NCBI GenBank assembly: GCA_001828855.1
Contig: MHZT01000034.1
Span: 62,001-126,000 of the forward strand
Source: Rhodobacterales bacterium RIFCSPHIGHO2_02_FULL_62_130
GTDB lineage: Bacteria > Pseudomonadota > Alphaproteobacteria > Rhodobacterales > Rhodobacteraceae
Reading direction: 5' to 3'
DNA: 64,000 nt
Under the pieces are notes generated by a model. It was not told the origin of the DNA. It did no database searches and saw nothing but the letters and a program-made list of their open reading frames with translations. Positions 1-64,000 of this stretch are shown here, piece by piece. Made by a program: the position numbers and the translations under genes. The stretch's first letter is position 1. Every line of letters starts with the position of its first letter.

Positions 1-1
1 G

Positions 2-547
2 ACCTTCGTGATCGACCCCGCCGCGCCCGATGCTGCCACGGCCGCCCAGATTTACCGTGCGGCGGGCCAGGAGGTGGTGATGCTGGCCAGCGGGATTCCG
101 GCAGGGGCCACCGCCTCCGATCTGGAACAGACCTTCCAGTCCCATGCCATGACCTTGCCCGAAGCTGTGGCCGTGCTTGATCTGGCAAGCGATGGCTTTC
201 AGGACAACCGCCCGCTGGCCACCCTTGTGGTGCCGGTGCTGAAATCCCAAGGCCGTGGCCTGCTGACCTTTGACCGTGGCCTGAATGCCGCCGATCAGGT
301 CGCCCGCAGGGATGGCGTCCGCGCGGCCACAATCTTCCGCATCCTCGACAGTGAAGGCGAGGAAACCCCGCTGATCCGCCGCTATCTCGACCGCGCCGCC
401 TTCAAGGCCGCGCAGGAAGGACGCGTTGTGGTCTTGGGCCAGACCCGCGCAGAAACAGTGGCGGCCATCCTTGAATGGACGGTCGAAGGCCGCGCCTCGT
501 CCGTCGCCCTTGCCCCCCTCACGGCTGTGCTGATCACGCCAAACTAG
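2..547 (+). CDS. Divergent polysaccharide deacetylase family protein, C-terminal part (YibQ-like)
   Basis: The reading frame is open from the first bases and enters as T-F-V-I-D-P, so the true start lies upstream and about 180 C-terminal residues are visible. The segment resembles the divergent polysaccharide deacetylase (DUF610/YibQ) fold: an alternating beta/alpha pattern with HAMTLPEAVAVLDLA, then LLTFDRGLNAADQVARRDG and a closing ALAPLTAVL. Members are usually periplasmic and are often encoded near cell-envelope proteases and amidases. Partners cannot be seen because the gene is cut by the window edge. It converges on trpE across a short repeat-bearing gap. The assignment is from pattern recognition only. 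Confidence 0.65.
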   Translation, partial: TFVIDPAAPDAATAAQIYRAAGQEVVMLASGIPAGATASDLEQTFQSHAMTLPEAVAVLDLASDGFQDNRPLATLVVPVLKSQGRGLLTFDRGLNAADQVARRDGVRAATIFRILDSEGEETPLIRRYLDRAAFKAAQEGRVVVLGQTRAETVAAILEWTVEGRASSVALAPLTAVLITPN

Positions 548-568
548 ACCGGACCGGCTTCCGACATC

Positions 569-705
569 CCCTTTGCATAAATATCCCGGGGGTGAGCGCG
601 GTACGCGCGAGGGGGCTGGCCCCCTGTGATGCAGGTCCCTTATGATGTCGACAAGACCCGCCACCAAAGGACAGGGGGTAGGGTGTGTGCTGGCACGCAC
701 CCTGC
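569..705. repeat. Intergenic palindromic repeats between convergent genes
   Basis: The gap between the deacetylase and trpE stops carries two dispersed repeats. At 569-600 is a reversed copy of the TATTT-tail repeat (TTTGCATAAATATCCC followed by GGGGG). At about 677-705 is a GTAGGG-led palindrome, GGTGTGTGC-tgg-CACGCACC with one wobble, of the kind seen again near 48.2, 48.3 and 54.8 kb. A GGGGGCtggCCCCC hairpin (611-626 region) lies between them. Lying between two gene ends, these probably act as bidirectional transcription ends, but that is inference. Confidence 0.6.
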
Positions 706-711
706 TTTTGG

Positions 712-2220
712 TCAGAGATTGCCGCGCCGGGTGAACATGCCGGCATCCTCGGCAGCACGCCGCAGGGCGCGGGATTTGTTGACGGTTTCCTGATATTCCG
801 CCTCGGGATCGCTGTCATAGACCACGCCACCACCGGCTTGGATATACAGTGTCTCGTCCTTCAGCACGGCAGTCCGCAGGGCGATGCAAAAGTCCATCTC
901 GCCATTGGCGGCGAAATAGCCGACGCCGCCGCCATAGACGCCGCGCTTTTCCGGCTCCAGCTCGTCGATGATCTCCATCGCGCGAACCTTGGGCGCGCCC
1001 GATACGGTTCCCGCAGGCAGGCCCGCCAGCAGGGCCGACAGCGCGTCCTCGCCATCTGCAATCTGGCCCACCACGTTCGAGACGATATGCATGACGTGGC
1101 TATAACGCTCGATGATGAATTGATCGGTCGGGCGCACGGTGCCGAGTTTTGCCACCCGGCCCACATCGTTGCGGCCAAGATCCAGCAGCATCAGATGCTC
1201 TGCCAACTCCTTCTTGTCGGCCAAAAGGTCAAGCTCCAGCGCCTTGTCCTCTTCCGGTGTCGCACCCCGTTTGCGTGTGCCTGCAATGGGGCGCACCGTG
1301 ACTTCGCCGTCGCGCAGGCGCACAAGGATTTCAGGGCTGGCCCCGATCACCTGAAAGCCGCCGAAGTTGAAGAAGAACATGAAGGGGCTGGGGTTGGTAC
1401 GGCGCAAGGACCGATAGAGCGCAAAGGGCGGCAGTTCGAACCGCTGCGCCCAGCGTTGGGAAGGGACCACCTGAAAGATATCGCCCGCGCGGATGTAATC
1501 CTTGGCCTTTTCCACCGCGGCCTTATAGCCGTCATGGGTAAAGTTCGACCGCATCTCGCCCACGACTGCCACCTCGCCCAGATCGCGGGCGGCAGCGGGG
1601 GCGCGGTCAAGGTCGCGCAGGGCGTCCATCACGCGCTCGGCGGCTTGGGCATAGGCGGCGCGCGCGGTCAGGCCAGAGGTGGCCCAAGCAGGGGCCACCA
1701 GCGTCACTTCGCCCTTCACCCCGTCCAGCACCGCCACCACCGAAGGCCGCATCAGCACGGCATCGGGAAGTCCCAAGGGATCGGGGTTCACATCGGGCAG
1801 ATGTTCCACCAGACGGATCATGTCATAGCCCAGATAGCCGAACAGCCCCGCGGCAATCGCAGGCAGACCTTCGGGCAGATCAATCCGCGATTCCGCGATC
1901 AGCGCACGCAAGGTGTCAAGCGGATGCCCCTGCACCGGCTGGAACGCTTGGCTGTCAAAGCGGGCCTCACGGTTGATCGCGGCGGCCTCGCCGTGGCATT
2001 TCCAGATCAGATCAGGCTTCATGCCCACCACCGAATAGCGCCCGCGCACCTCGCCGCCGGTCACCGACTCCAGCATGAAAGTGTCGGTCCGCGCTTCGGC
2101 CAGTTTCAGCATCAGGCTGACAGGCGTATCCAGATCGGCGGCCAGACGGGCATAGACGACCTGATTTTTCCCTTGCGACCATGCCGCCTCGAAGGCCTCG
2201 AACGAAGGCTCAAGTTTCAT
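712..2220 (-). CDS. trpE: Anthranilate synthase component I
   Basis: TrpE converts chorismate and glutamine-derived ammonia to anthranilate, the first committed step of tryptophan synthesis, as the large subunit with TrpG in the cytoplasm. At 502 residues it has the family length. The N-terminal domain has the LES element (residues 50-52) and RGRYS (59-63) of the tryptophan feedback site. The chorismate-binding domain carries LGRNDVGRVAKLG, GAPKVRAMEIIDELE (from 408) and AGGGVVYDSDPEAEYQE (461-477), which hold the Mg/chorismate contacts. It lies 21 bp downstream of ppiD on the same strand, a pairing common in Rhodobacterales. No trpG follows in the window, and no leader peptide or attenuator was seen. 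ATG start follows an AGGAG-type site. Confidence 0.96.
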   Translation of the reverse strand: MKLEPSFEAFEAAWSQGKNQVVYARLAADLDTPVSLMLKLAEARTDTFMLESVTGGEVRGRYSVVGMKPDLIWKCHGEAAAINREARFDSQAFQPVQGHPLDTLRALIAESRIDLPEGLPAIAAGLFGYLGYDMIRLVEHLPDVNPDPLGLPDAVLMRPSVVAVLDGVKGEVTLVAPAWATSGLTARAAYAQAAERVMDALRDLDRAPAAARDLGEVAVVGEMRSNFTHDGYKAAVEKAKDYIRAGDIFQVVPSQRWAQRFELPPFALYRSLRRTNPSPFMFFFNFGGFQVIGASPEILVRLRDGEVTVRPIAGTRKRGATPEEDKALELDLLADKKELAEHLMLLDLGRNDVGRVAKLGTVRPTDQFIIERYSHVMHIVSNVVGQIADGEDALSALLAGLPAGTVSGAPKVRAMEIIDELEPEKRGVYGGGVGYFAANGEMDFCIALRTAVLKDETLYIQAGGGVVYDSDPEAEYQETVNKSRALRRAAEDAGMFTRRGNL

Positions 2221-2241
2221 CGGGCGGCTCCTTTTCTGGTC

Positions 2242-4110
2242 TTACTGGAACTGGGCATGGACCGCGTTGATCGCGGCCTGATCCAGAGTGATCCCTGCCT
2301 CGGCGGTCAGGGCCGACGTGAACAGCGTGAAGGCATCCTGCGCGATGGCCTGTGCGGCTTGGGTTTGCAGCGACTCGCGCAGCGCAAGCGCATCCTCACC
2401 TTCGGTCACGGCGGGGGCGATGCTGTCAAGCTGCACAAGCGCGGTAAAGCCGGGGGCTTCGATCACCTGCAACGCGCCGACGGCCATGCCAAATACCGCA
2501 GGCAACAGCGTATCGGGCGCACCTTCGACAAAGCCCTGACGGTCAATCGCCGAGGTCACTTCAACGATGCCATAGGCCCCCAAGGACGCCCCGCCCTCGA
2601 CCGCCGATTTCGCGGCAATGGCATGGGCCGACAGCGCTTTGTCCAAAGTCTCGTCGCGCCATGCGGCCACCACCTTGTCGCGGACATCGGCCAAGGGTTG
2701 CGGCATCGGCGGGACGATTTCTTCCAGACGCAGGATCACCAGACCACCATCATCCAGCAGGATGGCTTCGGGGAAATCGCCTTCGGCAATCGCGGCAGCC
2801 GCCTTGCGGAAGGCCGGATAGGCGGCAATCTCGGCGTTGTCGTCGGCAGCTTCGGCATAATCGGTGGTGGCGATGGTCAGCCCTTGTTCCTTGGCGACAT
2901 CTTCCAGCGTGGCTCCGCCTGCCAGCAGATCATCCACCGCCTCGACCTTGTCGGCAATGGCGCGGCGGGCGGAATCGGTCTGCATTTCGGCGGCAAGGGC
3001 TGAGCGGGCCTCATCAAAAGTGGTTTCCTGAGCGGACAAGACGGCGTTCATGCGGAACAGCGCCGGTCCCAGATCGGATTGGAACGGGCCAACCACCGCC
3101 GGTCCTTCCAGCGCGAACACGGCGTCACCGGCGACGCCCAGTTCCTCTTTCGAGACATCGCCCAAGTCGATGTCTTCCAGCGTCAACTTGCGCTCGACCA
3201 CCAGCGACTCGAAGGTCTCGCCCGCATCAAGACGGGCTTTGGCGGCGGCGGCATCGGCTTCGGTGCCGAAAACCAGCCGCTCGACCAACCGCTTTTCCGG
3301 GATCACGAATTCGGAAATGCGGGTCTGATAGAGGTCTTTCAGCGCTGCCTCATCCACCGGCATATCCTTGGCCAGGGCATCGGGCAAAAGCGCTGCATAG
3401 GTCAGCCGTTTTGCCTCGGGGCGGGTGAATTGGGCAATGTTGGCATCGTGATAGGCGGTCAGATCAGCCTCGGTCGGTTCCGGCAGGGGGGTGGGCAGAT
3501 CGGCTTCGGTCAGGCGCAGCATCGAAAAGCCGCGCCGTTCACCCGACCATGCAAAGAGCGTATCGGTCAGCGCTGCGGGGGCCTGAAATCCGCCCACAAC
3601 AGCGCCCTGCAGCAACGACCGCGCGATGTCACCGCGCAGACCGGATTCGAAATCAGCCTCGGTCAGGTTGTTCTGTTGCAGGGTAAAGCGATAGGTTTCG
3701 CGATCAAAGCTGCCGGTCGTGCCTTGGAACGAGGCCATCGAGGTGATTTCCGAGGCCACAACCGCATCCCCTGCCGAGACGCCGATGCGGGCGGCCTCGT
3801 TGTCAAGGGCGGCGCGGGTGATCACCGATTGCAGCACCTTGCGGTCAAGGCCCAAGGCCTGACCTTGCTGCAGGTTGATCTGCTGGCCGAACTGCGCGCC
3901 AAAGGCGGTCAATTCCTGTTGCAGCGCGCGCGCATATTCGTTCGTGCTGATCTCTTTGCTGCCGACCTTGCCGATCGAGGTGATCCCGCCGCCAAAGTTG
4001 GTAACGCCAAAACCGCCAAGCCCACCGATGAGCATCGCCATCAGCACCCATGCCAGCACGGATGCCCCGCGGCGTTTCTTCGGCGTATCAGTTTCGGGCG
4101 CTTTGGACAT
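2242..4110 (-). CDS. ppiD: PpiD-type periplasmic peptidyl-prolyl isomerase / chaperone
   Basis: 622-residue inner-membrane-anchored chaperone of the SurA/PpiD type, expected to assist folding of secreted proteins leaving SecYEG. Residues about 16-38 form one transmembrane helix after a basic stretch (KKRRG), leaving the rest in the periplasm. Then come a SurA_N-like domain (about 45-190, with LDRKVLQSVITRAALDNEA) and a parvulin-like region (about 250-360, IPEKRLVERLVFG...EAKARLDAGETFE). Rhodobacterales PpiD proteins often have degenerate parvulin active sites, so isomerase activity is not guaranteed. It is first in an apparent ppiD-trpE transcript. Identification rests on topology, length and domain order. 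Confidence 0.87.
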   Translation of the reverse strand: MSKAPETDTPKKRRGASVLAWVLMAMLIGGLGGFGVTNFGGGITSIGKVGSKEISTNEYARALQQELTAFGAQFGQQINLQQGQALGLDRKVLQSVITRAALDNEAARIGVSAGDAVVASEITSMASFQGTTGSFDRETYRFTLQQNNLTEADFESGLRGDIARSLLQGAVVGGFQAPAALTDTLFAWSGERRGFSMLRLTEADLPTPLPEPTEADLTAYHDANIAQFTRPEAKRLTYAALLPDALAKDMPVDEAALKDLYQTRISEFVIPEKRLVERLVFGTEADAAAAKARLDAGETFESLVVERKLTLEDIDLGDVSKEELGVAGDAVFALEGPAVVGPFQSDLGPALFRMNAVLSAQETTFDEARSALAAEMQTDSARRAIADKVEAVDDLLAGGATLEDVAKEQGLTIATTDYAEAADDNAEIAAYPAFRKAAAAIAEGDFPEAILLDDGGLVILRLEEIVPPMPQPLADVRDKVVAAWRDETLDKALSAHAIAAKSAVEGGASLGAYGIVEVTSAIDRQGFVEGAPDTLLPAVFGMAVGALQVIEAPGFTALVQLDSIAPAVTEGEDALALRESLQTQAAQAIAQDAFTLFTSALTAEAGITLDQAAINAVHAQFQ

Positions 4111-4179
4111 GGGTGTGCCTGTCGGTAAAGGGTTTGCGCGTCTGTCTATGCGGTTGCAGCCAAGGGGGCAAGAGAAGGC

Positions 4180-5358
4180 TCAGCCCTGAAACGCCGCCAG
4201 CCTGCGGAACATTTCCGCAATGCCCGCCGCATCGACATTGGCAAAAGCGATGCGAATCTGGCGTTTGCCATCTTCTGACCCTTCGGGCTGAAACATCGTG
4301 CCGGGCAGCATCAGAAGCCCCGCCTCGGCCACCAGACGTTTGCACAGCGCATCCGAGGCAATGGGGAAGGGGTGTTCGACATAGGCAAAATAGGCACCGC
4401 AGCCCAGCAGCTTCCAGCCTGTCAGGGCAGAAAAGCCATCCTGCATGGCGCGACGGCGGGACAGGATTTCATCGCGTTCCCCCGCCACCCATTGCGAGAG
4501 GTTCTGCATCCCCCAAAGCGCCGCGATCTGGCCCAACTGGCTGGGGCAGATCGCGACGGTATCAAGGAACTTTTCCACCTCGGCCAGACGGTCTTCGGAG
4601 GCGACGATAGAGCCGACACGGTGGCCGGTCAGCCGGTAGGCCTTGGAAAAGCTGTAAAGCTGGATCAGCGTATCGGCCCAGTCAGGATCGGTGAACAGAT
4701 CGTGCGGGCGGCCCGTCCTGCTGTCGAAATCGCGGTAGGTTTCATCCACGATCAGCGCAAGGCCATGGGCGCGGGCCAGATCGCGGAAATCGGCCAAGGT
4801 CTGTGCAGGATATTCCACCCCGCCCGGATTGTTCGGGCTGACCAGCACGATGGCGCGGGTTTTCGGCGTGATCAGCGCCGCCGCATCAGCGGCACGCGGG
4901 ATCAACCCTTCGCCCGCCTTCAGCGGCACGCAAGCAACGCCCTGCATGTCGAGCCACATTTTATGGTTGAAATACCATGGGGTTGGCAGGATCACCTCAT
5001 CCCCCGCACCGGCAAGGGTGGACATCACGGCAGTGAAGGCCTGATTGCAGCCTTGGGTGATGGCGGTTTGCGTCGGCGTAATCGTGCCGCCATAGGCCGC
5101 CGACCACTGCGCCGCGATCTCGGCCCGCAGGGCGGGCAGGCCCAGCACGGGGCCGTAAAGATGCGCGTCGGGATTGTTCAGTGCTGCATCAGCCAGCGCT
5201 TGCCGAAGGCCCAAGGGGGGGCTGTCCACGGGGGCCGCTTGGCTCACGTTGATCAGCGGGCGTTCGGGCGGGAAGGTAACGCCCGTCAACCAGCGCCGCG
5301 CCTCCATCACCGGAGGGGCAAAGGTGGCGGCCATGGCGGGGTTCAGCGGATGGGTCAT
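4180..5358 (-). CDS. Class I/II PLP-dependent aminotransferase
   Basis: 392-residue fold-type I aminotransferase. Visible PLP features are LVSPNNPGG (173-181), the pyridine-nitrogen aspartate in IVDETY (D205), and the Schiff-base lysine K239 in YSFSKAYRLTGHRVG. This arrangement is typical of the aspartate/aromatic aminotransferase superfamily. The amino donor cannot be read from the sequence. Rhodobacterales paralogues are annotated simply as aminotransferases. It stands alone on the minus strand, separated from gpt by a hairpin-containing repeat, so it is probably transcribed independently. Confidence 0.88.
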   Translation of the reverse strand: MTHPLNPAMAATFAPPVMEARRWLTGVTFPPERPLINVSQAAPVDSPPLGLRQALADAALNNPDAHLYGPVLGLPALRAEIAAQWSAAYGGTITPTQTAITQGCNQAFTAVMSTLAGAGDEVILPTPWYFNHKMWLDMQGVACVPLKAGEGLIPRAADAAALITPKTRAIVLVSPNNPGGVEYPAQTLADFRDLARAHGLALIVDETYRDFDSRTGRPHDLFTDPDWADTLIQLYSFSKAYRLTGHRVGSIVASEDRLAEVEKFLDTVAICPSQLGQIAALWGMQNLSQWVAGERDEILSRRRAMQDGFSALTGWKLLGCGAYFAYVEHPFPIASDALCKRLVAEAGLLMLPGTMFQPEGSEDGKRQIRIAFANVDAAGIAEMFRRLAAFQG

Positions 5359-5402
5359 CGGTCTCGCTCCTTGACAGGGCAGGGTAGGCTGGGGGGCAGA
5401 CC

Positions 5403-5480
5403 GGGGGTTTCACACCCCCAAGCCTGTGTTTTCTTTAGAAAACACAGGCCCCCCGTGGGATATTTTCACGAAGAGGATCA
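5403..5480. repeat. Composite double-hairpin repeat with variable stem (copy 1)
   Basis: Two hairpins stand in tandem: GGGGGT-ttcac-ACCCCC (5403-5419), then a perfect 11-bp stem GCCTGTGTTTT/AAAACACAGGC with loop cttta g (5422-5449). A CCCCCG run and the conserved tail GGGATATTTTCACGAAGAGG follow. The same architecture with a different second stem occurs at 11,490-11,560. It lies between gpt and the aminotransferase. A terminator or mRNA-end stabiliser role is plausible but unproven. Confidence 0.72.
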
Positions 5481-5485
5481 GGGGA

Positions 5486-5989
5486 TCAGTCTTGACCGCG
5501 GAAGGGCTGCACATATTGCAGCGCCATGTCCCACGGGAAGAAGATCCAGGTGTCCTGGCTGACCTCGGTGATATAGCTGTCGACCATCGGCTTGCCCGAG
5601 GGCTTGGCGTAAACCGTGGCGAAATGCGCCTTGGGGTAAAGGCGGCGCACCAGTTCCAGCGTCTTGCCGGTATCGACCAGATCATCGACGATCAGAATGC
5701 CGGTGCCATCGCCCATCAGATCGGCCTGCGGGGATTTGGTCACCACGGCGTCTTTCTGCGACTGGTGGCTATAGCTTTTCACGCTGATGGTATCGACGAC
5801 GCGGATATCCAATTCGCGCGAGACGATCATCGCAGGCACTAGGCCGCCGCGGGTGATGCCCACCACGGCCCGCCAAGCCCCGTCATCCGGTCCCTTGCCA
5901 TCCAGCCGCCACGCCAGCGCCCGTGCGTCACGGTGAATCTGGTCCCAGCTGACGTGAAAACCTTTTTCGTGCGGCAGGCGGTCGGTCAT
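5486..5989 (-). CDS. gpt: Xanthine (guanine) phosphoribosyltransferase
   Basis: 167-residue purine salvage enzyme joining xanthine, guanine or hypoxanthine to PRPP in the cytoplasm. The PRPP loop is clear: [14 protein letters not shown] (97-110), with two acidic residues followed by [24 protein letters not shown] (42-60) is the second phosphate-binding element typical of Gpt, and length matches Gpt rather than HPRT. It stands alone between the LysE exporter and the repeat in front of the aminotransferase. Base preference follows from family membership and was not read from a specific residue. Confidence 0.92.
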
Positions 5990-6015
5990 GATCTTTCTCC
6001 GGTTGTCCCGTCAGT

Positions 6016-6639
6016 TTACTGCATTACGGCGATTTTCACGCCAAGAAGCGCCAGCATTCCGCCAAAGCAGCGGTCGATGGTGGCTTTCAGTCCAAGATAG
6101 GTGCGGCGCGAGGCATCGAGCGAGAAGATGCGCGCCACAAGCGTGTTCCAGATCGCCTCGTTCAGGAACACCACGACCATCAGCGCGGCAATCACCGCCC
6201 AGTTGGTGCCGGGCGGCACGGTGCCGATGAACAGTGAGGAAAACATCACCGCAGCCTTGGGGTTGGAATATTGCGTCAGCACCCCCAGCCGGAAGGCCGA
6301 CCATGCCGAACGCGGGTTACGGGCGGTGCCATCCTCGGTGATGTCAAGCGGCTTGGCAGCATCGCGCCACATGTGCCACGCCATCCACAACAGATAGGCT
6401 GCCCCCACCAGTTTGATCGCGGTCAGCGCGAAGGGGGCGTATTCGAACAGCAGCGACAGGCCGAACATCGCCGCCATTGCCCAACTGACAGCACCCACCG
6501 CAATGCCGCAGGCCAGTGCCATGCCGGTGCGAAAGCCTTCCGTCACGCCGATGCGCGCCGCCATCAGCACGGCAGGGCCGGGGCTGATGGCTACAAACAG
6601 ATGCAGCACGGCGACGGTCAGGAAGGCAGCGAGGGTCAC
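6016..6639 (-). CDS. LysE/RhtB-family amino acid exporter
   Basis: 207-residue inner-membrane protein with about six hydrophobic segments, beginning [20 protein letters not shown]. The SPGPAVLMAARIG motif directly after the first helix is diagnostic of LysE/RhtB exporters, which expel amino acids or their analogues. The open frame extends upstream into fabI, but the GTG used here makes the classic GTGA overlap with the fabI stop and places the hydrophobic segment at the N-terminus. Translational coupling to fabI is likely. Substrate is unknown. Confidence 0.88.
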   Translation of the reverse strand: MTLAAFLTVAVLHLFVAISPGPAVLMAARIGVTEGFRTGMALACGIAVGAVSWAMAAMFGLSLLFEYAPFALTAIKLVGAAYLLWMAWHMWRDAAKPLDITEDGTARNPRSAWSAFRLGVLTQYSNPKAAVMFSSLFIGTVPPGTNWAVIAALMVVVFLNEAIWNTLVARIFSLDASRRTYLGLKATIDRCFGGMLALLGVKIAVMQ

Positions 6640-7457
6640 TCTTTGCGACCCGTCACAACGTCGATGTCGGGCGCGTCCACCGCCTTCATGCCGACAACAT
6701 GATAGCCCGCGTCCACATGAAGATTCTCGCCCGTGGTGCCCGACCCCAGATCGGACAGCAGATACAGCGAGGCCTTGCCCACCTCTTCCTGCGTCACGTT
6801 GCGGCGCAGCGGCGAGTTCAGCTCGTTCCACTTCATGATATAGCGGAAGTCGCCGATGCCGGATGCTGCCAGTGTCTTGATCGGGCCAGCCGAGATCGCG
6901 TTCACGCGGATGCCGTCCTTGCCCAGATCTTCGGCCAGATACTTCACGCTCGCCTCAAGACCGGCCTTGGCCACGCCCATCACATTGTAATGCGGCATCA
7001 CCTTTTCCGCGCCGTAATAGGTCAGCGTCAGCAGGCTGCCGCCCTCGGGCATTATGGCGGCTGCACGCTGGCAAACGGCGGTAAAGGAATAGACGGAAAT
7101 ATCCATCGTCATCAGGAAGTTGGCGCGGCTGGTGTCAACATAGCGACCGCGCAATTCGTTCTTGTCGGAAAAGCCGATAGCATGGACCAGAAAGTCGATC
7201 TTGCCCCACAGCTTTTGCAGATGGGCGAAAAGGGCGTCGATCGAGGCCTCGTCCGAGACGTCACACTCGACAAATTCCTGCATCCCGATCGAGGCGGCCA
7301 GCGGCTCGACACGCTTTTTCAGCGCCTCGCCCTGATAGGAAAACGCGATCTCTGCGCCTTGGGCCGCGAGTGCCTGTGCGATGCCCCAAGCGATAGATTT
7401 GTCGTTGGCAAGCCCCATGATGAGCCCGCGTTTGCCTTGCATAAGTCCGGTTGACAT
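6636..7457 (-). CDS. fabI: Enoyl-[acyl-carrier-protein] reductase (NADH)
   Basis: FabI reduces trans-2-enoyl-ACP in the last step of each fatty acid elongation round. The 273-residue SDR protein shows the N-terminal cofactor loop [17 protein letters not shown] and the FabI-type Y-x6-K pair Y157/K164 in [15 protein letters not shown], plus the upstream YYG of the active site. [17 protein letters not shown] is the substrate-binding region. It is divergently transcribed from pdxH across about 100 bp and its stop overlaps the LysE start. As a triclosan-target-type reductase it is probably essential unless a paralogue exists elsewhere. Confidence 0.95.
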
Positions 7458-7560
7458 TCAGTCTTCCCCGCCCACCTTGATTGTTAAAATGACGTGTAGG
7501 CGAGTTGTGCGCCTGCATCAAGGGCGCGGGCGCAGCATGGCCCGCGGTAAGGGGATCAGG

Positions 7561-8163
7561 ATGGACAGAACAGGTATTTTCGCGGGCGACGACCCCTTTG
7601 CGATTGCAAAGGCATGGCTGGCCGAGGCCGAGGCGCAGGAGATCAACGATCCAAATGCGATTGCGCTGGCGACGGTGGATGCCGATGGCCTGCCGAATGT
7701 GCGGATGGTGCTGCTGAAAGATATCGAGGACGCGGCTTTTGTCTTTTACACCAACTACGGCAGCAAGAAGGGGCAAGAGATCACCGCCAGCGGCAAGGCG
7801 GCCTTCGTGATGCACTGGAAATCGCTGCGGCGTCAGGTGCGGGTGCGGGGGCTTGTGGTGCGCGAAGAGGGGCCGCAGGCCGATGCCTATTACGCCTCGC
7901 GCAGTCTGAAATCGCGGCTGGGGGCTTGGGCCTCGGATCAGTCCAAACCGCTTTCCTCGCGTACACATCTGATGGCCGAAGTGGCAAAAGTCACCGCGAC
8001 GCACGGCATAAATCCCGCCCGTCCGCCGTTCTGGGGCGGTTTTCGCATTATCCCTTTAGAGATAGAGTTTTGGGCCGATGGCGCCTTCCGGTTGCATGAC
8101 CGTTTTCGCTGGAGTCGCGAAGTGCCTGAAAAGGCTTGGGAAATTACCAGGCTTAATCCGTGA
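7561..8163 (+). CDS. pdxH: Pyridoxamine 5'-phosphate oxidase
   Basis: PdxH oxidises PNP or PMP to pyridoxal 5'-phosphate with FMN and oxygen. The 200-residue protein contains [23 protein letters not shown] (FMN phosphate contacts), [11 protein letters not shown] and the C-terminal [11 protein letters not shown] typical of the family. The frame is open further upstream inside the fabI promoter region. The ATG chosen has AAGGGG 6 nt upstream and gives the family length. It is divergent from fabI. Confidence 0.93.
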
Positions 8164-8282
8164 ATTTCGCGCTTCGTGAATGGAAGGGTGCCGAATAGCC
8201 GTAAAAAATGCTCTTGCATAAGGGGGGCGATTACCTGCATCACCTGCGCCATGGGGCTTATTGTGGGGAAACGGCCTTACCA

Positions 8283-8810
8283 ATGGAAGAGCAAGAAAAG
8301 GCTGAGGACATCGTCCACGGCCGCGTAAAATGGTTTGATCCCACCAAGGGATTTGGCTTCATCGTTGTGGACGACGCGCAGTCCGACATTCTGTTGCATG
8401 CAAATGTGCTGCGGAATTACGGACAAAGCTCGGTCGCGGATGGGGCTGGTATCGCGGTCATCGTGCAGCAAACGCCGCGCGGTGTCCAAGCTGTGGAAGT
8501 GGTCAGTATCGAGCCACCTCCCGGGGGGGCTTTCCCCTTGGGCGAAGAAGAAACGCAGGCAACGCCGGAAGAATTGGCCGCCCTGCCGCTTGAAGCCGCA
8601 CGGGTAAAGTGGTTCGATAAGGGTAAGGGCTTTGGCTTTGCCAATGTCTTTGGTCTGCCGGATGACGTGTTCATTCACGTTGAAGTGTTGCGTCATTCCG
8701 GCTTTGCGGACTTGCAGGCGGGCGAAGCTGTGTGTCTTCGTATCATCGAAGGTAAACGGGGCCGGATGGCCGTACAGGTGTTGTCATGGGAAGCTTCGGT
8801 TCGGGGCTAG
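8283..8810 (+). CDS. Double cold-shock-domain protein
   Basis: About 175 residues with two complete cold-shock domains: GRVKWFDPTKGFGFIVVDD near the N-terminus and ARVKWFDKGKGFGFANVFG in the second half, each with the RNP1 (KGFGFI/KGFGFA) and RNP2-like (ILLHANVL, VFIHVEVL) strands that bind single-stranded RNA or DNA. The domains are joined by an acidic, proline-rich linker (PPPGGAFPLGEEETQATPEE). Two-domain Csps are common in Rhodobacterales and act as RNA chaperones or antiterminators. The start is uncertain: in-frame ATGs also lie at 8208 and 8252, and none has an ideal ribosome site. The stop overlaps the DUF192 gene, suggesting one transcript. Confidence 0.9.
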   Translation: MEEQEKAEDIVHGRVKWFDPTKGFGFIVVDDAQSDILLHANVLRNYGQSSVADGAGIAVIVQQTPRGVQAVEVVSIEPPPGGAFPLGEEETQATPEELAALPLEAARVKWFDKGKGFGFANVFGLPDDVFIHVEVLRHSGFADLQAGEAVCLRIIEGKRGRMAVQVLSWEASVRG

Positions 8811-9268
8811 GTTTGGGTTTTGCAATCTGGGTGCAGGCGGGGATCGGTTTCGCCGCCTGCGCTCCTGATGGTCTTGATCTGCGTGGCCCCGGTGGGCAGC
8901 AGCATTTTACTGTCGAGGTCGCCGATGAGGCGGCAGAGCGGTCACAGGGGCTGATGTTCCGTGAAAAGATGGCCACATCGGCGGGGATGCTCTTTGTCTA
9001 TGAACAGCCCGTTCACGCGAAGTTCTGGATGAAGAACACACTGATTCCGCTGGATATGATCTTTGTGGATGCGGCAGGGCGGGTTACACGTGTCCATCCG
9101 AATGCGGTGCCGCATGACGAGACGCCGATCGACGGTGGCGAGGGTGTAAGTTTCGTTCTGGAAATCAACGGTGGCCTTGCACAGCGCATGGGCATCGTGG
9201 AGGGCGCCGAGATGCGCCACCCCGCTATCGCACAAACTGGGGCTGTCTGGCCCTGTAATGGCGAGTAG
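8786..9268 (+). CDS. DUF192 family exported protein
   Basis: 160 residues. An N-terminal hydrophobic segment (FAIWVQAGIGFAACA) looks like a signal peptide, followed by the DUF192 domain with EVADEAAERSQGLMFRE, VYEQPVHAKFWMKNTLIPLDMIFVD and HETPI-like and GVSFVLEINGG elements. The function of DUF192 is not established; the fold is a small beta-barrel found in envelope and halophile proteins. It starts 25 nt inside the 3' end of the cold-shock gene, pointing to translational coupling. tRNA-Pro follows on the same strand. Confidence 0.85.
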   Translation: MGSFGSGLGLGFAIWVQAGIGFAACAPDGLDLRGPGGQQHFTVEVADEAAERSQGLMFREKMATSAGMLFVYEQPVHAKFWMKNTLIPLDMIFVDAAGRVTRVHPNAVPHDETPIDGGEGVSFVLEINGGLAQRMGIVEGAEMRHPAIAQTGAVWPCNGE

Positions 9269-9310
9269 CGGCTTTTCAATCGCTGCAAAGCAGCGTATGC
9301 AGCGCTTAGT

Positions 9311-9387
<77 letters not shown>

Positions 9388-9453
9388 ATTTCCCGTATAT
9401 CCTTGTTCCGTGTGGGCTTTGGCACCATATTCGGGCCAAGCTATGGGGATGCC

Positions 9454-10881
9454 ATGACCTTTTCCTTTGACAACAGCTATGCCCGCGATCTGCCCGGCAG
9501 CTATCTTCGGCTTGAACCAGCGGTGGCGCCCGCGCCGCAGCTTAGGGCGTTGAATCTATTTTTGGCCAAAGACTTGGGGCTTGATCTTGATGTGTTGCGC
9601 GAAGGGGCTGCAGGCTGGTTTTCCGGTGCCGTGGTGCCGGACGGGGCCGATCCGATTGCGCTTGCCTATGCGGGGCATCAATTTGGCGGCTTCTCGCCGC
9701 AACTCGGCGACGGGCGCGCGCATCTTTTGGGCGAGGTGCTGGACCGCAGCGGCGCGCGCCGGGACATCCAGTTGAAAGGATCAGGCCGCACGCCGTTTTC
9801 GCGCGGCGGCGATGGCAAGGCGGCCCTTGGCCCGATGCTGCGCGAATATCTGATTTCCGAGTCGATGGCAGCTCTTGGTATCCCGACCACGCGCGCGCTG
9901 GCGGTTGTGACCACAGGCGAACATATCCTGCGCGATCAGGGGCTTTTGCCCGCTGCGGTGCTGGCGCGGGTGGCGGCCAGCCATATCCGCGTCGGCACGT
10001 TCCAGTTCTTTGCCGCGCGCGGGGAAACCGACAAACTGCGCGCCTTGATGGATTACACCATTGCACGGCATTATCCGCAGGCGGCGCAGGCCGAAACCCC
10101 TGCGCTTGCGCTCTTTGATGCCGTCGCGGCTCGGCAGGCGCGCTTGATCGCGCAATGGATGGGCGTTGGTTTTATCCACGGCGTGATGAACACCGACAAC
10201 ATGGCGCTGTCGGGCGAGACGATTGATTATGGTCCCTGCGCCTTTATGGAAGGTTACGATCCGGCAACCGTGTTTTCCTCGATCGACCGGCAGGGCCGCT
10301 ATGCCTATGGCAATCAACCCCTGATTCTGGGCTGGAATCTGGCGCGACTGGCCGAGGCTTTGCTGCCCTTCTTTGATGCTGATCCCGACAGGGCGGTTGA
10401 TTTGGCCAATGCGCGGCTTGAAGCCATCGCGCCCGCCTATCAGGCGGCATGGGTCGAGGTGATGCGTGCAAAGCTGGGACTGGCGGGCGCGCAGGCTGAA
10501 GATGCAACATTGGCCGAAGATTTTCTGAAGGCAATTCAGGGTGTTGACTGGACGACTGCATTCCGTCGTTTGGCGGGCGCTGTCACCGTGGACGCGGGGG
10601 TAGTGGGAGATGCGGCAGCGCTTCGGGCGTGGCTTCCGCGTTGGCGCGCGCGGTTGCGCCCCGATGCCAAAACCGCCCTTCTTGCAGCCAACCCCGCCGT
10701 CATTCCGCGCAATCATCTGGTCGAGGCGGCACTGGCTGCGGCGACCGCGGGCGATATGGCCCCTTTCGAGGCGCTGCTGGCCGCAGTCCGTGACCCTTTC
10801 GGCGACACGACGGGGCGCGAGGGCTTTTCCTTGCCTGCGCCGCAGGGCTTTGGCGATTACGTCACCTTCTGCGGAACCTGA
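9454..10881 (+). CDS. selO: SelO-type protein adenylyltransferase (YdiU family)
   Basis: SelO is a pseudokinase that transfers AMP to Ser/Thr/Tyr residues, linked to redox homeostasis. The 475-residue protein has family hallmarks: GHQFGGFSPQLGDGRAHLLGE, the nucleotide lysine in IQLKGSGRTPFSRGGDGKAAL, YLISESMAALGIPTTRAL, and metal ligands in GVMNTDNMALSGETIDYGPCAFM (N and D inverted as in SelO). The C-terminus ends TFCGT, matching the conserved C-terminal Cys/Sec position. The start chosen (MTFSFDNSYARDLP) matches the family and has a GGGG-rich ribosome site. An extra 17 upstream codons from a GTG are unlikely. Confidence 0.93.
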   Translation: MTFSFDNSYARDLPGSYLRLEPAVAPAPQLRALNLFLAKDLGLDLDVLREGAAGWFSGAVVPDGADPIALAYAGHQFGGFSPQLGDGRAHLLGEVLDRSGARRDIQLKGSGRTPFSRGGDGKAALGPMLREYLISESMAALGIPTTRALAVVTTGEHILRDQGLLPAAVLARVAASHIRVGTFQFFAARGETDKLRALMDYTIARHYPQAAQAETPALALFDAVAARQARLIAQWMGVGFIHGVMNTDNMALSGETIDYGPCAFMEGYDPATVFSSIDRQGRYAYGNQPLILGWNLARLAEALLPFFDADPDRAVDLANARLEAIAPAYQAAWVEVMRAKLGLAGAQAEDATLAEDFLKAIQGVDWTTAFRRLAGAVTVDAGVVGDAAALRAWLPRWRARLRPDAKTALLAANPAVIPRNHLVEAALAAATAGDMAPFEALLAAVRDPFGDTTGREGFSLPAPQGFGDYVTFCGT

Positions 10882-10921
10882 TCCGGTTGACGCAAGGCGC
10901 GGACGGTTGCAAAGTCGGGCT

Positions 10922-11482
10922 ATGAACCCGCGATCAGACATCCATGACCGTTTGGCCGCGTCGCTGCGCGATGCGCGCAAGACGCGCGGTCTGTCGCTGG
11001 ATGCGGTGGCCAAGCTTTCGGGCGTAAGCCGATCCATGGTCAGCCAGATCGAGCGCGGCGAATCCTCGCCGACCGTGGCGACTTTGTGGAATCTGACGCA
11101 GGCATTGCAGATTGATTTCGCAGGGCTTCTGGAAGGGCGCACCGCGCCGGGGATCGAGGTTGTGCGTGCCGAGGCGGCTCCGGTGATCGGCGGGCGCGGG
11201 CAGGGTCTGACCATTCGCATTCTGTCGCCCGCAGAAGATGTAGGCGAGAACGAGGTTTACGATCTGCGTTTTGCAAGCGCGGGCCGGCTGGACTCGGAAC
11301 CCCATTCCGCCGGATGCCGCGAGCATCTGACGGTGATCGAGGGGCTGGTCAGGGTGACATCGGGTGACGAGGATTCGTTATTGGGACCGGGTGATACGGC
11401 CCGCTATCCCGCCGACCGCCCGCATGCTCTTGCCGCCGAGGATGGACCCGCGCGGGCCTTGCTGATCGTGCAAGATAGCTAG
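10922..11482 (+). CDS. XRE-family regulator with C-terminal cupin domain
   Basis: 186 residues. Residues about 8-65 form a Cro/C1-type helix-turn-helix (RLAASLRDARKTRGLSLDAV, then SGVSRSMVSQIERGESSPTV). Residues about 110-185 form a small cupin (EPHSAGCREHLTVIEGLVRV, GDTARYPADRPHALA) that normally senses a metabolite. XRE-cupin proteins commonly regulate adjacent amino-acid or polyamine catabolism genes. The gene lies directly upstream of kbl-tdh on the same strand, and the kbl promoter carries tandem palindromes, so it is the best local candidate regulator of threonine degradation. The ATG was chosen because the longer frame runs back into selO. Confidence 0.9.
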   Translation: MNPRSDIHDRLAASLRDARKTRGLSLDAVAKLSGVSRSMVSQIERGESSPTVATLWNLTQALQIDFAGLLEGRTAPGIEVVRAEAAPVIGGRGQGLTIRILSPAEDVGENEVYDLRFASAGRLDSEPHSAGCREHLTVIEGLVRVTSGDEDSLLGPGDTARYPADRPHALAAEDGPARALLIVQDS

Positions 11483-11489
11483 GGCGGAA

Positions 11490-11560
11490 GGGGGCTTTGC
11501 GCCCCCGCCATGTTGGCAGGCCAACATGGCCCCCCCGCAGAGTATTTGGGCCAAGATGAA
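11490..11560. repeat. Composite double-hairpin repeat with variable stem (copy 2)
   Basis: GGGGGC-tttgc-GCCCCC (11490-11506) is followed by a perfect 10-bp stem GCCATGTTGG/CCAACATGGC with loop cagg (11507-11530). A CCCCCCGCAG run and the tail TATTTGGGCCAAGATGAA follow. The layout is that of the repeat at 5403-5480, but the second stem is unrelated in sequence. It sits just after the regulator stop and may terminate its transcript before the kbl promoter. Confidence 0.72.
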
Positions 11561-11561
11561 A

Positions 11562-11634
11562 TCCGTTATAGCGGAATATAATCCGTTTTATTGACGGTCC
11601 GGCTGTTTTACTGCAATATCCGCTAAATTGGAGG
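11562..11634 (+). promoter_or_regulatory. kbl-tdh promoter with tandem palindromic operator
   Basis: A sigma-70-like promoter reads TTGACG (11591-11596), 17-bp spacer, CAATAT (11614-11619). Directly upstream are two interlocking 14-bp near-palindromes sharing one arm: TCCGTTATAGCGGA (11562-11575) and CGGAATATAATCCG (11572-11585). A further ATATCCGC half-site lies at 11617-11624. GGAGG at 11630-11634 is the kbl ribosome site. Placement just upstream of -35 fits an activator or repressor, and the XRE-cupin protein encoded immediately upstream is the obvious candidate. Confidence 0.68.
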
Positions 11635-11644
11635 TATTTCTGCC

Positions 11645-12835
11645 ATGACGGACAAAGCCTTTCTGACCCATCTGCGCAATGTTCTGGCCGGCATCGAAGC
11701 CGAAGGACTGACCAAGCGTGAACGCCAGATTACCAGCGCGCAAGCGGCGTATGTCACGGTTGGCGGGCGAAGGCTGCTGAACCTTTGTGCCAATAATTAC
11801 CTTGGCTTGGCGGACGATCCTCGGCTTATTACGGCAGCCAGGGCGGCGATGGACAGCCACGGCTATGGCATGGCCTCGGTGCGATTCATCTGTGGCACGC
11901 AAGAGCTGCATCGCGCACTGGAAGCGCGGATTGCGGCCTATCTGGGTATGGAGGATTCGATCCTGTTCGCCGCCTGTTTCGATGCCAATGGCGGGCTGTT
12001 TGAGCCGTTGCTGACGGATCAGGATGCGATCATCTCGGACAGCCTGAACCATGCCTCGATCATCGACGGGGTGAGGCTGTGCAAGGCGCGGCGCTATCGC
12101 TTTGCCAATAACGACATGGGCGATCTGGAGGTGCAACTGCTGACCGCGATCAAGGATGGCGCGCGGTTCATCCTGATTGCGACGGATGGTGTTTTCTCGA
12201 TGGATGGCAGCTTTGCGAACCTGCCCGCGATTGCCGCGCTGGCCGAGAAATATGGTGCGCTGACGATGGTGGATGATTGCCATGCCACGGGGTTCATCGG
12301 GCCGCAGGGGCGGGGGACGCCGGCGCTGGCGGGGGTGAAGGTGGATATTCTGACTGGCACTTTGGGCAAAGCGCTTGGCGGGGCCTTGGGCGGCTATATC
12401 GCGGGGCCGCAGCCGGTGATCGACCTGCTGCGCCAACGTGCGCGGCCCTACCTGTTCTCGAACGCCCTGCCGCCTGCGGTGGTGGGGGCGGCACTGGCGG
12501 CCTTTGATATTGTCGAGGGTGCCGATGATCTGCGGGCAAAGCTGGAGCATAACGCCGCCTATTGGCGCGACGGGTTGCAAAGCCTTGGGTTCCGGCTGCT
12601 CCCCGGTGAGCATCCGATTGTGCCGGTGATGCTGGGCGAGGCCCCGATGGCGCAGGCCTTGGCAAAGGCACTGGAGGCGCGGGGGGTGATGGTCTCGGCC
12701 TTCTTCTACCCTGTCGTTCCGCATGGCGGCGCGCGCATCCGCACGCAGATGAGCGCCGCCCTGACGACGGATGATCTGGATTTCGCGCTGGAGGCCTTTG
12801 CCTCTGCCGCCAAAGAGGTGAGGGCAATCCGATGA
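11645..12835 (+). CDS. kbl: Glycine C-acetyltransferase (2-amino-3-ketobutyrate CoA ligase)
   Basis: Kbl cleaves 2-amino-3-oxobutyrate with CoA to glycine and acetyl-CoA, completing threonine breakdown begun by Tdh. The 396-residue alpha-oxoamine synthase shows [46 protein letters not shown] (the D and H that contact PLP) and Schiff-base lysine K242 in [15 protein letters not shown]. It has a strong GGAGG site and the promoter described above. The last four bases overlap tdh (ATGA), so the unstable intermediate is made and used by coupled products. Confidence 0.96.
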
Positions 12836-13854
12836 AATGCTTGGTCAAATCCCGCGCCGAGGTGGGGCTGTGGATGGAAACCCGCCCCATCCCCGAAATC
12901 GGTCCCGAGGACGTGCTGATCCGCGTGAAGAAAACCGGCATTTGCGGCACCGACATTCATATCTGGAACTGGGACGACTGGGCCGCGCGCACGGTGCCGG
13001 TGGGGCTGATTACTGGCCACGAATTTGCGGGCGAGATTGTGGAGATGGGCGCGCAGGTTGAAGGGTTGGCCATCGGGCAGCGCTGCTCGGGTGAGGGGCA
13101 TCTGATCGGCAAACACTCGCGCCAGTCGCGGGCGGGCAAGTTCCATCTTGATCCGGCGACACGGGGGATTGGCGTCAATGAACCGGGGGCTTTTGCCGAA
13201 TACCTGCGCCTGCCTGCCTTCAACGTGGTGCCGCTGCCTGACAGCATTGATGACGAGATCGGGGCGATTCTTGATCCCTTGGGCAATGCGGTTCACACCG
13301 CGCTGTCCTTTGATCTGGTGGGCGAGGATGTGCTGATCACGGGCGCGGGGCCGATCGGCATCATGGCGGCGGCGGTGGCCCGCCACGTTGGCGCGCGGCA
13401 TGTGGTGATCACCGATGTAAATCCGGCACGGCTGGCGCTTGCGGCAGAGGTGGCGGATGTGACGGCGGTGAACGTCGCCACCGAGGATCTGCGCGAGGTG
13501 ATGGCGCGGCTGAAGATCGTGCAGGGCTTCGATGTGGGCATGGAGATGAGCGGCAATCAGGCCGGTCTGGACCAGATGATCGACGCGCTGGTGATGGGGG
13601 GGCGGATTGCCATGCTGGGTATCCCGCCCGGCAAATCGCCCGTGGACTGGAGCCGCATCGTGTTCAAGGCCATCACCATCAAAGGTGTCTATGGCCGCGA
13701 GATTTTCGAGACTTGGTACAAGATGATCGCCATGCTGGAAAACGGCCTCGACGTGCGGCGGGTGATCACGCACCGGTTCAGGGTTGATGATTTCGCGACG
13801 GGGTTCGAGGTGATGCGGTCTGGGGCGTCGGGGAAGGTTGTGTTGGAGTGGTAG
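12832..13854 (+). CDS. tdh: L-threonine 3-dehydrogenase, variant lacking the structural zinc cysteines
   Basis: NAD-dependent zinc alcohol-dehydrogenase-family enzyme (340 residues) oxidising threonine to 2-amino-3-oxobutyrate. Catalytic zinc ligands are present: C38 ([13 protein letters not shown]) and H63-E64 ([10 protein letters not shown]). The cofactor loop is [20 protein letters not shown], and the C-terminal half aligns closely with E. coli Tdh as recalled. The structural-zinc lobe aligns without gaps, but its four cysteines are replaced by G93, S96, S99 and D107 ([20 protein letters not shown]). A structural zinc in this lobe is therefore unlikely. It overlaps kbl by 4 nt. Confidence 0.94.
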
Positions 13855-13882
13855 TCGGCGGAGCCAGATGCGCAGAGCCAGA

Positions 13883-13900
13883 GTCGGGGTTAACCCCGAC
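13883..13900. terminator. Perfect 18-bp palindrome after tdh
   Basis: GTCGGGGTTAACCCCGAC is a perfect palindrome 29 bp after the tdh stop and about 30 bp before the tRNA-Cys 3' end, which is on the opposite strand. No T-run follows, so it is not a classic intrinsic terminator. It resembles the GTAGG-led palindromes elsewhere in the window (reverse strand reads CGTAGGTCGGGG). A role at the convergent ends is inferred. Confidence 0.4.
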
Positions 13901-13931
13901 CTACGGCTTGGCGATTGTTTTGGATTACCTT

Positions 13932-14005
13932 TGGAGGCGGGTATCGGAATCGAACCGATCTACATGGATTTGCAATCCAGCGCATAGCCTGCCTGCCCAC
14001 CCGCC
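13932..14005 (-). tRNA. tRNA-Cys (GCA), prophage attachment gene
   Basis: 74-nt tRNA with encoded CCA on the minus strand. Acceptor arms GGCGGGT/ACCCGCC pair fully. The anticodon stem-loop CTGGA-TTGCAAA-TCCA(T) carries GCA, and the T-arm is ATCGG-TTCGATT-CCGAT. Nucleotides 1-37 (5' end to just past the anticodon) are duplicated at the far prophage end, so this gene is a chromosome-phage hybrid whose 5' flank is prophage DNA. Confidence 0.96.
13969..14005. other. attL core (37 bp)
   Basis: Left copy of the 37-bp attachment core, beginning TTTGCAATCCAGCGCATAGC. It coincides with nucleotides 1-37 of tRNA-Cys, including the anticodon. It matches the right copy base for base; flanking bases differ on both sides (a versus c, t versus c), which fixes the core limits. 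Confidence 0.93.
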
Positions 14006-14017
14006 TCGTTGCTGTTT

Positions 14018-14046
14018 CCATTAAGTTTTGTCCTTCCCCGCGTCAA
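14018..14046 (-). promoter_or_regulatory. Possible phage-supplied promoter for tRNA-Cys
   Basis: Reading toward the tRNA on the minus strand, TTGACG (14046-14041) is followed after 15-17 nt by CTTAAT/TAATGG, ending about 12 bp before the tRNA 5' end. All of it is prophage DNA between the integrase stop and attL. The -35 element is good; the -10 is weak. Integration would separate the tRNA from its chromosomal promoter, so a replacement is expected here. Confidence 0.45.
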
Positions 14047-14064
14047 GCCATATCAGTCGGTTTA

Positions 14065-15084
14065 TCAAATCTCATTTTGTGCCGTATCTGTTCCATCCCA
14101 CTTGACGCGGGCTGATCGGGCTTGTGTCACCTGCCGGGCAATGCCCGCATATTGCCGGATCATCGCCTTTGAGGCATGGCCGCTATACGCTGCGATTTCG
14201 TCATCGCTGCACCCGGCCCACGCCAGCTCCATTACGCCGCGATAACGCAGCCCATGCAGGTCATAGGCATCTAGGCCAAGCCGCTTGCGCTCTGCCCGCA
14301 TAATCGCGGCCATGGCCTCATAGGTCATAGGCTGGCCATAAGTGTTCCGCAGGATTGACCGGCTAAGGTCGCACGGATCAGGGCGCACAGCGTCCAGCGC
14401 CGCGCGCAACGCTTCCGTGCAGGGCAAGGTTAGCGCCTTGCCGGTCTTGCCTTGAACAACCCGCAAGCTGTCCCCGTCATAGTCGCCCCACTTGAAGCGC
14501 GGCCAATCGCCCGGCCTCTGGACGCTGCCCACGCCTATTTCAAAGATCAGGCGGGGCAGGGGCTTTGCCAGCTCTCGCCACGTCGCCACCGCCGCATCTG
14601 TCCAAGGCACATGCGCCCGCCGCTTGTCCGCAGGCGTCTTGATCCGGCGCGCGCCCTTGGCCGGGTTGGTATCCAGCCACCCCAAATCTATCGCATGCTC
14701 ACACAGAACCGACATGACTTGCGGGATATAGTTGGCAAATCGCACCCGGTCTCGGTTGGCTTCCATCGCCGCCAGCACGTCCGCGCGCTTGAGCTTCGGC
14801 ACTTCCCTCCCGGCGTTCTTTTCTAGGACGTAATCAATCACCCGCTGATAATCCCGGCGTGACACCGGCCCGAGGTTGGCCCACCGATCCGAGGCTTGAT
14901 AACTCAGCACTAGCGCGGCCCACGTCCTACGGCTGGCCGGTGCCTTTCCGCCCATGATCGCCCAATATTCGATGTCAAAGGCTTGGGTGCCATATTCGGC
15001 CTTAATGCGGATCGTGCGGCCATGGCGCCGGAAATACCATGCGCCCGCGTAAGGCGACCAAAGGTAACGCTTTGGCTTCACCAT
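14065..15084 (-). CDS. Prophage tyrosine-type integrase
   Basis: 339-residue tyrosine recombinase catalysing att-site recombination. Catalytic residues can all be placed: R190 (GSVQRPGDW), K213 (VQGKTGKAL), H277-x-x-R280 (DLHGLRYRG), H303 (YSGHAS) and nucleophile Y312 (IRQYAGIA). The N-terminal arm-type and core-binding regions occupy about residues 1-150. It ends 59 bp from attL and its 5' end overlaps the excisionase-like gene by 7 nt. It is the last gene of a leftward six-gene chain beginning with an Arc-like regulator. Confidence 0.95.
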   Translation of the reverse strand: MVKPKRYLWSPYAGAWYFRRHGRTIRIKAEYGTQAFDIEYWAIMGGKAPASRRTWAALVLSYQASDRWANLGPVSRRDYQRVIDYVLEKNAGREVPKLKRADVLAAMEANRDRVRFANYIPQVMSVLCEHAIDLGWLDTNPAKGARRIKTPADKRRAHVPWTDAAVATWRELAKPLPRLIFEIGVGSVQRPGDWPRFKWGDYDGDSLRVVQGKTGKALTLPCTEALRAALDAVRPDPCDLSRSILRNTYGQPMTYEAMAAIMRAERKRLGLDAYDLHGLRYRGVMELAWAGCSDDEIAAYSGHASKAMIRQYAGIARQVTQARSARVKWDGTDTAQNEI

Positions 15085-15278
15085 TGCATAGCCCCCCCGC
15101 CCGCCACATCGCCCCGGATCACGCGCCGCAGCTCGTCCACGTCGAACCGCTCAAGCTGGCCGATCCGCTTGGGGGGCGGAAGGTTGCCCGCCGCCACCTG
15201 CTCGCGCAGCTCCGTCGCCTTCATATCCAGCAGCGCCGCCGCCCGCGCCTCCGTTGCAAAGATCGGGTCAAGCTTCAT
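15078..15278 (-). CDS. Excisionase-like / helix-turn-helix protein
   Basis: 66 residues with the pattern of small winged-helix excisionases of the AlpA/MerR kind: FATEARAAALLDMKATELRE (helix-turn-helix), then PPPKRIGQLERFDVDELRRVI (wing and C-terminal helix). Its place directly upstream of and overlapping the integrase gene supports a recombination directionality role. It could instead be a transcriptional regulator. No catalytic function is expected. Confidence 0.65.
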   Translation of the reverse strand: MKLDPIFATEARAAALLDMKATELREQVAAGNLPPPKRIGQLERFDVDELRRVIRGDVAGGGAMQW

Positions 15279-15582
15279 TTTCGGCCACTTTCAAGGCTTG
15301 CCAGTAGGTATCCACCACCCGCCCGAACATGGCTTGCGCGTCCCGGTCCACATCGGTTTCGCCGCGCATCTTGAGAACACGCTTTAGCGCCGCCTTGTCG
15401 TAACCTTCGGATTTGGCGCGGTCGAAGTCGGCTTTGATAAGGTCGCCCAGCTCCGCCTTGCGCTCAAACTTGCCCTCTAGACCTTCGACAATTTCCAGCA
15501 GCCGCGCGCCCGCATTTTCCAGCACCGCCGCCGTCACGGCCATGTCGGCTTCGGTTTCCTTCATGGGGGTTTTCTTGCTCAT
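15268..15582 (-). CDS. GapR-like (DUF2312) DNA-binding protein
   Basis: 104 residues, mostly helical. Its central part (LLEIVEGLEGKFERKAELGD, then ADFDRAKSEGYDKAALKRVL, KMRGETD) follows the GapR/DUF2312 pattern: long first helix, then I/V-K-x-x-F/Y-A-x-A-K-x-x-G-Y/F-D, then a basic L-(K/R)-x-(V/I)-L-x-(M/L)-R. Caulobacter GapR clamps overtwisted AT-rich DNA. A phage copy could act on supercoiling during replication or on integrative recombination. The match is by eye and the N-terminal 20 residues are divergent. It overlaps both neighbours in the integrase operon. Confidence 0.6.
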   Translation of the reverse strand: MSKKTPMKETEADMAVTAAVLENAGARLLEIVEGLEGKFERKAELGDLIKADFDRAKSEGYDKAALKRVLKMRGETDVDRDAQAMFGRVVDTYWQALKVAENEA

Positions 15583-15830
15583 GCTGTCACCCCTTGCTTG
15601 ACGTATGGCTCACAAAGCACGGCCCGCACCCGATCCGCTTCCCGCGACCGCTGCAGGGCGTTCCACTTGGCGGTCGATCCATCTTCGCTTTCATCCGACA
15701 CGCCTTCACCGCAGCCGCATTGGACATAATGGGTTTCGCGGCCAGCGCCGTATCCGAACCAGCCTTGATCTGGCTTGCCCGTGCCGCAGGCGCAGGCCCA
15801 CAGGTGGCCATGGGTGATGCCCGCGCTCAT
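15579..15830 (-). CDS. Lar-like zinc-ribbon protein 1
   Basis: 83 residues with ACACGTGKPDQGW, then YVQCGCGEGVSDESEDG and AKWNAL. The spacing of C-x-C and C-x-C pairs and the closing A-x-x-W-N are those of Lar-like (restriction alleviation) zinc ribbons found on phages and prophages. Rac prophage Lar modulates the host EcoKI restriction-modification system. Here function is inferred from motif alone. It overlaps both neighbours by 4 nt, inside the integrase operon, beside a second Lar-like gene. Confidence 0.55.
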   Translation of the reverse strand: MSAGITHGHLWACACGTGKPDQGWFGYGAGRETHYVQCGCGEGVSDESEDGSTAKWNALQRSREADRVRAVLCEPYVKQGVTA

Positions 15831-16030
15831 GCCGCGCCCCTTTCATCGTTCCAGCGCATCACTGCGCCCGCATCGGTCGCCGCCCAAGACCCGATAGCCC
15901 CGCAGCCTGAATTACCGCAGGCAATTCGCCATGCTGCCGGATACCCGGCGCGAACCTGATTGCAGATCAGTTGGGCGCTATCATGCCCGCAGCCGCGACA
16001 AGCGCGCGCCACCACCTTTACAAAGGTCAT
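15827..16030 (-). CDS. Lar-like zinc-ribbon protein 2
   Basis: 67 residues: CRGCGHDSAQLICNQ, then WRIACGNSGCGAIGSW and AVMRWNDE. It shows the same two cysteine knuckles and terminal A-x-x-x-W-N as its neighbour but only weak identity to it, so the pair probably reflects an old duplication or independent acquisition. Possible role is protection from host restriction; a generic small zinc-ribbon regulator is the alternative. Overlaps of 4 nt on both sides show tight coupling. Confidence 0.55.
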   Translation of the reverse strand: MTFVKVVARACRGCGHDSAQLICNQVRAGYPAAWRIACGNSGCGAIGSWAATDAGAVMRWNDERGAA

Positions 16031-16197
16031 GCCGCCGCCCCCCGATCTTCGCCGCGCTCGGGCTGATCGCGGGTCAAGTCCCGTTCCAAGCGCGACAGAA
16101 TTTCTGCGTTCATGCTGCGCCGATTTACCCGCGCCGCTTCCAATACTTTCGCGCGCAGGCTTTCAGGCCAACGCAGTTGGGTGACAAAGGTATTCAT
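16027..16197 (-). CDS. Arc-like ribbon-helix-helix regulator (leftward)
   Basis: 56-residue protein, starting MNTFVTQLRWPESLRAKVLE and continuing ARVNRRSMNAEILSRLER. This is the Arc/Mnt fold: a short N-terminal strand (TFVTQLRWP), a helix, N-R-R-S turn, and MNAEI of the second helix. It is the first gene of the leftward operon that ends with integrase and shares its control region with a rightward Arc-like gene. Its stop overlaps the next start (ATGA). The strand residues that read DNA (TQLRW) differ from those of the rightward protein (NVRLP), so the two may prefer different sites. Confidence 0.8.
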   Translation of the reverse strand: MNTFVTQLRWPESLRAKVLEAARVNRRSMNAEILSRLERDLTRDQPERGEDRGAAA

Positions 16198-16208
16198 AGG
16201 CCTATCCC

Positions 16209-16261
16209 TTTATATAGTTGCATGGTGCCACTAGATGCACGATGCAACTATTGACTGTCAA
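16209..16261. promoter_or_regulatory. Divergent control region with palindromic operator
   Basis: Between the two Arc-like genes lies an inverted repeat with 13-bp arms and one mismatch: AGTTGCATGGTGC (16216-16228) and GCACGATGCAACT (16237-16249), centre cactagat. TATATA abuts the left arm, reading as a leftward -10. TTGACT follows the right arm as a rightward -35 and itself begins the 11-bp palindrome TTGACTGTCAA (16251-16261). The layout fits a genetic switch in which a ribbon-helix-helix dimer pair covers both promoters. Confidence 0.65.
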
Positions 16262-16299
16262 CCCGCAACCGATCTTTTTCGCGCAAAAGGGGAATTGGA

Positions 16300-16626
16300 A
16301 TGTCAGACCTAAGACCGGGACAAGGTGCCGAAAGCTTCAACGTCCGACTGCCCGCAGGGATGCGCGACAGGATCAAGGTTGCCGCCGATCTAAACGCCCG
16401 CAGCATGAATGCCGAAATCGTCGCCACTTTAGAGGAACGCTATCCGGCCACGTCTGTTGACGTGCGCGCTGTCGATAGCCTGTTGCATTACATCGCCAAC
16501 GCGACCACCCCCGGACAAGTCCTTGAACGGATTGCCGAGGTAAACGCAAAATTTGAGGCGGTTGGATCACCCTTGCGGATTGAACAGGGGCGGGAAGGCA
16601 AGCTAACGATAGTCACCGAATTCTAA
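16300..16626 (+). CDS. Arc-like ribbon-helix-helix regulator (rightward)
   Basis: 108 residues. The first 50 form an Arc-type ribbon-helix-helix domain (ESFNVRLPAGMRDRIKVAAD, then LNARSMNAEIVATLEERYP). A C-terminal extension of about 55 residues (VDSLLHYIANATTPGQVLER...) may mediate oligomerisation. AAGGGG precedes the ATG. It is one of only two rightward genes in the prophage, which is how a lysogenic repressor would be placed; no CI-like repressor was found. P22 Arc/Mnt are the nearest functional precedent. Confidence 0.82.
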   Translation: MSDLRPGQGAESFNVRLPAGMRDRIKVAADLNARSMNAEIVATLEERYPATSVDVRAVDSLLHYIANATTPGQVLERIAEVNAKFEAVGSPLRIEQGREGKLTIVTEF

Positions 16627-16643
16627 CCCGCAAAGGTTTTGCC

Positions 16644-16823
16644 ATGTCTATTTTGAATATCATTGTCGGCCTCGTCGCCATCGCATTCGCTGTTTATTCC
16701 TTATTGATTTTCAAGGTGGCTGCGGGCGGTATCCATGAAGTCTATGGGGCGGTCATGCTAGGGTCTGGCGGCATCATCTTTGCAATCGCCGCACTGATCC
16801 TTGCGATAGAGCGCCGCCCCTAG
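16644..16823 (+). CDS. Small two-TM membrane protein
   Basis: 59 residues, beginning MSILNIIVGLVAIAFAVYSL, with two hydrophobic helices (about 3-24 and 36-55) joined by a short turn (KVAAGGIHEVYG) and a basic end (ERRP). It follows the rightward Arc-like gene by 17 bp and so is likely expressed in the lysogen. A superinfection-exclusion or lysogenic-conversion role is plausible. No homology is claimed. The stop overlaps the convergent leftward gene by 4 nt. Confidence 0.6.
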   Translation: MSILNIIVGLVAIAFAVYSLLIFKVAAGGIHEVYGAVMLGSGGIIFAIAALILAIERRP

Positions 16824-17149
16824 CTAAACATCGCGTCAAAGATTTCCGGTGTCAGCTCTTGCAGGGGCGCACCGGCCCCGCCCTTTGCCTGACATTCCAG
16901 CCAACACCCATCTAGGGCGCGGATCACATCAATATGCCGCAGCTCAAGGGGCAGGCCCATCGCCTCGCCTTGCTCCCTGATTTCCGCAAGGGTCAGGGGT
17001 TGCGGCCCGTGGGCATGCCAGCCGCGCCCCGGCGATATGGCAGCGAACACCTGCCACAGCGCGACCCCGGCCAAGGGCATGGCGGGCGGCTTGCCCGTGG
17101 TCATATGCCGCCTCATGGCTTCCACCATCAACCTTTTCAGCCCGTTCAT
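16820..17149 (-). CDS. Phage protein of unknown function
   Basis: 109 residues, not recognised. Sequence is amphipathic and helical with a tryptophan-rich middle (WQVFAAISPGRGWHAHGPQP) and ends EIFDAMFS. It is the last gene of the leftward late operon, overlapping Rz1 by 4 nt, and converges on the small membrane-protein gene. Late-operon position suggests a lysis-associated or virion-associated role, but nothing more can be read. Confidence 0.6.
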   Translation of the reverse strand: MNGLKRLMVEAMRRHMTTGKPPAMPLAGVALWQVFAAISPGRGWHAHGPQPLTLAEIREQGEAMGLPLELRHIDVIRALDGCWLECQAKGGAGAPLQELTPEIFDAMFS

Positions 17150-17358
17150 TCCAGCACCCCTGCCACTGCCTCAAGCTTCCCGTTTGCACATTGCCGCCCG
17201 GCCTTTTCCGCCGCCGCCGCGCGGATCAGCTCACCCTCTGTTGCGGGTGCCTTGCCGATCCAGCCGGGGCAGGGCGTCAGCAAATCGGGCGGCACCGTTG
17301 CCGGATCACGGCCACACCCGGCCAGCACTATCGCGCAGATAATCAGACAGCCCCGCAT
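17146..17358 (-). CDS. Rz1-like outer-membrane spanin lipoprotein
   Basis: 70 residues starting MRGCLIICAIVLAGCGRDP: a short signal with lipobox L-A-G-C, so the mature lipoprotein is about 57 residues. It is rich in Pro and small residues near its start (VPPDLLTPCPG). It overlaps the 3' end of the Rz-like gene by 53 nt in another frame, the classical Rz/Rz1 arrangement. Rz1 with Rz fuses inner and outer membranes in the last step of lysis. The frame is open upstream, but only this ATG gives the lipoprotein signal. Confidence 0.75.
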   Translation of the reverse strand: MRGCLIICAIVLAGCGRDPATVPPDLLTPCPGWIGKAPATEGELIRAAAAEKAGRQCANGKLEAVAGVLE

Positions 17359-17569
17359 TTGCCCCCACCCCTTCCGCCAAAACCCGATCCAGTTGCGCCG
17401 CCGCCCGATCCGCCGCTTGCTGTCGCACCCGGAAGCGGTCGGCTTCCCGATACCCCTCAAGCGCCGCCGCCTGCGCGCGCAGCTCGCCCCGGACAGCAGA
17501 CAGCCGCCACGATTGCCAGCCAAGGCCAAGCCCTAGACAGACCAGCACCACCAGCCCGGCGCGGATCAT
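17306..17569 (-). CDS. Rz-like inner-membrane spanin
   Basis: 87 residues: an N-terminal TM anchor (MIRAGLVVLVCLGLGLGWQS) followed by a periplasmic coiled coil (LRAQAAALEGYREADRFRVR...). This is the topology of i-spanins. The ATG overlaps the lysozyme stop (ATGA), and the 3' end overlaps the lipoprotein gene out of frame. It belongs to the lysis cassette holin-lysozyme-Rz-Rz1. Confidence 0.75.
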   Translation of the reverse strand: MIRAGLVVLVCLGLGLGWQSWRLSAVRGELRAQAAALEGYREADRFRVRQQAADRAAAQLDRVLAEGVGANAGLSDYLRDSAGRVWP

Positions 17570-18027
17570 GTCACACCCGACAGGCACAGCGCCCGCTCCG
17601 ATGCGCGGCGATTGGTTAAGCCCCGGATCACCCGCCCGTTGTCCTTGTTCCACCGGGGCAGTTGATCGCAGGCCGCGCGCAGCTCGCCCCGGTTCAGCAG
17701 CTTGAACAAGGTCGAGGCGCAAGCCGCCCGCACCCCCACGTTGTAGGTGAAGGACAGCGTGGCCAGATAGACAGGATCGGGCAGGGCGTCGGGCTGTCGC
17801 AGACATGCCACCATGCCCGCCTCATGCTGCACCATGTCTCGCGTAAACATCACGTCACAATCCGCCGCCGTGGCGGTGTCACCGATCCGCACTCCAAGCG
17901 TCGATCCCCGACAGATCGTCGGCACCCCGCCCCCGTCCAGATAGGCCGCCAGCGACAGCCCTTCCCACCCGCCGACAAATGCCAGGGCGATTGCTGCCAC
18001 CGCGCCGCCTTTCGCCACCCGGTTCAT
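17566..18027 (-). CDS. GH24 phage lysozyme with SAR-like N-terminus
   Basis: 153-residue muramidase. Catalytic triad spacing matches T4 lysozyme exactly: E22, D31 (9 later) and T37 (6 later) in GWEGLSLAAYLDGGGVPT. A weakly hydrophobic, Ala/Gly-rich N-terminal helix (GGAVAAIALAFVGG) precedes it, as in signal-arrest-release endolysins that are exported by Sec and released when the membrane is depolarised. Cysteines near the active site (C39, and CDVMF) could take part in activation. Overlaps holin and Rz genes by 4 nt each. Confidence 0.9.
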   Translation of the reverse strand: MNRVAKGGAVAAIALAFVGGWEGLSLAAYLDGGGVPTICRGSTLGVRIGDTATAADCDVMFTRDMVQHEAGMVACLRQPDALPDPVYLATLSFTYNVGVRAACASTLFKLLNRGELRAACDQLPRWNKDNGRVIRGLTNRRASERALCLSGVT

Positions 18028-18209
18028 TTGGCCCACCGCTTGCGGGCATAGCCTGCAATCTGGATTGCCAGCCACAGCGCCGACAGGATCGGCACAAGAT
18101 GCGCCGCCGTGTTGGACGCCTCTGCAAGCGTCGGCATCCATGCAGGCATCGTCACCCCGCCAACCGCCACGCCATTCGTTGCCCGCATCGTAAACCCCTC
18201 GCTTGTCAT
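18024..18209 (-). CDS. Holin-like single-TM protein
   Basis: 61 residues with one central-to-C-terminal hydrophobic helix (AHLVPILSALWLAIQIAGYA) and a basic tail RKRWAK. Size, topology and position immediately before lysozyme fit a phage holin or pinholin that would trigger the SAR endolysin. The ATG has GAGG upstream, and the stop overlaps the lysozyme start. No family is claimed. Confidence 0.65.
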   Translation of the reverse strand: MTSEGFTMRATNGVAVGGVTMPAWMPTLAEASNTAAHLVPILSALWLAIQIAGYARKRWAK

Positions 18210-18219
18210 TTTTTTTGCC

Positions 18220-18405
18220 TCAATCCGGTTGCGGAAGAACGTAGGGCGCTGGCCCCAACTCAAACGCCGCTTCATAAATCGCCCGCCCGTGGGCTTCCGT
18301 GTCGGAATGGTCCGCCGTGAACTGCATCCAGCCCCACACGGGAAAATTGACCTCGCAGTCAATCCGCCCGTCTATCGTCCAAATCGCGTTTCTGATTTGC
18401 ATCAT
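18220..18405 (-). CDS. Small tail-region protein
   Basis: 61 residues with the pattern IDCEVNFPVWGWMQFTADHS then EAHGRAIYEAA, seen in short proteins encoded between tail-fibre and lysis genes of many tailed phages. Function unproven; possibly a tail-fibre accessory or assembly factor. The second of two adjacent ATGs is chosen because it makes an ATGA overlap with the upstream gene. Confidence 0.6.
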   Translation of the reverse strand: MMQIRNAIWTIDGRIDCEVNFPVWGWMQFTADHSDTEAHGRAIYEAAFELGPAPYVLPQPD

Positions 18406-18836
18406 GCAATCCTCACCCACATCGTTGCCAAGTTTGCCGATTGGCTCGGGCTATTGTTCTGCATATGCCCAAGACACTCCCACGTTCCGCTTGGTGATAC
18501 CGTCGAAAGCACCGTCCCACTCATGCCTGCATATTTCAGGGCGCTTCCGGCCTTGGTGGTGCCAGCCGTGGCAAAGGTGGTCGAAATGGCTACGCTTGCG
18601 CCAAGGAACGCATAGGAACCAACGGCACCGACAGCCATGGCTGCAACCCGCGCACCAACCCAAGAAATGCCTTCAGCCGCCACAGTGGTATCCAGCGCAG
18701 CATCCACAAGGCGCGGCGCACCCGATACCCCGGCAAAACCGGCCTCCCAGTTTTCAAACCACCGCCGGAAATGGTCCGCTGTTCCCGGCGCATCCGGCGC
18801 GTATTCGCTCACAGTGTAAGGGGTGTAAGTTGGCAT
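18402..18836 (-). CDS. Putative tail-tip or host-recognition protein
   Basis: 144 residues. N-terminal segment TVSEYAPDAPGTADHFRRWF, then a glycine/alanine-rich middle and a C-terminal beta-rich part ending MWVRIA. It follows the large tail-hub-like protein by 3 bp, so a structural tail-tip role is likely. No fibre repeats or chaperone domain are visible. If this phage has a receptor-binding protein, this or the preceding gene is the candidate. Confidence 0.5.
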   Translation of the reverse strand: MPTYTPYTVSEYAPDAPGTADHFRRWFENWEAGFAGVSGAPRLVDAALDTTVAAEGISWVGARVAAMAVGAVGSYAFLGASVAISTTFATAGTTKAGSALKYAGMSGTVLSTVSPSGTWECLGHMQNNSPSQSANLATMWVRIA

Positions 18837-18839
18837 GAT

Positions 18840-20612
18840 TCAAATCGCCCTATAAGGTTCGTCGCCGTTCGACATTTTCAGCGTTGTGCTGTCGCAGGCA
18901 TAAAAGCCGCGCGCCCGTTGCGCCGCGCTTGACGCGGCATAGGTCGGGCGGGTGTTTTCGGTCGCGTATCCGTAGCGCCCCGTAAAAGCATAGGCTTGCG
19001 CTATCAGCTCAATCTCATGCCCCGGCACCGGCTCAGACCGCCCGACGATCTGGACAGGCACCGCCACGCCGCGCCCAACTTCATCCTGCAACGCCGCCGA
19101 AGTAATCATTGCCACATCGGCCAAGCCGATTGCGGTATCCTTGGCGTCCAGCCTGATACGGTATCGCACCGGCGCAAGCCGGAACCGATTGAGCAACCGC
19201 TTTGACAGGACAACGATTTCCCCATCCGCCCCGTCATTGAACCAGCGGCAAAAGATTTTCCGCGCCCGCGTGTCGCCATAGGCCCGCGCCGACTTGGCTT
19301 CAAAGTCATAGGTGCCGATCCCGCGCGCATAATTGCTGGCATCGGTCGCGCTTTTCGTCGGGTCGAGCTGCACCGAAAAGAACACAACTTCTGTTAGCCG
19401 GGTGCTGTTCTGATCCTCTGACGAAATTGCCTTGATATTGTTGCGGTCTGAAAGGTCGTAAACCGTGTCGCCATCGGGCGGGCGGTTGACCTTGAGAACA
19501 AGCTTTGAGCCGGTCACATCTGGGAAAAGTGAAAAGCCTAAAACTGTCAGCTCGCCTATCAGCTTTGCCACGCCGGTCGGCTGGCAAATATTGGTCCGCA
19601 GCAGAATTTGCGGCATCCAGCGGCTAACCTCTGGCGACCACTCTGCCGCCTTCGGGATCGCACTGGACGGAACATTGCCGAACCCGCAAAGGATTTCCAC
19701 CGCATCATCTATCCGCACACCGTCAAACCACAGCACTTGTTGAAACGTATCTCCCGCCGCGTGGCTGGCCGCGACTGTCTTTGCCACCCCGCGCCCGGTC
19801 AGCGTCACCACGTCACCCGCGCGGGTATAGCTGACAATCTCAGAACCACCGATGCAGGCCCGCCCCGCAGCCGGATATTCCGCCGCCCCGATTCCGGCAG
19901 GCGATAGCGTCAAGGCGGCATCGGTTGAGGTGATCGCCGCCACCAGGACGCCCGAGCTAGGCTTGGGCGCAAGGGCGCGGTCGTTGCCGATCAGGTCAAG
20001 AAGGTCGCTTGCCTCAAGCTTGACGCGCCCGGCATCATCCGGCCCGGCCCAATCGGTCAGCACATAGTTGCGCGTCACGACACCCGACAGCGCCCCGCCA
20101 TCTACAAAGCCTTGCAGCACCCGCAGCGGTCGCCCGGTGTAATAGGGCCAGCGCGCCCGCAGCTTGCCGAAGAAGGTTCCGCGCGTGGCCGGATCATAGC
20201 CCGCCTCGTCGATTTGCGCCGCCCCGCTGATCCGCTCCGCTTGGTAAGGATCGGTCAGCCGGTCGTGATAAGGGAAGTCCAGCAGCTCCACCGCCACCGT
20301 TGCCCGCCGCCCCAAGCTGCCCGAGCTGGCATCCGTCCCGGCAATGTTCACCGTCGCGGCATATTCCGAAACGCTGGACAGCGCCGGGAATATGGTTTCG
20401 CCCTTGGGCAGATTGGCGCGCGGATCGGCAAAGCGAAGGGTTTTCATCACCGGCGAAAAGGCCGCTTTCGCCTTGCAGGTGGCGAAGGTGTTAAAGCACT
20501 TCCGCACCACCGAACCGCCAAGCGCCGCTGTGCAAGCGCCAACCCCGAAGGCCAGCGCGCAGCCTTCATAATCCATCTCTACGATTGTAATCGGTTCACG
20601 CGGCATAGCCAT
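18840..20612 (-). CDS. Tail hub / baseplate-like protein
   Basis: 590 residues, the second largest prophage protein. The N-terminal KCFNTFATCKAKAAF (C-x-N-T-x-A-T-C) motif is one I recognise from hub-type minor tail proteins of siphoviruses. The remainder is beta-rich with repeated short loops and a C-terminal AQRARGFYACDST. It overlaps the preceding tail gene by 17 nt. A place at the distal tail end, with gene order tape measure - tail - hub, is expected for such a protein. No peptidase motif was seen. Confidence 0.6.
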   Translation of the reverse strand: MAMPREPITIVEMDYEGCALAFGVGACTAALGGSVVRKCFNTFATCKAKAAFSPVMKTLRFADPRANLPKGETIFPALSSVSEYAATVNIAGTDASSGSLGRRATVAVELLDFPYHDRLTDPYQAERISGAAQIDEAGYDPATRGTFFGKLRARWPYYTGRPLRVLQGFVDGGALSGVVTRNYVLTDWAGPDDAGRVKLEASDLLDLIGNDRALAPKPSSGVLVAAITSTDAALTLSPAGIGAAEYPAAGRACIGGSEIVSYTRAGDVVTLTGRGVAKTVAASHAAGDTFQQVLWFDGVRIDDAVEILCGFGNVPSSAIPKAAEWSPEVSRWMPQILLRTNICQPTGVAKLIGELTVLGFSLFPDVTGSKLVLKVNRPPDGDTVYDLSDRNNIKAISSEDQNSTRLTEVVFFSVQLDPTKSATDASNYARGIGTYDFEAKSARAYGDTRARKIFCRWFNDGADGEIVVLSKRLLNRFRLAPVRYRIRLDAKDTAIGLADVAMITSAALQDEVGRGVAVPVQIVGRSEPVPGHEIELIAQAYAFTGRYGYATENTRPTYAASSAAQRARGFYACDSTTLKMSNGDEPYRAI

Positions 20613-21390
20613 CTACCTCAAGCCCGAAATCTGCCCACAGCCCGCCCGAGGCAATCGCCGGGCGCAACTCGCCCGCGCCTTCCGCGCGCCGCAGATAGCC
20701 CACGTCGCTCAGGTCATAGGCCGGGCTGGCCAGCCACAGAAACGGCAAGCCGCTGTCGTAATGCCGGGCAAAGGCGGGCAGGCTGGACGCCATCCAAGAC
20801 CGCAGCACCGGGTTAAAGCGGATCGAGTTTTGCACCCCGCGCCGCTTCACCCGGCTGTCAAACACCTGCCCGCCAAGGCTCGATCCTGTCAGCAGCTCCA
20901 CCCGCGCGGCAAAGGGCGTGGGCGTATAGGGCGCGACCACGTTTGCCGGGATCACCAGCCGTTGCCCCACCATCGCCACGCCAATCGCAGGCACCACCGC
21001 ACCAGTCAATTCCAGCCGCCACCGTTGCGCCGACACCGCCCCGAAGATCAGCGCAAGCGGGGTATCATCCCCCGGCGTGATCGTCGCTAAGGTCACATAG
21101 GCCGAAACCGCCGTAGCCGAATACTTCACCACCAGCGTTGCGCCCTTGCTGCCAAGATCATGCGCCACCAGCGCAAGCGCGTCGAAAGTCTCAGCCGCCG
21201 CAAGGGTAAGGGTCAGATCGGCGGGAAGGGCGGTTGGCTTCCAATAGTCAAAGGTCGCAGGCCCGACGATATTTGCCGCCGCCCCGTCCGCCACCGCACT
21301 GGACGCCGCTAGGGTGCCACGCGCAAAGGCGTTGTCAAAAAGCACCGCGGGGCTTTCGGTTTGGGCCGCACCGCTCAAAAGCGAAATCAT
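20596..21390 (-). CDS. Tail protein, beta-sandwich type
   Basis: 264 residues. The first half has the look of a discoidin-like or carbohydrate-binding beta-sandwich (FDYWKPTALPADLTLTLAAA, then FDALALVAHDLG). The second half resembles distal tail proteins with FAARVELLTGSSLGGQVFDS and RFNPVLRSWM. Its position directly after the tape measure matches a Dit-like adaptor linking tube and hub. Overlaps both neighbours (ATGA with the tape measure). Confidence 0.55.
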   Translation of the reverse strand: MISLLSGAAQTESPAVLFDNAFARGTLAASSAVADGAAANIVGPATFDYWKPTALPADLTLTLAAAETFDALALVAHDLGSKGATLVVKYSATAVSAYVTLATITPGDDTPLALIFGAVSAQRWRLELTGAVVPAIGVAMVGQRLVIPANVVAPYTPTPFAARVELLTGSSLGGQVFDSRVKRRGVQNSIRFNPVLRSWMASSLPAFARHYDSGLPFLWLASPAYDLSDVGYLRRAEGAGELRPAIASGGLWADFGLEVDGYAA

Positions 21391-23528
21391 TGCCCGAACT
21401 CCAAAATTAAACCACGGTTGCCAAGCTCTTTCTGAATTGCGGTCGTCAGGTCGATCAGCATTTGCCCGGTATAAAATTTTGTAGCGTCCAGCCCTTCCAC
21501 AAGGAACCGCAAGGGCTGCGCTGACTGCCCACCCGGATTGCTGCCCGAGCTGTCCGCACCAGCTCCACCCGTGGCCGATGAAGTCTTGACGCTGCCGCCA
21601 CCGCCAAGGGCTTTGATAATGCCAGCACCCGCGTTGCCAATCGCCGCCATAGCCGGAAGCTTTGCGATAAAGTTTAGCTTTGGATCGGCCAAAACCTGCG
21701 CCTGCGCCCGCAGCACATTGACAAAGGCCTCGCTTGCCGCCGCCACCCGATGCACTTTTGCAATCTTGCCGGTGCCGTTTGCGGTCAGGGTTGCCAGCGC
21801 GCCAAATAGGGTTTCGGCATTGGCAAGCGTCCCGGTTGCGGCATCATCCCGCAAGGCGCGCAACCGCTCCAAATGTTCAGCCTCTAGTCGCTCAAGCGCC
21901 CCATGCCGCCCGCCCACGGCTGCAAGCTGCGACTCTGTCGCGCCGTTCAAAAGCTGCAAGCTTTCGGCATACCACGAATTAAGAATTTCCCGCTCTGTTT
22001 GCAGATCGGCCAGCAAGGCTTCAATCTTTCCAGATCCGCCACCGCCCTTGCCGCTGCCCGATCCCACCGCGCCCGGCTCGCCCAATAGGGGCGGCGCACG
22101 TCTTGGCCGTGACGTGCTGCCGGGTGCCAGCTTGCTAGGCGTAATCACCCGCCCGCGCGCGTCGGCATCCATCCCGCCCGCGCCAACACCATCCCCGCCG
22201 CTCACGTCCAGCCCGGCGATTAGCCCCATATTTGACAGCAGGCTTGCAGCCCATCCCACGGCATCTTGCAGCGCCGTTGACACCCGGCCCACCGCCGACA
22301 CCGCCCCGTCAAGGTTCACACCGTCAATCTTGTTTGCCGTGGACAAGGCCAGCGCCGCCCGGTCGATCAGCTTTTGCATTTCCGCGCCAAGCTGATCTGC
22401 CGGGATTTTCCCGTCCTTCACTTGCGCCACAAGCGCGCCCATTTGGCCAGTAACATCCGACAGCTCTAGGGCCAGATCATCCGCGCCGATTTCCAACAGG
22501 TATGGGATTTCATTGGAAATAGTATCCGCCGCAACCGTCACCTGCGCTTGCAGCGCGTCGTATAGATAGGCCAGCTCTGCCAAGTCTGCTTTGGATTTTT
22601 CCAAGGCGGTCGAATTTTCCGCAAGCGCATTGGCCAGATCGGCCCCTAGCAAATTCTCTGCCGCCCCTTGTGGGATAAGATCGTCCAGCCGGTCGAACAT
22701 GCCGAAAAACTCAGCCGCCGAAATCACGCCAGACTTGAATATTGCGCCGATCCGCTGGCCCACCATGTCAAACTTGTCGTCAAGCTCTGCCGCCTTGCGG
22801 ATCATCTCAGCATCTATAACCCCACCCGCTGCCCGCGCGTCGGCTATCATGCCATCAATGCCAGCGCGGCCCTCGCTCATGGCCAGCACCATCGCCTTGC
22901 CACCGCGCCCAAAGGCTTCTGTTACAAGCGCCATCTTTTGCGCGGCATCGGGTGAATTTTTCACAACTTCCGCATAGTCGCGCAGTATGTCCAAGGTCGC
23001 CCGCATCTTGCCGTTGCTGTCGGTCAAGGCCACGCCAGATTGTGCCATCACCTGCGCCAAAGTGCCTTGGCCCTTGGCGGCATCCCCAAGCCGATCGGTA
23101 AAGGCTTGCAAGGCGTCGGTTGCCTCGCTGGCATCCACCCCGGCCAGCTTTAACCCTTGCTGCAATCCTTGGAAACTTTCCACATCCATGCCAACCCGGT
23201 CGGCCACGTCCGCTAGGTCGGCCATGCTGGCCACCGCCGCGCGCGCTGCACCGGCCACGCCACTAAGCGCAGACACCGCGACACCCCCGGCGAAAGCCTT
23301 GGCAAAGCCGCCGATTTGACTATGCACCGTCGCAAGGGCTTGATTGATCCGCGCCGCCGCCCGCATTGCGTCGGCCTCCATCGCGCGCGTTGCCGCCGCC
23401 GATCCGCGCTGCAACCCGGTATAGGTCCGCGTCCCGCGCCGTTCCGCCGCCATCATGCGCTTTTCAAACTCGGAAATCCGGGCTTCAAGCATCACCACTA
23501 GCCGCTCGTCTGCACTACCTTCCGCCAT
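21387..23528 (-). CDS. Tail tape measure protein
   Basis: 713 residues. An N-terminal coiled coil (SEFEKRMMAAERRGTRTYTG) precedes Ala/Gly-rich hydrophobic stretches (GGFAKAFAGGVAVSALSGVA) typical of tape measures, long helical middle regions, and a Gly/Ser-rich break near residue 500. By the usual 0.15 nm per residue it predicts a tail near 105 nm. The ATG 2 nt after the terL stop was preferred over a GTG 15 nt upstream. It is unusual for this gene to follow terminase directly. Confidence 0.87.
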   Translation of the reverse strand: MAEGSADERLVVMLEARISEFEKRMMAAERRGTRTYTGLQRGSAAATRAMEADAMRAAARINQALATVHSQIGGFAKAFAGGVAVSALSGVAGAARAAVASMADLADVADRVGMDVESFQGLQQGLKLAGVDASEATDALQAFTDRLGDAAKGQGTLAQVMAQSGVALTDSNGKMRATLDILRDYAEVVKNSPDAAQKMALVTEAFGRGGKAMVLAMSEGRAGIDGMIADARAAGGVIDAEMIRKAAELDDKFDMVGQRIGAIFKSGVISAAEFFGMFDRLDDLIPQGAAENLLGADLANALAENSTALEKSKADLAELAYLYDALQAQVTVAADTISNEIPYLLEIGADDLALELSDVTGQMGALVAQVKDGKIPADQLGAEMQKLIDRAALALSTANKIDGVNLDGAVSAVGRVSTALQDAVGWAASLLSNMGLIAGLDVSGGDGVGAGGMDADARGRVITPSKLAPGSTSRPRRAPPLLGEPGAVGSGSGKGGGGSGKIEALLADLQTEREILNSWYAESLQLLNGATESQLAAVGGRHGALERLEAEHLERLRALRDDAATGTLANAETLFGALATLTANGTGKIAKVHRVAAASEAFVNVLRAQAQVLADPKLNFIAKLPAMAAIGNAGAGIIKALGGGGSVKTSSATGGAGADSSGSNPGGQSAQPLRFLVEGLDATKFYTGQMLIDLTTAIQKELGNRGLILEFGQ

Positions 23529-23530
23529 GG

Positions 23531-25138
23531 TCAAGCCGTCCACATATCATCAGAGAACCACGCCGCCTCAGTGGTGAACCGATCACCACCCGCCGCCGCT
23601 CTTGCCACGGCCATTGCCGTTGCCACCGCCCCGTCAATCTTGTTTCCGCTCTTGGCCTTGTGAAACATCCGCACTCCGGCCTTGTCGGTTTCAACTTGGA
23701 CGTTTTCGAAATTCCAGCGCAGGACAGGGTGCGCCCCGTGGCGGAACTGCCCGGCCAAAATCACCCGCTCAAGCTCTTTCACGGCTGGCCCCATCGACAC
23801 CCAACCCTGCCGAAATTCGACAGCGGGCAGACCATCGCCCACAAGATCGGCCATCATTGACCGCCCGAATGTCGGGTCAAAGGCAATCTCTTGGACATTG
23901 AACCGGGCGCACAATTCGCGGATATGGGTTTCCACCACGCGCAGATCGACAGTGTTGCCGGGCGTCGGGATGATATGGCCATCCTCTGCCCACGTCACAT
24001 AGTCCACCCCGTGCCGATCCCCGCGCGAGCGCAAATTATCTTCCGGGCAAAAGAAGTAAGGGTGAACGGCATAGCCGCCATTCTCATCCCGCCACGCGCA
24101 GACAACTGCTGTTAAGTCCTCGTTTTTCGACAGGTCAACGCCGATCCAGCAAGGGGATTGGGCAATCTCCAAATCCTCCAAGTCAACATCATGCCGCCCC
24201 CGGTCGTAAACGTGCATTTCCACAAACGGGCTTGTCGAGCTGTCGAGCCAGTAATTCAGGTTGAACTGTTTGAAGCTGTCGCGCTCGAAGGGCGAATTGA
24301 CCGCCTTTTGCACAATGTCCCGAAACGCAGCTAGGTCCGGGTAGCCATATTTGAGGCCGGGATTGACGCCATACCATACCGCCTCATCCGCCCAATCGTC
24401 CTCTGGCTCTGCCATGAAGATTACGGGCAGGGTGGCCGGGTCGCTGATCTGGCCCTTTTGCACCCGGATCGCATATTCAAACACATTCCAAGCCAGATTT
24501 TCTTGGCCGCGCCCCGCCGTGGTCAGGGTGAAATCAAGCGTTCCCGGCACCTTCACCAGCGCGGAAGTAAGGGCTTCATATTGCAGCCGGCCCTTATTGC
24601 CTGCCCAAGCGTGCAGCTCGTCCTTTAGCACCACGTTTGGCGTTTTTCCGTGCAGGGCGTTTCCGTCCGCTGCAACCGCGATATAGCGGCTTGAGGTTTC
24701 CGCATGGGCAATCCGGCTCACATACTCGCGCACGTCCAGCCGCTTCCGCAGGCGCACATCATATTGCACGATCATCGCGCATTCCCCGAAAAGCTCTAGG
24801 GCTTGCTCATGGGCGGAAGCTGCCGACACGATCAACTGTCCCGGTTGCCGCTCCGGTCCGATCAGATGTAGCAAGGATATGGCGGCACCAAGCGACGTTT
24901 TACGATTGCCGCGCGGGATAAGCATTGGCACCCGGCGCACAATCCGCCGCCCAAGATCATCGCGCGGCCCATAAATCGCCTTGATAATCGCCTCTTGCCA
25001 CGGGTCCAGTTGGAAGGGGTGGCCGGGTGCAGGGTTCTTGGGGTGTTTCAGCTTGCGCAGGAAATCAACCGCCCGCTGCCCGTATCCAAACGGGTCGGGT
25101 ATTGTCTCCGGGGCGTCTATCCATGCGGGGCGCAACAT
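23531..25138 (-). CDS. terL: Terminase large subunit (Terminase_1 family)
   Basis: 535 residues. The ATPase Walker A is LIPRGNRKTS (74-82), in the P-R-G-N-R-K-T form of HK97-like terminases. Walker B is VVLKDELHAW with D173-E174. The nuclease domain starts WIGVDLSKNEDLTAVV, and a further acidic residue lies in EIAFDPTFGRS, with GNKIDGAVATAMAVARA near the end. TerL cuts concatemeric DNA and drives it into the prohead through the portal. terS lies 10 bp upstream, but both sit far from the portal gene. Confidence 0.94.
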   Translation of the reverse strand: MLRPAWIDAPETIPDPFGYGQRAVDFLRKLKHPKNPAPGHPFQLDPWQEAIIKAIYGPRDDLGRRIVRRVPMLIPRGNRKTSLGAAISLLHLIGPERQPGQLIVSAASAHEQALELFGECAMIVQYDVRLRKRLDVREYVSRIAHAETSSRYIAVAADGNALHGKTPNVVLKDELHAWAGNKGRLQYEALTSALVKVPGTLDFTLTTAGRGQENLAWNVFEYAIRVQKGQISDPATLPVIFMAEPEDDWADEAVWYGVNPGLKYGYPDLAAFRDIVQKAVNSPFERDSFKQFNLNYWLDSSTSPFVEMHVYDRGRHDVDLEDLEIAQSPCWIGVDLSKNEDLTAVVCAWRDENGGYAVHPYFFCPEDNLRSRGDRHGVDYVTWAEDGHIIPTPGNTVDLRVVETHIRELCARFNVQEIAFDPTFGRSMMADLVGDGLPAVEFRQGWVSMGPAVKELERVILAGQFRHGAHPVLRWNFENVQVETDKAGVRMFHKAKSGNKIDGAVATAMAVARAAAGGDRFTTEAAWFSDDMWTA

Positions 25139-25148
25139 TGCTCAAGCC

Positions 25149-25571
25149 TCAAAAATCAAACAGGTCGTCAGTGTCGTCGCTGTTGGCCAGCGTCGGGCGT
25201 GATCGGGATATGGGCGTGGTGCCAAGCTCTGCCCCGATCAGGCGGGCGGTGTTCATCGCGTCCTTTTGCACTTGCAGCGCCGGGTTTTTCTTTACGCCCG
25301 TTACCACCGCTTCCCCGGTTTTCGTGATCGCATAGACCTTGATCAACAGGCCCATGCGCTGCACTTCTTCTTCGGCCTCGCGCACCTGACCCAAGGCAAT
25401 GCAGTAATTCGCTACGCTAGGCAGGTTGTCGCGCGTCAGGATTTTGCGCCCTGACAGGTCCGACACCGTGTCAATCCAAACCTCTTTGGCCATCGGTGAC
25501 AGCCAAGCAGGGGGCGGCACATCGGCCAAGCTGTCCCGCACAATCTGGATATAGGGCTTCGTGCCTTTCAT
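25149..25571 (-). CDS. terS: Terminase small subunit (P27 family)
   Basis: 140 residues. The order PPPAWLSPMAKEVWIDTVSD, then LTRDNLPSVANYCIALGQVR, then VKKNPALQVQKDAMNTARLI is that of P27-type small terminases, which recognise the packaging site and form a ring. It ends with an acidic tail (DDTDDLFDF). The ATG overlaps the stop of the head-closure gene, and terL follows closely. Confidence 0.85.
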   Translation of the reverse strand: MKGTKPYIQIVRDSLADVPPPAWLSPMAKEVWIDTVSDLSGRKILTRDNLPSVANYCIALGQVREAEEEVQRMGLLIKVYAITKTGEAVVTGVKKNPALQVQKDAMNTARLIGAELGTTPISRSRPTLANSDDTDDLFDF

Positions 25572-25885
25572 CCCGCCGCCTCGCAATGCAGCTCAAGCCC
25601 GCGCCCCGCGTCGGCCTCGTCTATGGCTGTCAGGTTGTAGGCCGCGCCATTCCATAGCACCCGATCCGCAAGGGTCAGGCCGGGCAGGGCGCGCACCCGC
25701 CACACCATCGCCACCAGCTCGCGCGCGCCCGCCGTGGCCTCTGTCTTTTCCGCCATGCCTTCCCGCACCTTTTCCGCGCGCAAGGTGGCCAGCGTGGCCC
25801 ACACTTCCACCGGCGTTCCATAGGCGTCGGGCGTCACCGTGGCGCGCTCCAACCGGATCACATGGCGCAACTTGCCCGCCCTCAC
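25568..25885 (-). CDS. Head closure / head-tail adaptor protein
   Basis: 105 residues: MRAGKLRHVIRLERAT at the N-terminus, then YGTPVEVWATLATLRAEK and MVWRVRALPGLTLADRVLW. This is the Phage_H_T_join (SPP1 gp16-like) pattern of a small beta-barrel that seals the connector. It overlaps neighbours by 4 nt on both sides. In canonical phages this gene follows the gp6-type connector; here the neck genes run in altered order ahead of terminase. Confidence 0.8.
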   Translation of the reverse strand: MRAGKLRHVIRLERATVTPDAYGTPVEVWATLATLRAEKVREGMAEKTEATAGARELVAMVWRVRALPGLTLADRVLWNGAAYNLTAIDEADAGRGLELHCEAAG

Positions 25886-26292
25886 AGCCCGCCCCCCGTG
25901 ATCGTCGCCGCGACTGTGACAATCCCGTGTGACGTGACGCCATCAGGATCGCGGATATAGCGGGCGGTTGAGGTCCACCCGACAAGGTGGAAACCGCTTT
26001 CCAACTGGACGCGCCCAGCGCGCAAGGCTTGGCGGATTTCCCACCCGATCCGGCGCACCCCCGCTAGGCTTGGCTCCTGTTTCCATATGTGGACAGTGTG
26101 GAAAATCTCCACCGATCCGCCCGAGGCAAAGCCCCCGTCAAGCTCTTGCGTCTCGCCAAGGATGATTGACGGGGAAGGATTTGGCCGCGCGTTGCGGTCA
26201 AGGATTGCCCCTGAAGGAACCAGCGCCACCAGCTCCGCCCGCCCGATCAGCACCGCGCGCAAGGCTTTTTGCAGGGCTAGGTTGTGGCTCAT
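25882..26292 (-). CDS. DUF3168-type tail terminator protein
   Basis: 136 residues: LQKALRAVLIGRAELVALVP, then SGAILDRNARPNPSPSIILG, VHIWKQEPSLAGVRRIGWEI and RDPDGVTSHGIVTV. This is the DUF3168 profile, whose members cap the tail tube and join it to the head (SPP1 gp17 analogue). It overlaps the gp10-like and closure genes by 4 nt each. Confidence 0.8.
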   Translation of the reverse strand: MSHNLALQKALRAVLIGRAELVALVPSGAILDRNARPNPSPSIILGETQELDGGFASGGSVEIFHTVHIWKQEPSLAGVRRIGWEIRQALRAGRVQLESGFHLVGWTSTARYIRDPDGVTSHGIVTVAATITGGGL

Positions 26293-26693
26293 TTGGCCCC
26301 CCGGATCGCCTTGGAAATCCCGCGCTTGATTTGTGCCGCCGCCTTCTTTCTGGACAGCCGAAAGCCCGGCCAGAAAAAGGGCTGCGCCGCCGCGTGGGTC
26401 GTTCCGTATTCGACCAAATGGGGATAGCGCACGTCGGTATTTCCGACAGTCACCGCCGCCGCATTGTCCGGCACCACAGCCGCGCCGCCCGGCTGGCTAT
26501 AGGCCGGGGTTGCTTGGCCCGGCCCGGTGACGGTCACACTTGCCAGTAGTGCGCCTTCGTCCACCGGGGCAAGCGCGCGGATCGCGTCAGCCACCGCCTC
26601 CCCGCCCCGCAAAAGGGCAGGATCAACCGCGCGCCGCACCGCTTCCGGTATTGCCTGCATCCGTCTTTGAAAGCTCGCCAGACCCTCGCCCAT
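26289..26693 (-). CDS. HK97 gp10-like neck/tail-completion protein
   Basis: 134 residues. ALAPVDEGALLASVTVTG and RYPHLVEYGTTHAAAQPFFWPGF (shown in part) are the signature of the HK97-gp10 family: the A-P-V-x-x-G-x-L segment and the V-E-Y-G-T-x-x-x-A-x-P-F block. These proteins act at the head-tail junction. It lies 1 nt after the gp6-like gene and overlaps the tail terminator gene. Confidence 0.87.
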   Translation of the reverse strand: MGEGLASFQRRMQAIPEAVRRAVDPALLRGGEAVADAIRALAPVDEGALLASVTVTGPGQATPAYSQPGGAAVVPDNAAAVTVGNTDVRYPHLVEYGTTHAAAQPFFWPGFRLSRKKAAAQIKRGISKAIRGAK

Positions 26694-26694
26694 G

Positions 26695-27006
26695 TCAAAA
26701 GGTCCAGTCCCGAAACTCGCGCAGGATTTCTGTCACCCCGAAGGGCGGTTCCCGCAGCACTTCCGCTGTCGCCTCGCGGTTCTCATACCAGTGCGCCGCC
26801 AACATCAGCACCGCCTGCCGCAGCTCGTCCGGCACCGGGTCTTGACCCACCCCGCCGAAGGTCGCGGCAAAGGTGAAACCTAGCTTGCGCTCAACAAAGC
26901 TCTCAGCCCCCGCAAGAATACGGGTCAACATGGCGTCGTCTGTCGTTCCAAGATCATCCGTAAAGGAAAGATGCGCCCGCAGATCGGCTAAGGTATTGAT
27001 CGCCAT
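26695..27006 (-). CDS. gp6-like head-tail connector protein
   Basis: 103 residues: TLADLRAHLSFTDDLGTTDD, then MLTRILAGAESFVERKLG and ELRQAVLMLAAHWYENREAT. The D-x-x-L-x-x-L-(x)n-A-x-x-(F/Y)-(V/I)-E core and A-x-x-W-Y-E-N-R-E are those of the HK97 gp6-type connector ring. A 107-bp gap with a long C-run separates it from the tail-tube gene upstream. Confidence 0.85.
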   Translation of the reverse strand: MAINTLADLRAHLSFTDDLGTTDDAMLTRILAGAESFVERKLGFTFAATFGGVGQDPVPDELRQAVLMLAAHWYENREATAEVLREPPFGVTEILREFRDWTF

Positions 27007-27113
27007 GGCCTAAAAACTCCAATTCGCGCAAATATCGCGCAAGACACCCCGCGCCGGTCCCCGCCTATGGGCCAAAGTTGAGGACCACCCCCCCCCCTCT
27101 GGCCCTAGCTGGA

Positions 27114-27605
27114 TCAGGTCGGGCTTGCGTGGGTCAGGACGATGTTACTGTTCGGCTGGATCGTGAACTTGACAGTGCCAATCTCGCCCGATGCATCATC
27201 CTCAACCCCGATCACCGAACCCACGAAAAGGCGGGTAGAGTTTTTCGGGGTCGCACCTGTCACCGGCTTATCGGCAAAGGTGAAGCGCATGGCGTAGTTG
27301 CTGATCAGCGCCTCAAAGGCCGCGCGCATAGCGAGCTGCCCTGCATCGGTCGGGTCGAGGCCGCACGTCAGCTCAAAGCTCTTTCCTTTCCGCATGATCT
27401 TGAACACGCGGCTGCGCCCATCGGTGACGTTGCCAAACTCAGCGGTAGACCATTCATCGACAGGAACGCCGAGGGTCTTAGGCTCTTTCACTTCGGTTGC
27501 AGCGGTCAAAGGTGTGGTGAAGTCAGCGGCGATAAAGTCCGCAGACTTCAAAGCCACGACAGCGCCCAGCTCAAACTTGCTGCCGGTGATAACGTAAACA
27601 GGCAT
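27114..27605 (-). CDS. Major tail tube protein
   Basis: 163 residues, beta-rich, beginning MPVYVITGSKFELGAVVALK and containing VDEWSTAEFGNVTDG and MRKGKSFELTCGLDPTDAGQ. Size and composition match siphovirus tail tube proteins of the lambda gpV/phi13 class. It is placed before, not after, the neck genes, an atypical position. The gene for an HNH endonuclease lies 3 bp upstream. Confidence 0.75.
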   Translation of the reverse strand: MPVYVITGSKFELGAVVALKSADFIAADFTTPLTAATEVKEPKTLGVPVDEWSTAEFGNVTDGRSRVFKIMRKGKSFELTCGLDPTDAGQLAMRAAFEALISNYAMRFTFADKPVTGATPKNSTRLFVGSVIGVEDDASGEIGTVKFTIQPNSNIVLTHASPT

Positions 27606-27608
27606 GGA

Positions 27609-27956
27609 TTAACCTTTCGCTTTGCGTTCTTCGCGCTGTTTCGCGCTGTTGTGGTGATACTGGCAAAGGCTCTGCCAATTGGTCTTGTCCCAGAATTTCA
27701 CCATGTCGCCCCGGTGCGGCTCGATATGGTCCACATGATCGGCCTTGACGCCGCACCGCTTGCACCACGGATGCGCGCCAAGCCAATCCTTGCGGGCGGC
27801 TTCCCATTTGGACGTATAGCCACGGGCGCTTGAGCTTGGCCGCTTCTTATCGAACCGGGCTTTGCGGTCCCGATCCGCCGCCGCCGTGCAGGTGCAACGG
27901 GTGCCAATGGCCACCGTCTTACCGCACTTGCACAGGCGGGGCGCACGGGTTGGCAT
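27609..27956 (-). CDS. HNH endonuclease
   Basis: 115 residues. Zinc-binding cysteines lie in HPWCKRCG (C65, C68); the catalytic HNH core is HVDHIEPHRG (D76-H77), N93 in KTNWQSLC, and H101/H102 in CQYHHNSAKQ. The N-terminal KCGKTVAIGTRCTC adds a second cysteine cluster. HNH proteins of this class often work with terminase in cos-type packaging, in which case this would normally sit beside terS. Here it lies between the capsid and tail-tube genes. Confidence 0.9.
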   Translation of the reverse strand: MPTRAPRLCKCGKTVAIGTRCTCTAAADRDRKARFDKKRPSSSARGYTSKWEAARKDWLGAHPWCKRCGVKADHVDHIEPHRGDMVKFWDKTNWQSLCQYHHNSAKQREERKAKG

Positions 27957-28339
27957 CAGTAGACAGGCCGCAGCATCGGAACCGACAGGACCACGACACC
28001 GATGATTGCCGAAGTGCCACTTGCAAGGGTCAGGGTCGCCCGGATGAAGGGCAGGTTGCCCAAGTAGCCCAAGCGATAGTTGGAACCAGCCACCAGCACC
28101 GCAGGGGCGTCGGATTGCACCCGATCCGCAGGAACATCGGCATAGGTCACACCGTCCAAGGAATGCTGCAACTTGACCCCGAAAGCCGCCGCCCCGGTGA
28201 TCGCGCCCACCGAAACCAACATGGCCACAGACCGCACGTCAACAAGGTTCACCGCCGCCGCGTTGGTGGTTGCCGCCACCGCGACAGGCGCAAGGGCAAC
28301 CGCAAGCTTAACGCTAGAATAAAGGTCGCGCATGATCAC
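27956..28339 (-). CDS. Putative capsid decoration or head-stabilising protein
   Basis: About 127 residues, Ala/Val-rich: LVDVRSVAMLVSVGAITGAA, then VKLQHSLDGVTYADVPADRV and GYLGNLPFIRATLTLASGTS. Proteins of this pattern occur right after the major capsid gene in many siphoviruses, and a beta-sandwich decoration role is plausible. A GTG start overlaps the capsid stop (GTGA); an ATG two codons later is the alternative. Confidence 0.55.
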   Translation of the reverse strand: MIMRDLYSSVKLAVALAPVAVAATTNAAAVNLVDVRSVAMLVSVGAITGAAAFGVKLQHSLDGVTYADVPADRVQSDAPAVLVAGSNYRLGYLGNLPFIRATLTLASGTSAIIGVVVLSVPMLRPVY

Positions 28340-29886
28340 ACCGCCATCTTGAGTTTTTTGAACTTCGCAGCCATCAGCACTTTGCCACCCACGCGCCGCC
28401 CGGCGTGAATGCGGGTGATTTTCCGCGTGGCTTGGGAATAGGGGTCCACCAGCATCGACAGCGACAGCCGATCAAGGATGCGATAGCCCGAAAAATCCGC
28501 GTAGCAGATCGGGAAGGCGTTTGCCGCCACATCGGGCATGTCGATCACTTCGATAACCGGGCGGCCCAACAGGGTGGACGGCTGGCCATCGCGCACGGAA
28601 GGCGTCCACAGATAGTTGTTGGTCGTGTCCTTCAGGGTCGAAATCAGGCCCAAGGTCGTCCCGTTCATCACCCACACCCCGGCATTGCGATAGGTCGGCG
28701 TCACGGAAAACAGGAACTTGATAAGGGCGTCAGGTTGCAGAACGGTCGCGTGGCCGTTCTTGTATTCCGCCACCGTGGTGTTGGTCATAAACCCTTCGGG
28801 CTGCGTGGTGCCGTTGCCATTGACAAAAGCCACGGTCTCTTTTTTCTCGAAATCTTCCGACAGGGCTTCCCGCACTTCCGCTTCCACGGAAGGCGCGTCT
28901 TGCATCAGCATGTTGGAAATATCGACAAAAGTGGACATGCCACGGGTGCCAACTTCAAGCTGGCCAAGGAAGCTTGTGGACGTGGTTTCCGTCTCTTGGT
29001 CAAGCTCGTCGTCCCACGTCGCGTTGCCCATTGGCTTGCGGGTCGGATAGATCACGGAAGGCCCATTCGTGCCGCGCACCGAGGCAATCGAACGGATTGG
29101 CGACATTTCCACAATATCTTTCACAATCTCGCCCGACATTTCAGCCGGTGCCAGATAGCCGCCGTTCGGATCGCTGGCCAAGGTCAGGGCCTTCAATTCG
29201 ACTTCCCCAGCCATCGGCCCGCGCGTCAGGTAGGCTTGAAAAGCCTTGCGCTCCACCGACAGCTCTTGCTTGTCGTCCCCGGTGTGGCGGTTGCCCTTGG
29301 CTTCCAGCTTGTCCAGCCGCTGCACATAAGGCGCAACCGCCGCAGCCACCGCCGCGTCAAGCGCCCCGGCGTGTTTGGCCTCAATTTTGGCCAATTCCGC
29401 CTGCATTTCCTCAATCGTCATATCGTCACCCTTTCCGGCCCCGTGGGCCTTAACCGCAGCAATCCTTGCGCCGGGGTGCATCGGCACCGCGACAATCGAC
29501 ACTTCCACCAGCTCCACCCGCAGCAGATCGCGGCCCCCGCCAACCCGTGCCGCCTTTTTGGTGGCCAAGTATCCAATCGAAAGCCCGCCCATGGCACCCG
29601 ACTGCACCAGCGCCCGCACTTCCGCAGCGCGCGCCACGTCATTAACCAAAAGCCGCCCCTTCACTTGCAGGCCGGTTGCTGTTTCGGTCAGCTCATCCCA
29701 CACCCCCACCACGTCCGCAGGGTCGTGGCTGGCCAGCATCGGAATAGGCGGGCGCGCCCCGGCGAAAGCGCCCTTGTGCAAAACGTCGCCGCCCCGGTCA
29801 GCCGTGCCGAATACCGCTGCAAGGCCGGTAATCACTCCCGCCTCATCAACCGCAAAGCTTGCCTTGAACTCGATCCGGTCGGCCAT
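28336..29886 (-). CDS. Fused prohead protease and HK97-type major capsid protein
   Basis: 516-residue polyprotein. Residues 1-150 are an S78-family prohead protease, with H54 (MLASHDPADVVG) and S103 (AMGGLSIGY) and the acidic partner expected in RVELVEVSIVAVP. Residues about 155-230 form a charged helical delta/scaffold region (MQAELAKIEAKHAG). Residues about 235-516 form the HK97-fold capsid (GGYLAPAEMSGEIVKDIVEM; GRPVIEVIDMPDVA; YRILDRLSLSML). The usual two genes are thus one. Self-cleavage between domains is expected during maturation. The start was set by ATGA overlap with the gene upstream. Confidence 0.92.
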   Translation of the reverse strand: MADRIEFKASFAVDEAGVITGLAAVFGTADRGGDVLHKGAFAGARPPIPMLASHDPADVVGVWDELTETATGLQVKGRLLVNDVARAAEVRALVQSGAMGGLSIGYLATKKAARVGGGRDLLRVELVEVSIVAVPMHPGARIAAVKAHGAGKGDDMTIEEMQAELAKIEAKHAGALDAAVAAAVAPYVQRLDKLEAKGNRHTGDDKQELSVERKAFQAYLTRGPMAGEVELKALTLASDPNGGYLAPAEMSGEIVKDIVEMSPIRSIASVRGTNGPSVIYPTRKPMGNATWDDELDQETETTSTSFLGQLEVGTRGMSTFVDISNMLMQDAPSVEAEVREALSEDFEKKETVAFVNGNGTTQPEGFMTNTTVAEYKNGHATVLQPDALIKFLFSVTPTYRNAGVWVMNGTTLGLISTLKDTTNNYLWTPSVRDGQPSTLLGRPVIEVIDMPDVAANAFPICYADFSGYRILDRLSLSMLVDPYSQATRKITRIHAGRRVGGKVLMAAKFKKLKMAV

Positions 29887-30278
29887 CACACCGCCCCCAC
29901 CACAAAGCGCCGCCGATCCGCCGCAAAGGCGTCGATCTGCGATTGCACCCACACCCCGGCGCGCAACAGCCGCAGCACATTCTCAAAGCTGAACGGCACC
30001 GGCTTGCCATCGGCTTGCACTTCCCAAGCCACCACGCACCGCGCCAAATTCCGCAGCCGCGCAAGCTCGCGGTTTTCCGCGCTCACCCGGCCTTCGAAAT
30101 CCGTGGCGGCTGTCAGATCATCCACCAGCGCCAACCGCGCCCGCGCTTGGGTCGCGCTATCCGGCCCGGCCACCTTGACGCGCAACCCGGTCGGCTGACC
30201 CTTCACCGGGTCCAGCAGCTCAAGCCACGCGCCCCGGTCCTGATCTTCGGCAAAGCCTTCAATCTCATTCAGTTGCAT
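29886..30278 (-). CDS. Phage protein resembling tail assembly chaperones
   Basis: 130 residues. The order LDPVKGQPTGLRVKVAGPDS, then RLRNLARCVVAWEVQADGKP and FSFENVLRLLRAGVWVQSQI, ending in DAFAADRRRF, matches small proteins encoded next to tail-tube genes that are thought to chaperone the tape measure. Here it sits between portal and capsid, so the assignment is tentative. It starts 14 nt inside the portal gene's end. Confidence 0.55.
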   Translation of the reverse strand: MQLNEIEGFAEDQDRGAWLELLDPVKGQPTGLRVKVAGPDSATQARARLALVDDLTAATDFEGRVSAENRELARLRNLARCVVAWEVQADGKPVPFSFENVLRLLRAGVWVQSQIDAFAADRRRFVVGAV

Positions 30279-31479
30279 CGCTGGCCCCTTTCGGACCGAC
30301 AGGCGCGGCTGTCGGCTCTGTCGATATGTTTGGATTTTTGAACACGTTGCCGCCCGCCCGTGGGCCAAGCCCGATCCAAGACCGGGCTTCATTGGCGTTG
30401 ATCGTTTCGGAAGAAATCAAGCTGTTGATCGTGGTCGCGCGGGTTTGCAGATCGGCGCGGGTCATGTCGTCCCGATCAAAGCGGATCACCAGCCGCCCGC
30501 CTTCATCCCCCAACAGGGCGCGGGTCAAAGCCCCTTCAAGGGCGCGCAGCCACGGCTCTAGGCAATAAGTCAAGAATTCCTTGCCAAGCTGTTCGGTGTT
30601 GCCCCACGTCGCCCGGTCCAGATCGAAAAGCATGGAAGGCGGCACTCGGAAGGCGCGGGCAATCTCAAGGATTTGGAATTTACGGTTCTCAAGGAATTGC
30701 GCGTCTGTCGAATTGAACGTGATCGGCACAAAGGTGGTGCCATCATACAGGATTGCTGTCTTGCCGCTTTCCCCGTCCGCCTCATGCGTGGCCCGCCAAG
30801 CCGCAATGGCCTTTTTAACAGAGGCTTCACCGAAACCAGAAGGAAACGACAAAGCGCCGGAAGGCCGCGCACCCTTACCAAACAGGTTGGCCGCGTGACG
30901 TTGCAGCACATAGGCCACCCCGATTGCCTCGCGCGCCATGGTCAAGGGTGAACGGCCAAAGGGCGCGCGCAGGTGGATCATATCGGCGGAAGGCACCGGG
31001 CGGTTATTGATCCGATAGGACGGCTCGCCCGTGTTCTGATTAACATCAACTGTCACCACACCAGACCGATAGCGGATCAGCTCTGCCGCGCGACCCTCAA
31101 CCCGGTTGACCCAAACCAGCCCGCCCCGATCATCTGACAGCGCGTCAATCACAAGGTCGCGGATCAGCTCAAAGCCCGAAGTCCAGTCATTCGCCCGGCC
31201 CTTGAGCAAGGCAAGCAGCGGATGGCCCGCCACGTTGGTTTCGGTGCCATCCGCTGCCACGGCCTTGACCATCACGTCGAGACAGGCCGCAGCCTCAGAA
31301 ATCACGCGGATCGCAGACCCAACCGCCGCCACGTCCAGCGCCATCGGTGCAGAAATCTGCACCCCGGCTTGCGTTGGCATCAGGCCGAAAAGGGCCAGCA
31401 GGTCCGTTGTCGGATCGGCAAGCCCCTTGGTCTCAGGCTTGAAAAGGCGGGATATGATGCGCGGTGTTTTCATCCTCAA
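30265..31479 (-). CDS. HK97-family portal protein
   Basis: 404 residues with the portal signature series: VAAVGSAIRVISEAAACLDV, HPLLALLKGRANDWTSGFEL, MIHLRAPFGRSPLTMAREAI, and FRVPPSMLFDLDRATWGNTE with EQLGKEFLTYCLEPWLRALE. The dodecameric portal forms the DNA channel and docks terminase. It is the first structural gene of the leftward late operon, well separated from terS-terL. An internal ATG two codons in is an equally good start. Confidence 0.92.
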   Translation of the reverse strand: MRMKTPRIISRLFKPETKGLADPTTDLLALFGLMPTQAGVQISAPMALDVAAVGSAIRVISEAAACLDVMVKAVAADGTETNVAGHPLLALLKGRANDWTSGFELIRDLVIDALSDDRGGLVWVNRVEGRAAELIRYRSGVVTVDVNQNTGEPSYRINNRPVPSADMIHLRAPFGRSPLTMAREAIGVAYVLQRHAANLFGKGARPSGALSFPSGFGEASVKKAIAAWRATHEADGESGKTAILYDGTTFVPITFNSTDAQFLENRKFQILEIARAFRVPPSMLFDLDRATWGNTEQLGKEFLTYCLEPWLRALEGALTRALLGDEGGRLVIRFDRDDMTRADLQTRATTINSLISSETINANEARSWIGLGPRAGGNVFKNPNISTEPTAAPVGPKGASDATE

Positions 31480-31520
31480 GTTTCTGCGCCGCCACTAGGG
31501 ATTGTGGCAATCCGATCAAA

Positions 31521-31558
31521 TCCGCCAATATCCGCCAATATCCGCCAATATCCGCCAA
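31521..31558. repeat. 10-bp tandem repeat, about four units
   Basis: TCCGCCAATA repeats three times exactly and a fourth time for eight bases, in the 93-bp gap between the helix-turn-helix gene and the portal gene. The 10-bp period equals one helical turn, so bound proteins would line up on one DNA face. It sits where a promoter for the late operon would be. Confidence 0.7.
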
Positions 31559-31572
31559 GCCCCGCCACTAGG

Positions 31573-31764
31573 TCAGCCCTGTTGACGTTTCCACCGCTGC
31601 AAATCATCCGCGTGGGCGTTCCAGCGCCCCCCGATCTTGGACACCGGCAATTCAGTTTCATCTGTCACAAGCCACCGCTCTAGGGTCCGAACACCCACAC
31701 CCAAAGCCCCTGCAATCGACTTCACGCCCCAAAGCCACCCGTCGTTCTGACGTTGATTAGCCAT
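31573..31764 (-). CDS. Small helix-turn-helix DNA-binding protein
   Basis: 63 residues: LWGVKSIAGALGVGVRTLER (helix-turn-helix), WLVTDETELPVSKIGGRWNA (wing), HADDLQRWKRQQG. It resembles AlpA-type or terminase-small-like HTH proteins that use W-x-x-x-I-A-x-x-L-x-V-S-x-x-T-(L/V). Position 20 bp after the initiator gene and directly before the 10-bp tandem repeats makes it a candidate late-gene activator binding those repeats. Confidence 0.7.
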   Translation of the reverse strand: MANQRQNDGWLWGVKSIAGALGVGVRTLERWLVTDETELPVSKIGGRWNAHADDLQRWKRQQG

Positions 31765-31784
31765 AACTGCCCCCTCAAAAAATC

Positions 31785-32537
31785 CTAAGCTTTAGCTCTC
31801 AGCCACTCTGCAAATCGAAGTGCGATGCGGGTGGCGGTTTCATCCCCTGCCGAGGGCGGATAGCGCCAAGGCATATCCCACCCGGTCAGCATCCCCGCCC
31901 CGGCCTTGTGGCCGATCTGGGCCAGCGCCGGGAAACCATGCGCTGCAAGCCATCCGTTCCAATCTTGCTCTTGATCCGTGCCGATCTGGACAAGCTGCGA
32001 AAGGGGGGTTGGCCTAGCACCCCCCGCCACTACGATTTTCGTAGCGGACCGAGGCCACCGCGTATGGTTCAAATTTGGTTTATCCTTATAGGGGGGTGTG
32101 GGGGGGATTTCTTCCGTGTCACCTGTTCGGGACAAGGGTGTCACCTGTTCAGGTGACTGCGCTGTCACCTGTCTAGGTGTCATGCGTGTCACCTGTTCAG
32201 GTGGCGCGGCTGTCACCTGTTGAGGGGTGCGGAAACGATAGGTTGCCTCGCGGCCCGGCGCATTGCCGCCCGCGCGCTCGATCCATCCGGCCTCTTGCAG
32301 ATCGGCAAGCGCCCGCAGCACAGTCCGCTTATGCGCCGCGACAGCCTTGGACAGCGCCGCCAATCCGGGGCGGCACTCAGCGGTTTCATGGTTGGCGTAG
32401 CCTTGGGCCAGCACGGTTGCGACAAGCCGCGCCATGGGCAAAAGCCGCCCATCCGCCGCAACCGCCTTGATCCATGTCCACCGCTCTTTTGACCATCCGC
32501 CCGGCGTCTGGCCTCGCAGTTGGACAACTTTAGCCAC
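31785..32537 (-). CDS. Replication initiator-like protein with internal origin
   Basis: 250 residues. The N-terminal half is a winged-helix DNA-binding domain (RPGLAALSKAVAAHKRTVLR, then ALADLQEAGWIERAGG), like the HTH_36-type domains of phage initiators. Residues about 103-140 are an octad repeat (QVT-x5) encoded by palindromic DNA iterons. The rest is a proline-rich linker (IPPTPPYKDKPNLN) and a C-terminal domain rich in Trp (QDWNGWLAAHGFPALAQIG, WDMPWRYPP). This is the organisation of lambda O, in which the initiator binds iterons inside its own gene and recruits helicase. It is the first leftward gene from attR. Confidence 0.72.
   Translation of the reverse strand: MAKVVQLRGQTPGGWSKERWTWIKAVAADGRLLPMARLVATVLAQGYANHETAECRPGLAALSKAVAAHKRTVLRALADLQEAGWIERAGGNAPGREATYRFRTPQQVTAAPPEQVTRMTPRQVTAQSPEQVTPLSRTGDTEEIPPTPPYKDKPNLNHTRWPRSATKIVVAGGARPTPLSQLVQIGTDQEQDWNGWLAAHGFPALAQIGHKAGAGMLTGWDMPWRYPPSAGDETATRIALRFAEWLRAKA
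32069..32229. other. Candidate prophage replication origin: five iterons and an AT-rich stretch
   Basis: Five copies of TGTCACCTG start at 32117, 32139, 32163, 32187 and 32211 (spacing 22, 24, 24, 24). The best copy, GTCACCTGTTCAGGTGAC (32140-32157), has perfect 8-bp arms around TT. Two others are nearly as symmetric; the outermost copies are half-sites. Next to them, downstream in the sense of the gene, 32071-32090 is 16/20 A+T in an otherwise GC-rich region. The order iterons then AT-rich unwinding region inside the initiator gene matches lambda ori. Confidence 0.72.
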
Positions 32538-32631
32538 GGCTCAAACCCTTATCAGGTTCACCATATGGCCTTGATTTGTTTCGGTAAGTTTTTGGGGTGT
32601 AACGCGTTGCAAACGCTAGGCTTTCGCCCGG

Positions 32632-32668
32632 CTTTGCAATCCAGCGCATAGCCTGCCTGCCCACCCGC
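32632..32668. other. attR core (37 bp)
   Basis: Right copy of the 37-bp core, identical to nucleotides 1-37 of tRNA-Cys. It contains only the 5' half of the tRNA gene; the 3' half is absent here. Chromosomal sequence resumes immediately after. A palindrome GCGTTGCAAACGC (32603-32615) lies just inside the prophage. Confidence 0.93.
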
Positions 32669-32682
32669 CCCGAAGGTGAGGT

Positions 32683-32712
32683 TGAGATAGGGGAAAGCGG
32701 CGCGGGCTGCAA
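32683..32712 (-). promoter_or_regulatory. Probable original tRNA-Cys promoter, displaced
   Basis: Reading leftward from the chromosome toward attR, TTGCAG (reverse of ctgcaa) and TATCTC (reverse of gagata) stand about 17 bp apart and end about 15 bp before the duplicated tRNA 5' end. Before integration this would have driven tRNA-Cys. In the lysogen it would transcribe the half tRNA and run on toward the phage initiator gene. Confidence 0.5.
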
Positions 32713-32748
32713 GGGGGATTTGTAAAGCTTTCCCAAGACCCTGAAAGC

Positions 32749-32777
32749 AAAAGGCCGCCCCAGCGGAGCGGCCTTTT
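32749..32777. terminator. Bidirectional intrinsic terminator
   Basis: AAAAGGCCGC and GCGGCCTTTT pair perfectly around a 9-nt loop, with T-runs on both strands. It ends leftward transcription from the first tRNA-Gly and could stop rightward read-through out of the prophage. Confidence 0.8.
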
Positions 32778-32782
32778 TGTTT

Positions 32783-32857
32783 TGGAGCGGGCGATGAGAT
32801 TCGAACTCACGACCCTAACCTTGGCAAGGTTATGCTCTACCCCTGAGCTACGCCCGC
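32783..32857 (-). tRNA. tRNA-Gly (GCC), copy 1
   Basis: 75 nt with encoded CCA. Acceptor GCGGGCG/CGCCCGC; anticodon arm AACCT-TGCCAA-GGTT with GCC; T-arm GTGAG-TTCGAAT-CTCAT. It is identical over its whole length to the second copy about 250 bp away on the same strand, and is followed by a strong terminator. Confidence 0.96.
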
Positions 32858-32993
32858 ACTCCATAGGTGGGCTTTTAGCCAGACCGGCGCGGGGCTGCAA
32901 GAGGTATTTTTCCCTTTTTGGCCCGTATCTTCGCCGTGGTTTATCTGTAGTTTTGCTGTGGTGAATCGCGCGGGTATCGGTGGCCCAAAATGC

Positions 32994-33015
32994 AAAAGGG
33001 CGCCCCGAAGGACGC
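32994..33015 (-). terminator. Intrinsic terminator after tRNA-Gly copy 2
   Basis: On the minus strand GCGTCC-TTCG-GGGCGC forms a stem (one G:U pair) with a TTCG tetraloop, followed by CC and TTTT. It lies about 20 bp past the 3' end of the second tRNA-Gly gene. Confidence 0.68.
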
Positions 33016-33033
33016 TTGTTTTACCGATCCAGT

Positions 33034-33108
33034 TGGAGCGGGCGATGAGATTCGAACTCACGACCCTAACCTTGGCAAGGTTATGCTCTACCCCTGAGCT
33101 ACGCCCGC
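33034..33108 (-). tRNA. tRNA-Gly (GCC), copy 2
   Basis: 75 nt with encoded CCA, identical to copy 1. Each copy has its own terminator and differing flanks, so they are probably separate transcription units from an old tandem duplication. Downstream in the plus direction lies the DegT-family gene on the minus strand, ending 76 bp away. Confidence 0.96.
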
Positions 33109-33184
33109 ACCGTCTGGATGACGGTGAGATAAGCCGTGGGCGGCGCGGCTGCAAGGGGAAAAACGCACCGATCCACAGGAATTA

Positions 33185-34378
33185 TCAGCTTGGGGTTTGC
33201 ACTGCCTTGGCGGCGTCGATGATGGCGGTGGCGATATAGTCCAACTCGGCTTCGGTCAGGCGTGTGGGCAGGCGCACATCGCAGGCCCGCATCAGCATGG
33301 CGCGGGTTTTCGGCAGATCGGGCTGGGGGCCAAGGAACTGCCAGTTCCAGAACGCCCGCGCATTGCCCTCGGACAGGCCGAACACCTGCACGGTGATGCC
33401 GCGCGCCTTGGCCTCGGCCTGAAAGCGCAGGGCCTGCGCGTCGGTCCAGTCGCCTTTCAGGTTGAACTGGATCGAATCGGGGGCGCGTTCCTCGCGGGGC
33501 AGGGGCGGCGGCACCACCAGCCACGGGCTTTCGTTCAACTGGTCGGCCACGCGGTCATGGCCTGCGCGGCCCTTGGCGACGCGGCCCGCCACTTCGGGCA
33601 GTTGCGGGCGGATCACCGCTGCCGACAGGTTCTGCATCCGCATGTTGTAAAGCGGCAGACGGTTCTGCCACAGCATATAGCTGTTCTGCATGCCCGGATG
33701 CTTTTTCCAGTTCGATTCGTAAGCGCCCGACATGATGACACAGCGCGCGGCAATCTCGGGATCGTCGGTGATCAGGATGCCGCCTTCGCCCGCGTTCACC
33801 AGCTTGTAGGACTGAAAGCTGAAGCAGCCGACCTTGCCCACGGTGCCAATCTTGCGCCCGCCCCATACCGTGCCAAGGCTGTGCGCGGCATCCTCGATCA
33901 CCGGAATATTGCGCGCATCGCACAGCGCCATGATCGCATCCATATCCGAGGTATGGCCGCGCATATGGCTGATCAGCACCGCATCGGCCCCGTCCAGTTT
34001 GGCGGCGAAATCCGCCATATCGACGCGGTAATTGTCGCCCACCTCGACCAGAACCGGCACGCAATCGGCATGCACCACCGCCGACGGCACGGCGGCAAAG
34101 GTAAAGGCGGGGATCAACACCTTGGCGCCCGCAGGCAGGTCCAGCGCCTTGAGCGACAGGAACAGCGCTGCCGAACAGGACGACACCGCCAGCGCATAGC
34201 GCGCGCCCATCAATTCGGCAAATTCGGCCTCAAGCAGAGACACCGGCGCACCTTCGGCCGCCGTGTAGCGGAACAGATCGCCGCTGGCCAAAAGCCGGTC
34301 AATCTCGGCCCGTGCGGACTCGGGGATCGGTTCGGCGTCATACACATTGGGGGCGAGTGTTTGTCCATCTGGCGCCAT
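33185..34378 (-). CDS. DegT/DnrJ/EryC1/StrS-family aminotransferase
   Basis: 397-residue PLP enzyme. The Schiff-base lysine is K192 in SFQSYKLVNAGEGG, preceded by VIEDAAHSLGTVWGGRKIG (D163 for the pyridine ring), with SSCSAALFLSLKALDL and IPAFTFAAVPSAVVHADC nearer the N-terminus. The family normally aminates keto-sugars, but no sugar-nucleotide genes are nearby. Instead it adjoins a PuuB-like oxidase and glutamine-synthetase-like ligases, so it may act on an amine or amino-acid intermediate. It probably has its own promoter, since a long hairpin separates it from the oxidase gene upstream. Confidence 0.88.
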   Translation of the reverse strand: MAPDGQTLAPNVYDAEPIPESARAEIDRLLASGDLFRYTAAEGAPVSLLEAEFAELMGARYALAVSSCSAALFLSLKALDLPAGAKVLIPAFTFAAVPSAVVHADCVPVLVEVGDNYRVDMADFAAKLDGADAVLISHMRGHTSDMDAIMALCDARNIPVIEDAAHSLGTVWGGRKIGTVGKVGCFSFQSYKLVNAGEGGILITDDPEIAARCVIMSGAYESNWKKHPGMQNSYMLWQNRLPLYNMRMQNLSAAVIRPQLPEVAGRVAKGRAGHDRVADQLNESPWLVVPPPLPREERAPDSIQFNLKGDWTDAQALRFQAEAKARGITVQVFGLSEGNARAFWNWQFLGPQPDLPKTRAMLMRACDVRLPTRLTEAELDYIATAIIDAAKAVQTPS

Positions 34379-34387
34379 GATCGCAAC

Positions 34388-34457
34388 TTTCCTGAAACTC
34401 TTCTTCAGGAAAGCATTAGACAGCCCGATTGTGAACTGCCAGTGACAATCGCTGTCA
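34388..34457 (-). promoter_or_regulatory. Two inverted repeats upstream of the DegT-family gene
   Basis: TTTCCTGAA-actcttc-TTCAGGAAA (34388-34412) has perfect 9-bp arms and ends 10 bp before the start codon. TGACA-atcgc-TGTCA (34443-34457) lies 30 bp further upstream. The first could be an operator or a 5'-UTR hairpin that hides the ribosome site. No binding family is recognised. Confidence 0.5.
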
Positions 34458-34504
34458 GAGAGATTTTCCGCCTATTTTCGCGGCGTCAATCAGGGGTTTT
34501 TGCT

Positions 34505-34586
34505 TTCATCTTGGCCCAAATACTCCGGCCGGAGGCTCCTGTCGTCAGGCCAGAGCCTCCGGCGGGAGTATTTGGGCCAAGGTGAG
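34505..34586. repeat. Two facing copies of the TATTT-tail repeat forming a long hairpin
   Basis: A reversed copy (34505-34536) faces a direct copy (34555-34586). The two read CTTGGCCCAAATACTCC...GGAGGC and GCCTCCGGCGGGAGTATTTG, making arms of about 28 bp with one or two mismatches around an 18-nt loop. It starts 10 bp after the oxidase stop and would form a strong mRNA-end hairpin in either direction. Confidence 0.78.
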
Positions 34587-34595
34587 GCGGCAAGC

Positions 34596-35897
34596 TTAAA
34601 GGCTCAAGCGGTCGCGCATCGAATACCATGTCATCGCGAGCACCAAGAGCGGCCAGCGCAGCGCAATTCCTCCGGGGAATCGCGGTTGCGGCAGGCTGGC
34701 CATCAGATCGAAGCGTTCGGTTTGCGCTGCCGTGGCTTCGGCCAGAATCTTGCCCGCCAGAGTGGCCATCGCAACGCCGTGGCCGGAATAGCCCGAGGCC
34801 GACAGCATGTTCGGGGCTGGCCTTGTAAAGCAGGGCATCCGGTTCATGGTGATCGCAAGCGTGCCACCCCAGGCATAATCGATCCGCGCGTCGGCCAGTT
34901 GCGGGTAGACCTGCAGCATCGGTTTGTGGACGGTCTTGATGATGTCGGGAAAGCGGTAGCCATAGCTTTCGCCGCCGCCAAACAGCAGCCGGTTGTCCTC
35001 GGACAACCGCCAGTAATTCACCACGAATTTGGTATCGGCCACGGCCACAGGTTCGGAGAGTATTTGCGCCGCGCGGTCGCCCAGCGGTTCGGTGGCGACG
35101 ATGAAATTGTTGATCGGCATGACTTTTGCCGCAACTTGCCGGTCCAGATGGCCCAAATAGCCATTGCCCGCAAGAATCACCTGATCGCAGATCACGCGGC
35201 CTTGGGCGGTGCGGACCACAGGCTTGGCACCGTGCTGGATATGGTGGACTTCTGATGTCTCGAAGATCTGCGCGCCTGCATCTGCGGCGACCTTGGCCAG
35301 ACCCAGCGCATAGTTGAGCGGGTGGACATGGCCCGCATCGCGGTCAATCTCGCCGCCCTTATAGACTTTGGAGCCGATCAGGCGCTGGATGCCGCTGCGG
35401 TCCAGCGGTTCAAGATGGGTATAGCCGTAATCGCGCTGCAGCTTTTCGGCGTAATGGTGGGTGTCGCGCACCTCGGCGTCAGTCCAGCAGGCGTGCGCGA
35501 TGCCGTTGTGGAAGCTGACGGGCATGGCGTGATTGTGGATGAGGGATTTGACCAAGGCCTTTGACTCCTCGGCCAGATCCCACAAGCGATGCGCGTTTTC
35601 GCGCCCCGTGGTTTTCTCGATCCAGACCTGATCCTGCCGCTGGCCGGAGCCAACCTGCCCGCCGTTGCGGCCCGATGCGCCAAAGCCGACCTTGTGCGCC
35701 TCAAGCAGCACCACAGCAAAGCCCTTTTGCGCCAGATGCAGGGCCGCCGACAGGCCGGTATAGCCGCCGCCGACGATACAGACATCGGCACGAACCTCGC
35801 CCTGCAAGGTGGGAAAGGCGGGCAGGTCGGTTTTCGTGGCGGCGTAGTAAGACGGGGGATAGACCCCCGCCTTGTCGTTGATATGCAAAAGGTTCAT
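34596..35897 (-). CDS. FAD-dependent amine oxidoreductase, PuuB-like
   Basis: 433 residues of the DAO family. The FAD dinucleotide motif is VCIVGGGYTGLSAALHLAQK; GASGRNGGQVGSGQRQD is the GxxSxxNGG-type element of gamma-glutamylputrescine oxidases; the C-terminal AWGGTLAITMNRMPCFTRPA and ASGYSGHGVAMATLAGKIL complete the FAD site. In the Puu pathway PuuB oxidises gamma-glutamylputrescine to the aldehyde. The PuuA-like ligase lies 7 bp upstream and supports that role, but other N-methyl or gamma-glutamyl amines are possible. A C-terminal hydrophobic patch (LRWPLLVLAMTWYSM) may touch the membrane. Confidence 0.86.
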   Translation of the reverse strand: MNLLHINDKAGVYPPSYYAATKTDLPAFPTLQGEVRADVCIVGGGYTGLSAALHLAQKGFAVVLLEAHKVGFGASGRNGGQVGSGQRQDQVWIEKTTGRENAHRLWDLAEESKALVKSLIHNHAMPVSFHNGIAHACWTDAEVRDTHHYAEKLQRDYGYTHLEPLDRSGIQRLIGSKVYKGGEIDRDAGHVHPLNYALGLAKVAADAGAQIFETSEVHHIQHGAKPVVRTAQGRVICDQVILAGNGYLGHLDRQVAAKVMPINNFIVATEPLGDRAAQILSEPVAVADTKFVVNYWRLSEDNRLLFGGGESYGYRFPDIIKTVHKPMLQVYPQLADARIDYAWGGTLAITMNRMPCFTRPAPNMLSASGYSGHGVAMATLAGKILAEATAAQTERFDLMASLPQPRFPGGIALRWPLLVLAMTWYSMRDRLSL

Positions 35898-35904
35898 GGC
35901 CGCC

Positions 35905-37260
35905 TCAGACGTTCAGCAGCAGATGTTCGCGTTCCCACGGGCTGATGACTTGCAGGAACTCTTTGTATTCGTTGCGCTTTACCGAATCGTAGACCGAGAC
36001 GAACTCTGGCCCCAGCACCTCGCACAGCGCCTTGTCCTCTTCCAGCAGGTCCAGCGCGTCGCCCATGTTTGTGGGGATATCGTCGCTGTCGATATAGGCC
36101 GAACCCGAAAACTCGGGGCGCGGGGCTTTCTTTTCCATCAGACCCAGATAGCCGCAGGCCAAGGTGGCAGCGATGCCCAGATAGGGGTTGCAATCCATCC
36201 CCGGCAGGCGGTTTTCCACCCGCCGCGCGGCAGGGCTTGAGATTGGAATCCGCAGGCCCGTCGTGCGGTTGTCGCGGCCCCATTCCAGATTGATCGGGGC
36301 TGCAAAATCAGGGACATAGCGGCGATAGCTGTTCACGTAAGGAGCAATCAGCGCAATCGCCCCCGTCAGGTGGTTCTGCATGCCGGCGATGAAATGCAGG
36401 AAAGCCTCGGTCTCGCCGCCCTTTTTGTCGGAAAAGATGTTCTTGCCGGTTTTGCTGTCCACCACCGAGGTGTGGATATGCATCGCAGACCCCGGCTCGC
36501 CCGCAATCGGTTTGGCCATGAAGGTGGCAAAGCAATCGTGGCGATGCGCGGCCTCGCGGATCAGGCGCTTGAAGAAGAACACGTCATCGGCAAGGCGGAT
36601 CGGATCGCCGTGGGCAAGGTTCAATTCGATCTGACCTGCGCCGCCTTCCTGCAGGATGCCATCGATTTCAAGGCCTTGGGCCTCGGCAAAGTCATAGATG
36701 TCGTCGATCACCTTGCCATATTCGTCCACCGCCGACAGGCTGTAGGCCTGTTTGCCCGCAGCGCGGCGGCCTGAGCGGCCCATCGGCGGGATCACCGGTT
36801 GGTTCGGGTCGATATTGCGGGCGGTCAGGAAGAACTCCATTTCCGGGGCAATAACGGGCGTCCAGCCCTGATCGGCGTAAAGCTGCACGATACGGCGCAG
36901 CACGTTGCGCGGGGCAAATGGCACCAGATTGCCCTGCTGGTCTTTGGCGTCGTGGATCACCTGCAGCGTCACGTCTGCCGTCCACGGCGCTGCGGTGGCG
37001 GTGGACCAATCAGGCTCTAGCACCATGTCCGGTTCGGTGAAGGCGTCGAAGGGATTGTCGGCCCATTCGCCGGTGATGGTTTGCAGAAAGATCGAGTTCG
37101 GCAGGAAGTAGTTGGTTTGCTTGGCAAACTTCGCGGCAGGCATCGCCTTGCCACGGGCCACGCCGGCGATGTCGCCGATCACACATTCCACTTCGTCTAC
37201 ACGGCGGTCACCGATGTATTCGCGCGCTGCCTCTGGCAGCTGGTCGGTCCATTTGGACAT
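35905..37260 (-). CDS. Glutamine synthetase family ligase, PuuA-like (1)
   Basis: 451 residues of the GlnA type III/PuuA branch, ATP-dependent ligases joining glutamate to an amine. Visible are the glutamate/metal site (IAPEMEFFLTARN), GILQEGGAGQIELNLAHGDP, the ATP-site HIHTSVVD, the R-rich substrate loop (WGRDNRTTGLRIPISSPAAR) and NRLPGMDCNPYLGIAATLA. It lacks the adenylylation-tyrosine loop of nitrogen-assimilatory GlnA. Second gene of an apparent operon amidotransferase-ligase-oxidase, suggesting gamma-glutamylation of a polyamine before oxidation and hydrolysis. Amine specificity is inferred. Confidence 0.87.
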   Translation of the reverse strand: MSKWTDQLPEAAREYIGDRRVDEVECVIGDIAGVARGKAMPAAKFAKQTNYFLPNSIFLQTITGEWADNPFDAFTEPDMVLEPDWSTATAAPWTADVTLQVIHDAKDQQGNLVPFAPRNVLRRIVQLYADQGWTPVIAPEMEFFLTARNIDPNQPVIPPMGRSGRRAAGKQAYSLSAVDEYGKVIDDIYDFAEAQGLEIDGILQEGGAGQIELNLAHGDPIRLADDVFFFKRLIREAAHRHDCFATFMAKPIAGEPGSAMHIHTSVVDSKTGKNIFSDKKGGETEAFLHFIAGMQNHLTGAIALIAPYVNSYRRYVPDFAAPINLEWGRDNRTTGLRIPISSPAARRVENRLPGMDCNPYLGIAATLACGYLGLMEKKAPRPEFSGSAYIDSDDIPTNMGDALDLLEEDKALCEVLGPEFVSVYDSVKRNEYKEFLQVISPWEREHLLLNV

Positions 37261-37306
37261 ATTATCACACTGTTGGTTCGGGTTGACCCCGTCGGTAAGG
37301 CGGGGC

Positions 37307-37987
37307 TTAGCTGCGTTTTGCCTTGAAGAAAGCAGCGATGCGCGCTGCCATCGTCTGATCCTGAATGGGGTCCTGCAACCGACTTGCGGCTGCAGCCATG
37401 ACAGCGTCCGGAACCAGACCTTTGCCCCGAGTCTGCATCAAACCATCAATGAATTCGGGGCGAAATTCAGGATGGGCCTGCACTGTCAACATGCGGTCAT
37501 CATACAGCAGGGCCGCATTGGCGCAAAATTCGTTGGTCGCAATCACCTTGGCGTTGGCAGGGGCCTGCACCACCTGATCACGGTGCCAAGCGTTCAGCGT
37601 CAGGGGGGCGCCGTCGAAATCGTAATCGGTCGCGCCTACGGCCCAACCGCCCTCATAGCGTTCCACCTTGCCACCCATGGCCTGCGCGATGATCTGATGG
37701 CCAAAGCAGACGCCCACCATCGGCACATGCGCGGCATAGGCCTCGCGGATGAACTGTTCCAGCGGCGGAATCCAGTCGTGATCCTCATAGACCCCGTGGC
37801 GCGAGCCGGTAATCAGCCAGCCGTCACAGTCCTTGACCGAGGCGGGAAACTGCCCGTCCACCACGCGAAAGGTGCGGAAGGTAAAGCCATGCCCTGCCAG
37901 CAGACGCGCAAACATATCCGGATAATCACCGGATTTCTCTACAAGCACATCCGGCGCAAGTCCGGTCTGCAGAATACCGATCAGCAT
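37307..37987 (-). CDS. Class I glutamine amidotransferase-like hydrolase
   Basis: 226 residues. Nucleophile C94 lies in GVCFGHQIIAQAMGG and the H172/E174 pair in VQAHPEFRPEF, so the triad is complete. No synthase domain is attached. In this setting it may hydrolyse gamma-glutamyl intermediates as PuuD does, although PuuD belongs to the peptidase C26 branch and this one looks more like the GuaA-type GATase fold. It is the first gene of the leftward cluster with the ligase and oxidase genes. The start is the ATG giving MLIGILQTGLAPD; longer frames enter the non-coding gap. Confidence 0.82.
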   Translation of the reverse strand: MLIGILQTGLAPDVLVEKSGDYPDMFARLLAGHGFTFRTFRVVDGQFPASVKDCDGWLITGSRHGVYEDHDWIPPLEQFIREAYAAHVPMVGVCFGHQIIAQAMGGKVERYEGGWAVGATDYDFDGAPLTLNAWHRDQVVQAPANAKVIATNEFCANAALLYDDRMLTVQAHPEFRPEFIDGLMQTRGKGLVPDAVMAAAASRLQDPIQDQTMAARIAAFFKAKRS

Positions 37988-38090
37988 TAAACTTCCGCTA
38001 TTGTAAGGCTTACAGGGTAGCGCACCGTCCCCCCCGTTGGTCAAGGGGGGAAGGTGCAGGGATTTGGATGGCACGGGCCTGCGCGCCGGT

Positions 38091-38123
38091 CTTTCTGCGA
38101 AACTTCAGAGATTCCGCAGAAAG
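38091..38123 (-). terminator. Hairpin after the second ligase gene
   Basis: CTTTCTGCG (38091-38099) and CGCAGAAAG (38115-38123) pair perfectly over 9 bp, with partial extension into flanking GCGC. It lies 12 bp past the ligase stop. There is no T-run, so it may be an mRNA 3'-end structure rather than an intrinsic terminator. Confidence 0.5.
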
Positions 38124-38135
38124 ATCGCGCCGGTA

Positions 38136-39476
38136 TCACACCGTATCAAGATACAGCTCGACCCGTTCTGTCACGGTCAACTCACCGATATAGTGGTGTT
38201 CCTGCCGCTTGGTCGAGACGAGGTTCTTGATCAGTTCCGGGTGGATAAAGCGCGACACGATAGTGCTTTGCTCCATCGCGTCGATTGCGGCTTCCCACGA
38301 GGACGGGATCTGCGGCAGATCCTCGACCGCATAGGCGTTGCCGACGACGGGGCTGGGCGGCTCCATCTGGTTTTCGATCCCGTCCAAGGCGGCGCCAAGG
38401 ATGGCGGCCAGCATCAGATAGGGGTTCACGTCGCCGCCCGCGACACGGTGTTCGACCCGCCGTGCCGATGGGTTGCCCGCCGGAATACGGATCGCGGCGG
38501 TGCGGTTTTCATAGCCCCATGAAATCGCGGTTGGCGCATGTTTGCCCGGCACCAGACGTTCGTAAGAATTCTGGTGCGGCGCAAAGATCAGCGCCGAATC
38601 GTGCATCGCGTTCAGACAGCCCGCAACCGCCTGTTTCAGCATTGCAGTGCCTTTCGGGCCGCCGGAATCGAACACATTGCGGCCGTCCTTGTCCAGCAGG
38701 CTGAAATGCGTGTGCAGGCCCGAACCGGAATATTCGGGATAGGGCTTGGCCATAAAGCTGGCGGCAAAGCCATGACGCCGCGCCAGACCCTTGACCAGCA
38801 TCTTGAACAGCCACGCATCATCGGCGGCGCGCAGGGCGTCGTCGCAATGCATCAGGTTCACCTCGAACTGGCCCAGACCGGTTTCCGAGGTGGTGGTGTC
38901 GGCGGGAATGTCCATCGCTTCACACGCATCATAAAGATCGGTGAAGAAGGTGTCGAAGGCGTCAAGTGCGCGGATCGACAGGGTTTCCGCCGCCTTACGC
39001 ACCTTGCCCGAACGGGGCGAGGCGGGGGCTTGCAGGGTTTTGCCGGAATCGTCGATCAGGAAAAACTCCAGCTCCATCGCGCAAACGGGGGTCAGTCCGC
39101 GCTCTTTGAAGCGTTCGACCACGGCGCGCAGGGCGTGACGGGGGTCGCCTTCATAGGGCGTGCCGTTTTCGCGGAACATCCAGATCGGCAGCAGCGCGGT
39201 GGGGGCCTCAAGCCAAGGCATCGGCATAAAACCGCGCTCGGTCGGTTTCAGAATACCGTCCTGATCGCCCTGTTCGAACACCAGCGGGCTGTCGTCAATA
39301 TCTTCGCCCCAGATGTCGAGGTTCAACACCGAGAACGGAAACCGCGTTCCGTCCTTGACCACTTTATCGGCAAATCGGGCCGGAACCCGCTTGCCGCGCG
39401 CTTGCCCGTTCAAATCCGCAGCGGCCACGCGAATGGTCCGCACATCGGGGTGCTTTCTCAGCCAGTCTTTCATCAT
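38136..39476 (-). CDS. Glutamine synthetase family ligase, PuuA-like (2)
   Basis: 446 residues, a second and divergent member of the same ligase branch. Key blocks are VCAMELEFFLIDD, TSETGLGQFEVNLMHCDDAL, GSGLHTHFSLLDKDGRN, SYERLVPGKHAPTAISWGYE with NRTAAIRIPAGNPSARRVEH, and VAGGDVNPYLMLAA. Catalytic glutamates and the arginine loop are kept. It is separated from the amidotransferase gene by a hairpin and has its own upstream region containing ATTTGATCAAAT, so it is probably regulated separately. The two ligases may serve different amines. Confidence 0.86.
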   Translation of the reverse strand: MMKDWLRKHPDVRTIRVAAADLNGQARGKRVPARFADKVVKDGTRFPFSVLNLDIWGEDIDDSPLVFEQGDQDGILKPTERGFMPMPWLEAPTALLPIWMFRENGTPYEGDPRHALRAVVERFKERGLTPVCAMELEFFLIDDSGKTLQAPASPRSGKVRKAAETLSIRALDAFDTFFTDLYDACEAMDIPADTTTSETGLGQFEVNLMHCDDALRAADDAWLFKMLVKGLARRHGFAASFMAKPYPEYSGSGLHTHFSLLDKDGRNVFDSGGPKGTAMLKQAVAGCLNAMHDSALIFAPHQNSYERLVPGKHAPTAISWGYENRTAAIRIPAGNPSARRVEHRVAGGDVNPYLMLAAILGAALDGIENQMEPPSPVVGNAYAVEDLPQIPSSWEAAIDAMEQSTIVSRFIHPELIKNLVSTKRQEHHYIGELTVTERVELYLDTV

Positions 39477-39601
39477 CTCACATCAGGCAGGACATAATCC
39501 GGCCCACGGCGTCACCATGACGCGGCAGACAGGTTCGGATCATGCCCTTGATCCTATCCCTTTTTTGCGATCCCGGCAGCCGCCGTCGTGGCAGTCGCGC
39601 A

Positions 39602-39613
39602 ATTTGATCAAAT
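39602..39613. promoter_or_regulatory. ATTTGATCAAAT palindrome upstream of ligase 2
   Basis: Perfect 12-bp palindrome about 126 bp upstream of the second ligase start and 9 bp beyond the permease stop. A near copy (ATTTGATCAGAT) lies upstream of the transporter ATPase gene. In both cases the flanking bases read TGATCAAATTGC on the coding strand, suggesting a shared operator. Confidence 0.5.
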
Positions 39614-39621
39614 ATAGGCTA

Positions 39622-40452
39622 CTATCGGATCACCTGAGGACGCAAGCGAATTTTCGCGCGCATGTTCTGTGGCAAATGGCGATTCAGCCGCCGGTTCACC
39701 GCGCCAAAGCCGTAAATCACCACCAAAGTCACCAGTATGAAGTAGAAGGCGACGATGGGGTAGGGGATGAACGGGTTGAAGGTCTTGTCGGCAAAGTAGT
39801 TGGCATAATACAGCGCGTCGCCCTGCTGGCGGAAGGCAGGGAAGCCCGAGAAAAACACCAACGTCGTGCTTTGCAACAGAAAAATCGCTTCGTTGGTATA
39901 GCTGGGCCATGCCAGCCGCAGCATGGTCGGCCACTGGATGCGGCGGAATTTTTGCCAGCCGGAAATGCCATAGGCATCGGCGGCCTCAAGATCGCCCTTG
40001 GGGATCGACCGCAGCGCGCCGTGGAAAATCTCGGCGGAATAGGCGGCGGTGTTCAGGAACAAAACAATCAGCGCCCCCGCCCAAGCCTTGGTCAGCCACG
40101 AGGTTTGCACCGTGATCCCCAGCACCTCGATGCCCGAACGCGGCAGCAGCACCAGCAATTCATAGGCCAGAAAGAACTGGATGAACAAAGGCGAGCCGCG
40201 GAACACAAAGACGAACCACTCGGCGGGTTTGCGAATCCACGGGTTGCGCGCGGTCTTTGCCAGCGCAATCGCATTGGCCAGAAAGAACCCCGCCACAAGC
40301 GCCAGCGCCCCGAAATAGACGTTCCAGATCAGACCCGACCCGATCAGCGTGAATTGCTGGCACAGGGTGAAATCGGTTTTCGGCAGCAGGTTCTCGCCAA
40401 TCCCGATCGAGCGCAGGCCATAGTCCTGAATGGTTTGCAGGCAGCTGTTCAT
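39622..40452 (-). CDS. Polar amino acid ABC transporter permease (HisM type)
   Basis: 276 residues with about five to six TM helices and the permease coupling motif region HGALRSIPKGDLEAADAYGI (E-A-x-x-x-G). The N-terminus has an extra segment (DYGLRSIGIGENLLPKTDF). It pairs with the preceding permease, overlapping it by 4 nt. Transport operon order is ATPase, binding protein, permease 1, permease 2. Confidence 0.92.
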   Translation of the reverse strand: MNSCLQTIQDYGLRSIGIGENLLPKTDFTLCQQFTLIGSGLIWNVYFGALALVAGFFLANAIALAKTARNPWIRKPAEWFVFVFRGSPLFIQFFLAYELLVLLPRSGIEVLGITVQTSWLTKAWAGALIVLFLNTAAYSAEIFHGALRSIPKGDLEAADAYGISGWQKFRRIQWPTMLRLAWPSYTNEAIFLLQSTTLVFFSGFPAFRQQGDALYYANYFADKTFNPFIPYPIVAFYFILVTLVVIYGFGAVNRRLNRHLPQNMRAKIRLRPQVIR

Positions 40453-41330
40453 ATCGCGGCCTTTCGCATGGCTTCACCGGCGGCGGTGGCCTGACCTTTG
40501 GAGAGTTTCGCCGCAACCCGGCCCAGCAGAATTTCCGATCCGCGTGTCATCAGCAGGTAAAACACCAGAAGGCCAAGGAAGTAGTAAAGCCGCCAGTCGG
40601 CATGGGGGAAATCATAGGCTTGGGTCTTGGTGCCGCCCAATTCGCGGGCGTAGTAGACGATGTCCTTGACCCCCAGCAGGAACAAAAGCGGCGTGGCCTT
40701 GATCAGGATCATCCACAGGTTCGACAGGCCGGGCAGGGCATAGACCCACATCTGCGGCACCAGAATCCGGCGAAAGACCTGACGGTGCGACATGCCATAA
40801 GCTTCGCCGGTTTCAAGCTGCGCGCGCGGCACGGCCTGCATCGCGCCATAGATCACATTGGCAACAAAGGCCCCGAACACGATGGCAAAGGTGATGACGG
40901 CCAGAAAGAACCCATAGGCCTGATAGGCGAACTGCGACGCGCTGGCCAGTGGCACCTTGGCCTCTTGGCAGACGCGGAACTCCAACCCCTGCCAAGGCCA
41001 CGCCGATCCGGCAGGGCAAACCATCAGGTTCTTCACGTATTCGATGCCCTGATCCAGCGCGATCACGAAGAACAGGAAGTAAACAATGTCCGGCACACCG
41101 CGCACCATCGCAGTATAGCCTTTGCCGATCCAGCGCAGCGGCGCGATCTGCGACCGCGCGGCCATCGCCCCGCCAAAGCCCATCAGCAGCGCCGAAGGGG
41201 CGGTGACCAGCAGCAACAGCAGCACCGTGCCAAAGGACCAATAGAAATCCAGATGCTTGCCCGAGGTCAGGTAGCAGGTAAGCCAAGTCAGGCCTTCAAT
41301 CCCCTTGGGGTCGGCGCAAGCTGCAAGCAT
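40449..41330 (-). CDS. Polar amino acid ABC transporter permease (HisQ type)
   Basis: 293 residues, several TM helices. YTAMVRGVPDIVYFLFFVIA is the conserved first-loop R-G-(V/T)-P motif; GAMQAVPRAQLETGEAYGMS is the coupling loop. An inserted hydrophilic region (MVCPAGSAWPWQGLEFRVCQ) with two cysteines lies between helices. A perfect hairpin separates it from the binding-protein gene. Confidence 0.92.
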   Translation of the reverse strand: MLAACADPKGIEGLTWLTCYLTSGKHLDFYWSFGTVLLLLLVTAPSALLMGFGGAMAARSQIAPLRWIGKGYTAMVRGVPDIVYFLFFVIALDQGIEYVKNLMVCPAGSAWPWQGLEFRVCQEAKVPLASASQFAYQAYGFFLAVITFAIVFGAFVANVIYGAMQAVPRAQLETGEAYGMSHRQVFRRILVPQMWVYALPGLSNLWMILIKATPLLFLLGVKDIVYYARELGGTKTQAYDFPHADWRLYYFLGLLVFYLLMTRGSEILLGRVAAKLSKGQATAAGEAMRKAAI

Positions 41331-41361
41331 GGGGGTATCCCGAAAGTCTGCGGGGAAAAGA

Positions 41362-41396
41362 AAAGCCCCCCGAACCCGATGCGGGCGGGGGGCTTT
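41362..41396 (-). other. Intercistronic stem-loop between binding protein and permease genes
   Basis: AAAGCCCCCCG and CGGGGGGCTTT form a perfect 11-bp stem with a 13-nt loop, 6 bp after the binding-protein stop. Such structures protect the upstream mRNA and limit read-through, so that the periplasmic protein is made in excess over permease. Confidence 0.8.
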
Positions 41397-41402
41397 GGGT
41401 GA

Positions 41403-42128
41403 TCAGAACTTCAGGCCTTCAGCGCCGAAATACTTCTCGATCAGCACGTTCAGCGAGCCGTCTTCCTTCATCGCGGTGATGGCAGCGTTCAGCTTGTCCT
41501 TCAACTCGGTGTCGGAGGAGCGCAGGCCAAGGCCCACACCGCCGCCGATCGAGATGTCTTCGCCCACAAACATCAGCGCGCCTGCGGATTCGTCCACGAA
41601 GGGACGCAGGTAGTCCTTGTCGGCGAACACGGCCTGCACCTCGCCGTTACGCACGGCGGCGATGGTTTCATCCGGCGTCGGGTATTCCACCAGCGTCGCA
41701 CCCGATTCCGCGACATAGGCCGCCTGAATGGTCGAAACCTGCGCCGAAACGTTGCCCTTCAGATCGGCATCAGCCGAGGCTGCAACATAGGCCGAGGCGG
41801 CCGGCGGATAGTAGTTCTGGGTGAAGTCGATGACTTCTTCGCGTTCATCCGTGATCGACATGCCGGCGATGATCACATCGTAGTTGCCCGACTGCAGGTT
41901 CGGGATGATGCTGTCCCATTCATTCGTGGTCCATTCGCAGGTCAGGGCTGCGCGTTTGCAGATCTCGTCGCCGAATTCGCGTTCGAAACCGGCCACTTCG
42001 CCCTTGTCGTCGATGAAGTTGAACGGAGGGTAGGCGCCTTCGGTGCCAAGACGGACAACCTTGTCCTGAGCGGCAGCAAGACCGGCAGTCATCGCCAGAA
42101 CGGCAGTTGCAAGAAGCAGTTTTTTCAT
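41403..42128 (-). CDS. Periplasmic amino-acid-binding protein of ABC transporter
   Basis: 241 residues. A signal peptide is clear (MKKLLLATAVLAMTAGLAAA, cleavage near AAAQD). The mature protein begins VVRLGTEGAYPPFNFIDDKG and includes ICKRAALTCEW (likely disulfide), NLQSGNYDVIIAGMSITDER and VIDFTQNYYPPAASAYV, the family-3 solute-binding (His/Lys/Arg/Orn type) pattern. The ligand is probably a polar or basic amino acid; the Puu-like neighbours hint at ornithine or arginine, but that is inference. The longer frame upstream is excluded by the signal peptide. Confidence 0.93.
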   Translation of the reverse strand: MKKLLLATAVLAMTAGLAAAQDKVVRLGTEGAYPPFNFIDDKGEVAGFEREFGDEICKRAALTCEWTTNEWDSIIPNLQSGNYDVIIAGMSITDEREEVIDFTQNYYPPAASAYVAASADADLKGNVSAQVSTIQAAYVAESGATLVEYPTPDETIAAVRNGEVQAVFADKDYLRPFVDESAGALMFVGEDISIGGGVGLGLRSSDTELKDKLNAAITAMKEDGSLNVLIEKYFGAEGLKF

Positions 42129-42168
42129 TGGTAGTCCCCTGTTGGTAGGATGGTGGTTTCTTTTTGGA

Positions 42169-42948
42169 TCAGGCCGTGGCGGAAAGGAAGCCACGCAAAC
42201 GGTCAGTTTTCGGATTTCCGAACAACTCTGCCGGTGCGCCCTCTTCCTCGATCTTGCCTTGGTGCAGGAAGATCACATGGTCGGACACATCGGCGGCAAG
42301 TTTCATGTCATGGGTCACAAGGATCATGGTGCGGCCCTCGTCGGCAAGGGCCTTGATGACGCGGACGACCTCTTGCTCCAGTTCGGGGTCAAGCGCGCTG
42401 GTGGGTTCATCAAACAACAGCGCGCGCGGTTCCATGCACAGCGCCCGCGCGATGGCGGCGCGTTGCTGCTGGCCGCCTGACAGCATCGCAGGCCAGGCAT
42501 CGGCCTTGTCGGCAATGCCCACCTTGGCCAGATAGCCGCGCGCCTTTTCCTCGACCTCTTTCGGATCGCGTTTCAGCACGGTCACCGGCGCTTCCATGAC
42601 GTTTTGCAGGATGGTCATATGCGACCACAGATTGAACTGCTGGAACACCATCGACAGGTTGGTCCGCATCCGCGTCACCTGATCGCGGTCGGCGGGGTGG
42701 CGGTTGTGGCCTTCACCGCGCCAGCGCACGGCCTCGCCTTCAAACTTGATCTCGCCTTGCTGGCTTTCTTCCAGAAGGTTGCAGCAGCGCAGCAGCGTCG
42801 ATTTTCCCGATCCCGATGATCCGATCAGCGACACCACATGCCCGCGCTGTGCCACCAGATCGACGCCTTTCAGCACTTCGAGGTTGCCATAGCTTTTGTG
42901 CAGATCATGGATGGCGATGACGGGTGTATCGGCGGAAGAAGTGGTCAA
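42169..42948 (-). CDS. Polar amino acid ABC transporter ATP-binding protein
   Basis: 259 residues. Walker A is GSSGSGKST (43-51), then the Q-loop MVFQQFNLWSHMT, signature LSGGQQQRAAIARAL, Walker B ALLFDEPTSALDPE and H-loop ILVTHDM. It is the HisP/GlnQ type with the characteristic NLLEESQQGEI and R-x-x-x-(G/S)-M-V-F-Q. First gene of the transporter operon, about 100 bp downstream of a PhnD-like gene; a TTTGATCA motif lies upstream. Confidence 0.95.
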   Translation of the reverse strand: MTTSSADTPVIAIHDLHKSYGNLEVLKGVDLVAQRGHVVSLIGSSGSGKSTLLRCCNLLEESQQGEIKFEGEAVRWRGEGHNRHPADRDQVTRMRTNLSMVFQQFNLWSHMTILQNVMEAPVTVLKRDPKEVEEKARGYLAKVGIADKADAWPAMLSGGQQQRAAIARALCMEPRALLFDEPTSALDPELEQEVVRVIKALADEGRTMILVTHDMKLAADVSDHVIFLHQGKIEEEGAPAELFGNPKTDRLRGFLSATA

Positions 42949-43043
42949 AGGATCGGCCTTGGATTGGGATGTTGCGGAAGTAGGGCGCAGAAATCACCGC
43001 TTTGCAACGGCTTTTCTGTCCGGTTTCGGCAGTCTGATGGGCA

Positions 43044-43055
43044 ATTTGATCAGAT
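43044..43055. promoter_or_regulatory. ATTTGATCAGAT motif upstream of the transporter operon
   Basis: One mismatch from the perfect ATTTGATCAAAT palindrome near ligase 2. It overlaps the stop codon of the PhnD-like gene and lies about 96 bp upstream of the ATPase start, a plausible operator distance. Confidence 0.45.
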
Positions 43056-43823
43056 GTCTTGCACAATCTGGTCAGGAGGCAAGGGTGTCGGCACAGCCAG
43101 ATAGTCCTCGGCCGCGATTCGCACCAGACCGCGCAGATGCAGCGCCGCGCGATCCTCGGGGGCGAGTGCGGCAATGGCGGCTTTGACGACGTCAAAGTAA
43201 AGGCCGGCATCCGCGCCCTTGCCCGCAATAAAGGGCAGCGCCGGAGTTGACGGGCGCGAGCGATCCACAACCCGAAGCTGGGCCGTCAACAGCTCCCACC
43301 TTGATAAAAGCGCCCATGTGACTGCATCGATCGCGGCCACATCCGCCCGCCCTTCGGCCACGGCCAGCGCCGAAAGCCTGTGACCCCCGCTGCGAAGATG
43401 CGGATGAAAGCAGGGCAAGCCATGGGCCGCCGCATGGTTCTGCGGCGCGGCCCATCCCGATTGCGACAGCTCTTCGTTATAGGTAAAACGTGCTGTCGCA
43501 AGGTCCACCAGCCCGCGCGGATCATCGGCGCGGGCGACGAAAACCGAATAGTAATGACCAGCGGAGCAATCTGGCAGGCCGTAATCGGGGGTTCCAATCA
43601 GCGTGACATGGTCGTGCAGCCTTGCGCGGAACGGAAATCCGCAGGTCTGCGAGAACACCAGATCAGGCGATTGCCATGCATCCCAATAGGCGTGTTCGCC
43701 GCGCGTCAGGGCATCGGGAGCCGCCAGTCCCGCTGCCCGCAAGCCATCCCTGATGCCAGCCCAAAGCCGGTCATTCGCGCCCGCAGTCTCGGCGCGGTCA
43801 TACATGCCCAAAGACGCGATCAT
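43050..43823 (-). CDS. PhnD-like solute-binding-domain protein without signal peptide
   Basis: 257 residues. Similar in pattern to phosphate/phosphonate (PhnD-type) binding domains: MIASLGMYDRAE, DLVFSQTCGFPFRARLHDHV, GHYYSVFVARADDPRG, RFTYNEELSQSGWAAP, GGHRLSALAVAEGRADVAAI and IDAVTWALL. No signal peptide or lipobox is visible, so it may be cytoplasmic or use a different start, and no phosphonate permease is adjacent. Ligand unknown. The ATG overlaps the TerB-like gene (ATGA). Confidence 0.75.
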   Translation of the reverse strand: MIASLGMYDRAETAGANDRLWAGIRDGLRAAGLAAPDALTRGEHAYWDAWQSPDLVFSQTCGFPFRARLHDHVTLIGTPDYGLPDCSAGHYYSVFVARADDPRGLVDLATARFTYNEELSQSGWAAPQNHAAAHGLPCFHPHLRSGGHRLSALAVAEGRADVAAIDAVTWALLSRWELLTAQLRVVDRSRPSTPALPFIAGKGADAGLYFDVVKAAIAALAPEDRAALHLRGLVRIAAEDYLAVPTPLPPDQIVQDI

Positions 43824-44257
43824 GCCAGTTCCGCCCGACGCCGCGCCAGACCCGACTCCACATCTGTCAGCCCCAGCAAGTTCGCCAGAAGCCGCAGCAT
43901 CTGGTCTTCATCCGCGTCGCGCTGCCCGTCCGCCAAGGCCACGGCCCAAAGCGCCTGCATCAATTGCGCGCGATCCTCCAGCGGCACGGCGGCCTTCAGC
44001 GCGCGGGTAAAGCGCACGGTATCAGGGGCCTGGGATTCCAGATCTTCGGCCTCGGTCCGCAGGCGCGCAGCCTCGAACGGGCCGATTCTATGGTGCTGCA
44101 TCAGGATTTTTTCGATCCGCTCGACCTCTTCGGCGGCATAAAGCCCGTCGGACTTGGCAACCCGCACCAGAAGGGCGGCAAGTGCCAGGCGCGCATCAGG
44201 CTCGGGCAGGCGGGGCGGGGCGGGAGCCAGAAGGCTGCGAAGGATATCTGCGATCAT
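43820..44257 (-). CDS. TerB-like protein
   Basis: 145 residues, all-helical. LALAALLVRVAKSDGLYAAE, then ERIEKILMQHHRIG and ALWAVALADGQRDADEDQML match the TerB fold, with its two acidic metal-site helices (A-x-S-D-G, A-x-A-D-G). TerB-like proteins occur in tellurite resistance and in membrane-linked sensing; no other ter genes are present. The ATG giving MIADILRSLL is preferred over a GTG seven codons upstream. Confidence 0.8.
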   Translation of the reverse strand: MIADILRSLLAPAPPRLPEPDARLALAALLVRVAKSDGLYAAEEVERIEKILMQHHRIGPFEAARLRTEAEDLESQAPDTVRFTRALKAAVPLEDRAQLMQALWAVALADGQRDADEDQMLRLLANLLGLTDVESGLARRRAELA

Positions 44258-44347
44258 CGCGACAGGATAAAGCGTCACACCGGCCGCGCCAAGCCGAATG
44301 GTTGGGATACTCTGGATCGATACCGCACGGGCCTTCGGCCACCGCCG

Positions 44348-45124
44348 TTACAGCGCCTTGAACAAAGCCTCGATCCGCGCGGCCTCGTCCGCCAATCCGT
44401 AGGGCGGATTGATGATGAACATGCCCGAGCCTTCCATGCGATGCCCTTCGCGCGCAGGGGGGAAACGCACCTCGGAGCGCAAGCCATCGGGAAAGACGGC
44501 CTGCAACGCCTTCAGCATCGGCCCATGCGGCCCGCCTACCAGCAGCGGATACCACAGCGCCACGATCCCCACATTCCACTTGCGCGTGATATTGGCGATA
44601 TGGCGCGGGATGGCGTCGTAATCCGCCTTCACCTCGTAACTCGGGTCGATCAGCATCATGCCACGCCGCGGGGTGGGGGGCGTCAGCGCGAGTGCGGTTT
44701 CAAACCCGTCCTTCTGGTAGATATGCGCGCCCCACGGCACCATGTTCGAGCGCAGCCACGCCACCTCTTGCGGGTGGAGTTCGGCCAGATGGATGGTGTC
44801 CTGTTCCCGCAGCGACAGGGCCGCAATCATGGGAGAGCCGGGGTAAGCCATCGGCCCATGCGCCGCCCGCACCTCGTTCAGACGCTGCCGGTAGGGGTGA
44901 TGGGGGGGGAACCACGCTTCCGCGATCCTGATTCCAGCCTCGGCCTCACCGGTCTTGACCGCCTCCTCCGCCCCCAGATCATAAAGCCCGCGCCCGGCGT
45001 GGGTTTCGATATAGGACAGCGGTTTGTCCTTTTGCGTCAGGTAATCCAGCGTAAAGGCCAGCAGCGCGTGCTTCTGGACATCGGCAAGGTTCCCGGCATG
45101 GAAGAGGTGTTGGTAGGACAGCAT
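44348..45124 (-). CDS. rlmJ: 23S rRNA (adenine2030-N6)-methyltransferase
   Basis: 258 residues. Start MLSYQHLFHAGNLADVQKH is the conserved RlmJ N-terminus that embraces SAM. YIETHAGRGLYDL is the SAM loop (E-T-H-A-G) and GMMLIDPSYEVKADY the catalytic (D/N)PPY-like motif, here DPSY. The closing GMFIINPPYGL is typical of the family. RlmJ methylates A2030 of 23S rRNA in the peptidyl-transferase region. Confidence 0.92.
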   Translation of the reverse strand: MLSYQHLFHAGNLADVQKHALLAFTLDYLTQKDKPLSYIETHAGRGLYDLGAEEAVKTGEAEAGIRIAEAWFPPHHPYRQRLNEVRAAHGPMAYPGSPMIAALSLREQDTIHLAELHPQEVAWLRSNMVPWGAHIYQKDGFETALALTPPTPRRGMMLIDPSYEVKADYDAIPRHIANITRKWNVGIVALWYPLLVGGPHGPMLKALQAVFPDGLRSEVRFPPAREGHRMEGSGMFIINPPYGLADEAARIEALFKAL

Positions 45125-45129
45125 GGGGG

Positions 45130-45915
45130 CTACTTTTCCTGTTTCTGCCAATTCGGGTCAGCGTCCGTTAGTGCACCTCGAGTTGCCATATTATGAGTCA
45201 CGTTGTCAAAAACATCGCCGACCTTGGCAGTAACGCTTGAAGTCAGTTTGCGATCAAGCCACATCTTAATTGCTGCAGATGCAAAAATATATAAAAATAT
45301 CAAAGACATGTATAAGATATAGTGATAATTCAGATCAATAAAGCTTGATACTAGCGGCTGGTATAACAGCAGAATGGTGCACAGCGCGCCCCAAAATACG
45401 ACAAAAAGTTCAGAAACGATTTGGTTGGCTTTTGTAACGCTGACAACATTCAAATTCCGCCCCTCTAACTGTCCTGACTGGGCAAGATATGTTTTGTAAA
45501 TTGGGCCTGTTACGAAATCCTCTAAAAGATCAATGTGTCTTTCCCAGTTGTCCTGCCAGAATTTTGCTCCAACTAACATTTGTGACCAAACGTAAGAAGC
45601 TGACAATCCAACATTTGCTAAGCCAAAAAATGCCAACCAAATCAATAAGTGCCAAGAAGAGTTCAGACTGTTGATTTTGTCCGCACTTCCGACAATACCT
45701 TGGAAAAAAAGGCCCAACGTTGCGAATAATACAACTTGCAAGCCCCAAAAATATGTCGATCGGCTCCAATAGGACTGAATTTCAAAATCGCGAACCTGAC
45801 AGGCGCGTTGCCAAGCTGCAAATATTCTTCTTTGATCGTCGTCCCGCAATGGTTCGAGAGGATGTTCGTTGAGTATTCGGTTTAGATAATCCGACTCAAC
45901 ATTTCTTTGGGACAT
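45130..45915 (-). CDS. AT-rich four-TM membrane protein, RipA-like; probably acquired
   Basis: 261 residues. Cytoplasmic N-terminus (about 50 residues), four TM helices near 53-76, 87-109, 166-189 and 197-219, and between helices 2 and 3 a conserved-looking loop KFWQDNWERHIDLLEDFVTG. The pattern recalls proteins named RipA-family octameric membrane proteins; this is recalled, not searched. Base composition is strikingly low: sample lines count 20/60 and 22/60 G+C versus 36/60 in adjacent pyrG. It lies between rlmJ and pyrG, 5 and 9 bp from their ends, without insertion sequences. Function unknown; acquired membrane genes of this kind can be defence or stress genes. Confidence 0.7.
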   Translation of the reverse strand: MSQRNVESDYLNRILNEHPLEPLRDDDQRRIFAAWQRACQVRDFEIQSYWSRSTYFWGLQVVLFATLGLFFQGIVGSADKINSLNSSWHLLIWLAFFGLANVGLSASYVWSQMLVGAKFWQDNWERHIDLLEDFVTGPIYKTYLAQSGQLEGRNLNVVSVTKANQIVSELFVVFWGALCTILLLYQPLVSSFIDLNYHYILYMSLIFLYIFASAAIKMWLDRKLTSSVTAKVGDVFDNVTHNMATRGALTDADPNWQKQEK

Positions 45916-45924
45916 TTGCTTTCC

Positions 45925-47568
45925 TTACACCAACCGCGCCCCCTCCACAGCCGCCCGCACGAAATCGGCGAACAGAGGGTGGGGGGCGAAGGGTTTGCTT
46001 TTCAGCTCCGGGTGGAACTGCACGCCGATGAACCACGGGTGGTCCTTGACCTCGACGATTTCGGGCAATTTGCCATCGGGGCTCATGCCGCTGAAGATCA
46101 GTCCGCATTTCTCAAGCTGGTCGCGGTATTGGATGTCCACCTCATAGCGGTGGCGGTGGCGTTCTTCGATCACGGTTGCGCCGTAAACCTGCGCCACATG
46201 CGAGCCTGCCAACAGATTGGCGGTATAGGCACCAAGGCGCATGGTGCCGCCCTTGTCATCGCCGACCTTGCGCGCGACAACGTGGTTGCCCTGCACCCAT
46301 TCTTTCAGATGATACACGACCGGCGTGAAGCGTTTCGCCCCTGCCTCATGGTCGAACTCTTCCGAGCCTGCGTTTTTAAGACCGGCCAGATTGCGCGCAG
46401 CCTCGATCACAGCCATCTGCATGCCCAGACAAATCCCAAGATAGGGGATCTTCTTTTCACGGGCAAATTGCGCGGCCTTGATCTTGCCTTCGGTGCCACG
46501 CTCGCCAAAACCGCCCGGAACCAGAATAGCATTAAAGCCTTCCAGATAGGGCGCAGGGTCTTCGCGTTCAAAGATCTCGGCGTCGATCCATTCGGCTTTG
46601 ACCTTGGTCCGGTTTGCCATACCGCCATGGGTCAAAGCTTCGGCGATTGATTTATAGGCGTCCTCAAGCTGGGTATATTTGCCAACAATTGCCACGCGCA
46701 CCACGCCTTCGGCATGGTTCAGACGGTCCATCACATCGGTCCAGCGCTCGAGGTTCGGTTTCGGCGCGGGCGAAATGCCGAAGGCATCCAGCACAGCCTG
46801 ATCCAGCCCCGCACGGTGATAGGCAAGCGGTGCCTCGTAAATCGTTTTCAGATCATAGGCGGGGATCACACTGTCCTTGCGGACGTTGCAGAACAGCGCA
46901 ATCTTTTCGCGCTCTTTCTCGGGGATCGGATGTTCGCTGCGGCAGACCAGAACATCCGGCGCAAGGCCGATGGACTGCAATTCCTTGACCGAATGCTGCG
47001 TCGGTTTGGTCTTCAACTCGCCACTGGCCGCCAGATAGGGCAGCAGGGTGAGGTGCATCAGGATCGACTGGCCACGCGGGCGTTCATGGATGAACTGGCG
47101 GATGGCTTCGAAGAAGGGCAGCCCCTCGATATCGCCGACGGTGCCGCCGATCTCGCACAGCATGAAATCCACCTCGTCCTCGCCAATGCGAAGGAAGTCT
47201 TTGATTTCATTGGTGACATGCGGGATGACCTGAATGGTCTTGCCCAGATAATCGCCGCGGCGTTCTTTCTCCAGCACATTGGAATAGATCCGCCCCGAAG
47301 AGACCGAATCCGTCTGACGCGCCGAAACCCCGGTGAAGCGTTCGTAATGCCCCAGATCAAGGTCGGTTTCCGCACCGTCGTCGGTCACGAACACCTCGCC
47401 ATGTTCGAACGGGCTCATCGTGCCGGGATCGACGTTCAGATAGGGGTCAAGTTTGCGCAGACGAACGGTGTAGCCGCGCGCCTGCAACAAAGCCCCCAAG
47501 GCCGCCGATGCCAAACCCTTGCCAAGCGAGGACACCACGCCGCCGGTGATGAAGATATAGCGTGCCAT
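45925..47568 (-). CDS. pyrG: CTP synthase
   Basis: 547 residues. The N-terminal amidoligase has the P-loop [34 protein letters not shown] and [12 protein letters not shown]. The C-terminal class I glutaminase has [17 protein letters not shown] with the nucleophile Cys and [12 protein letters not shown] with His/Glu. It makes CTP from UTP, ATP and glutamine and is feedback-regulated by GTP and CTP. secG lies upstream on the same strand across 149 bp, a neighbourhood usual in Rhodobacteraceae. Confidence 0.97.
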
Positions 47569-47717
47569 GTGGCCTCCCGTGAATTGATTAAAGGGTGCGA
47601 TTCGGGCGTTCAGATTCGCAGCATCACGGGGTTTGACCTATAGCCGAGACAAGCCAAAGGCGCAACCCAACCGCAAGATGCAGTCGGGATTCTGATGCGG
47701 CAATCAACGGCTAGTGG

Positions 47718-48086
47718 TCAGTTTTCCGCCTTGGGCGGGGTCGCGGGGGCGTCGGTCTGCGCGGGGGGCAACAGATCGCTGCCTTCCGGCAGGGCAGGGG
47801 TTTCCACGACCGGAGCAGGCGCAGTGCCGCCGATCTGGTCGATCACCGAGGTCGAGGAGGCATCGCGTGCGGCAAGAATGGTCAAGGTGATCGACGTTGC
47901 GATGAAAGCCGCCGCAAACAGCCATGTCAGCTTGCCCAAGGCCGTCGCCGCCGCGCGACCCGAGATCGCACCGCCGCCGCCGCCCGAGCCCATCCCCAGA
48001 CCACCGCCTTCCGAGCGCTGCAGCAGAACCACGCCGATCAACAGCAAGGCAAGGATCAGGTGGACGGTGAGGATGACATTTTCCAT
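47718..48086 (-). CDS. secG: Preprotein translocase subunit SecG
   Basis: 122 residues. Two TM helices (NVILTVHLILALLLIGVVLL and LTWLFAAAFIATSITLTILA) flank the glycine-rich loop RSEGGGLGMGSGGGGG, the SecG signature. An Ala/Pro-rich C-terminal tail follows, common in alphaproteobacteria. SecG assists SecYE in protein export. Confidence 0.94.
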   Translation of the reverse strand: MENVILTVHLILALLLIGVVLLQRSEGGGLGMGSGGGGGAISGRAAATALGKLTWLFAAAFIATSITLTILAARDASSTSVIDQIGGTAPAPVVETPALPEGSDLLPPAQTDAPATPPKAEN

Positions 48087-48113
48087 CGGGACGGACTTTC
48101 TTGACTGACGCGC

Positions 48114-48388
48114 CTATCTAGGCGGAAGGGTGCAGCCGCGCAACCCCTTCGGCCAAGCCTTGCACCGAAAGGTGCGTGAAATCACGCACCCTACCCTTTG
48201 CTCCGGCATGTTCCGCTCATCCCCTTTGCCCAAATATCCCCGCCGGAGGCATGCGGTCGTTGTGTCTTGTGATCTTGGCGGGGATTTTCGGGGGCAAGGG
48301 CCACAAGGAGTAGGGTGCGTGCTTGCCACGCACCTCTTGCCGTGCTGCCGGAGCCTCCGGCGGGAGTATTTGGGCCAAGATGAAAGCA
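48114..48388. repeat. Cluster of four dispersed palindromic repeats
   Basis: The 300-bp gap between the secG start and the VOC gene end holds no gene. It contains GGTGCGTG-aaat-CACGCACC followed by CTACCC (48170-48196, reversed GTAGGG family), a reversed TATTT-tail copy (48218-48250), GTAGGGTGCGTGC-ttgc-CACGCACC (48310-48334), and a direct TATTT-tail copy (48351-48385, TATTTGGGCCAAGATGAA). The two families thus occur in alternating inverted pairs. Confidence 0.78.
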
Positions 48389-48775
48389 TTAGCCCTCGGT
48401 TTGGCTGTTACAAACAGCGGAAAGCTTGTTTCCGTCGGGGTCGCGGACGTAAGCGCTGTAGAAGTTGGGGCTGTAGCGCAGGCGGGGTTCGCCTTCGTCG
48501 GTGCCGCCGTTGGCAAGGGCTGCGGCGTGGAAGGCGTCGACAGCGGCGCGGGTGGGCGCTGTGAAGGCGGGCATCGAGCCGTTGCCGATTGTTGCAGGAT
48601 TGCCGTCGTAGGGGTGGTTGATCCAGAGGAGCGGGTCTGTTGCGCCGGTGGGGCCATAGCCGATCTCGGCCTCGTCTCCGCGCAGGAAATGCACGCCGAT
48701 GGTCGGCATCACCGCGTCGTAAAAGCGGCGGGCGCGGGCGAGGTCATTGCTGCCAAGGGTGATATAAAGCAGCAT
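48389..48775 (-). CDS. VOC (glyoxalase/bleomycin-resistance fold) family protein
   Basis: 128 residues with the paired beta-alpha-beta-beta-beta units of the VOC superfamily: YITLGSNDLARARRFYDAVM at the start and FYSAYVRDPDGNKLSAVCN at the end (D-P-D-G-N-x-(L/I)). Metal ligands and substrate cannot be assigned with confidence. It ends the pair with the membrane-protein gene upstream (1 bp apart). Confidence 0.85.
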   Translation of the reverse strand: MLLYITLGSNDLARARRFYDAVMPTIGVHFLRGDEAEIGYGPTGATDPLLWINHPYDGNPATIGNGSMPAFTAPTRAAVDAFHAAALANGGTDEGEPRLRYSPNFYSAYVRDPDGNKLSAVCNSQTEG

Positions 48776-48776
48776 C

Positions 48777-49172
48777 CTAGCCCTCGATCTCGTCTACCGA
48801 GGCTTGGCCCGACAGGCGCTGGCGCAGGATGCTCCAGGACAGGCCGATTCCCAGCACCACCGACAAAAGGAAAATCCCCAGCCACAGGTTCAGGCTGGTA
48901 TTTGCCAGCGTGAGCCAGCCCCAATCGATCAGCACCCACAGGATCGCCCCGACAATTGCTGCGACCAGAATGATTCCGAAGCCGCCGATCGAGCGCAGCG
49001 TGGCCCCCACATAGACCATATATCCCACGCCCAGCAGCAGCCCCAGCAGGGTTGTCAGCGGCATTTGTGCTGCCCAGTTCGCTTCGGCCCAGCGGATGAA
49101 GTTGTAATCGGTCGGGTTGAAAGTGGCGGAAAGCAGCAGGAATGCCCCCAGCCAACGCAGAAAAATGCCCAT
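48777..49172 (-). CDS. Small four-TM membrane protein (DUF6524-like)
   Basis: 131 residues, four hydrophobic helices, beginning MGIFLRWLGAFLLLSATFNP and TDYNFIRWAEANW. The F-N-P-T-x-(Y/W)-N-x-(I/Y)-R-W pattern after helix 1 is one I associate with DUF6524 proteins. No function is established. It is divergent from purA and cotranscribed with the VOC gene. Confidence 0.72.
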   Translation of the reverse strand: MGIFLRWLGAFLLLSATFNPTDYNFIRWAEANWAAQMPLTTLLGLLLGVGYMVYVGATLRSIGGFGIILVAAIVGAILWVLIDWGWLTLANTSLNLWLGIFLLSVVLGIGLSWSILRQRLSGQASVDEIEG

Positions 49173-49317
49173 AAAACACCTCGTTCTTTGGTCAAGGCTT
49201 GCCCGACACAGGCAGGGCTGTCCAGTCTGCCCGCACAGATCATGCGAATTAGCGGTTTCCCCCCCCGCCTGACATCGCTATAGGTCAGGCGGTTTTTCCA
49301 AAACGCAAGGACTCGCC

Positions 49318-50610
49318 ATGGCCAACGTAGTCGTCGTCGGCGCCCAATGGGGCGACGAGGGTAAGGGCAAGATTGTAGACTGGCTTTCTGAACGCGCCGA
49401 TGTGATCGCGCGCTTTCAGGGTGGTCACAATGCCGGTCACACGCTGGTCATTGATGGCAAGGTTTACAAGTTGTCGCTGCTGCCCAGCGGCATCGTGCGC
49501 GGCGGCAAGCTGTCGGTGATCGGCAATGGCGTGGTGCTGGACCCGTGGCATCTTGTGACCGAGATCGAAAAGCTGCGCGGGCAGGGGGTTGAGATCAGCC
49601 CCGACAACCTGATGATTGCCGAAAACGCGCCGTTGATCCTGCCGGTCCATGGCGAGTTGGACCGCGCCCGCGAATCTGCCACCGCTGTGGCCAAGATCGG
49701 CACAACGGGGCGCGGCATCGGTCCGGCCTATGAAGACAAGGTGGGCCGCCGTGCGATCCGCGTCGCCGATCTGGCCGACGAGACCACCCTTGCCACCCGT
49801 GTGGACCGCCTGTTGGCGCACCATGACGCGCTGCGCCGTGGCCTTGGCATTGATCCGATTGACCGCGATGCGCTGCTGGCGCAACTGCGCGAGATTGCGC
49901 CGCAGGTGCTGCCCTATGCGAAACCCGTATGGAAGGTGCTGAACGAGGCCCGCCGTGCCGGCAAGCGCATCCTGTTCGAAGGGGCGCAGGGCGCGCTTCT
50001 GGACATCGATTTCGGCACCTACCCCTATGTGACCTCCTCCAACGTGATTGCGGGGCAGGCGGCGACAGGCACCGGTCTGGGGCCGGGGGCGATCGGGTTC
50101 GTGCTGGGCATCGTCAAGGCCTATACCACCCGCGTCGGTGAAGGCCCGTTTCCGGCGGAACTGTTCGATGCCGATGGCGAGCGTCTGGGTGAGCGGGGCC
50201 ATGAATTCGGCACCGTCACAGGCCGCAAGCGCCGCTGCGGCTGGTTCGATGCGGTTCTGGTGCGCCAGACCTGTGCGACCAGCGGTGTGTCGGGCATTGC
50301 GCTGACCAAACTGGACGTGCTGGACGGGTTCAAGACGCTGAAAATCTGCGTTGGCTATGATCTGGACGGGGTGCGGCTGGACTATCTGCCGACCGCCGCC
50401 GACCAGCAGGCCCGTTGCACCCCGATCTACGAGGAAATGGAAGGCTGGTCCGAAACCACCGCAGGCGCGCGGTCTTGGGCCGATCTGCCGGGGGCTGCGA
50501 TCAAATACGTGCGCCGGATCGAAGAGTTGATTCAATGTCCGGTCGCCCTACTTTCCACCAGCCCGGAACGAGATGACACCATTCTGGTGACCGACCCCTT
50601 CGCGGATTGA
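49318..50610 (+). CDS. purA: Adenylosuccinate synthetase
   Basis: 430 residues. PurA joins IMP and aspartate using GTP in AMP synthesis. The N-terminal P-loop is [11 protein letters not shown] (8-18) with catalytic D13, followed by [13 protein letters not shown] (His), [17 protein letters not shown] and the GTP-specificity [14 protein letters not shown]... is encoded as [16 protein letters not shown]. The gene is preceded by a divergent region and followed 20 bp later by a DUF2842 gene. Confidence 0.97.
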
Positions 50611-50630
50611 TCCGACTGTCAGGAGACGCC

Positions 50631-50846
50631 ATGGCCCTTGCCTATAAAACCCGCCGCCGCCTTGCGCTGCTGATCCTTCTGGTTGGCCTGCCCATCTATA
50701 TCGTGGCGGCGGTGTCCTTGGTGAACTGGCTGGACCGCCCCTCGATCTGGGTTGAGTTTCTGGTTTATGTCGGCTTGGGCGTGGTGTGGATCGTGCCGTT
50801 GAAACCGGTTTTCAAGGGCATCGGCCAGCCTGATCCCGACGCCTGA
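50631..50846 (+). CDS. DUF2842 small membrane protein
   Basis: 71 residues, two TM helices (ALLILLVGLPIYIVAAVSLV and VEFLVYVGLGVVWIVPLKPV), then FKGIGQPDP. This is the alphaproteobacterial DUF2842 pattern, function unknown. AGGAGA is 5 nt before the ATG. It is cotranscribed with purA and followed by a strong terminator. Confidence 0.85.
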   Translation: MALAYKTRRRLALLILLVGLPIYIVAAVSLVNWLDRPSIWVEFLVYVGLGVVWIVPLKPVFKGIGQPDPDA

Positions 50847-50863
50847 CCCTATATCCTGAAATG

Positions 50864-50899
50864 AACAAGGCGGACCGGAGCGATCCGGTCCGCCTTGTT
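50864..50899. terminator. Strong intrinsic terminator
   Basis: AACAAGGCGGACCGG and CCGGTCCGCCTTGTT form a perfect 15-bp stem with loop agcgat, followed by T-rich GTTTGG. It separates the rightward purA-DUF2842 unit from the leftward large acidic-protein gene and can work in both directions. Confidence 0.85.
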
Positions 50900-50934
50900 T
50901 GGGGCGCGTGGTGGCAGACCCGGCCCACTATTCC

Positions 50935-52875
50935 TTACCCTGCAGCGCGATCCGTTCTTGCCAGATCCGGCTCTGCTCCGGTCAAGCGGAACTGACCGCG
51001 CCGGACCTTGGCAATGCGCCCGTCACGCAGCAGCGTGCCAAAGCTGCGAAGCGTGTCTTCCAGCGTGACATCCGCCGTTGCGGGCAGGCTGGTCACGGCC
51101 TCGAACAGATCCGCCCGCGAGAATTGCGCCTGATGCAGCACCTCTGCACGGTAAAGCGCTGCGGCTTCGAGCAAAGATTCCAATCCGGTGGCGCCGCGAT
51201 CCTCGGCATATTCTACAAAGCTTTTCGCTGCGCCCTCGGTGAATACATTGACAGGTTCTTCAATGTCCAGAGCAGCTTGCACTTCTGCATCGGGTGTCTC
51301 TTGTGCGGGTCGGGCTGCAAGTTGCACCGCAGACACCCGACGCGGCCGCACGATTTGCGGAGCGGGAATCGCGGCTTTCGCCGGCAGGCTGCGCGGGCGG
51401 TCAATGCGCTGTTCCGATACCAGAACCAAGGGGCTGGGCCGATCGGCAGACGGTGCTGAAACATCACCCGGTTGGCGCGGGCGCACCACGCGGTCAAGAT
51501 CCGAGCGATAGGCCTCGCTGCGGGTTTCGCCGCTTTGTCCGGCATTCGGCCCGTTCAACTGGCGATCCGCCACAGTGGCGGCAACAGCGGCCTTCAGATG
51601 CGCGATTGCGGATTGGCGGCGGCGGGTTTCCGGCCCTTCCATTTCGGAATTTGTATGGGCGATCAAACGGCTGACCGCATCATCGCCCGCCTCGGCCTCA
51701 AGCCGTTTGCGGACATCCGCGACGATTTCGGTGGCAGAGGCTTGCACCACAACCGGCACGGCCTTTGACCGCGAAACCGGAGCGGAATGGGTTTCCGCCT
51801 CAAGCGCCGCAAGTTCGGCCTGTAGCGCGGCCTCCAATTCGTCCGACAAAACGGCCTGCGGCAGGGCAGATTCGGGCTTTTCGGCAATCGGTGCCGCGAC
51901 AGGGGCGGCATCGACGCGGCGGATGCGGATCACGCGGGCGCGGGCGCGCTCCAGTTTTTCGGTCGGCACGGGGGCAGGGTCGGATTGGTCGGCGGCGCGT
52001 GCTGGCACCGTATCCACCTCGTCAGTGTCGTCGTCGCTGTCAACAAAGCGGGCCAGATCGGTTTCATCGGCGGCTTCTGGCTCGGCGGCCTTGGCCTCCG
52101 GCTTGATCAGCGCCCCCAGTGACGCCAGCAAAGCGTCATCCGCAGCGATTTCGGTCTCGTCGTCATCCTGATCGGCTGCGGCGATCAGGTCTTCCTCCAA
52201 CTGGACATCCTGTGCCTGCGGGGCATCCAGACCGGCCAGATCGGCCAAATCCTCATCCACGTCTGCGGCAAGCCCGGATTCGGGCAAATCAGCGTCCGTC
52301 GCGGCCAGATCGACCAGAGCCACAACTTCGGGGATGGATTCGGGCAGGCTATCGGCTGCCTGATCTGCATCGGCGATCAGAAGCGCATCGTTGAAGGCAT
52401 CAATATCGAATGCGTCGAATGCAGGGGCGGATTGCACCCCGGCTTCGGCGGCAGCGTGTTCGTCCTCCGAGAAATCCGACGCCAGCGCCGCAGCCTGAGC
52501 CAAAGCAGGGGCCGCTTGTGCCGTCGCCGCCCTGATCCGCGAGAGTTTTGCAGCGGCAGATTCGACCGCAGGGGCGGCGTCCGCCAGCCGCGGCGCCGGT
52601 GCCTCAGGCACCTCGTCGGCAAAGCCTGCGCGCAGCACCACGCTGTTTTCTTCGATCTTGGCATCCACGCGGCGCTGGATTTCACGCTTGGCAATCTGGT
52701 GCAGCATGGCCGGATCGGGGGTCGGCGGTTCCGCCCCGAAATAGCGGTCATCGGCAGCCAGATCACGGAAATATTCGGCGATCGCCTTCATGGTGTTGAA
52801 GGGTTCGTCGAAACCCTCCAGCGTGCAGCTGAAAGTTCCGTAGGATACCGTTAAAATTTTACTCGCACCGGTCAT
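50935..52875 (-). CDS. Large acidic protein of unknown function
   Basis: 646 residues. Three parts are visible: an N-terminal globular segment of about 75 residues that looks highly constrained (KILTVSYGTFSCTLEGFDEP, then TMKAIAEYFRDLAADDRYFG); a long acidic Ala/Asp/Glu-rich low-complexity middle (about 80-450); and a C-terminal segment resembling a winged helix (YAEDRGATGLESLLEAAALY...FGTLLRDGRIAKVRRGQFRL). I have seen the N-terminal pattern in Rhodobacterales hypothetical proteins but know no function. It is cytoplasmic (no signal). The two ends joined by a flexible acidic linker suggest a tether or scaffold. Confidence 0.8.
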   Translation of the reverse strand: MTGASKILTVSYGTFSCTLEGFDEPFNTMKAIAEYFRDLAADDRYFGAEPPTPDPAMLHQIAKREIQRRVDAKIEENSVVLRAGFADEVPEAPAPRLADAAPAVESAAAKLSRIRAATAQAAPALAQAAALASDFSEDEHAAAEAGVQSAPAFDAFDIDAFNDALLIADADQAADSLPESIPEVVALVDLAATDADLPESGLAADVDEDLADLAGLDAPQAQDVQLEEDLIAAADQDDDETEIAADDALLASLGALIKPEAKAAEPEAADETDLARFVDSDDDTDEVDTVPARAADQSDPAPVPTEKLERARARVIRIRRVDAAPVAAPIAEKPESALPQAVLSDELEAALQAELAALEAETHSAPVSRSKAVPVVVQASATEIVADVRKRLEAEAGDDAVSRLIAHTNSEMEGPETRRRQSAIAHLKAAVAATVADRQLNGPNAGQSGETRSEAYRSDLDRVVRPRQPGDVSAPSADRPSPLVLVSEQRIDRPRSLPAKAAIPAPQIVRPRRVSAVQLAARPAQETPDAEVQAALDIEEPVNVFTEGAAKSFVEYAEDRGATGLESLLEAAALYRAEVLHQAQFSRADLFEAVTSLPATADVTLEDTLRSFGTLLRDGRIAKVRRGQFRLTGAEPDLARTDRAAG

Positions 52876-53026
52876 TCGGATGCTCGCTTTCTCACTAACT
52901 CGATCAGGTCACCATGGCGGGGCGAGCGTTCAATTCCGTGGACAGATCTGGGTGATTTGAAGGATTGATTGTGTCCATAGAACCGGCGCATTGCCTCAAT
53001 TCGAAAACAGTATCGGCAGGAATCAC

Positions 53027-53698
53027 GTGATTGTCCAATCTTCCGCAGGAATAACTTTGGTGGGCGGCGGTCCTGTTTCCAAGGCCGGACTGGCCCGCGC
53101 GCGCGCCTTTGCACCCAGACTGGTGGCCGCCGATGGCGGCGCAGAGCGGCTTTTGCGGCTGGGGGCGGAACCCGAGGCGGTGATCGGCGATTTCGATTCG
53201 ATCACAGAGGCGACACAATTGCGGCTGGCAGGCCGGTTGTTTCCGATTCGGGAACAAGAGACGACCGATTTCGACAAGGCGCTGCGGTCCATTGCGGCGC
53301 CCTTCGTGCTGGGGCTGGGTTTTGCGGGGGCGCGACTGGATCATGGCCTTGCGGTGCTGACCACGCTGGCCCGCTATCCCGACCGGCGCTGTCTGATCCT
53401 TGGGCCAAGCGATGTGACCTTCCTTGCCCCGCCCGACATGACGCTGACCCTGCCCGTCGGCAGCCGCATCTCGCTCTATCCGCTGGCCCCGGTCAGCGGC
53501 CACAGCACGGGCCTGCGCTGGGAAATCGACGGGCTGGCCTTTGCCCCCGATGGCATGATCGGCACCTCGAACGAAGTGGCGGCCCCGCATGTCACGCTGC
53601 GCTTCGATGCGCCGAAAATGCTGGTGATCCTGCCGGTCAGATCACTTCGGGCAGCACTGATCGGGCTTGGCGTAGCGTTATGCGTTCACGGTGGATGA
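53027..53698 (+). CDS. Thiamine diphosphokinase
   Basis: 223 residues. Transfers pyrophosphate from ATP to thiamine. Family motifs are LVAADGGAERLLRLGAEPEA, VIGDFDSI (52-59), EQETTDFDKALRSI (D-F-D-K metal site) and GFAGARLDHGLAVLTTL (R-x-D-H). The GTG start chosen has AGGAA 5 nt upstream; a TTG twelve codons earlier is possible. The 3' end overlaps the convergent EamA gene by 62 nt. It is divergent from the acidic-protein gene. Confidence 0.88.
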   Translation: MIVQSSAGITLVGGGPVSKAGLARARAFAPRLVAADGGAERLLRLGAEPEAVIGDFDSITEATQLRLAGRLFPIREQETTDFDKALRSIAAPFVLGLGFAGARLDHGLAVLTTLARYPDRRCLILGPSDVTFLAPPDMTLTLPVGSRISLYPLAPVSGHSTGLRWEIDGLAFAPDGMIGTSNEVAAPHVTLRFDAPKMLVILPVRSLRAALIGLGVALCVHGG

Positions 53699-54557
53699 TA
53701 TAGAGGCCCGAGGCGACGATGATGATGATGCCCGCCCATGTCAGCGCGTTGGGGAAATCGCCAAAGACCAGATAGCCGATGGCGACGGCTGTCACGATCT
53801 CAAGGTAATGCAGTGGCGCAAGGGTAGAGGCGGGGGCAAATTTCAACGCGATGGTCATGCACAGATGGCTGGCCGCCGCCCAGAACCCCACTCCGAACAG
53901 CCAAAGCCAGTTATAACCCTGCGGCATCACCGGATCGAGTTCGACAATCCCCGTGCCATTGGCCCAGACCATCACTGGCAGGCACAAAAGCGACCCCAAC
54001 ACCGAGGTCTGCAACTGCTGCACCACCGGATGCATGCCGGTGGCGATGGCTTGGGTGATCAGCATGTAGAACGCGAAACAAAACGCCGAGATCAGCGGAT
54101 AAAGCGCCGCCGTGCCATAGTTCATCAGCGAGGGCTGGATCACCAGCAGCACCCCTGCAAAGCCGATCACCGAGGCCGCAATCCGGCGCGGGCCGATGGG
54201 ATTGCCGAACAGAAAATGCCCCAGAACCAGCAGGATGAACGGCTCGACAAACACAATCGCCAGCGCATCGGCGATCGGCATCACCTGCACACCCGCAACA
54301 AAGCCATAGGTCGAGGCGATCAGAAACGCCGCCCGCGCGGTGATCAACCCCGTCTCGCGCAGCGACAGCCGCAGGTTCAGCCGCATCAGCAAGGCGATGG
54401 GGAGCATCAGCGCCCCCTGCACCAGAAAGCGCGCCGTGGTGATCTGGCCCACCGGAATCTCGGCGGTGGCGAGTTTCGAGGCAGTGTCCAGCAAAGGGGC
54501 AAGGACACAGAAAGCAAGCATCAGCACGATGCCGGGAAGGATGCGATCATTGTTCAT
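53637..54557 (-). CDS. EamA/DMT-family transporter
   Basis: 306 residues, about ten TM helices in two five-helix EamA repeats (first: ILPGIVLMLAFCVLAPLLDT...; second: YPLISAFCFAFYMLITQAIA...). The P-x-x-x-A-x-x-E/F-P-(F/L)-(F/I)-(I/T) element appears as IADALAIVFVEPFILLVLGH. Substrate unknown; family members export amino acids and metabolites. It converges on and overlaps the thiamine diphosphokinase gene. Confidence 0.9.
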   Translation of the reverse strand: MNNDRILPGIVLMLAFCVLAPLLDTASKLATAEIPVGQITTARFLVQGALMLPIALLMRLNLRLSLRETGLITARAAFLIASTYGFVAGVQVMPIADALAIVFVEPFILLVLGHFLFGNPIGPRRIAASVIGFAGVLLVIQPSLMNYGTAALYPLISAFCFAFYMLITQAIATGMHPVVQQLQTSVLGSLLCLPVMVWANGTGIVELDPVMPQGYNWLWLFGVGFWAAASHLCMTIALKFAPASTLAPLHYLEIVTAVAIGYLVFGDFPNALTWAGIIIIVASGLYIIHRERITLRQARSVLPEVI

Positions 54558-54881
54558 GGCGGTTGCGTAACGCAGCCACGGGGGTGGTGTCCGTTCTGAA
54601 ACCGACCTCGGGTGGTAGGGGCGGATGCCTCCGGCGGGGATATTTTTGCAAAGAGGATCGGGGGAGCGGGTTCATCTTGGCCAAAATACTCCCGCCGGAG
54701 GCACCCTGGCCACGTGCGAGTCGGCCAAACTCCAGCGACCGAGGGCTTTCCTGAAGGCCAAGGGTAGGGTGCGTGCTTGTCACGCACCGCGCGCAGGGAC
54801 GCTCTGTCAGACATCGGCCCTCCCGCCCTCTGGTGGGGGGTATTGGGGTCAAGATGAAAGGGCTTGGCCGGCGTCTGGCTG
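54558..54881. repeat. Gap with three TATTT-tail repeats and one GTAGGG palindrome
   Basis: No gene is seen in this 324-bp stretch. It holds a direct copy at 54627-54660 (GCCTCCGGCGGGGATATTTT, then GCAAAGAGGATC), a reversed copy at 54671-54702 (CTTGGCCAAAATACTCC), a GTAGGGTGCGTGC-ttgt-CACGCACC palindrome at 54764-54787, and a degenerate direct copy at 54834-54861 (TATTGGGGTCAAGATGAAAG). The first two face each other and can pair through GCCTCCGGCGGG and its complement. Confidence 0.78.
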
Positions 54882-56261
54882 TCAGCAGTTCGGCACGTTC
54901 ACCGCAAGACCGCCCAGCGAGGTTTCCTTGTATTTCTCGTGCATGTCGCGCCCTGTCTGGCGCATGGTCTCGATGCAGACGTCCAGACTGACGAGATGGA
55001 TGCCATCGCCGCGCAGGGCAAGGCTGGCGGCCGAGACCGCCTTGATCGCGCCAAGGCCGTTCCTTTCGATGCAAGGCACCTGCACCAGACCTTTGACCGG
55101 ATCGCAGGTCATGCCCAGATGGTGTTCCAGTGCGATTTCAGCGGCGTTTTCGATCTGTTCGGGGCTGCCACCCAGCACAGCGGCAAGACCGGCTGCGGCC
55201 ATTGCGGCGGCAGAGCCTACTTCGGCCTGACAGCCACATTCCGCACCCGAGATGCTGGCGTTATGCTTGCAAAGCCCGCCGATGGCCGAGGCTGTCAGCA
55301 GGAAATCCCCGATCTTTGCGGTGGTCGCGCCCGGCACATGGTCAAGGTAATAGCGCAGCACCGCAGGCAGCACGCCTGCCGCGCCATTGGTGGGGGCGGT
55401 GACGACCTGTCCCCCGGCGGCGTTCTCCTCGTTCACCGCCATGGCGTAAAGCGACATCCAGTCGTTGATCGTATGCGGCGCGGTCATGTTCAGCCCGCGC
55501 TCGGCCAGAAGGGCATCATGGATGCCCTTGGCGCGGCGGCGCACTTTCAACCCGCCGGGCAGGATGCCGGTGCCTTCCATCCCGCGCGAGATGCAATTGT
55601 TCATCACCTCCCACAGGCGGGCGATGCCGCGGTCGATCTCGGCGCTGGTGCGGAACTTCAGCTCGTTGGCGCGTTTCATCTGGGCGATGGTCAGGCCCGA
55701 CGCCTTGGCCATCTCCAGCATTTCTGCGGCGGTCTCGAACGGGTATGGCACATCGGCGCGACCCTTGGCCTTGCCTGCACCTGCCTCGGCCTGTTCGGCA
55801 GCGGTCAGAACAAAGCCGCCCCCGATGGAATAATAGGTCTCTTGCAGGATCACGTCGCCCTGAGCGTCGGTGGCCTTCAGGATCATGCCATTGGCATGGC
55901 CCGCAAGGGCGGGACCATAATCAAAGGCCAGATCAACCGCCGGGTCGAAATGCAACGGCGGCAGGCCTTCGGCATGGATGGTTTTGGTCTCGCGGATTGC
56001 GGCCAGCGTGGTCTCGGCACGTTCGGCATCATAGGTGGCGGGTTCGAACCCGGCCAGCCCCAGAATGGTGGCGCGGTCGGTGGCATGGCCCACCCCCGTA
56101 AACGCCAGCGAGCCATGCAGCGACCCTTTCACCCCCGCGAAATGGAAGGGCGAGGCGCGCATGGTATCCAGAAAGCGCGCGGCAGCGACCATCGGTCCCA
56201 TCGTGTGCGAGGATGACGGGCCAACGCCCACTTTGAACATGTCAAAGACGGAAAGGAACAT
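54882..56261 (-). CDS. sdaA: L-serine ammonia-lyase, iron-sulfur type
   Basis: 459 residues, single-chain L-serine dehydratase (beta domain first, then alpha). N-terminal [19 protein letters not shown] is the signature; [20 protein letters not shown] follows. The [4Fe-4S] cysteines are expected among those in [20 protein letters not shown] and [20 protein letters not shown]. The enzyme converts serine to pyruvate and ammonia. It lies 3 bp downstream of a GST gene. Together with kbl-tdh at 12 kb it forms a route from threonine through glycine/serine metabolism to central carbon, but the two loci are distant. Confidence 0.95.
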
Positions 56262-56264
56262 GGG

Positions 56265-56924
56265 TCAGCCTTTGGGATTTGAGAAAAAGGCACCCGACAC
56301 CCCTTCGGTGCGGGCGGCGCGCAGGGCGGCGGGGCGGGTTTCCATCGCGCGGGCGATGGCATGCAGGGCGGGAAACTGCGCCGATCCGATTGCCAGATCG
56401 TCATAGGCCGGAAAAACCTCGATCCAACGCAGCAGCATCGACAGGTAGTAGGAAAAGATCGTGGCCTCGGAGGCCCAAGCAGGCTGCCCGGTGACGATCA
56501 CTGCCTCAAGCACGCCAAGCTGTGTCGTCAAACGCGTATGGGCGATTTCGGCCACCGCACGGGCATGGGCCGGACCTGCAGGGCGTTCCGGGTGCAGCAG
56601 GTCCATCGCCGCGGGGTGCAGGGTGTTGGACAGAAAGAACAGCCATGACAGAAACGCGCCACGGTCAGCCGATTCCGGCGGCGGGGCCATCTTGCCATGC
56701 CGGTCCGCCAGCCACAGCAAGATCGCGCCCGTCTCGAAGATCGGCCCGTCCGGGGTTTCAAGCACAGGAATTTTCCCGAACGGATGCAGCGCCAGATGCG
56801 GGGCTTGGGTCAGCGCGCCCGCCTCATGGTCGACGCGGTGCAACCGATAGGACTGGCCCAACTCGGCCAGTGTCATATTGACGACCATCGAGGCCCAATC
56901 AGGGACATGGTGCAGAACATACAT
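56265..56924 (-). CDS. Glutathione S-transferase family protein
   Basis: 219 residues. The N-terminal thioredoxin-like domain contains NMTLAELGQSYRLHRVDHEA, HPFGKIPVLETPDGPIFETG (cis-Pro loop and the E-T/S glutathione contact) and AILLWLADRHG. The C-terminal helical domain follows. An active-site Ser/Cys in the first helix is not obvious (VPDWASMVVNM offers S12). Substrate unknown. It is cotranscribed with sdaA. Confidence 0.87.
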   Translation of the reverse strand: MYVLHHVPDWASMVVNMTLAELGQSYRLHRVDHEAGALTQAPHLALHPFGKIPVLETPDGPIFETGAILLWLADRHGKMAPPPESADRGAFLSWLFFLSNTLHPAAMDLLHPERPAGPAHARAVAEIAHTRLTTQLGVLEAVIVTGQPAWASEATIFSYYLSMLLRWIEVFPAYDDLAIGSAQFPALHAIARAMETRPAALRAARTEGVSGAFFSNPKG

Positions 56925-57014
56925 CTTGGCGCTCCCTTTCTGTCTTTATGGCCTGACCCTCTGCCGGCATACAGGGTCAAAACCGACATGATCGGCGGCA
57001 AAACGCCAAAGCTG

Positions 57015-57467
57015 TCACCCAAAGCGCAAGGCCGGTGCGGGGACACCGGAGGGCAAGGCCCAGAACTCGGCCGCGCCCTGCGGGAAATCCGCAAGCAACC
57101 TGTCCAGATCAGCCGCGCCGATCTGGCCACGCAGGGCAAGGGCGGTAGCCTCGATGCAGTTTGCGGGCGTCAGGTTGTGGTGCGGGCGCAGGGATTGTGC
57201 CTCGGCGGTGAGGGTGGCGCGGTCGGCAAAGGGCAGGGGCGGCGCGGGCGTCCAGCGCCACAGGAACATCGCGCGCAAGATCGCAGGCAGCAGATCGGCA
57301 AAGGCCAGTGCCTGCGGGACGGTCAGGCGGCGGCGGAAGGTCTGGAACACCCCGTCCACCGCCGTGTAGGTCATGTTGTCACTGTCAAGCGCCATGGCCT
57401 CGCGGGCGTCATGCAGGAAGGCCGCGAACTCGGTCTGGGCGTGGCGATAGGTATAGGGCATCGGCAT
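57015..57467 (-). CDS. DUF2267 domain protein
   Basis: 150 residues, helical. FAAFLHDAREAMALDSDNMT, then AVDGVFQTFRRRLTVPQALA and FADLLPAILRAMFLWRW fit the DUF2267 repeat (raVL..L..rL...eA..la..LP..lr..y...W). Function not established. It stands 90 bp downstream of the GST gene's start side and just upstream of mntH's stop on the same strand. Confidence 0.75.
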   Translation of the reverse strand: MPMPYTYRHAQTEFAAFLHDAREAMALDSDNMTYTAVDGVFQTFRRRLTVPQALAFADLLPAILRAMFLWRWTPAPPLPFADRATLTAEAQSLRPHHNLTPANCIEATALALRGQIGAADLDRLLADFPQGAAEFWALPSGVPAPALRFG

Positions 57468-57491
57468 GATCGTTCCCCTTTCGGGATCAGT

Positions 57492-58841
57492 CTAGCCACC
57501 AAGCCCCGAGAAATCCCACAGCAGTTTCAGGTTCAGCCCCACGATGACCACCGCGATCAGAATCGCCAGTGCTACCAGCCAATGGGGGGCGGCCATTGCT
57601 CCCATCTTCTTGCGGTCGGCGGTGAACATCACCAGCGGCACAACGGCAAAGGAAAGCTGCAAGGACAGGATTACCTGAGTCAGGATCAACAGCCGCCCCG
57701 TTCCCGCGCTGCCATACCAGATTGTCACCGCCGCCGCCGGCACAATGGCGATCACCCGCGTGATCAGGCGGCGCAACCACGGTTTCAGCCGGATTTGCAG
57801 GAAACCCTCCATCACCGCTTGTCCCGCCAGTGTCGCCGTGACCGTCGAGTTCAATCCGCAGGCCAACAGCGCCACCGCGAACAGGGCAGGGGCCACGCCT
57901 TCGCCCAGAAGCGGCCCGATCAGCGTATGCGCCTGATCCAGTTCCGCCACATCCGTCCGCCCGGTTGCATGGAAAGATGCCGCCGCCAAAATCAGGATCG
58001 AGGCATTGATCAGCAGCGCGAACATCAGTGCAATCGTGCTGTCAGCCGTGGCATAGCGCAGCGCCTGCCGCTTTTCCGGCAGCGTCTCGCCATAGGCGCG
58101 GGTCTGCACGATGGCCGAATGCAGGTAAAGGTTATGCGGCATCACCGTCGCCCCCAGAATCCCCAGCGCCAGATACAGCATCTCGGGGTTGCGGATGATC
58201 TCGGTTGTCGGGGCAAAACCCTTGATGACCTCGGACCAGACCGGATCGGCCAGCGCGATCTGGATGCCAAAGCTGATCGCGATGACACCAAGGAAGGTGA
58301 TGATAAAGGCCTCAAGCCAGCGGAAGCCCTTGTTTTGCAGCCACAAGATCAGGAACACATCCAGCGCCGTGATCAGAACGCCCAGTTCCAGCGGGATACC
58401 GAACAGCAGGTTCAGACCGATGGCGGTGCCGATCACCTCGGCAATATCGGTGGCGATGATGGCGATTTCCGCCAGCGCCCAAAGCGGCACAGACACCCAA
58501 GCCGGAAAGGCATCGCGGCAGGCCTGTGCCAGATCGCGCCCGCTGGCAATCGCCAGTCGCGCGCAAAGCGATTGCAGCACAATCGCCATCAGGTTCGACA
58601 CCAGCGCCACCACCAGCAGCGTGTAGCCGAATTTCGACCCTCCGGCCAGCGAGGTCGCCCAGTTGCCCGGGTCCATATAGCCCACGGCCACCAGATAGCC
58701 GGGGCCAAGGAAGGCCGCAAAGCGCCGCCATGTCGTCTTTGGCACCGGAATGCTGCGATGCACATCTGCCAAGGCGGCCTCGCCACGCGGGCGACGCCAG
58801 TCAAGGCCGTTCAGGTCGAAGTTTGGATTGCTATCTGACAT
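57492..58841 (-). CDS. mntH: Nramp-family divalent metal (manganese) transporter
   Basis: 449 residues with about eleven TM helices. The metal-site helices are intact: DPGNW (57-61) in [17 protein letters not shown] and [14 protein letters not shown] in helix 6. It imports Mn2+ (and possibly Fe2+) with protons. The start [12 protein letters not shown] is preferred over a far longer frame that runs through the divergent promoter into rpiA. A Fur-family-like box lies 8 bp upstream, implying repression by metal. Confidence 0.93.
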
Positions 58842-58848
58842 GTTACTT

Positions 58849-58871
58849 TTGCTAATGAGAATTATTCGCAA
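58849..58871 (-). promoter_or_regulatory. Fur/Mur-family-like metal box upstream of mntH
   Basis: TTGCTAATGAGAATTATTCGCAA has outer arms TTGC/GCAA and inner AAT/ATT in mirror symmetry, the pattern of 19-23-bp Fur-superfamily sites. It lies 8 bp before the mntH ATG and about 107 bp from rpiA. In Rhodobacterales a manganese-responsive Mur/Fur protein is the usual regulator of mntH. Confidence 0.6.
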
Positions 58872-58977
58872 TGTAAACCGACGCCGCCGCCCTCTGTCAA
58901 GCGCGAAGGCGAAATTCCCCTCTCGCCCCCATCCGCGCCTTTGCCTATAAGCGAAGCCGACAGGATAGGAGCCCGCC

Positions 58978-59766
58978 ATGACCGCCGAATTGTCCCCCAT
59001 CGACAAGGCCAAGTTCGTCGCCGCCAAACGCGCGGTGGAATTCGTTGAAAGCGGGATGAAGGTCGGGCTTGGCACCGGATCGACCGCCGCATGGATGGTG
59101 CGCTGTCTGGGCGAGAGGGTCCGCGAAGAGGGGCTGAAGATTGTGGGCGTCCCGACATCGACCCGCACGGCGGAACTGGCGCGGCAGGTCGGGGTTCCGA
59201 TCACCTCGCTGGATGATGCCAAGTGGCTTGATCTGACCATCGACGGCGCCGACGAGTTTGACGCCAACCTTGCGCTGATCAAGGGTGGTGGTGCCGCGCT
59301 GTTGCAGGAAAAGATCGTGGCCACCGCATCGGACCAGATGATCGTGATCACCGATGCTGCCAAAGAGGTCGCACAACTTGGTGCCTTCCCGCTTCCGGTC
59401 GAGGTGATCCCCTTTGGCTGGCAGACCACCAAGGCGCTGATCGAGGAAATGCTGGTCGGCATGGATGTGCTGAACCGCGATGTGACGCTGCGGATGAACG
59501 GCGACAGCCCGCTGGTGACGGATGAGGCGAATTACATCGTCGACCTGCATCTGAAACGCATCGGCAACCCGCGCCAACTGGCCTTGGTGCTGAACCAGAT
59601 TCCGGGCGTGGTGGAAAACGGGCTGTTCATCGACATCTGCGATATCGTGGTGATCGGTCACGGCGATGGCCGCGTGGTGGTGCGCGACATCAATGCAGGC
59701 TCGGAAACCGACGGGCGCATCCTGTTTGCGCCGACCGACAATATCTTCAGCGATCTGGGCGACTGA
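58978..59766 (+). CDS. rpiA: Ribose-5-phosphate isomerase A
   Basis: 262 residues. RpiA interconverts ribose 5-phosphate and ribulose 5-phosphate. Motifs: [53 protein letters not shown] (catalytic D/E and K) and [15 protein letters not shown]. It is about 30 residues longer than the E. coli enzyme through a C-terminal extension usual in alphaproteobacteria. It precedes gor by 1 bp and diverges from mntH. Confidence 0.96.
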
Positions 59767-59767
59767 C

Positions 59768-61123
59768 ATGGGCTTTGACTACGATCTTTTCGTCATCGGT
59801 GGCGGCTCGGGCGGGGTGCGTGCAGCGCGCATCGCCTCGGCGGAAGGCGGCGCAAAGGTCGGGTTGGCCGAGGAAAGCCGGATGGGCGGCACCTGCGTCA
59901 TTCGCGGCTGCGTGCCGAAAAAGCTGATGGTTTATGCGTCGGAATTTCCCGACATGATTGAGGACGCCGCCGCCTATGGCTGGCAGGTCAAGGCGGGGGC
60001 GTTTGAATGGCCCAAATTCCGCGCCACGCTGGAAACAGAGTTGGACCGTCTGGAAAACGCCTATCGCAACACCCTGAAAAACGCGGGCGTCACCATACAC
60101 GACGCCCGCGCCACCCTGCTTGACCCGCATACCGTGCAACTGGCCAGCGGCGAAACCCTGACCGCCAAGCATATCCTGATTGCCACGGGCGGGCGGCCTT
60201 TCGTGCCGGATATTCCCGGTGCCGATCTTGCCGTGACCTCGAACGAGATGTTCCATCTGCACGCGCTGCCTGCCCGCGCGGTTGTGGTGGGCGGCGGCTA
60301 TATCGCGTCGGAATTTGCCTGCATCCTGCACGGGCTGGGGGTGCAGGTGACGCAGATCTATCGCGGCGCGCAAATCCTGCGCGGCTTTGACGATGAGGCG
60401 CGCGGCCACATCACCGCCGCGATGACTGCGCGCGGCATTGATCTGCGGCTGACCTGCGATGTGACGCGGCTGGATCGCAGCGGCGGCGCCATCAGTGTCA
60501 CCACCACCATAGGTACGCTGGAAACCGATCTGGTGCTTTATGCCACGGGCCGCCTGCCCAATGTCGCGGGCCTTGGTCTTGAAACCTTGGGCGTGGAACT
60601 GGGCGAACGCGGCCAGATCATCGTGGACGGCTATAGTCAGACGGCGGTGCCTTCGATCTATGCCGTAGGCGATGTCACCGACCGGATGAACCTGACCCCC
60701 GTTGCCATCCGCGAAGGCCATGCCTTTGCCGATACCGTGTTCCGTGGCATCCCCACGCAAGCCGATCACAGCCTTGTCGCCTCGGCGGTGTTCACCCAGC
60801 CCGAACTTGGCACCATCGGGCTGACCGAAGAGCAGGCCATCGGAAACGGCCCGATCGAGATTTACACCGCCAGCTTCCGCCCGATGAAAACGCTTTTCGC
60901 GGGTCGTCAGGATCGGGTGCTGATGAAACTGGTCGTCGATGCCACCAGCCGCCGCGTGCTGGGCTGCCATATCGTCGGGCCAGAGGCGGGCGAGATGATC
61001 CAGCTTGCCGCCATCGCCATCAAGATGGGGGCCACGAAAGAGGACTTCGACCGCACTGTCGCGGTGCATCCGACCATGGCTGAAGAACTTGTGACCATGC
61101 GAAAGCCCGCGCGCGTGGTCTAA
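59768..61123 (+). CDS. gor: Glutathione-disulfide reductase
   Basis: 451 residues. FAD motif FVIGGGSGGVRAARIA; redox-active pair C43/C48 in GGTCVIRGCVPKKLM; NAD(P)H-binding AVVVGGGYIASEFACILHGL; second FAD contact YAVGDVTDRMNLTPVA; C-terminal catalytic His in VAVHPTMAEELV. IYRGAQILRGFDDEAR after the nucleotide fold carries the arginines associated with NADPH preference and GR rather than lipoamide dehydrogenase. Starts 1 bp after rpiA; a longer frame inside rpiA is rejected. Confidence 0.95.
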   Translation: MGFDYDLFVIGGGSGGVRAARIASAEGGAKVGLAEESRMGGTCVIRGCVPKKLMVYASEFPDMIEDAAAYGWQVKAGAFEWPKFRATLETELDRLENAYRNTLKNAGVTIHDARATLLDPHTVQLASGETLTAKHILIATGGRPFVPDIPGADLAVTSNEMFHLHALPARAVVVGGGYIASEFACILHGLGVQVTQIYRGAQILRGFDDEARGHITAAMTARGIDLRLTCDVTRLDRSGGAISVTTTIGTLETDLVLYATGRLPNVAGLGLETLGVELGERGQIIVDGYSQTAVPSIYAVGDVTDRMNLTPVAIREGHAFADTVFRGIPTQADHSLVASAVFTQPELGTIGLTEEQAIGNGPIEIYTASFRPMKTLFAGRQDRVLMKLVVDATSRRVLGCHIVGPEAGEMIQLAAIAIKMGATKEDFDRTVAVHPTMAEELVTMRKPARVV

Positions 61124-61199
61124 ACGACCATCATCGGCTTGATTTTCCGCGCGGACTACCCAAATTCAAGAACAGAGCAAAAAGACGAAAGGTTGATCA

Positions 61200-62363
61200 A
61201 TGACGGGGAATGGTGGCCCATGGGGCAGCGGTGGCGGCTCTGGAGGCGATGACCAGAACGGCGGCAAGGACCGTCGTGGCACAGGGCGCAAGCCCGGTGA
61301 TGGTCCGCAAATCCCTGAAATCGATGCGCTGATGAAAAAGGGCCAAGAGCAGTTGCGCGTCCTGATGGGCGGCGGCAACGGCGGCGGGCGCAGCACCCCC
61401 CCCGGTGGTGGTGGCAACCCCGCAGGCGCGCTTTTCACCCGTCAGGGGCTGGTGTTCGGGGCAATCGGTGTTGCGCTGCTCTGGTCCTACATGTCGTTCT
61501 ACACCATCAAGCCCGAAGAAAAATCTGTCGAACTGTTCTTGGGTGAGTTTTCCACCATTGGCGAGCCGGGCCTGAACTTTGCGCCTTGGCCTCTGGTCAA
61601 AGCCGAAATCGTGCAGGCCACCGGTGAACGCACGACCGACATCGGCACCGGCGCGGGCGGCGATATGGACACCGGCCTGATGCTGACCCGTGACCAGAAC
61701 ATCGTGGACATCGAATTTCAGGTGGTCTGGAACATCTCCGACCCTGCGAAATACCTGTTCAACCTTGCCGATCCGACCGATACCATCCGCGCCGTGGCCG
61801 AAAGCGCCATGCGGGACATCATCGCGCGGTCCGAACTTTCCCCGATCCTGAACCGCGACCGTGGTGTGATTGCCTCGGATCTGCTGGCTGCCGTGCAGGG
61901 CACGCTTGATAGCTATGACGCCGGTATCAACGTGGTGCGTATCAACTTTGACCGCGCTGACCCGCCGCGTGAAGTGATCGACAGCTTCCGCGAAGTGCAG
62001 GCCGCCCAGCAGGAACGCGACCGGCTGGAAAAAGAGGCCGACGCCTATGCCAACAAAGTCACCGCAGGCGCGCGCGGTGAAGCCGCGCGTCTGGGCGAAG
62101 AGGCGCAAGCCTACCGTGCCCGCGTGGTGAACGATGCCGAGGGCGAGGCCAGCCGGTTCCTGTCGGTCTATGGCGAATATGTCAAAGCCCCCGATGTGAC
62201 CCGCAAGCGGATGTATCTGGAATCAATGGAAAAAGTCTTGGGCGGCATGAATAAGGTGATCCTTGACGGTGTGTCGAATGGCGAAGGCGGGCAGGGCGTT
62301 GTGCCGTTCCTGCCGTTGACTGAAATCATGCGACCCGCAGCCGCTGCCGGAGGGACGAACTGA
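61200..62363 (+). CDS. hflK: FtsH protease modulator HflK
   Basis: 387 residues. A Gly-rich cytoplasmic N-terminus (about 75 residues, GSGGGSGGDDQNGGKDRRGT) precedes one TM helix (GLVFGAIGVALLWSYMSFYT) and the SPFH/band-7 domain (QNIVDIEFQVVWNISDPAKY; AESAMRDIIARSELSPILNR). A coiled coil (REVQAAQQERDRLEKEADAY) and a C-terminal tail follow. With HflC it forms a large periplasmic cage around FtsH. Overlaps hflC by 1 nt (TGATG). Confidence 0.95.
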   Translation: MTGNGGPWGSGGGSGGDDQNGGKDRRGTGRKPGDGPQIPEIDALMKKGQEQLRVLMGGGNGGGRSTPPGGGGNPAGALFTRQGLVFGAIGVALLWSYMSFYTIKPEEKSVELFLGEFSTIGEPGLNFAPWPLVKAEIVQATGERTTDIGTGAGGDMDTGLMLTRDQNIVDIEFQVVWNISDPAKYLFNLADPTDTIRAVAESAMRDIIARSELSPILNRDRGVIASDLLAAVQGTLDSYDAGINVVRINFDRADPPREVIDSFREVQAAQQERDRLEKEADAYANKVTAGARGEAARLGEEAQAYRARVVNDAEGEASRFLSVYGEYVKAPDVTRKRMYLESMEKVLGGMNKVILDGVSNGEGGQGVVPFLPLTEIMRPAAAAGGTN

Positions 62364-63253
62364 TGCGCGCGACCGCTTATATCCTTCCCGCCATCGCTTT
62401 GGTCGGGGCTGCCGTGCTGTCTTCGGTGTTCATCGTGGATGAACGCGAACGCGTGCTGGTGCTGCAATTCGGTCAGGTCAAACAGGTGATTTCCGAGCCG
62501 GGTCTGGGGTTCAAAATCCCGCTGATCCAAGAGGTTGTGCGCTATGAAGACCGCATCCTTGGCCTGCCCACGCAGCCCTTGGAAGTGACGCCTCTGGATG
62601 ATCGCCGCCTTGTGGTCGATGCCTTTGCGCGTTGGCGTATCGTCAATCTGGAAACCTTCCGTCAGGCCGTTGGTCCGGGTGGGGAACAGGCCGCGCGGGA
62701 TCGCCTTGACCGCATCATCAACGCCTCGATCCGTGAAGTTCTGGGTTCGGTGCCATCGCAGCGCGTGCTGTCCGAAGACCGCACCAGCCTGATGAACCAG
62801 ATCCGCAATATTGCGCGGCGCGAGGCTGTGGCGCTGGGGGTGGATGTGATCGACGTGCGCCTGACCCGCACCGATCTGCCGGAACAGAACCTTGAGGCAA
62901 CTTTCGCCCGGATGCGGGCCGAGCGTCAGCGCGAGGCGGCGGATGAAATCGCGCGCGGTGGCGAAGCCGCACAGCGTGTCCGCGCCGCAGCCGACCGCAC
63001 CGTGGTCGAACTGACCTCGCAGGCGCGCAAAGAGGCCGAGGTGATCCGCGGCGAAGCGGATGCACTAAGCAACGCGATCTACGCCCAGGCCTATGGCAAA
63101 GACCCCGAGTTTTTCGCCTTTACACGCTCGCTCACCTCCTATGAACGCGCGCTGCAATCAAGCAACTCGTCAATCGTGTTGTCGCCCGACAGCGCATTCT
63201 TTGACTACCTTGGCTCTGAGGAAGCCCCCGTCGCAGACGCCCCCGCTCCATGA
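62363..63253 (+). CDS. hflC: FtsH protease modulator HflC
   Basis: 296 residues. N-terminal TM anchor (YILPAIALVGAAVLSSVFIV), SPFH domain (ERVLVLQFGQVKQVISEPGL; FARWRIVNLETFRQAVG), ending in the coiled coil with RMRAERQREAADEIARGGEA and FTRSLTSYERAL, the HflC-type C-terminus. Partner of HflK. The stop overlaps the DUF2065 gene by 4 nt. Confidence 0.95.
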   Translation: MRATAYILPAIALVGAAVLSSVFIVDERERVLVLQFGQVKQVISEPGLGFKIPLIQEVVRYEDRILGLPTQPLEVTPLDDRRLVVDAFARWRIVNLETFRQAVGPGGEQAARDRLDRIINASIREVLGSVPSQRVLSEDRTSLMNQIRNIARREAVALGVDVIDVRLTRTDLPEQNLEATFARMRAERQREAADEIARGGEAAQRVRAAADRTVVELTSQARKEAEVIRGEADALSNAIYAQAYGKDPEFFAFTRSLTSYERALQSSNSSIVLSPDSAFFDYLGSEEAPVADAPAP

Positions 63254-63444
63254 GCTGGCTGCTGCTGGGCCTTGGCCTTGTCTGCGTGATCGAGGGGCTG
63301 GTGCTTGCACTGGCCCCTTCGCGTCTGGAACAGGTGCTGGCGCTGATTATTGCGATGCCGCCGGACCAACGCCGCCTGCTGGGATTGACGGCGATGGCGG
63401 TCGGGGTGGGGCTGGTGGCGCTGGCCCGCGCTTTTGGGGCCTGA
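63250..63444 (+). CDS. DUF2065 small membrane protein
   Basis: 64 residues, two TM helices (WLLLGLGLVCVIEGLVLALA and LLGLTAMAVGVGLVALARAF) with RLEQVLALIIAMPPDQRR between. This is the DUF2065 pattern, regularly encoded after hflC in proteobacteria; function is unknown, perhaps linked to the HflKC-FtsH assembly. Confidence 0.9.
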   Translation: MSWLLLGLGLVCVIEGLVLALAPSRLEQVLALIIAMPPDQRRLLGLTAMAVGVGLVALARAFGA

Positions 63445-63732
63445 TCCGGTTCTGGAACGGTCTGGCCCCGTGTGACGGCAAACCAAGACCGAAAACGGCA
63501 GATCTTGGGGCAATCCGGTGCTGCACGCCAAACACAAACCGCCGCAAAGCCGCGCAAGCCGAACTTCACTCTTGCCCGTCCCCCCGCTTTTGCATGACAG
63601 TGCCGTTCACAAGCGTTTGACCCCGCGCGAGCGGGTTTGCATTGCACAAATTGCGACTTAAATGATGATGCGGACGTGATCCGTTCCGGGGCCGACAGGC
63701 TTGGCCCCATACGTAACCAAAGGAGTTTGAAC
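63445..63732. other. Non-coding gap upstream of the Do-type protease gene
   Basis: About 290 bp with no convincing gene. TTGCAT (near 63638) followed 15-17 bp on by TTAAAT/AAATGA is the only promoter-like pair seen and is weak. AGGAG at 63721-63725 is the ribosome site for the protease. No strong hairpin or repeat-family member was found. Confidence 0.5.
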
Positions 63733-64000
63733 GTGCTTCACCGCCCCGCTGCTCTTGTCCTGACCCGCCCGCGTATGTCGGGCCTGCTTCCCGCGATGGG
63801 GCTGGGTCTTGCCCTTGCGCTGACGCCCGCCCTTCATGTCGAAGCCCGTGGCGCCCCTGAAAGCTTTGCCGATCTTGCCGAACTGGTCAGCCCCTCGGTT
63901 GTCAACATCACCACCTCTGCGCTTGTCGCTGCGGCTTCCGATGGCGCGCCGATGGTGCCGCCCGGATCGCCCTTCGAGGAATTCTTCAAGGATTTCATGG
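63733..64000 (+). CDS. Do/DegP-type periplasmic serine protease, N-terminal part
   Basis: Begins with GTG 7 nt after AGGAG and continues beyond the window; 89 residues are visible. An extended signal peptide (LLPAMGLGLALALTPALHVE, cleavage near VEARG) is followed by FADLAELVSPSVVNITTSAL, the start of the DegP/DegQ trypsin-like domain, and GSPFEEFFKDFM, the typical LA-loop entry. The catalytic triad and PDZ domains lie outside the window. Position after hflK-hflC-DUF2065 is the usual one in Rhodobacterales. Confidence 0.9.
   Translation, partial: MLHRPAALVLTRPRMSGLLPAMGLGLALALTPALHVEARGAPESFADLAELVSPSVVNITTSALVAAASDGAPMVPPGSPFEEFFKDFM

Follow-up and report, generated by a model that had tools for sequence, protein, structure and literature searches.

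Elements that integrate into tRNA genes usually rebuild the 3' side of the gene, so that its promoter is untouched. Ordinary prophages of the anticodon-loop class (Williams 2002) use a tyrosine integrase and an anticodon stem-loop core and rebuild the tRNA (PMC8371274), restoring the 3' half and leaving the promoter as it was. Integration that costs a tRNA its own promoter has been described in archaea and is said to be seldom found in bacteria (PMC8371274). In the archaeal case, the pTN3-like integrases of Thermococcales, attB is the 5' half of the tRNA gene and the rebuilt tRNA is parted from its original promoter (PMC8371274, PMC5495485); their integrase gene is interrupted by integration, and expression of the tRNA is ascribed to the integrase promoter (PMC8371274).

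The prophage studied here, which lies in a 64,000-nucleotide stretch of DNA from Rhodobacterales bacterium RIFCSPHIGHO2_02_FULL_62_130 (the window), resembles the ordinary class in its tyrosine integrase, its anticodon stem-loop core and the rebuilding of the tRNA, and it resembles the pTN3-like elements in using the 5' half and in parting the tRNA from its original promoter. Unlike the latter, it has a whole integrase gene and a separate promoter-like site between integrase and tRNA. Besides, there are partial likenesses to other systems. Islands and prophages targeting dusA also replace the 5' end of their target, with putative promoters before and after (PMC4482086), but that target is protein-coding. 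In actinobacteriophage tRNA-dependent lysogeny, the lysogen relies on a phage-supplied tRNA that is not redundant (PMC10865867), but there the phage brings a complete tRNA gene, its own promoter included, whereas here only the 5' half and a promoter are carried. The integration site of Paracoccus prophage vB_PspS_PD42 is likewise listed as tRNA-Cys(GCA) (PMC6536676); the word "promoter" is absent from the main text of that paper. No account of this integrase clade was found in the literature searched, most subscription papers being outside coverage, and within that literature the orientation switching and the Paracoccus relics described below look new.

Prophage architecture and the rebuilt tRNA-Cys

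The features of the locus are collected in Table 1. The two copies of a 37-bp direct repeat are identical over all 37 bp, and the identified prophage genes (tail, endolysin, terminase, capsid, portal and replication initiator) are all on the - strand. Frames of the - strand were searched first; ten + strand frames of at least 164 aa, added later, had no PHROG match. The locus meets the criteria of a tyrosine-recombinase tRNA prophage, in that a Phage_integrase family gene lies beside one att site, the repeat is part of a tRNA and relatives have an empty site. The classical 3'-half criterion is not met: the repeat is nucleotides 1-37, phage DNA lies 5' of the intact tRNA-Cys, and the chromosomal flank with the native promoter sits beyond attR. 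The crossover is inferred to fall in the anticodon loop, placed by the end of the identity block at nucleotide 37.

Table 1. Features of the tRNA-Cys prophage, in window positions
Feature	Position	Strand	Remarks
tRNA-Cys(GCA), sole intact copy found in the genome	13932..14005	-	ARAGORN and whole-genome searches
attL core, tRNA-Cys nt 1-37, ending with the anticodon loop	13969..14005	-	identical to 32633-32669
tRNA-Cys 5' half and upstream flank	phage side of attL junction
Prophage body	14006..32632	-	about 18.6 kb; tailed-phage type
Phage-borne promoter-like site	14018..14046	-	TTGACG-N17-TAATGG; TA at -18 from tRNA start
Candidate arm-type integrase sites, (T/C)TGATA(A/T) repeats	14050..14069	-	read in sequence, no binding data
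Tyrosine integrase	14065..15084	-	codirectional with tRNA-Cys; PF00589, E 1.8e-11; phrog_1
66-aa helix-turn-helix protein, candidate excisionase	15078..15278	-	HTH_17 below cutoff, E 0.0015
Replication-initiator-like gene	31785..32537	-	direction of tRNA transcription; phrog_270 (E 1e-9), phrog_391
Candidate right-hand arm site (CTGATAAG)	32546..32559	-	read in sequence, no binding data
attR core, host-side repeat of tRNA-Cys nt 1-37 lacking a 3' half	32633..32669	-
Displaced chromosomal tRNA-Cys promoter	32684..32712	-	TTGCAG-N17-TATCTC

ARAGORN called tRNA-Cys at the left repeat copy only. Across the genome (4.97 Mb in 53 contigs, completeness 100) there is one full tRNA-Cys match plus the half at attR, an exact copy of the anticodon arm occurs once, and no second tRNA-Cys was found. 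Among 14 genomes with a tRNA-Cys element of the same orientation (the "plus" orientation, see below), every one has a single near-complete tRNA-Cys; 11 also have a partial match limited to the 5' half, and no clear 5'-half copy was found in the other three. A preliminary description of the locus, made from the letters alone, had claimed that the repeat equals nucleotides 1-37 of tRNA-Cys with only the left copy joined to the 3' half, and that this tRNA-Cys might be the sole copy. Both held, the former by repeat identity and ARAGORN, the latter by the genome-wide search.

The integrase reading frame is whole and lies outside the att core, and its stop is 59 nt from the tRNA-Cys start, as read also at L122, the same integrase. 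Transcription of this codirectional gene could also reach tRNA-Cys, which counts against a promoter-swap account. The 66-aa protein may be an excisionase, a role inferred from its position. The candidate left arm repeats, located between the integrase end and the phage promoter-like site, recur in relatives as CTGATAACC..GTGATAACC, and several relatives have GTTATCAGGACA-like words on the right-hand side. Of 36 isolated-phage records with a match, none has a close integrase; the highest is Paracoccus phage Pkon1 (34%), for which an OmpR-family regulator gene is the reported integration site (PMC6536676). The best plasmid match was a Pseudorhodobacter replicon (51%).

Promoter-like sites and the orientation of integration

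A generic sigma-70 promoter scan reported no promoter at either prophage end. It missed both sites of Table 1 because its rule needs T at position 6 of the -10 element, which neither has; support for them therefore rests on comparison. Two tRNA-Gly genes just beyond the displaced promoter have TTGCAG with the same N17 spacing, and the host TTGC-N17-TA site is kept in all nine empty sites of the genus. Four attR flanks have the host-type promoter, one of them on a contig with only the half tRNA. On the phage side, TTGACG-N17-TAATG is present in three lysogens with readable attL, two of them relatives of the window's. Thus two further claims of the preliminary description held: that the host 5' flank with TTGCAG/TATCTC now lies beyond attR (by attR sequence and empty sites), and that a TTGACG-led site faces the tRNA between integrase and attL (by comparison). 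No empty site in the genus has a 5' flank matching the sequence from 14006 on, which would have refuted the description (9/9 are of the chromosomal TTGC type). Transcription from the phage site in the lysogen is inferred from sequence conservation only, there being no transcription data.

Outside the window, members of the integrase clade are inserted in tRNA genes in either of two orientations. Those called "plus" (in tRNA-Cys or tRNA-Trp) replace the 5' half, while "minus" elements replace the 3' half and, like ordinary anticodon-loop prophages, leave the promoter untouched. It turned out that 27 of 28 plus loci have TTG-N20-TA exactly at -18 (Cys) or -17 (Trp), compared with a mean of 0.36 and a maximum of 3 of 28 in shuffles; the exception (L093) has a divergent integrase. 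For the minus loci, the phage side has the site in 0 of 37 and the host side in 14 of 37 in the same interval. Widening the interval to -30 to -15 raises the host side to 31 of 37 (shuffle mean 0.19, maximum 3) and leaves the phage side at 0 of 37. The shuffles preserve letter content only, and the 28 plus loci are related, near-duplicates included (26 distinct promoter segments). Presence of the promoter in the phage flank follows orientation almost without exception (27/28 versus 0/37), and position-specific conservation is confined to the plus orientation. Parsimony on the integrase tree needs at least two orientation switches when six long-branch or odd rows (L109, L108, L093, L054, L133, L135) are excluded, and three changes when they are included. 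The trees omit matches shorter than 850 nt and those integrases (L097, L102, L104, L105) whose matched frame has more than one stop.

One alternative is that tRNA-Cys is transcribed by integrase read-through, as in the archaeal pTN3-like elements (PMC8371274), and that the TTGACG site is incidental. The codirectional integrase ending 59 nt before the tRNA and the archaeal precedent speak for it. Against it, the site stands at the exact tRNA distance in nearly all plus loci and on no minus phage side, and in Paracoccus remnants the promoter outlasts an integrase reduced to its last codons. We consider read-through very improbable.

The explanation we prefer is a promoter swap. The tyrosine integrase of the 18.6-kb tailed-phage prophage would recombine in the anticodon loop, and integration would rebuild tRNA-Cys from phage promoter, phage 5' half and host 3' half, with the host promoter left ahead of a 5'-half stump at attR. 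With no second tRNA-Cys found, the lysogen would be expected to rely on the phage promoter to survive, a claim of the preliminary description that is supported as an inference and not shown. Architecture, empty sites and single copy are shown, as are the promoter's fixed position in the plus orientation alone and its presence beside integrase scraps in relatives; transcription, crossover position, dependence and read-in to the initiator gene are all inferred, and the explanation as a whole is very likely.

The initiator gene beside attR

The initiator-like gene starts 95 nt inside attR. In the window's own group (the window, L015, L016 and L017), all four members have a long codirectional frame that starts some 95-115 nt past the core; that of L015 runs off its contig. 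Counting forward frames that start within 450 nt, the longest in the nine other attR flanks with enough sequence has 138 aa and is unidentified, compared with 250 aa here. The preliminary description also had the displaced host promoter driving the half tRNA toward the phage initiator gene; such read-in is an inference, with which the gene order agrees in 4/4 of the group. The stretch from attR to the initiator was also considered as a terminator or structured leader, and this was rejected, as three folded leaders gave nothing consistent (z 0.23, -1.01, -2.06).

This gene order allows a second alternative, in which the phage promoter serves phage genes, reading in the excised circle through attP into the initiator, with tRNA expression as a by-product. 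The codirectional frames of the window's group (an initiator in the window) favour it. However, the nine other flanks offer no more than that unidentified frame, yet the place of the plus promoter is unchanged, and sites without integrase also retain the promoter. We regard this alternative as unlikely.

Paracoccus sites without a whole integrase and their meaning

The phage-type tRNA-Cys promoter is present in 27 of 125 Paracoccus genomes, and some Paracoccus sites without integrase carry it. Four genomes, namely G459, G541, G483 and G476 (the last judged by eye), retain the integrase gene end, arm repeats and promoter without a whole integrase, and no second core was found in the 13-14 kb fetched around them. 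One of 30 loci (L204, G539) was dropped from the comparison for want of an anchor. Searched as a pattern across the family, in nearly one genome per genus, the Paracoccus promoter turned up in 0 of 394, and relics are therefore claimed for Paracoccus only. We interpret the clearest sites without integrase as relics of lost prophages, and such remnants suggest that the promoter swap can become permanent. Orientation switching, the conserved promoter and the relics were all absent from the preliminary description.

Alternatively, the phage could have captured a host promoter, and Paracoccus genomes without integrase would be ancestral. Many of these genomes do have common neighbours unlike those of TTGC-promoter genomes, and promoter type may track host lineage. 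Against this stand the four remnants, with integrase end and arm repeats before the promoter and no second core nearby, and we find host-promoter capture doubtful.

Returning to the promoter swap, a bolder reading joins these results: which half of tRNA-Cys the clade rebuilds, 3' or 5', has switched at least twice, the attP of 5'-half lineages contains a promoter dedicated to the tRNA, and in several Paracoccus species such promoters are now permanent for an essential single-copy tRNA after phage loss. As a joint claim, we lean towards it by a narrow margin only.

In conclusion, one integrase clade doing both orientations is a natural experiment on the 3'-side preference of tRNA-gene elements. 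It makes two questions testable: whether a phage can hold its host via an essential tRNA's promoter, and whether the promoters of decayed phages are retained. If the bolder reading is true, the phage att site would be a vehicle for rewriting tRNA expression.

The prophage and the two flanks of tRNA-Cys

The first 37 nt of the tRNA-Cys gene are repeated exactly at the right core, and a prophage of 18.6 kb sits between the two copies, whose identity stops just past the anticodon loop. The 5' side of the intact gene is the integrase end; attR, the host-side half copy, separates the prophage from the chromosomal 5' flank. For the prophage genes, minus-strand frames were searched first; ten plus-strand frames (164-597 aa) were then added, none of which had a PHROG match. 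One prophage protein has a match (E 1.4e-8) to PF10073, the DNA-binding domain of GapR, a family of chromosome-associated proteins.

Features of the prophage and its attachment site
Feature	Position	Strand	Remark
tRNA-Cys(GCA)	13932-14005	-	
Left core (attL)	13969-14005		joined to tRNA 3' half
Right core (attR)	32633-32669		half copy
Replication initiator	31785-32537	-	prophage gene beside attR
Endolysin		-	prophage gene
Portal, capsid with protease, terminase, tape measure		-	prophage genes
Tail fibre, integrase		-	prophage genes
Protein with GapR match	15268-15582	-	prophage gene
GC-rich hairpin	32753-32773	-	read by eye

Along the tRNA strand, TTGACG-N17-TAATGG lies in the phage flank with its TA 18 nt ahead of the tRNA, and TTGCAG-N17-TATCTC lies in the chromosomal flank with its TA 20 nt ahead of the half tRNA; TTGCAG at N17 spacing is also found on both tRNA-Gly genes beyond attR. 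All promoters were called from position and conservation, without expression data. We searched the genus for the tRNA-Cys site and obtained matches in 13 of 15 genomes, nine of which have empty sites, all with TTGC-N17-TA at -15 to -19. At attL, the window's prophage and the lysogens G006 and G012 all have TTGACG-N17-TAATG at -18; at attR, these three and a fourth contig containing only the half (G007) have TTGC-N17-TA at -19 or -20. The preliminary description had predicted that an empty site would continue into the flank type now beyond attR, and this held in the genus comparison. Its proviso that this be the only tRNA-Cys is also supported, as no second complete gene was found in the window's genome: the whole-genome search returned one full match and one half, with the anticodon arm as one exact copy. 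No genome with two complete tRNA-Cys genes was listed by the genus search.

The same description proposed that the displaced host promoter drives the phage initiator. It would be a plausible consequence in the lysogen, inferred from a gene order that fits in the window's group only (the window and three related loci), and folding of the leader between attR and the initiator shows no consistent structure. The hairpin, which a computational scan did not report, separates the tRNA-Gly genes from the displaced promoter and suggests that tRNA-Cys once had its own transcription unit.

Orientation and promoters in the integrase clade

Loci encoding integrase relatives, 76 from genomes and 24 viral, were placed with ARAGORN and a half-tRNA pattern, leaving 19 of 100 unplaced, a number of them since the contig stops at the integrase. 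With the tRNA 5' end toward the integrase called plus and the 3' end toward it called minus, there are 21 plus-Cys, 7 plus-Trp and 37 minus-Cys loci and 16 minus half sites; the minus group has the textbook arrangement. TTG-N20-TA is present in 27 of 28 plus loci, exactly at -18 (Cys) or -17 (Trp), whereas letter shuffles of the same flanks averaged 0.36 and never exceeded 3. On the phage side of minus loci it is found in 0 of 37. The sole plus locus without it, L093, has a divergent integrase. Plus loci are related and include near-duplicates, with 26 distinct promoter segments. On the host side of minus loci, 14 of 37 carry the motif in the same window. Widening the window to -30 to -15 raises this to 31 of 37 (shuffles average 0.19 and reach at most 3), with the phage side again at 0 of 37. 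A promoter in the phage flank is thus predicted by orientation, which is shown for the sequence motif, while its transcription is inferred.

The integrase stop TGA lies within the -35 TTGA in 11 of the 28 plus loci, and most distinct promoter segments are directly preceded by CTGATAACC/GTGATAACC-like repeats, which to the eye resemble arm-type integrase sites, a possibility without binding data.

By parsimony, the plus/minus label changes three times with all rows, and twice without six long-branch or odd rows (quick and careful trees). On the quick tree, AU tests reject all-minus (p 0.013) and all-plus (p 0.035) as one clade, moderate evidence that neither is likely to be a single clade. The anticodon loop of tRNA-Cys contains the palindrome TTGCAA, which we infer could ease the switch. 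At two loci, L109 and L116, a minus element 3' of tRNA-Cys is combined with a plus-type promoter 5' of it; in the short L109 flank, residues 235-337 of a plus-type integrase are matched at 72% identity, and the 267-nt L116 flank has no such match. Conceivably, phages supplied both halves of these genes.

Both ends of plus elements

Fourteen genomes that carry plus-Cys loci, together with 3 viral records, were searched in full for tRNA-Cys. Each of the 14 genomes has one near-complete match, and 11 have a partial match restricted to the 5' half, which shares a contig with the tRNA in 7 and lies on another in 4. The other three gave a single match (the genome of L089), two weak extras (L055) and a weak match to nt 23-62 (L120). 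The 3' half is absent around the half copies, ahead of which the flank is of host type in most genomes, and itself of phage type in G410, G411, G417 and G416, the last (with L096) additionally holding a 3' half. For tRNA-Trp, a 5'-half match accompanies one near-full match in 3 of 5 genomes. In seven plus elements (for example, G413:C11:608790-619619) a single contig contains both the half and the intact tRNA. Five of these, which may be satellites, measure only about 9-11 kb; the other two measure 41 kb and 53 kb.

Probable promoter relics in Paracoccus and relation to known elements

The phage-type promoter occurs in 27 of 125 Paracoccus genomes (reversed control 0). Of 30 promoter loci, 29 were read. 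A long integrase match lies upstream of 8 intact tRNA-Cys genes; at 2 more (G459 and G541) only 17-27 residues near the integrase end match, and 15 have no integrase match within 1.5 kb upstream. The remaining 4 loci are attR halves with the promoter in their flank. A ninth integrase-bearing genome with this promoter is G411, which contains one plus element at tRNA-Cys (L083) and another at tRNA-Trp (L112).

Stretches of 13-14 kb from six genomes were searched for integrase and cores, not for other phage genes, and no second core was found in any. The integrase gene end, arm repeats and promoter precede tRNA-Cys in G459, G541, G483 (weak match, E 0.002) and G476 (by eye); G503 and G435 retain arm repeats and promoter. 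In a genome-wide sample that left out G541, tRNA-Cys has one match each in G476, G503 and G483, and G459 has an extra 3' half; G435 carries an additional 5' half on a different contig and is therefore not a clean relic. For Paracoccus genomes without a phage trace, the direction of promoter transfer is undecided, because many share neighbours of their own.

Partial tRNA-Cys matches in 121 Paracoccus genomes contain the 5' part only in 12 and the 3' part only in 13, so 5'-half copies of this gene are about as common there as 3'-half copies. The lists overlap (both in G416, G435 and G455), most entries were not checked for an element, and contig breaks may explain those of G455 and G481. Outside Paracoccus, the host side of tRNA-Cys at L073 and L107 has TTGACG-N17-TAAG with an upstream TGATA-type word, and 2.5 kb of sequence there gave no match to an integrase; these promoters are possible relics.

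Elements at dusA replace the 5' end of a protein gene, and putative promoters are present both before and after insertion (PMC4482086). A Paracoccus prophage has been listed at tRNA-Cys, with no mention of promoters in the paper's main text (PMC6536676). In the literature searched, a dedicated promoter tied to orientation, switching of orientation within one clade, and relics appear to be new, the function of the promoter being inferred.
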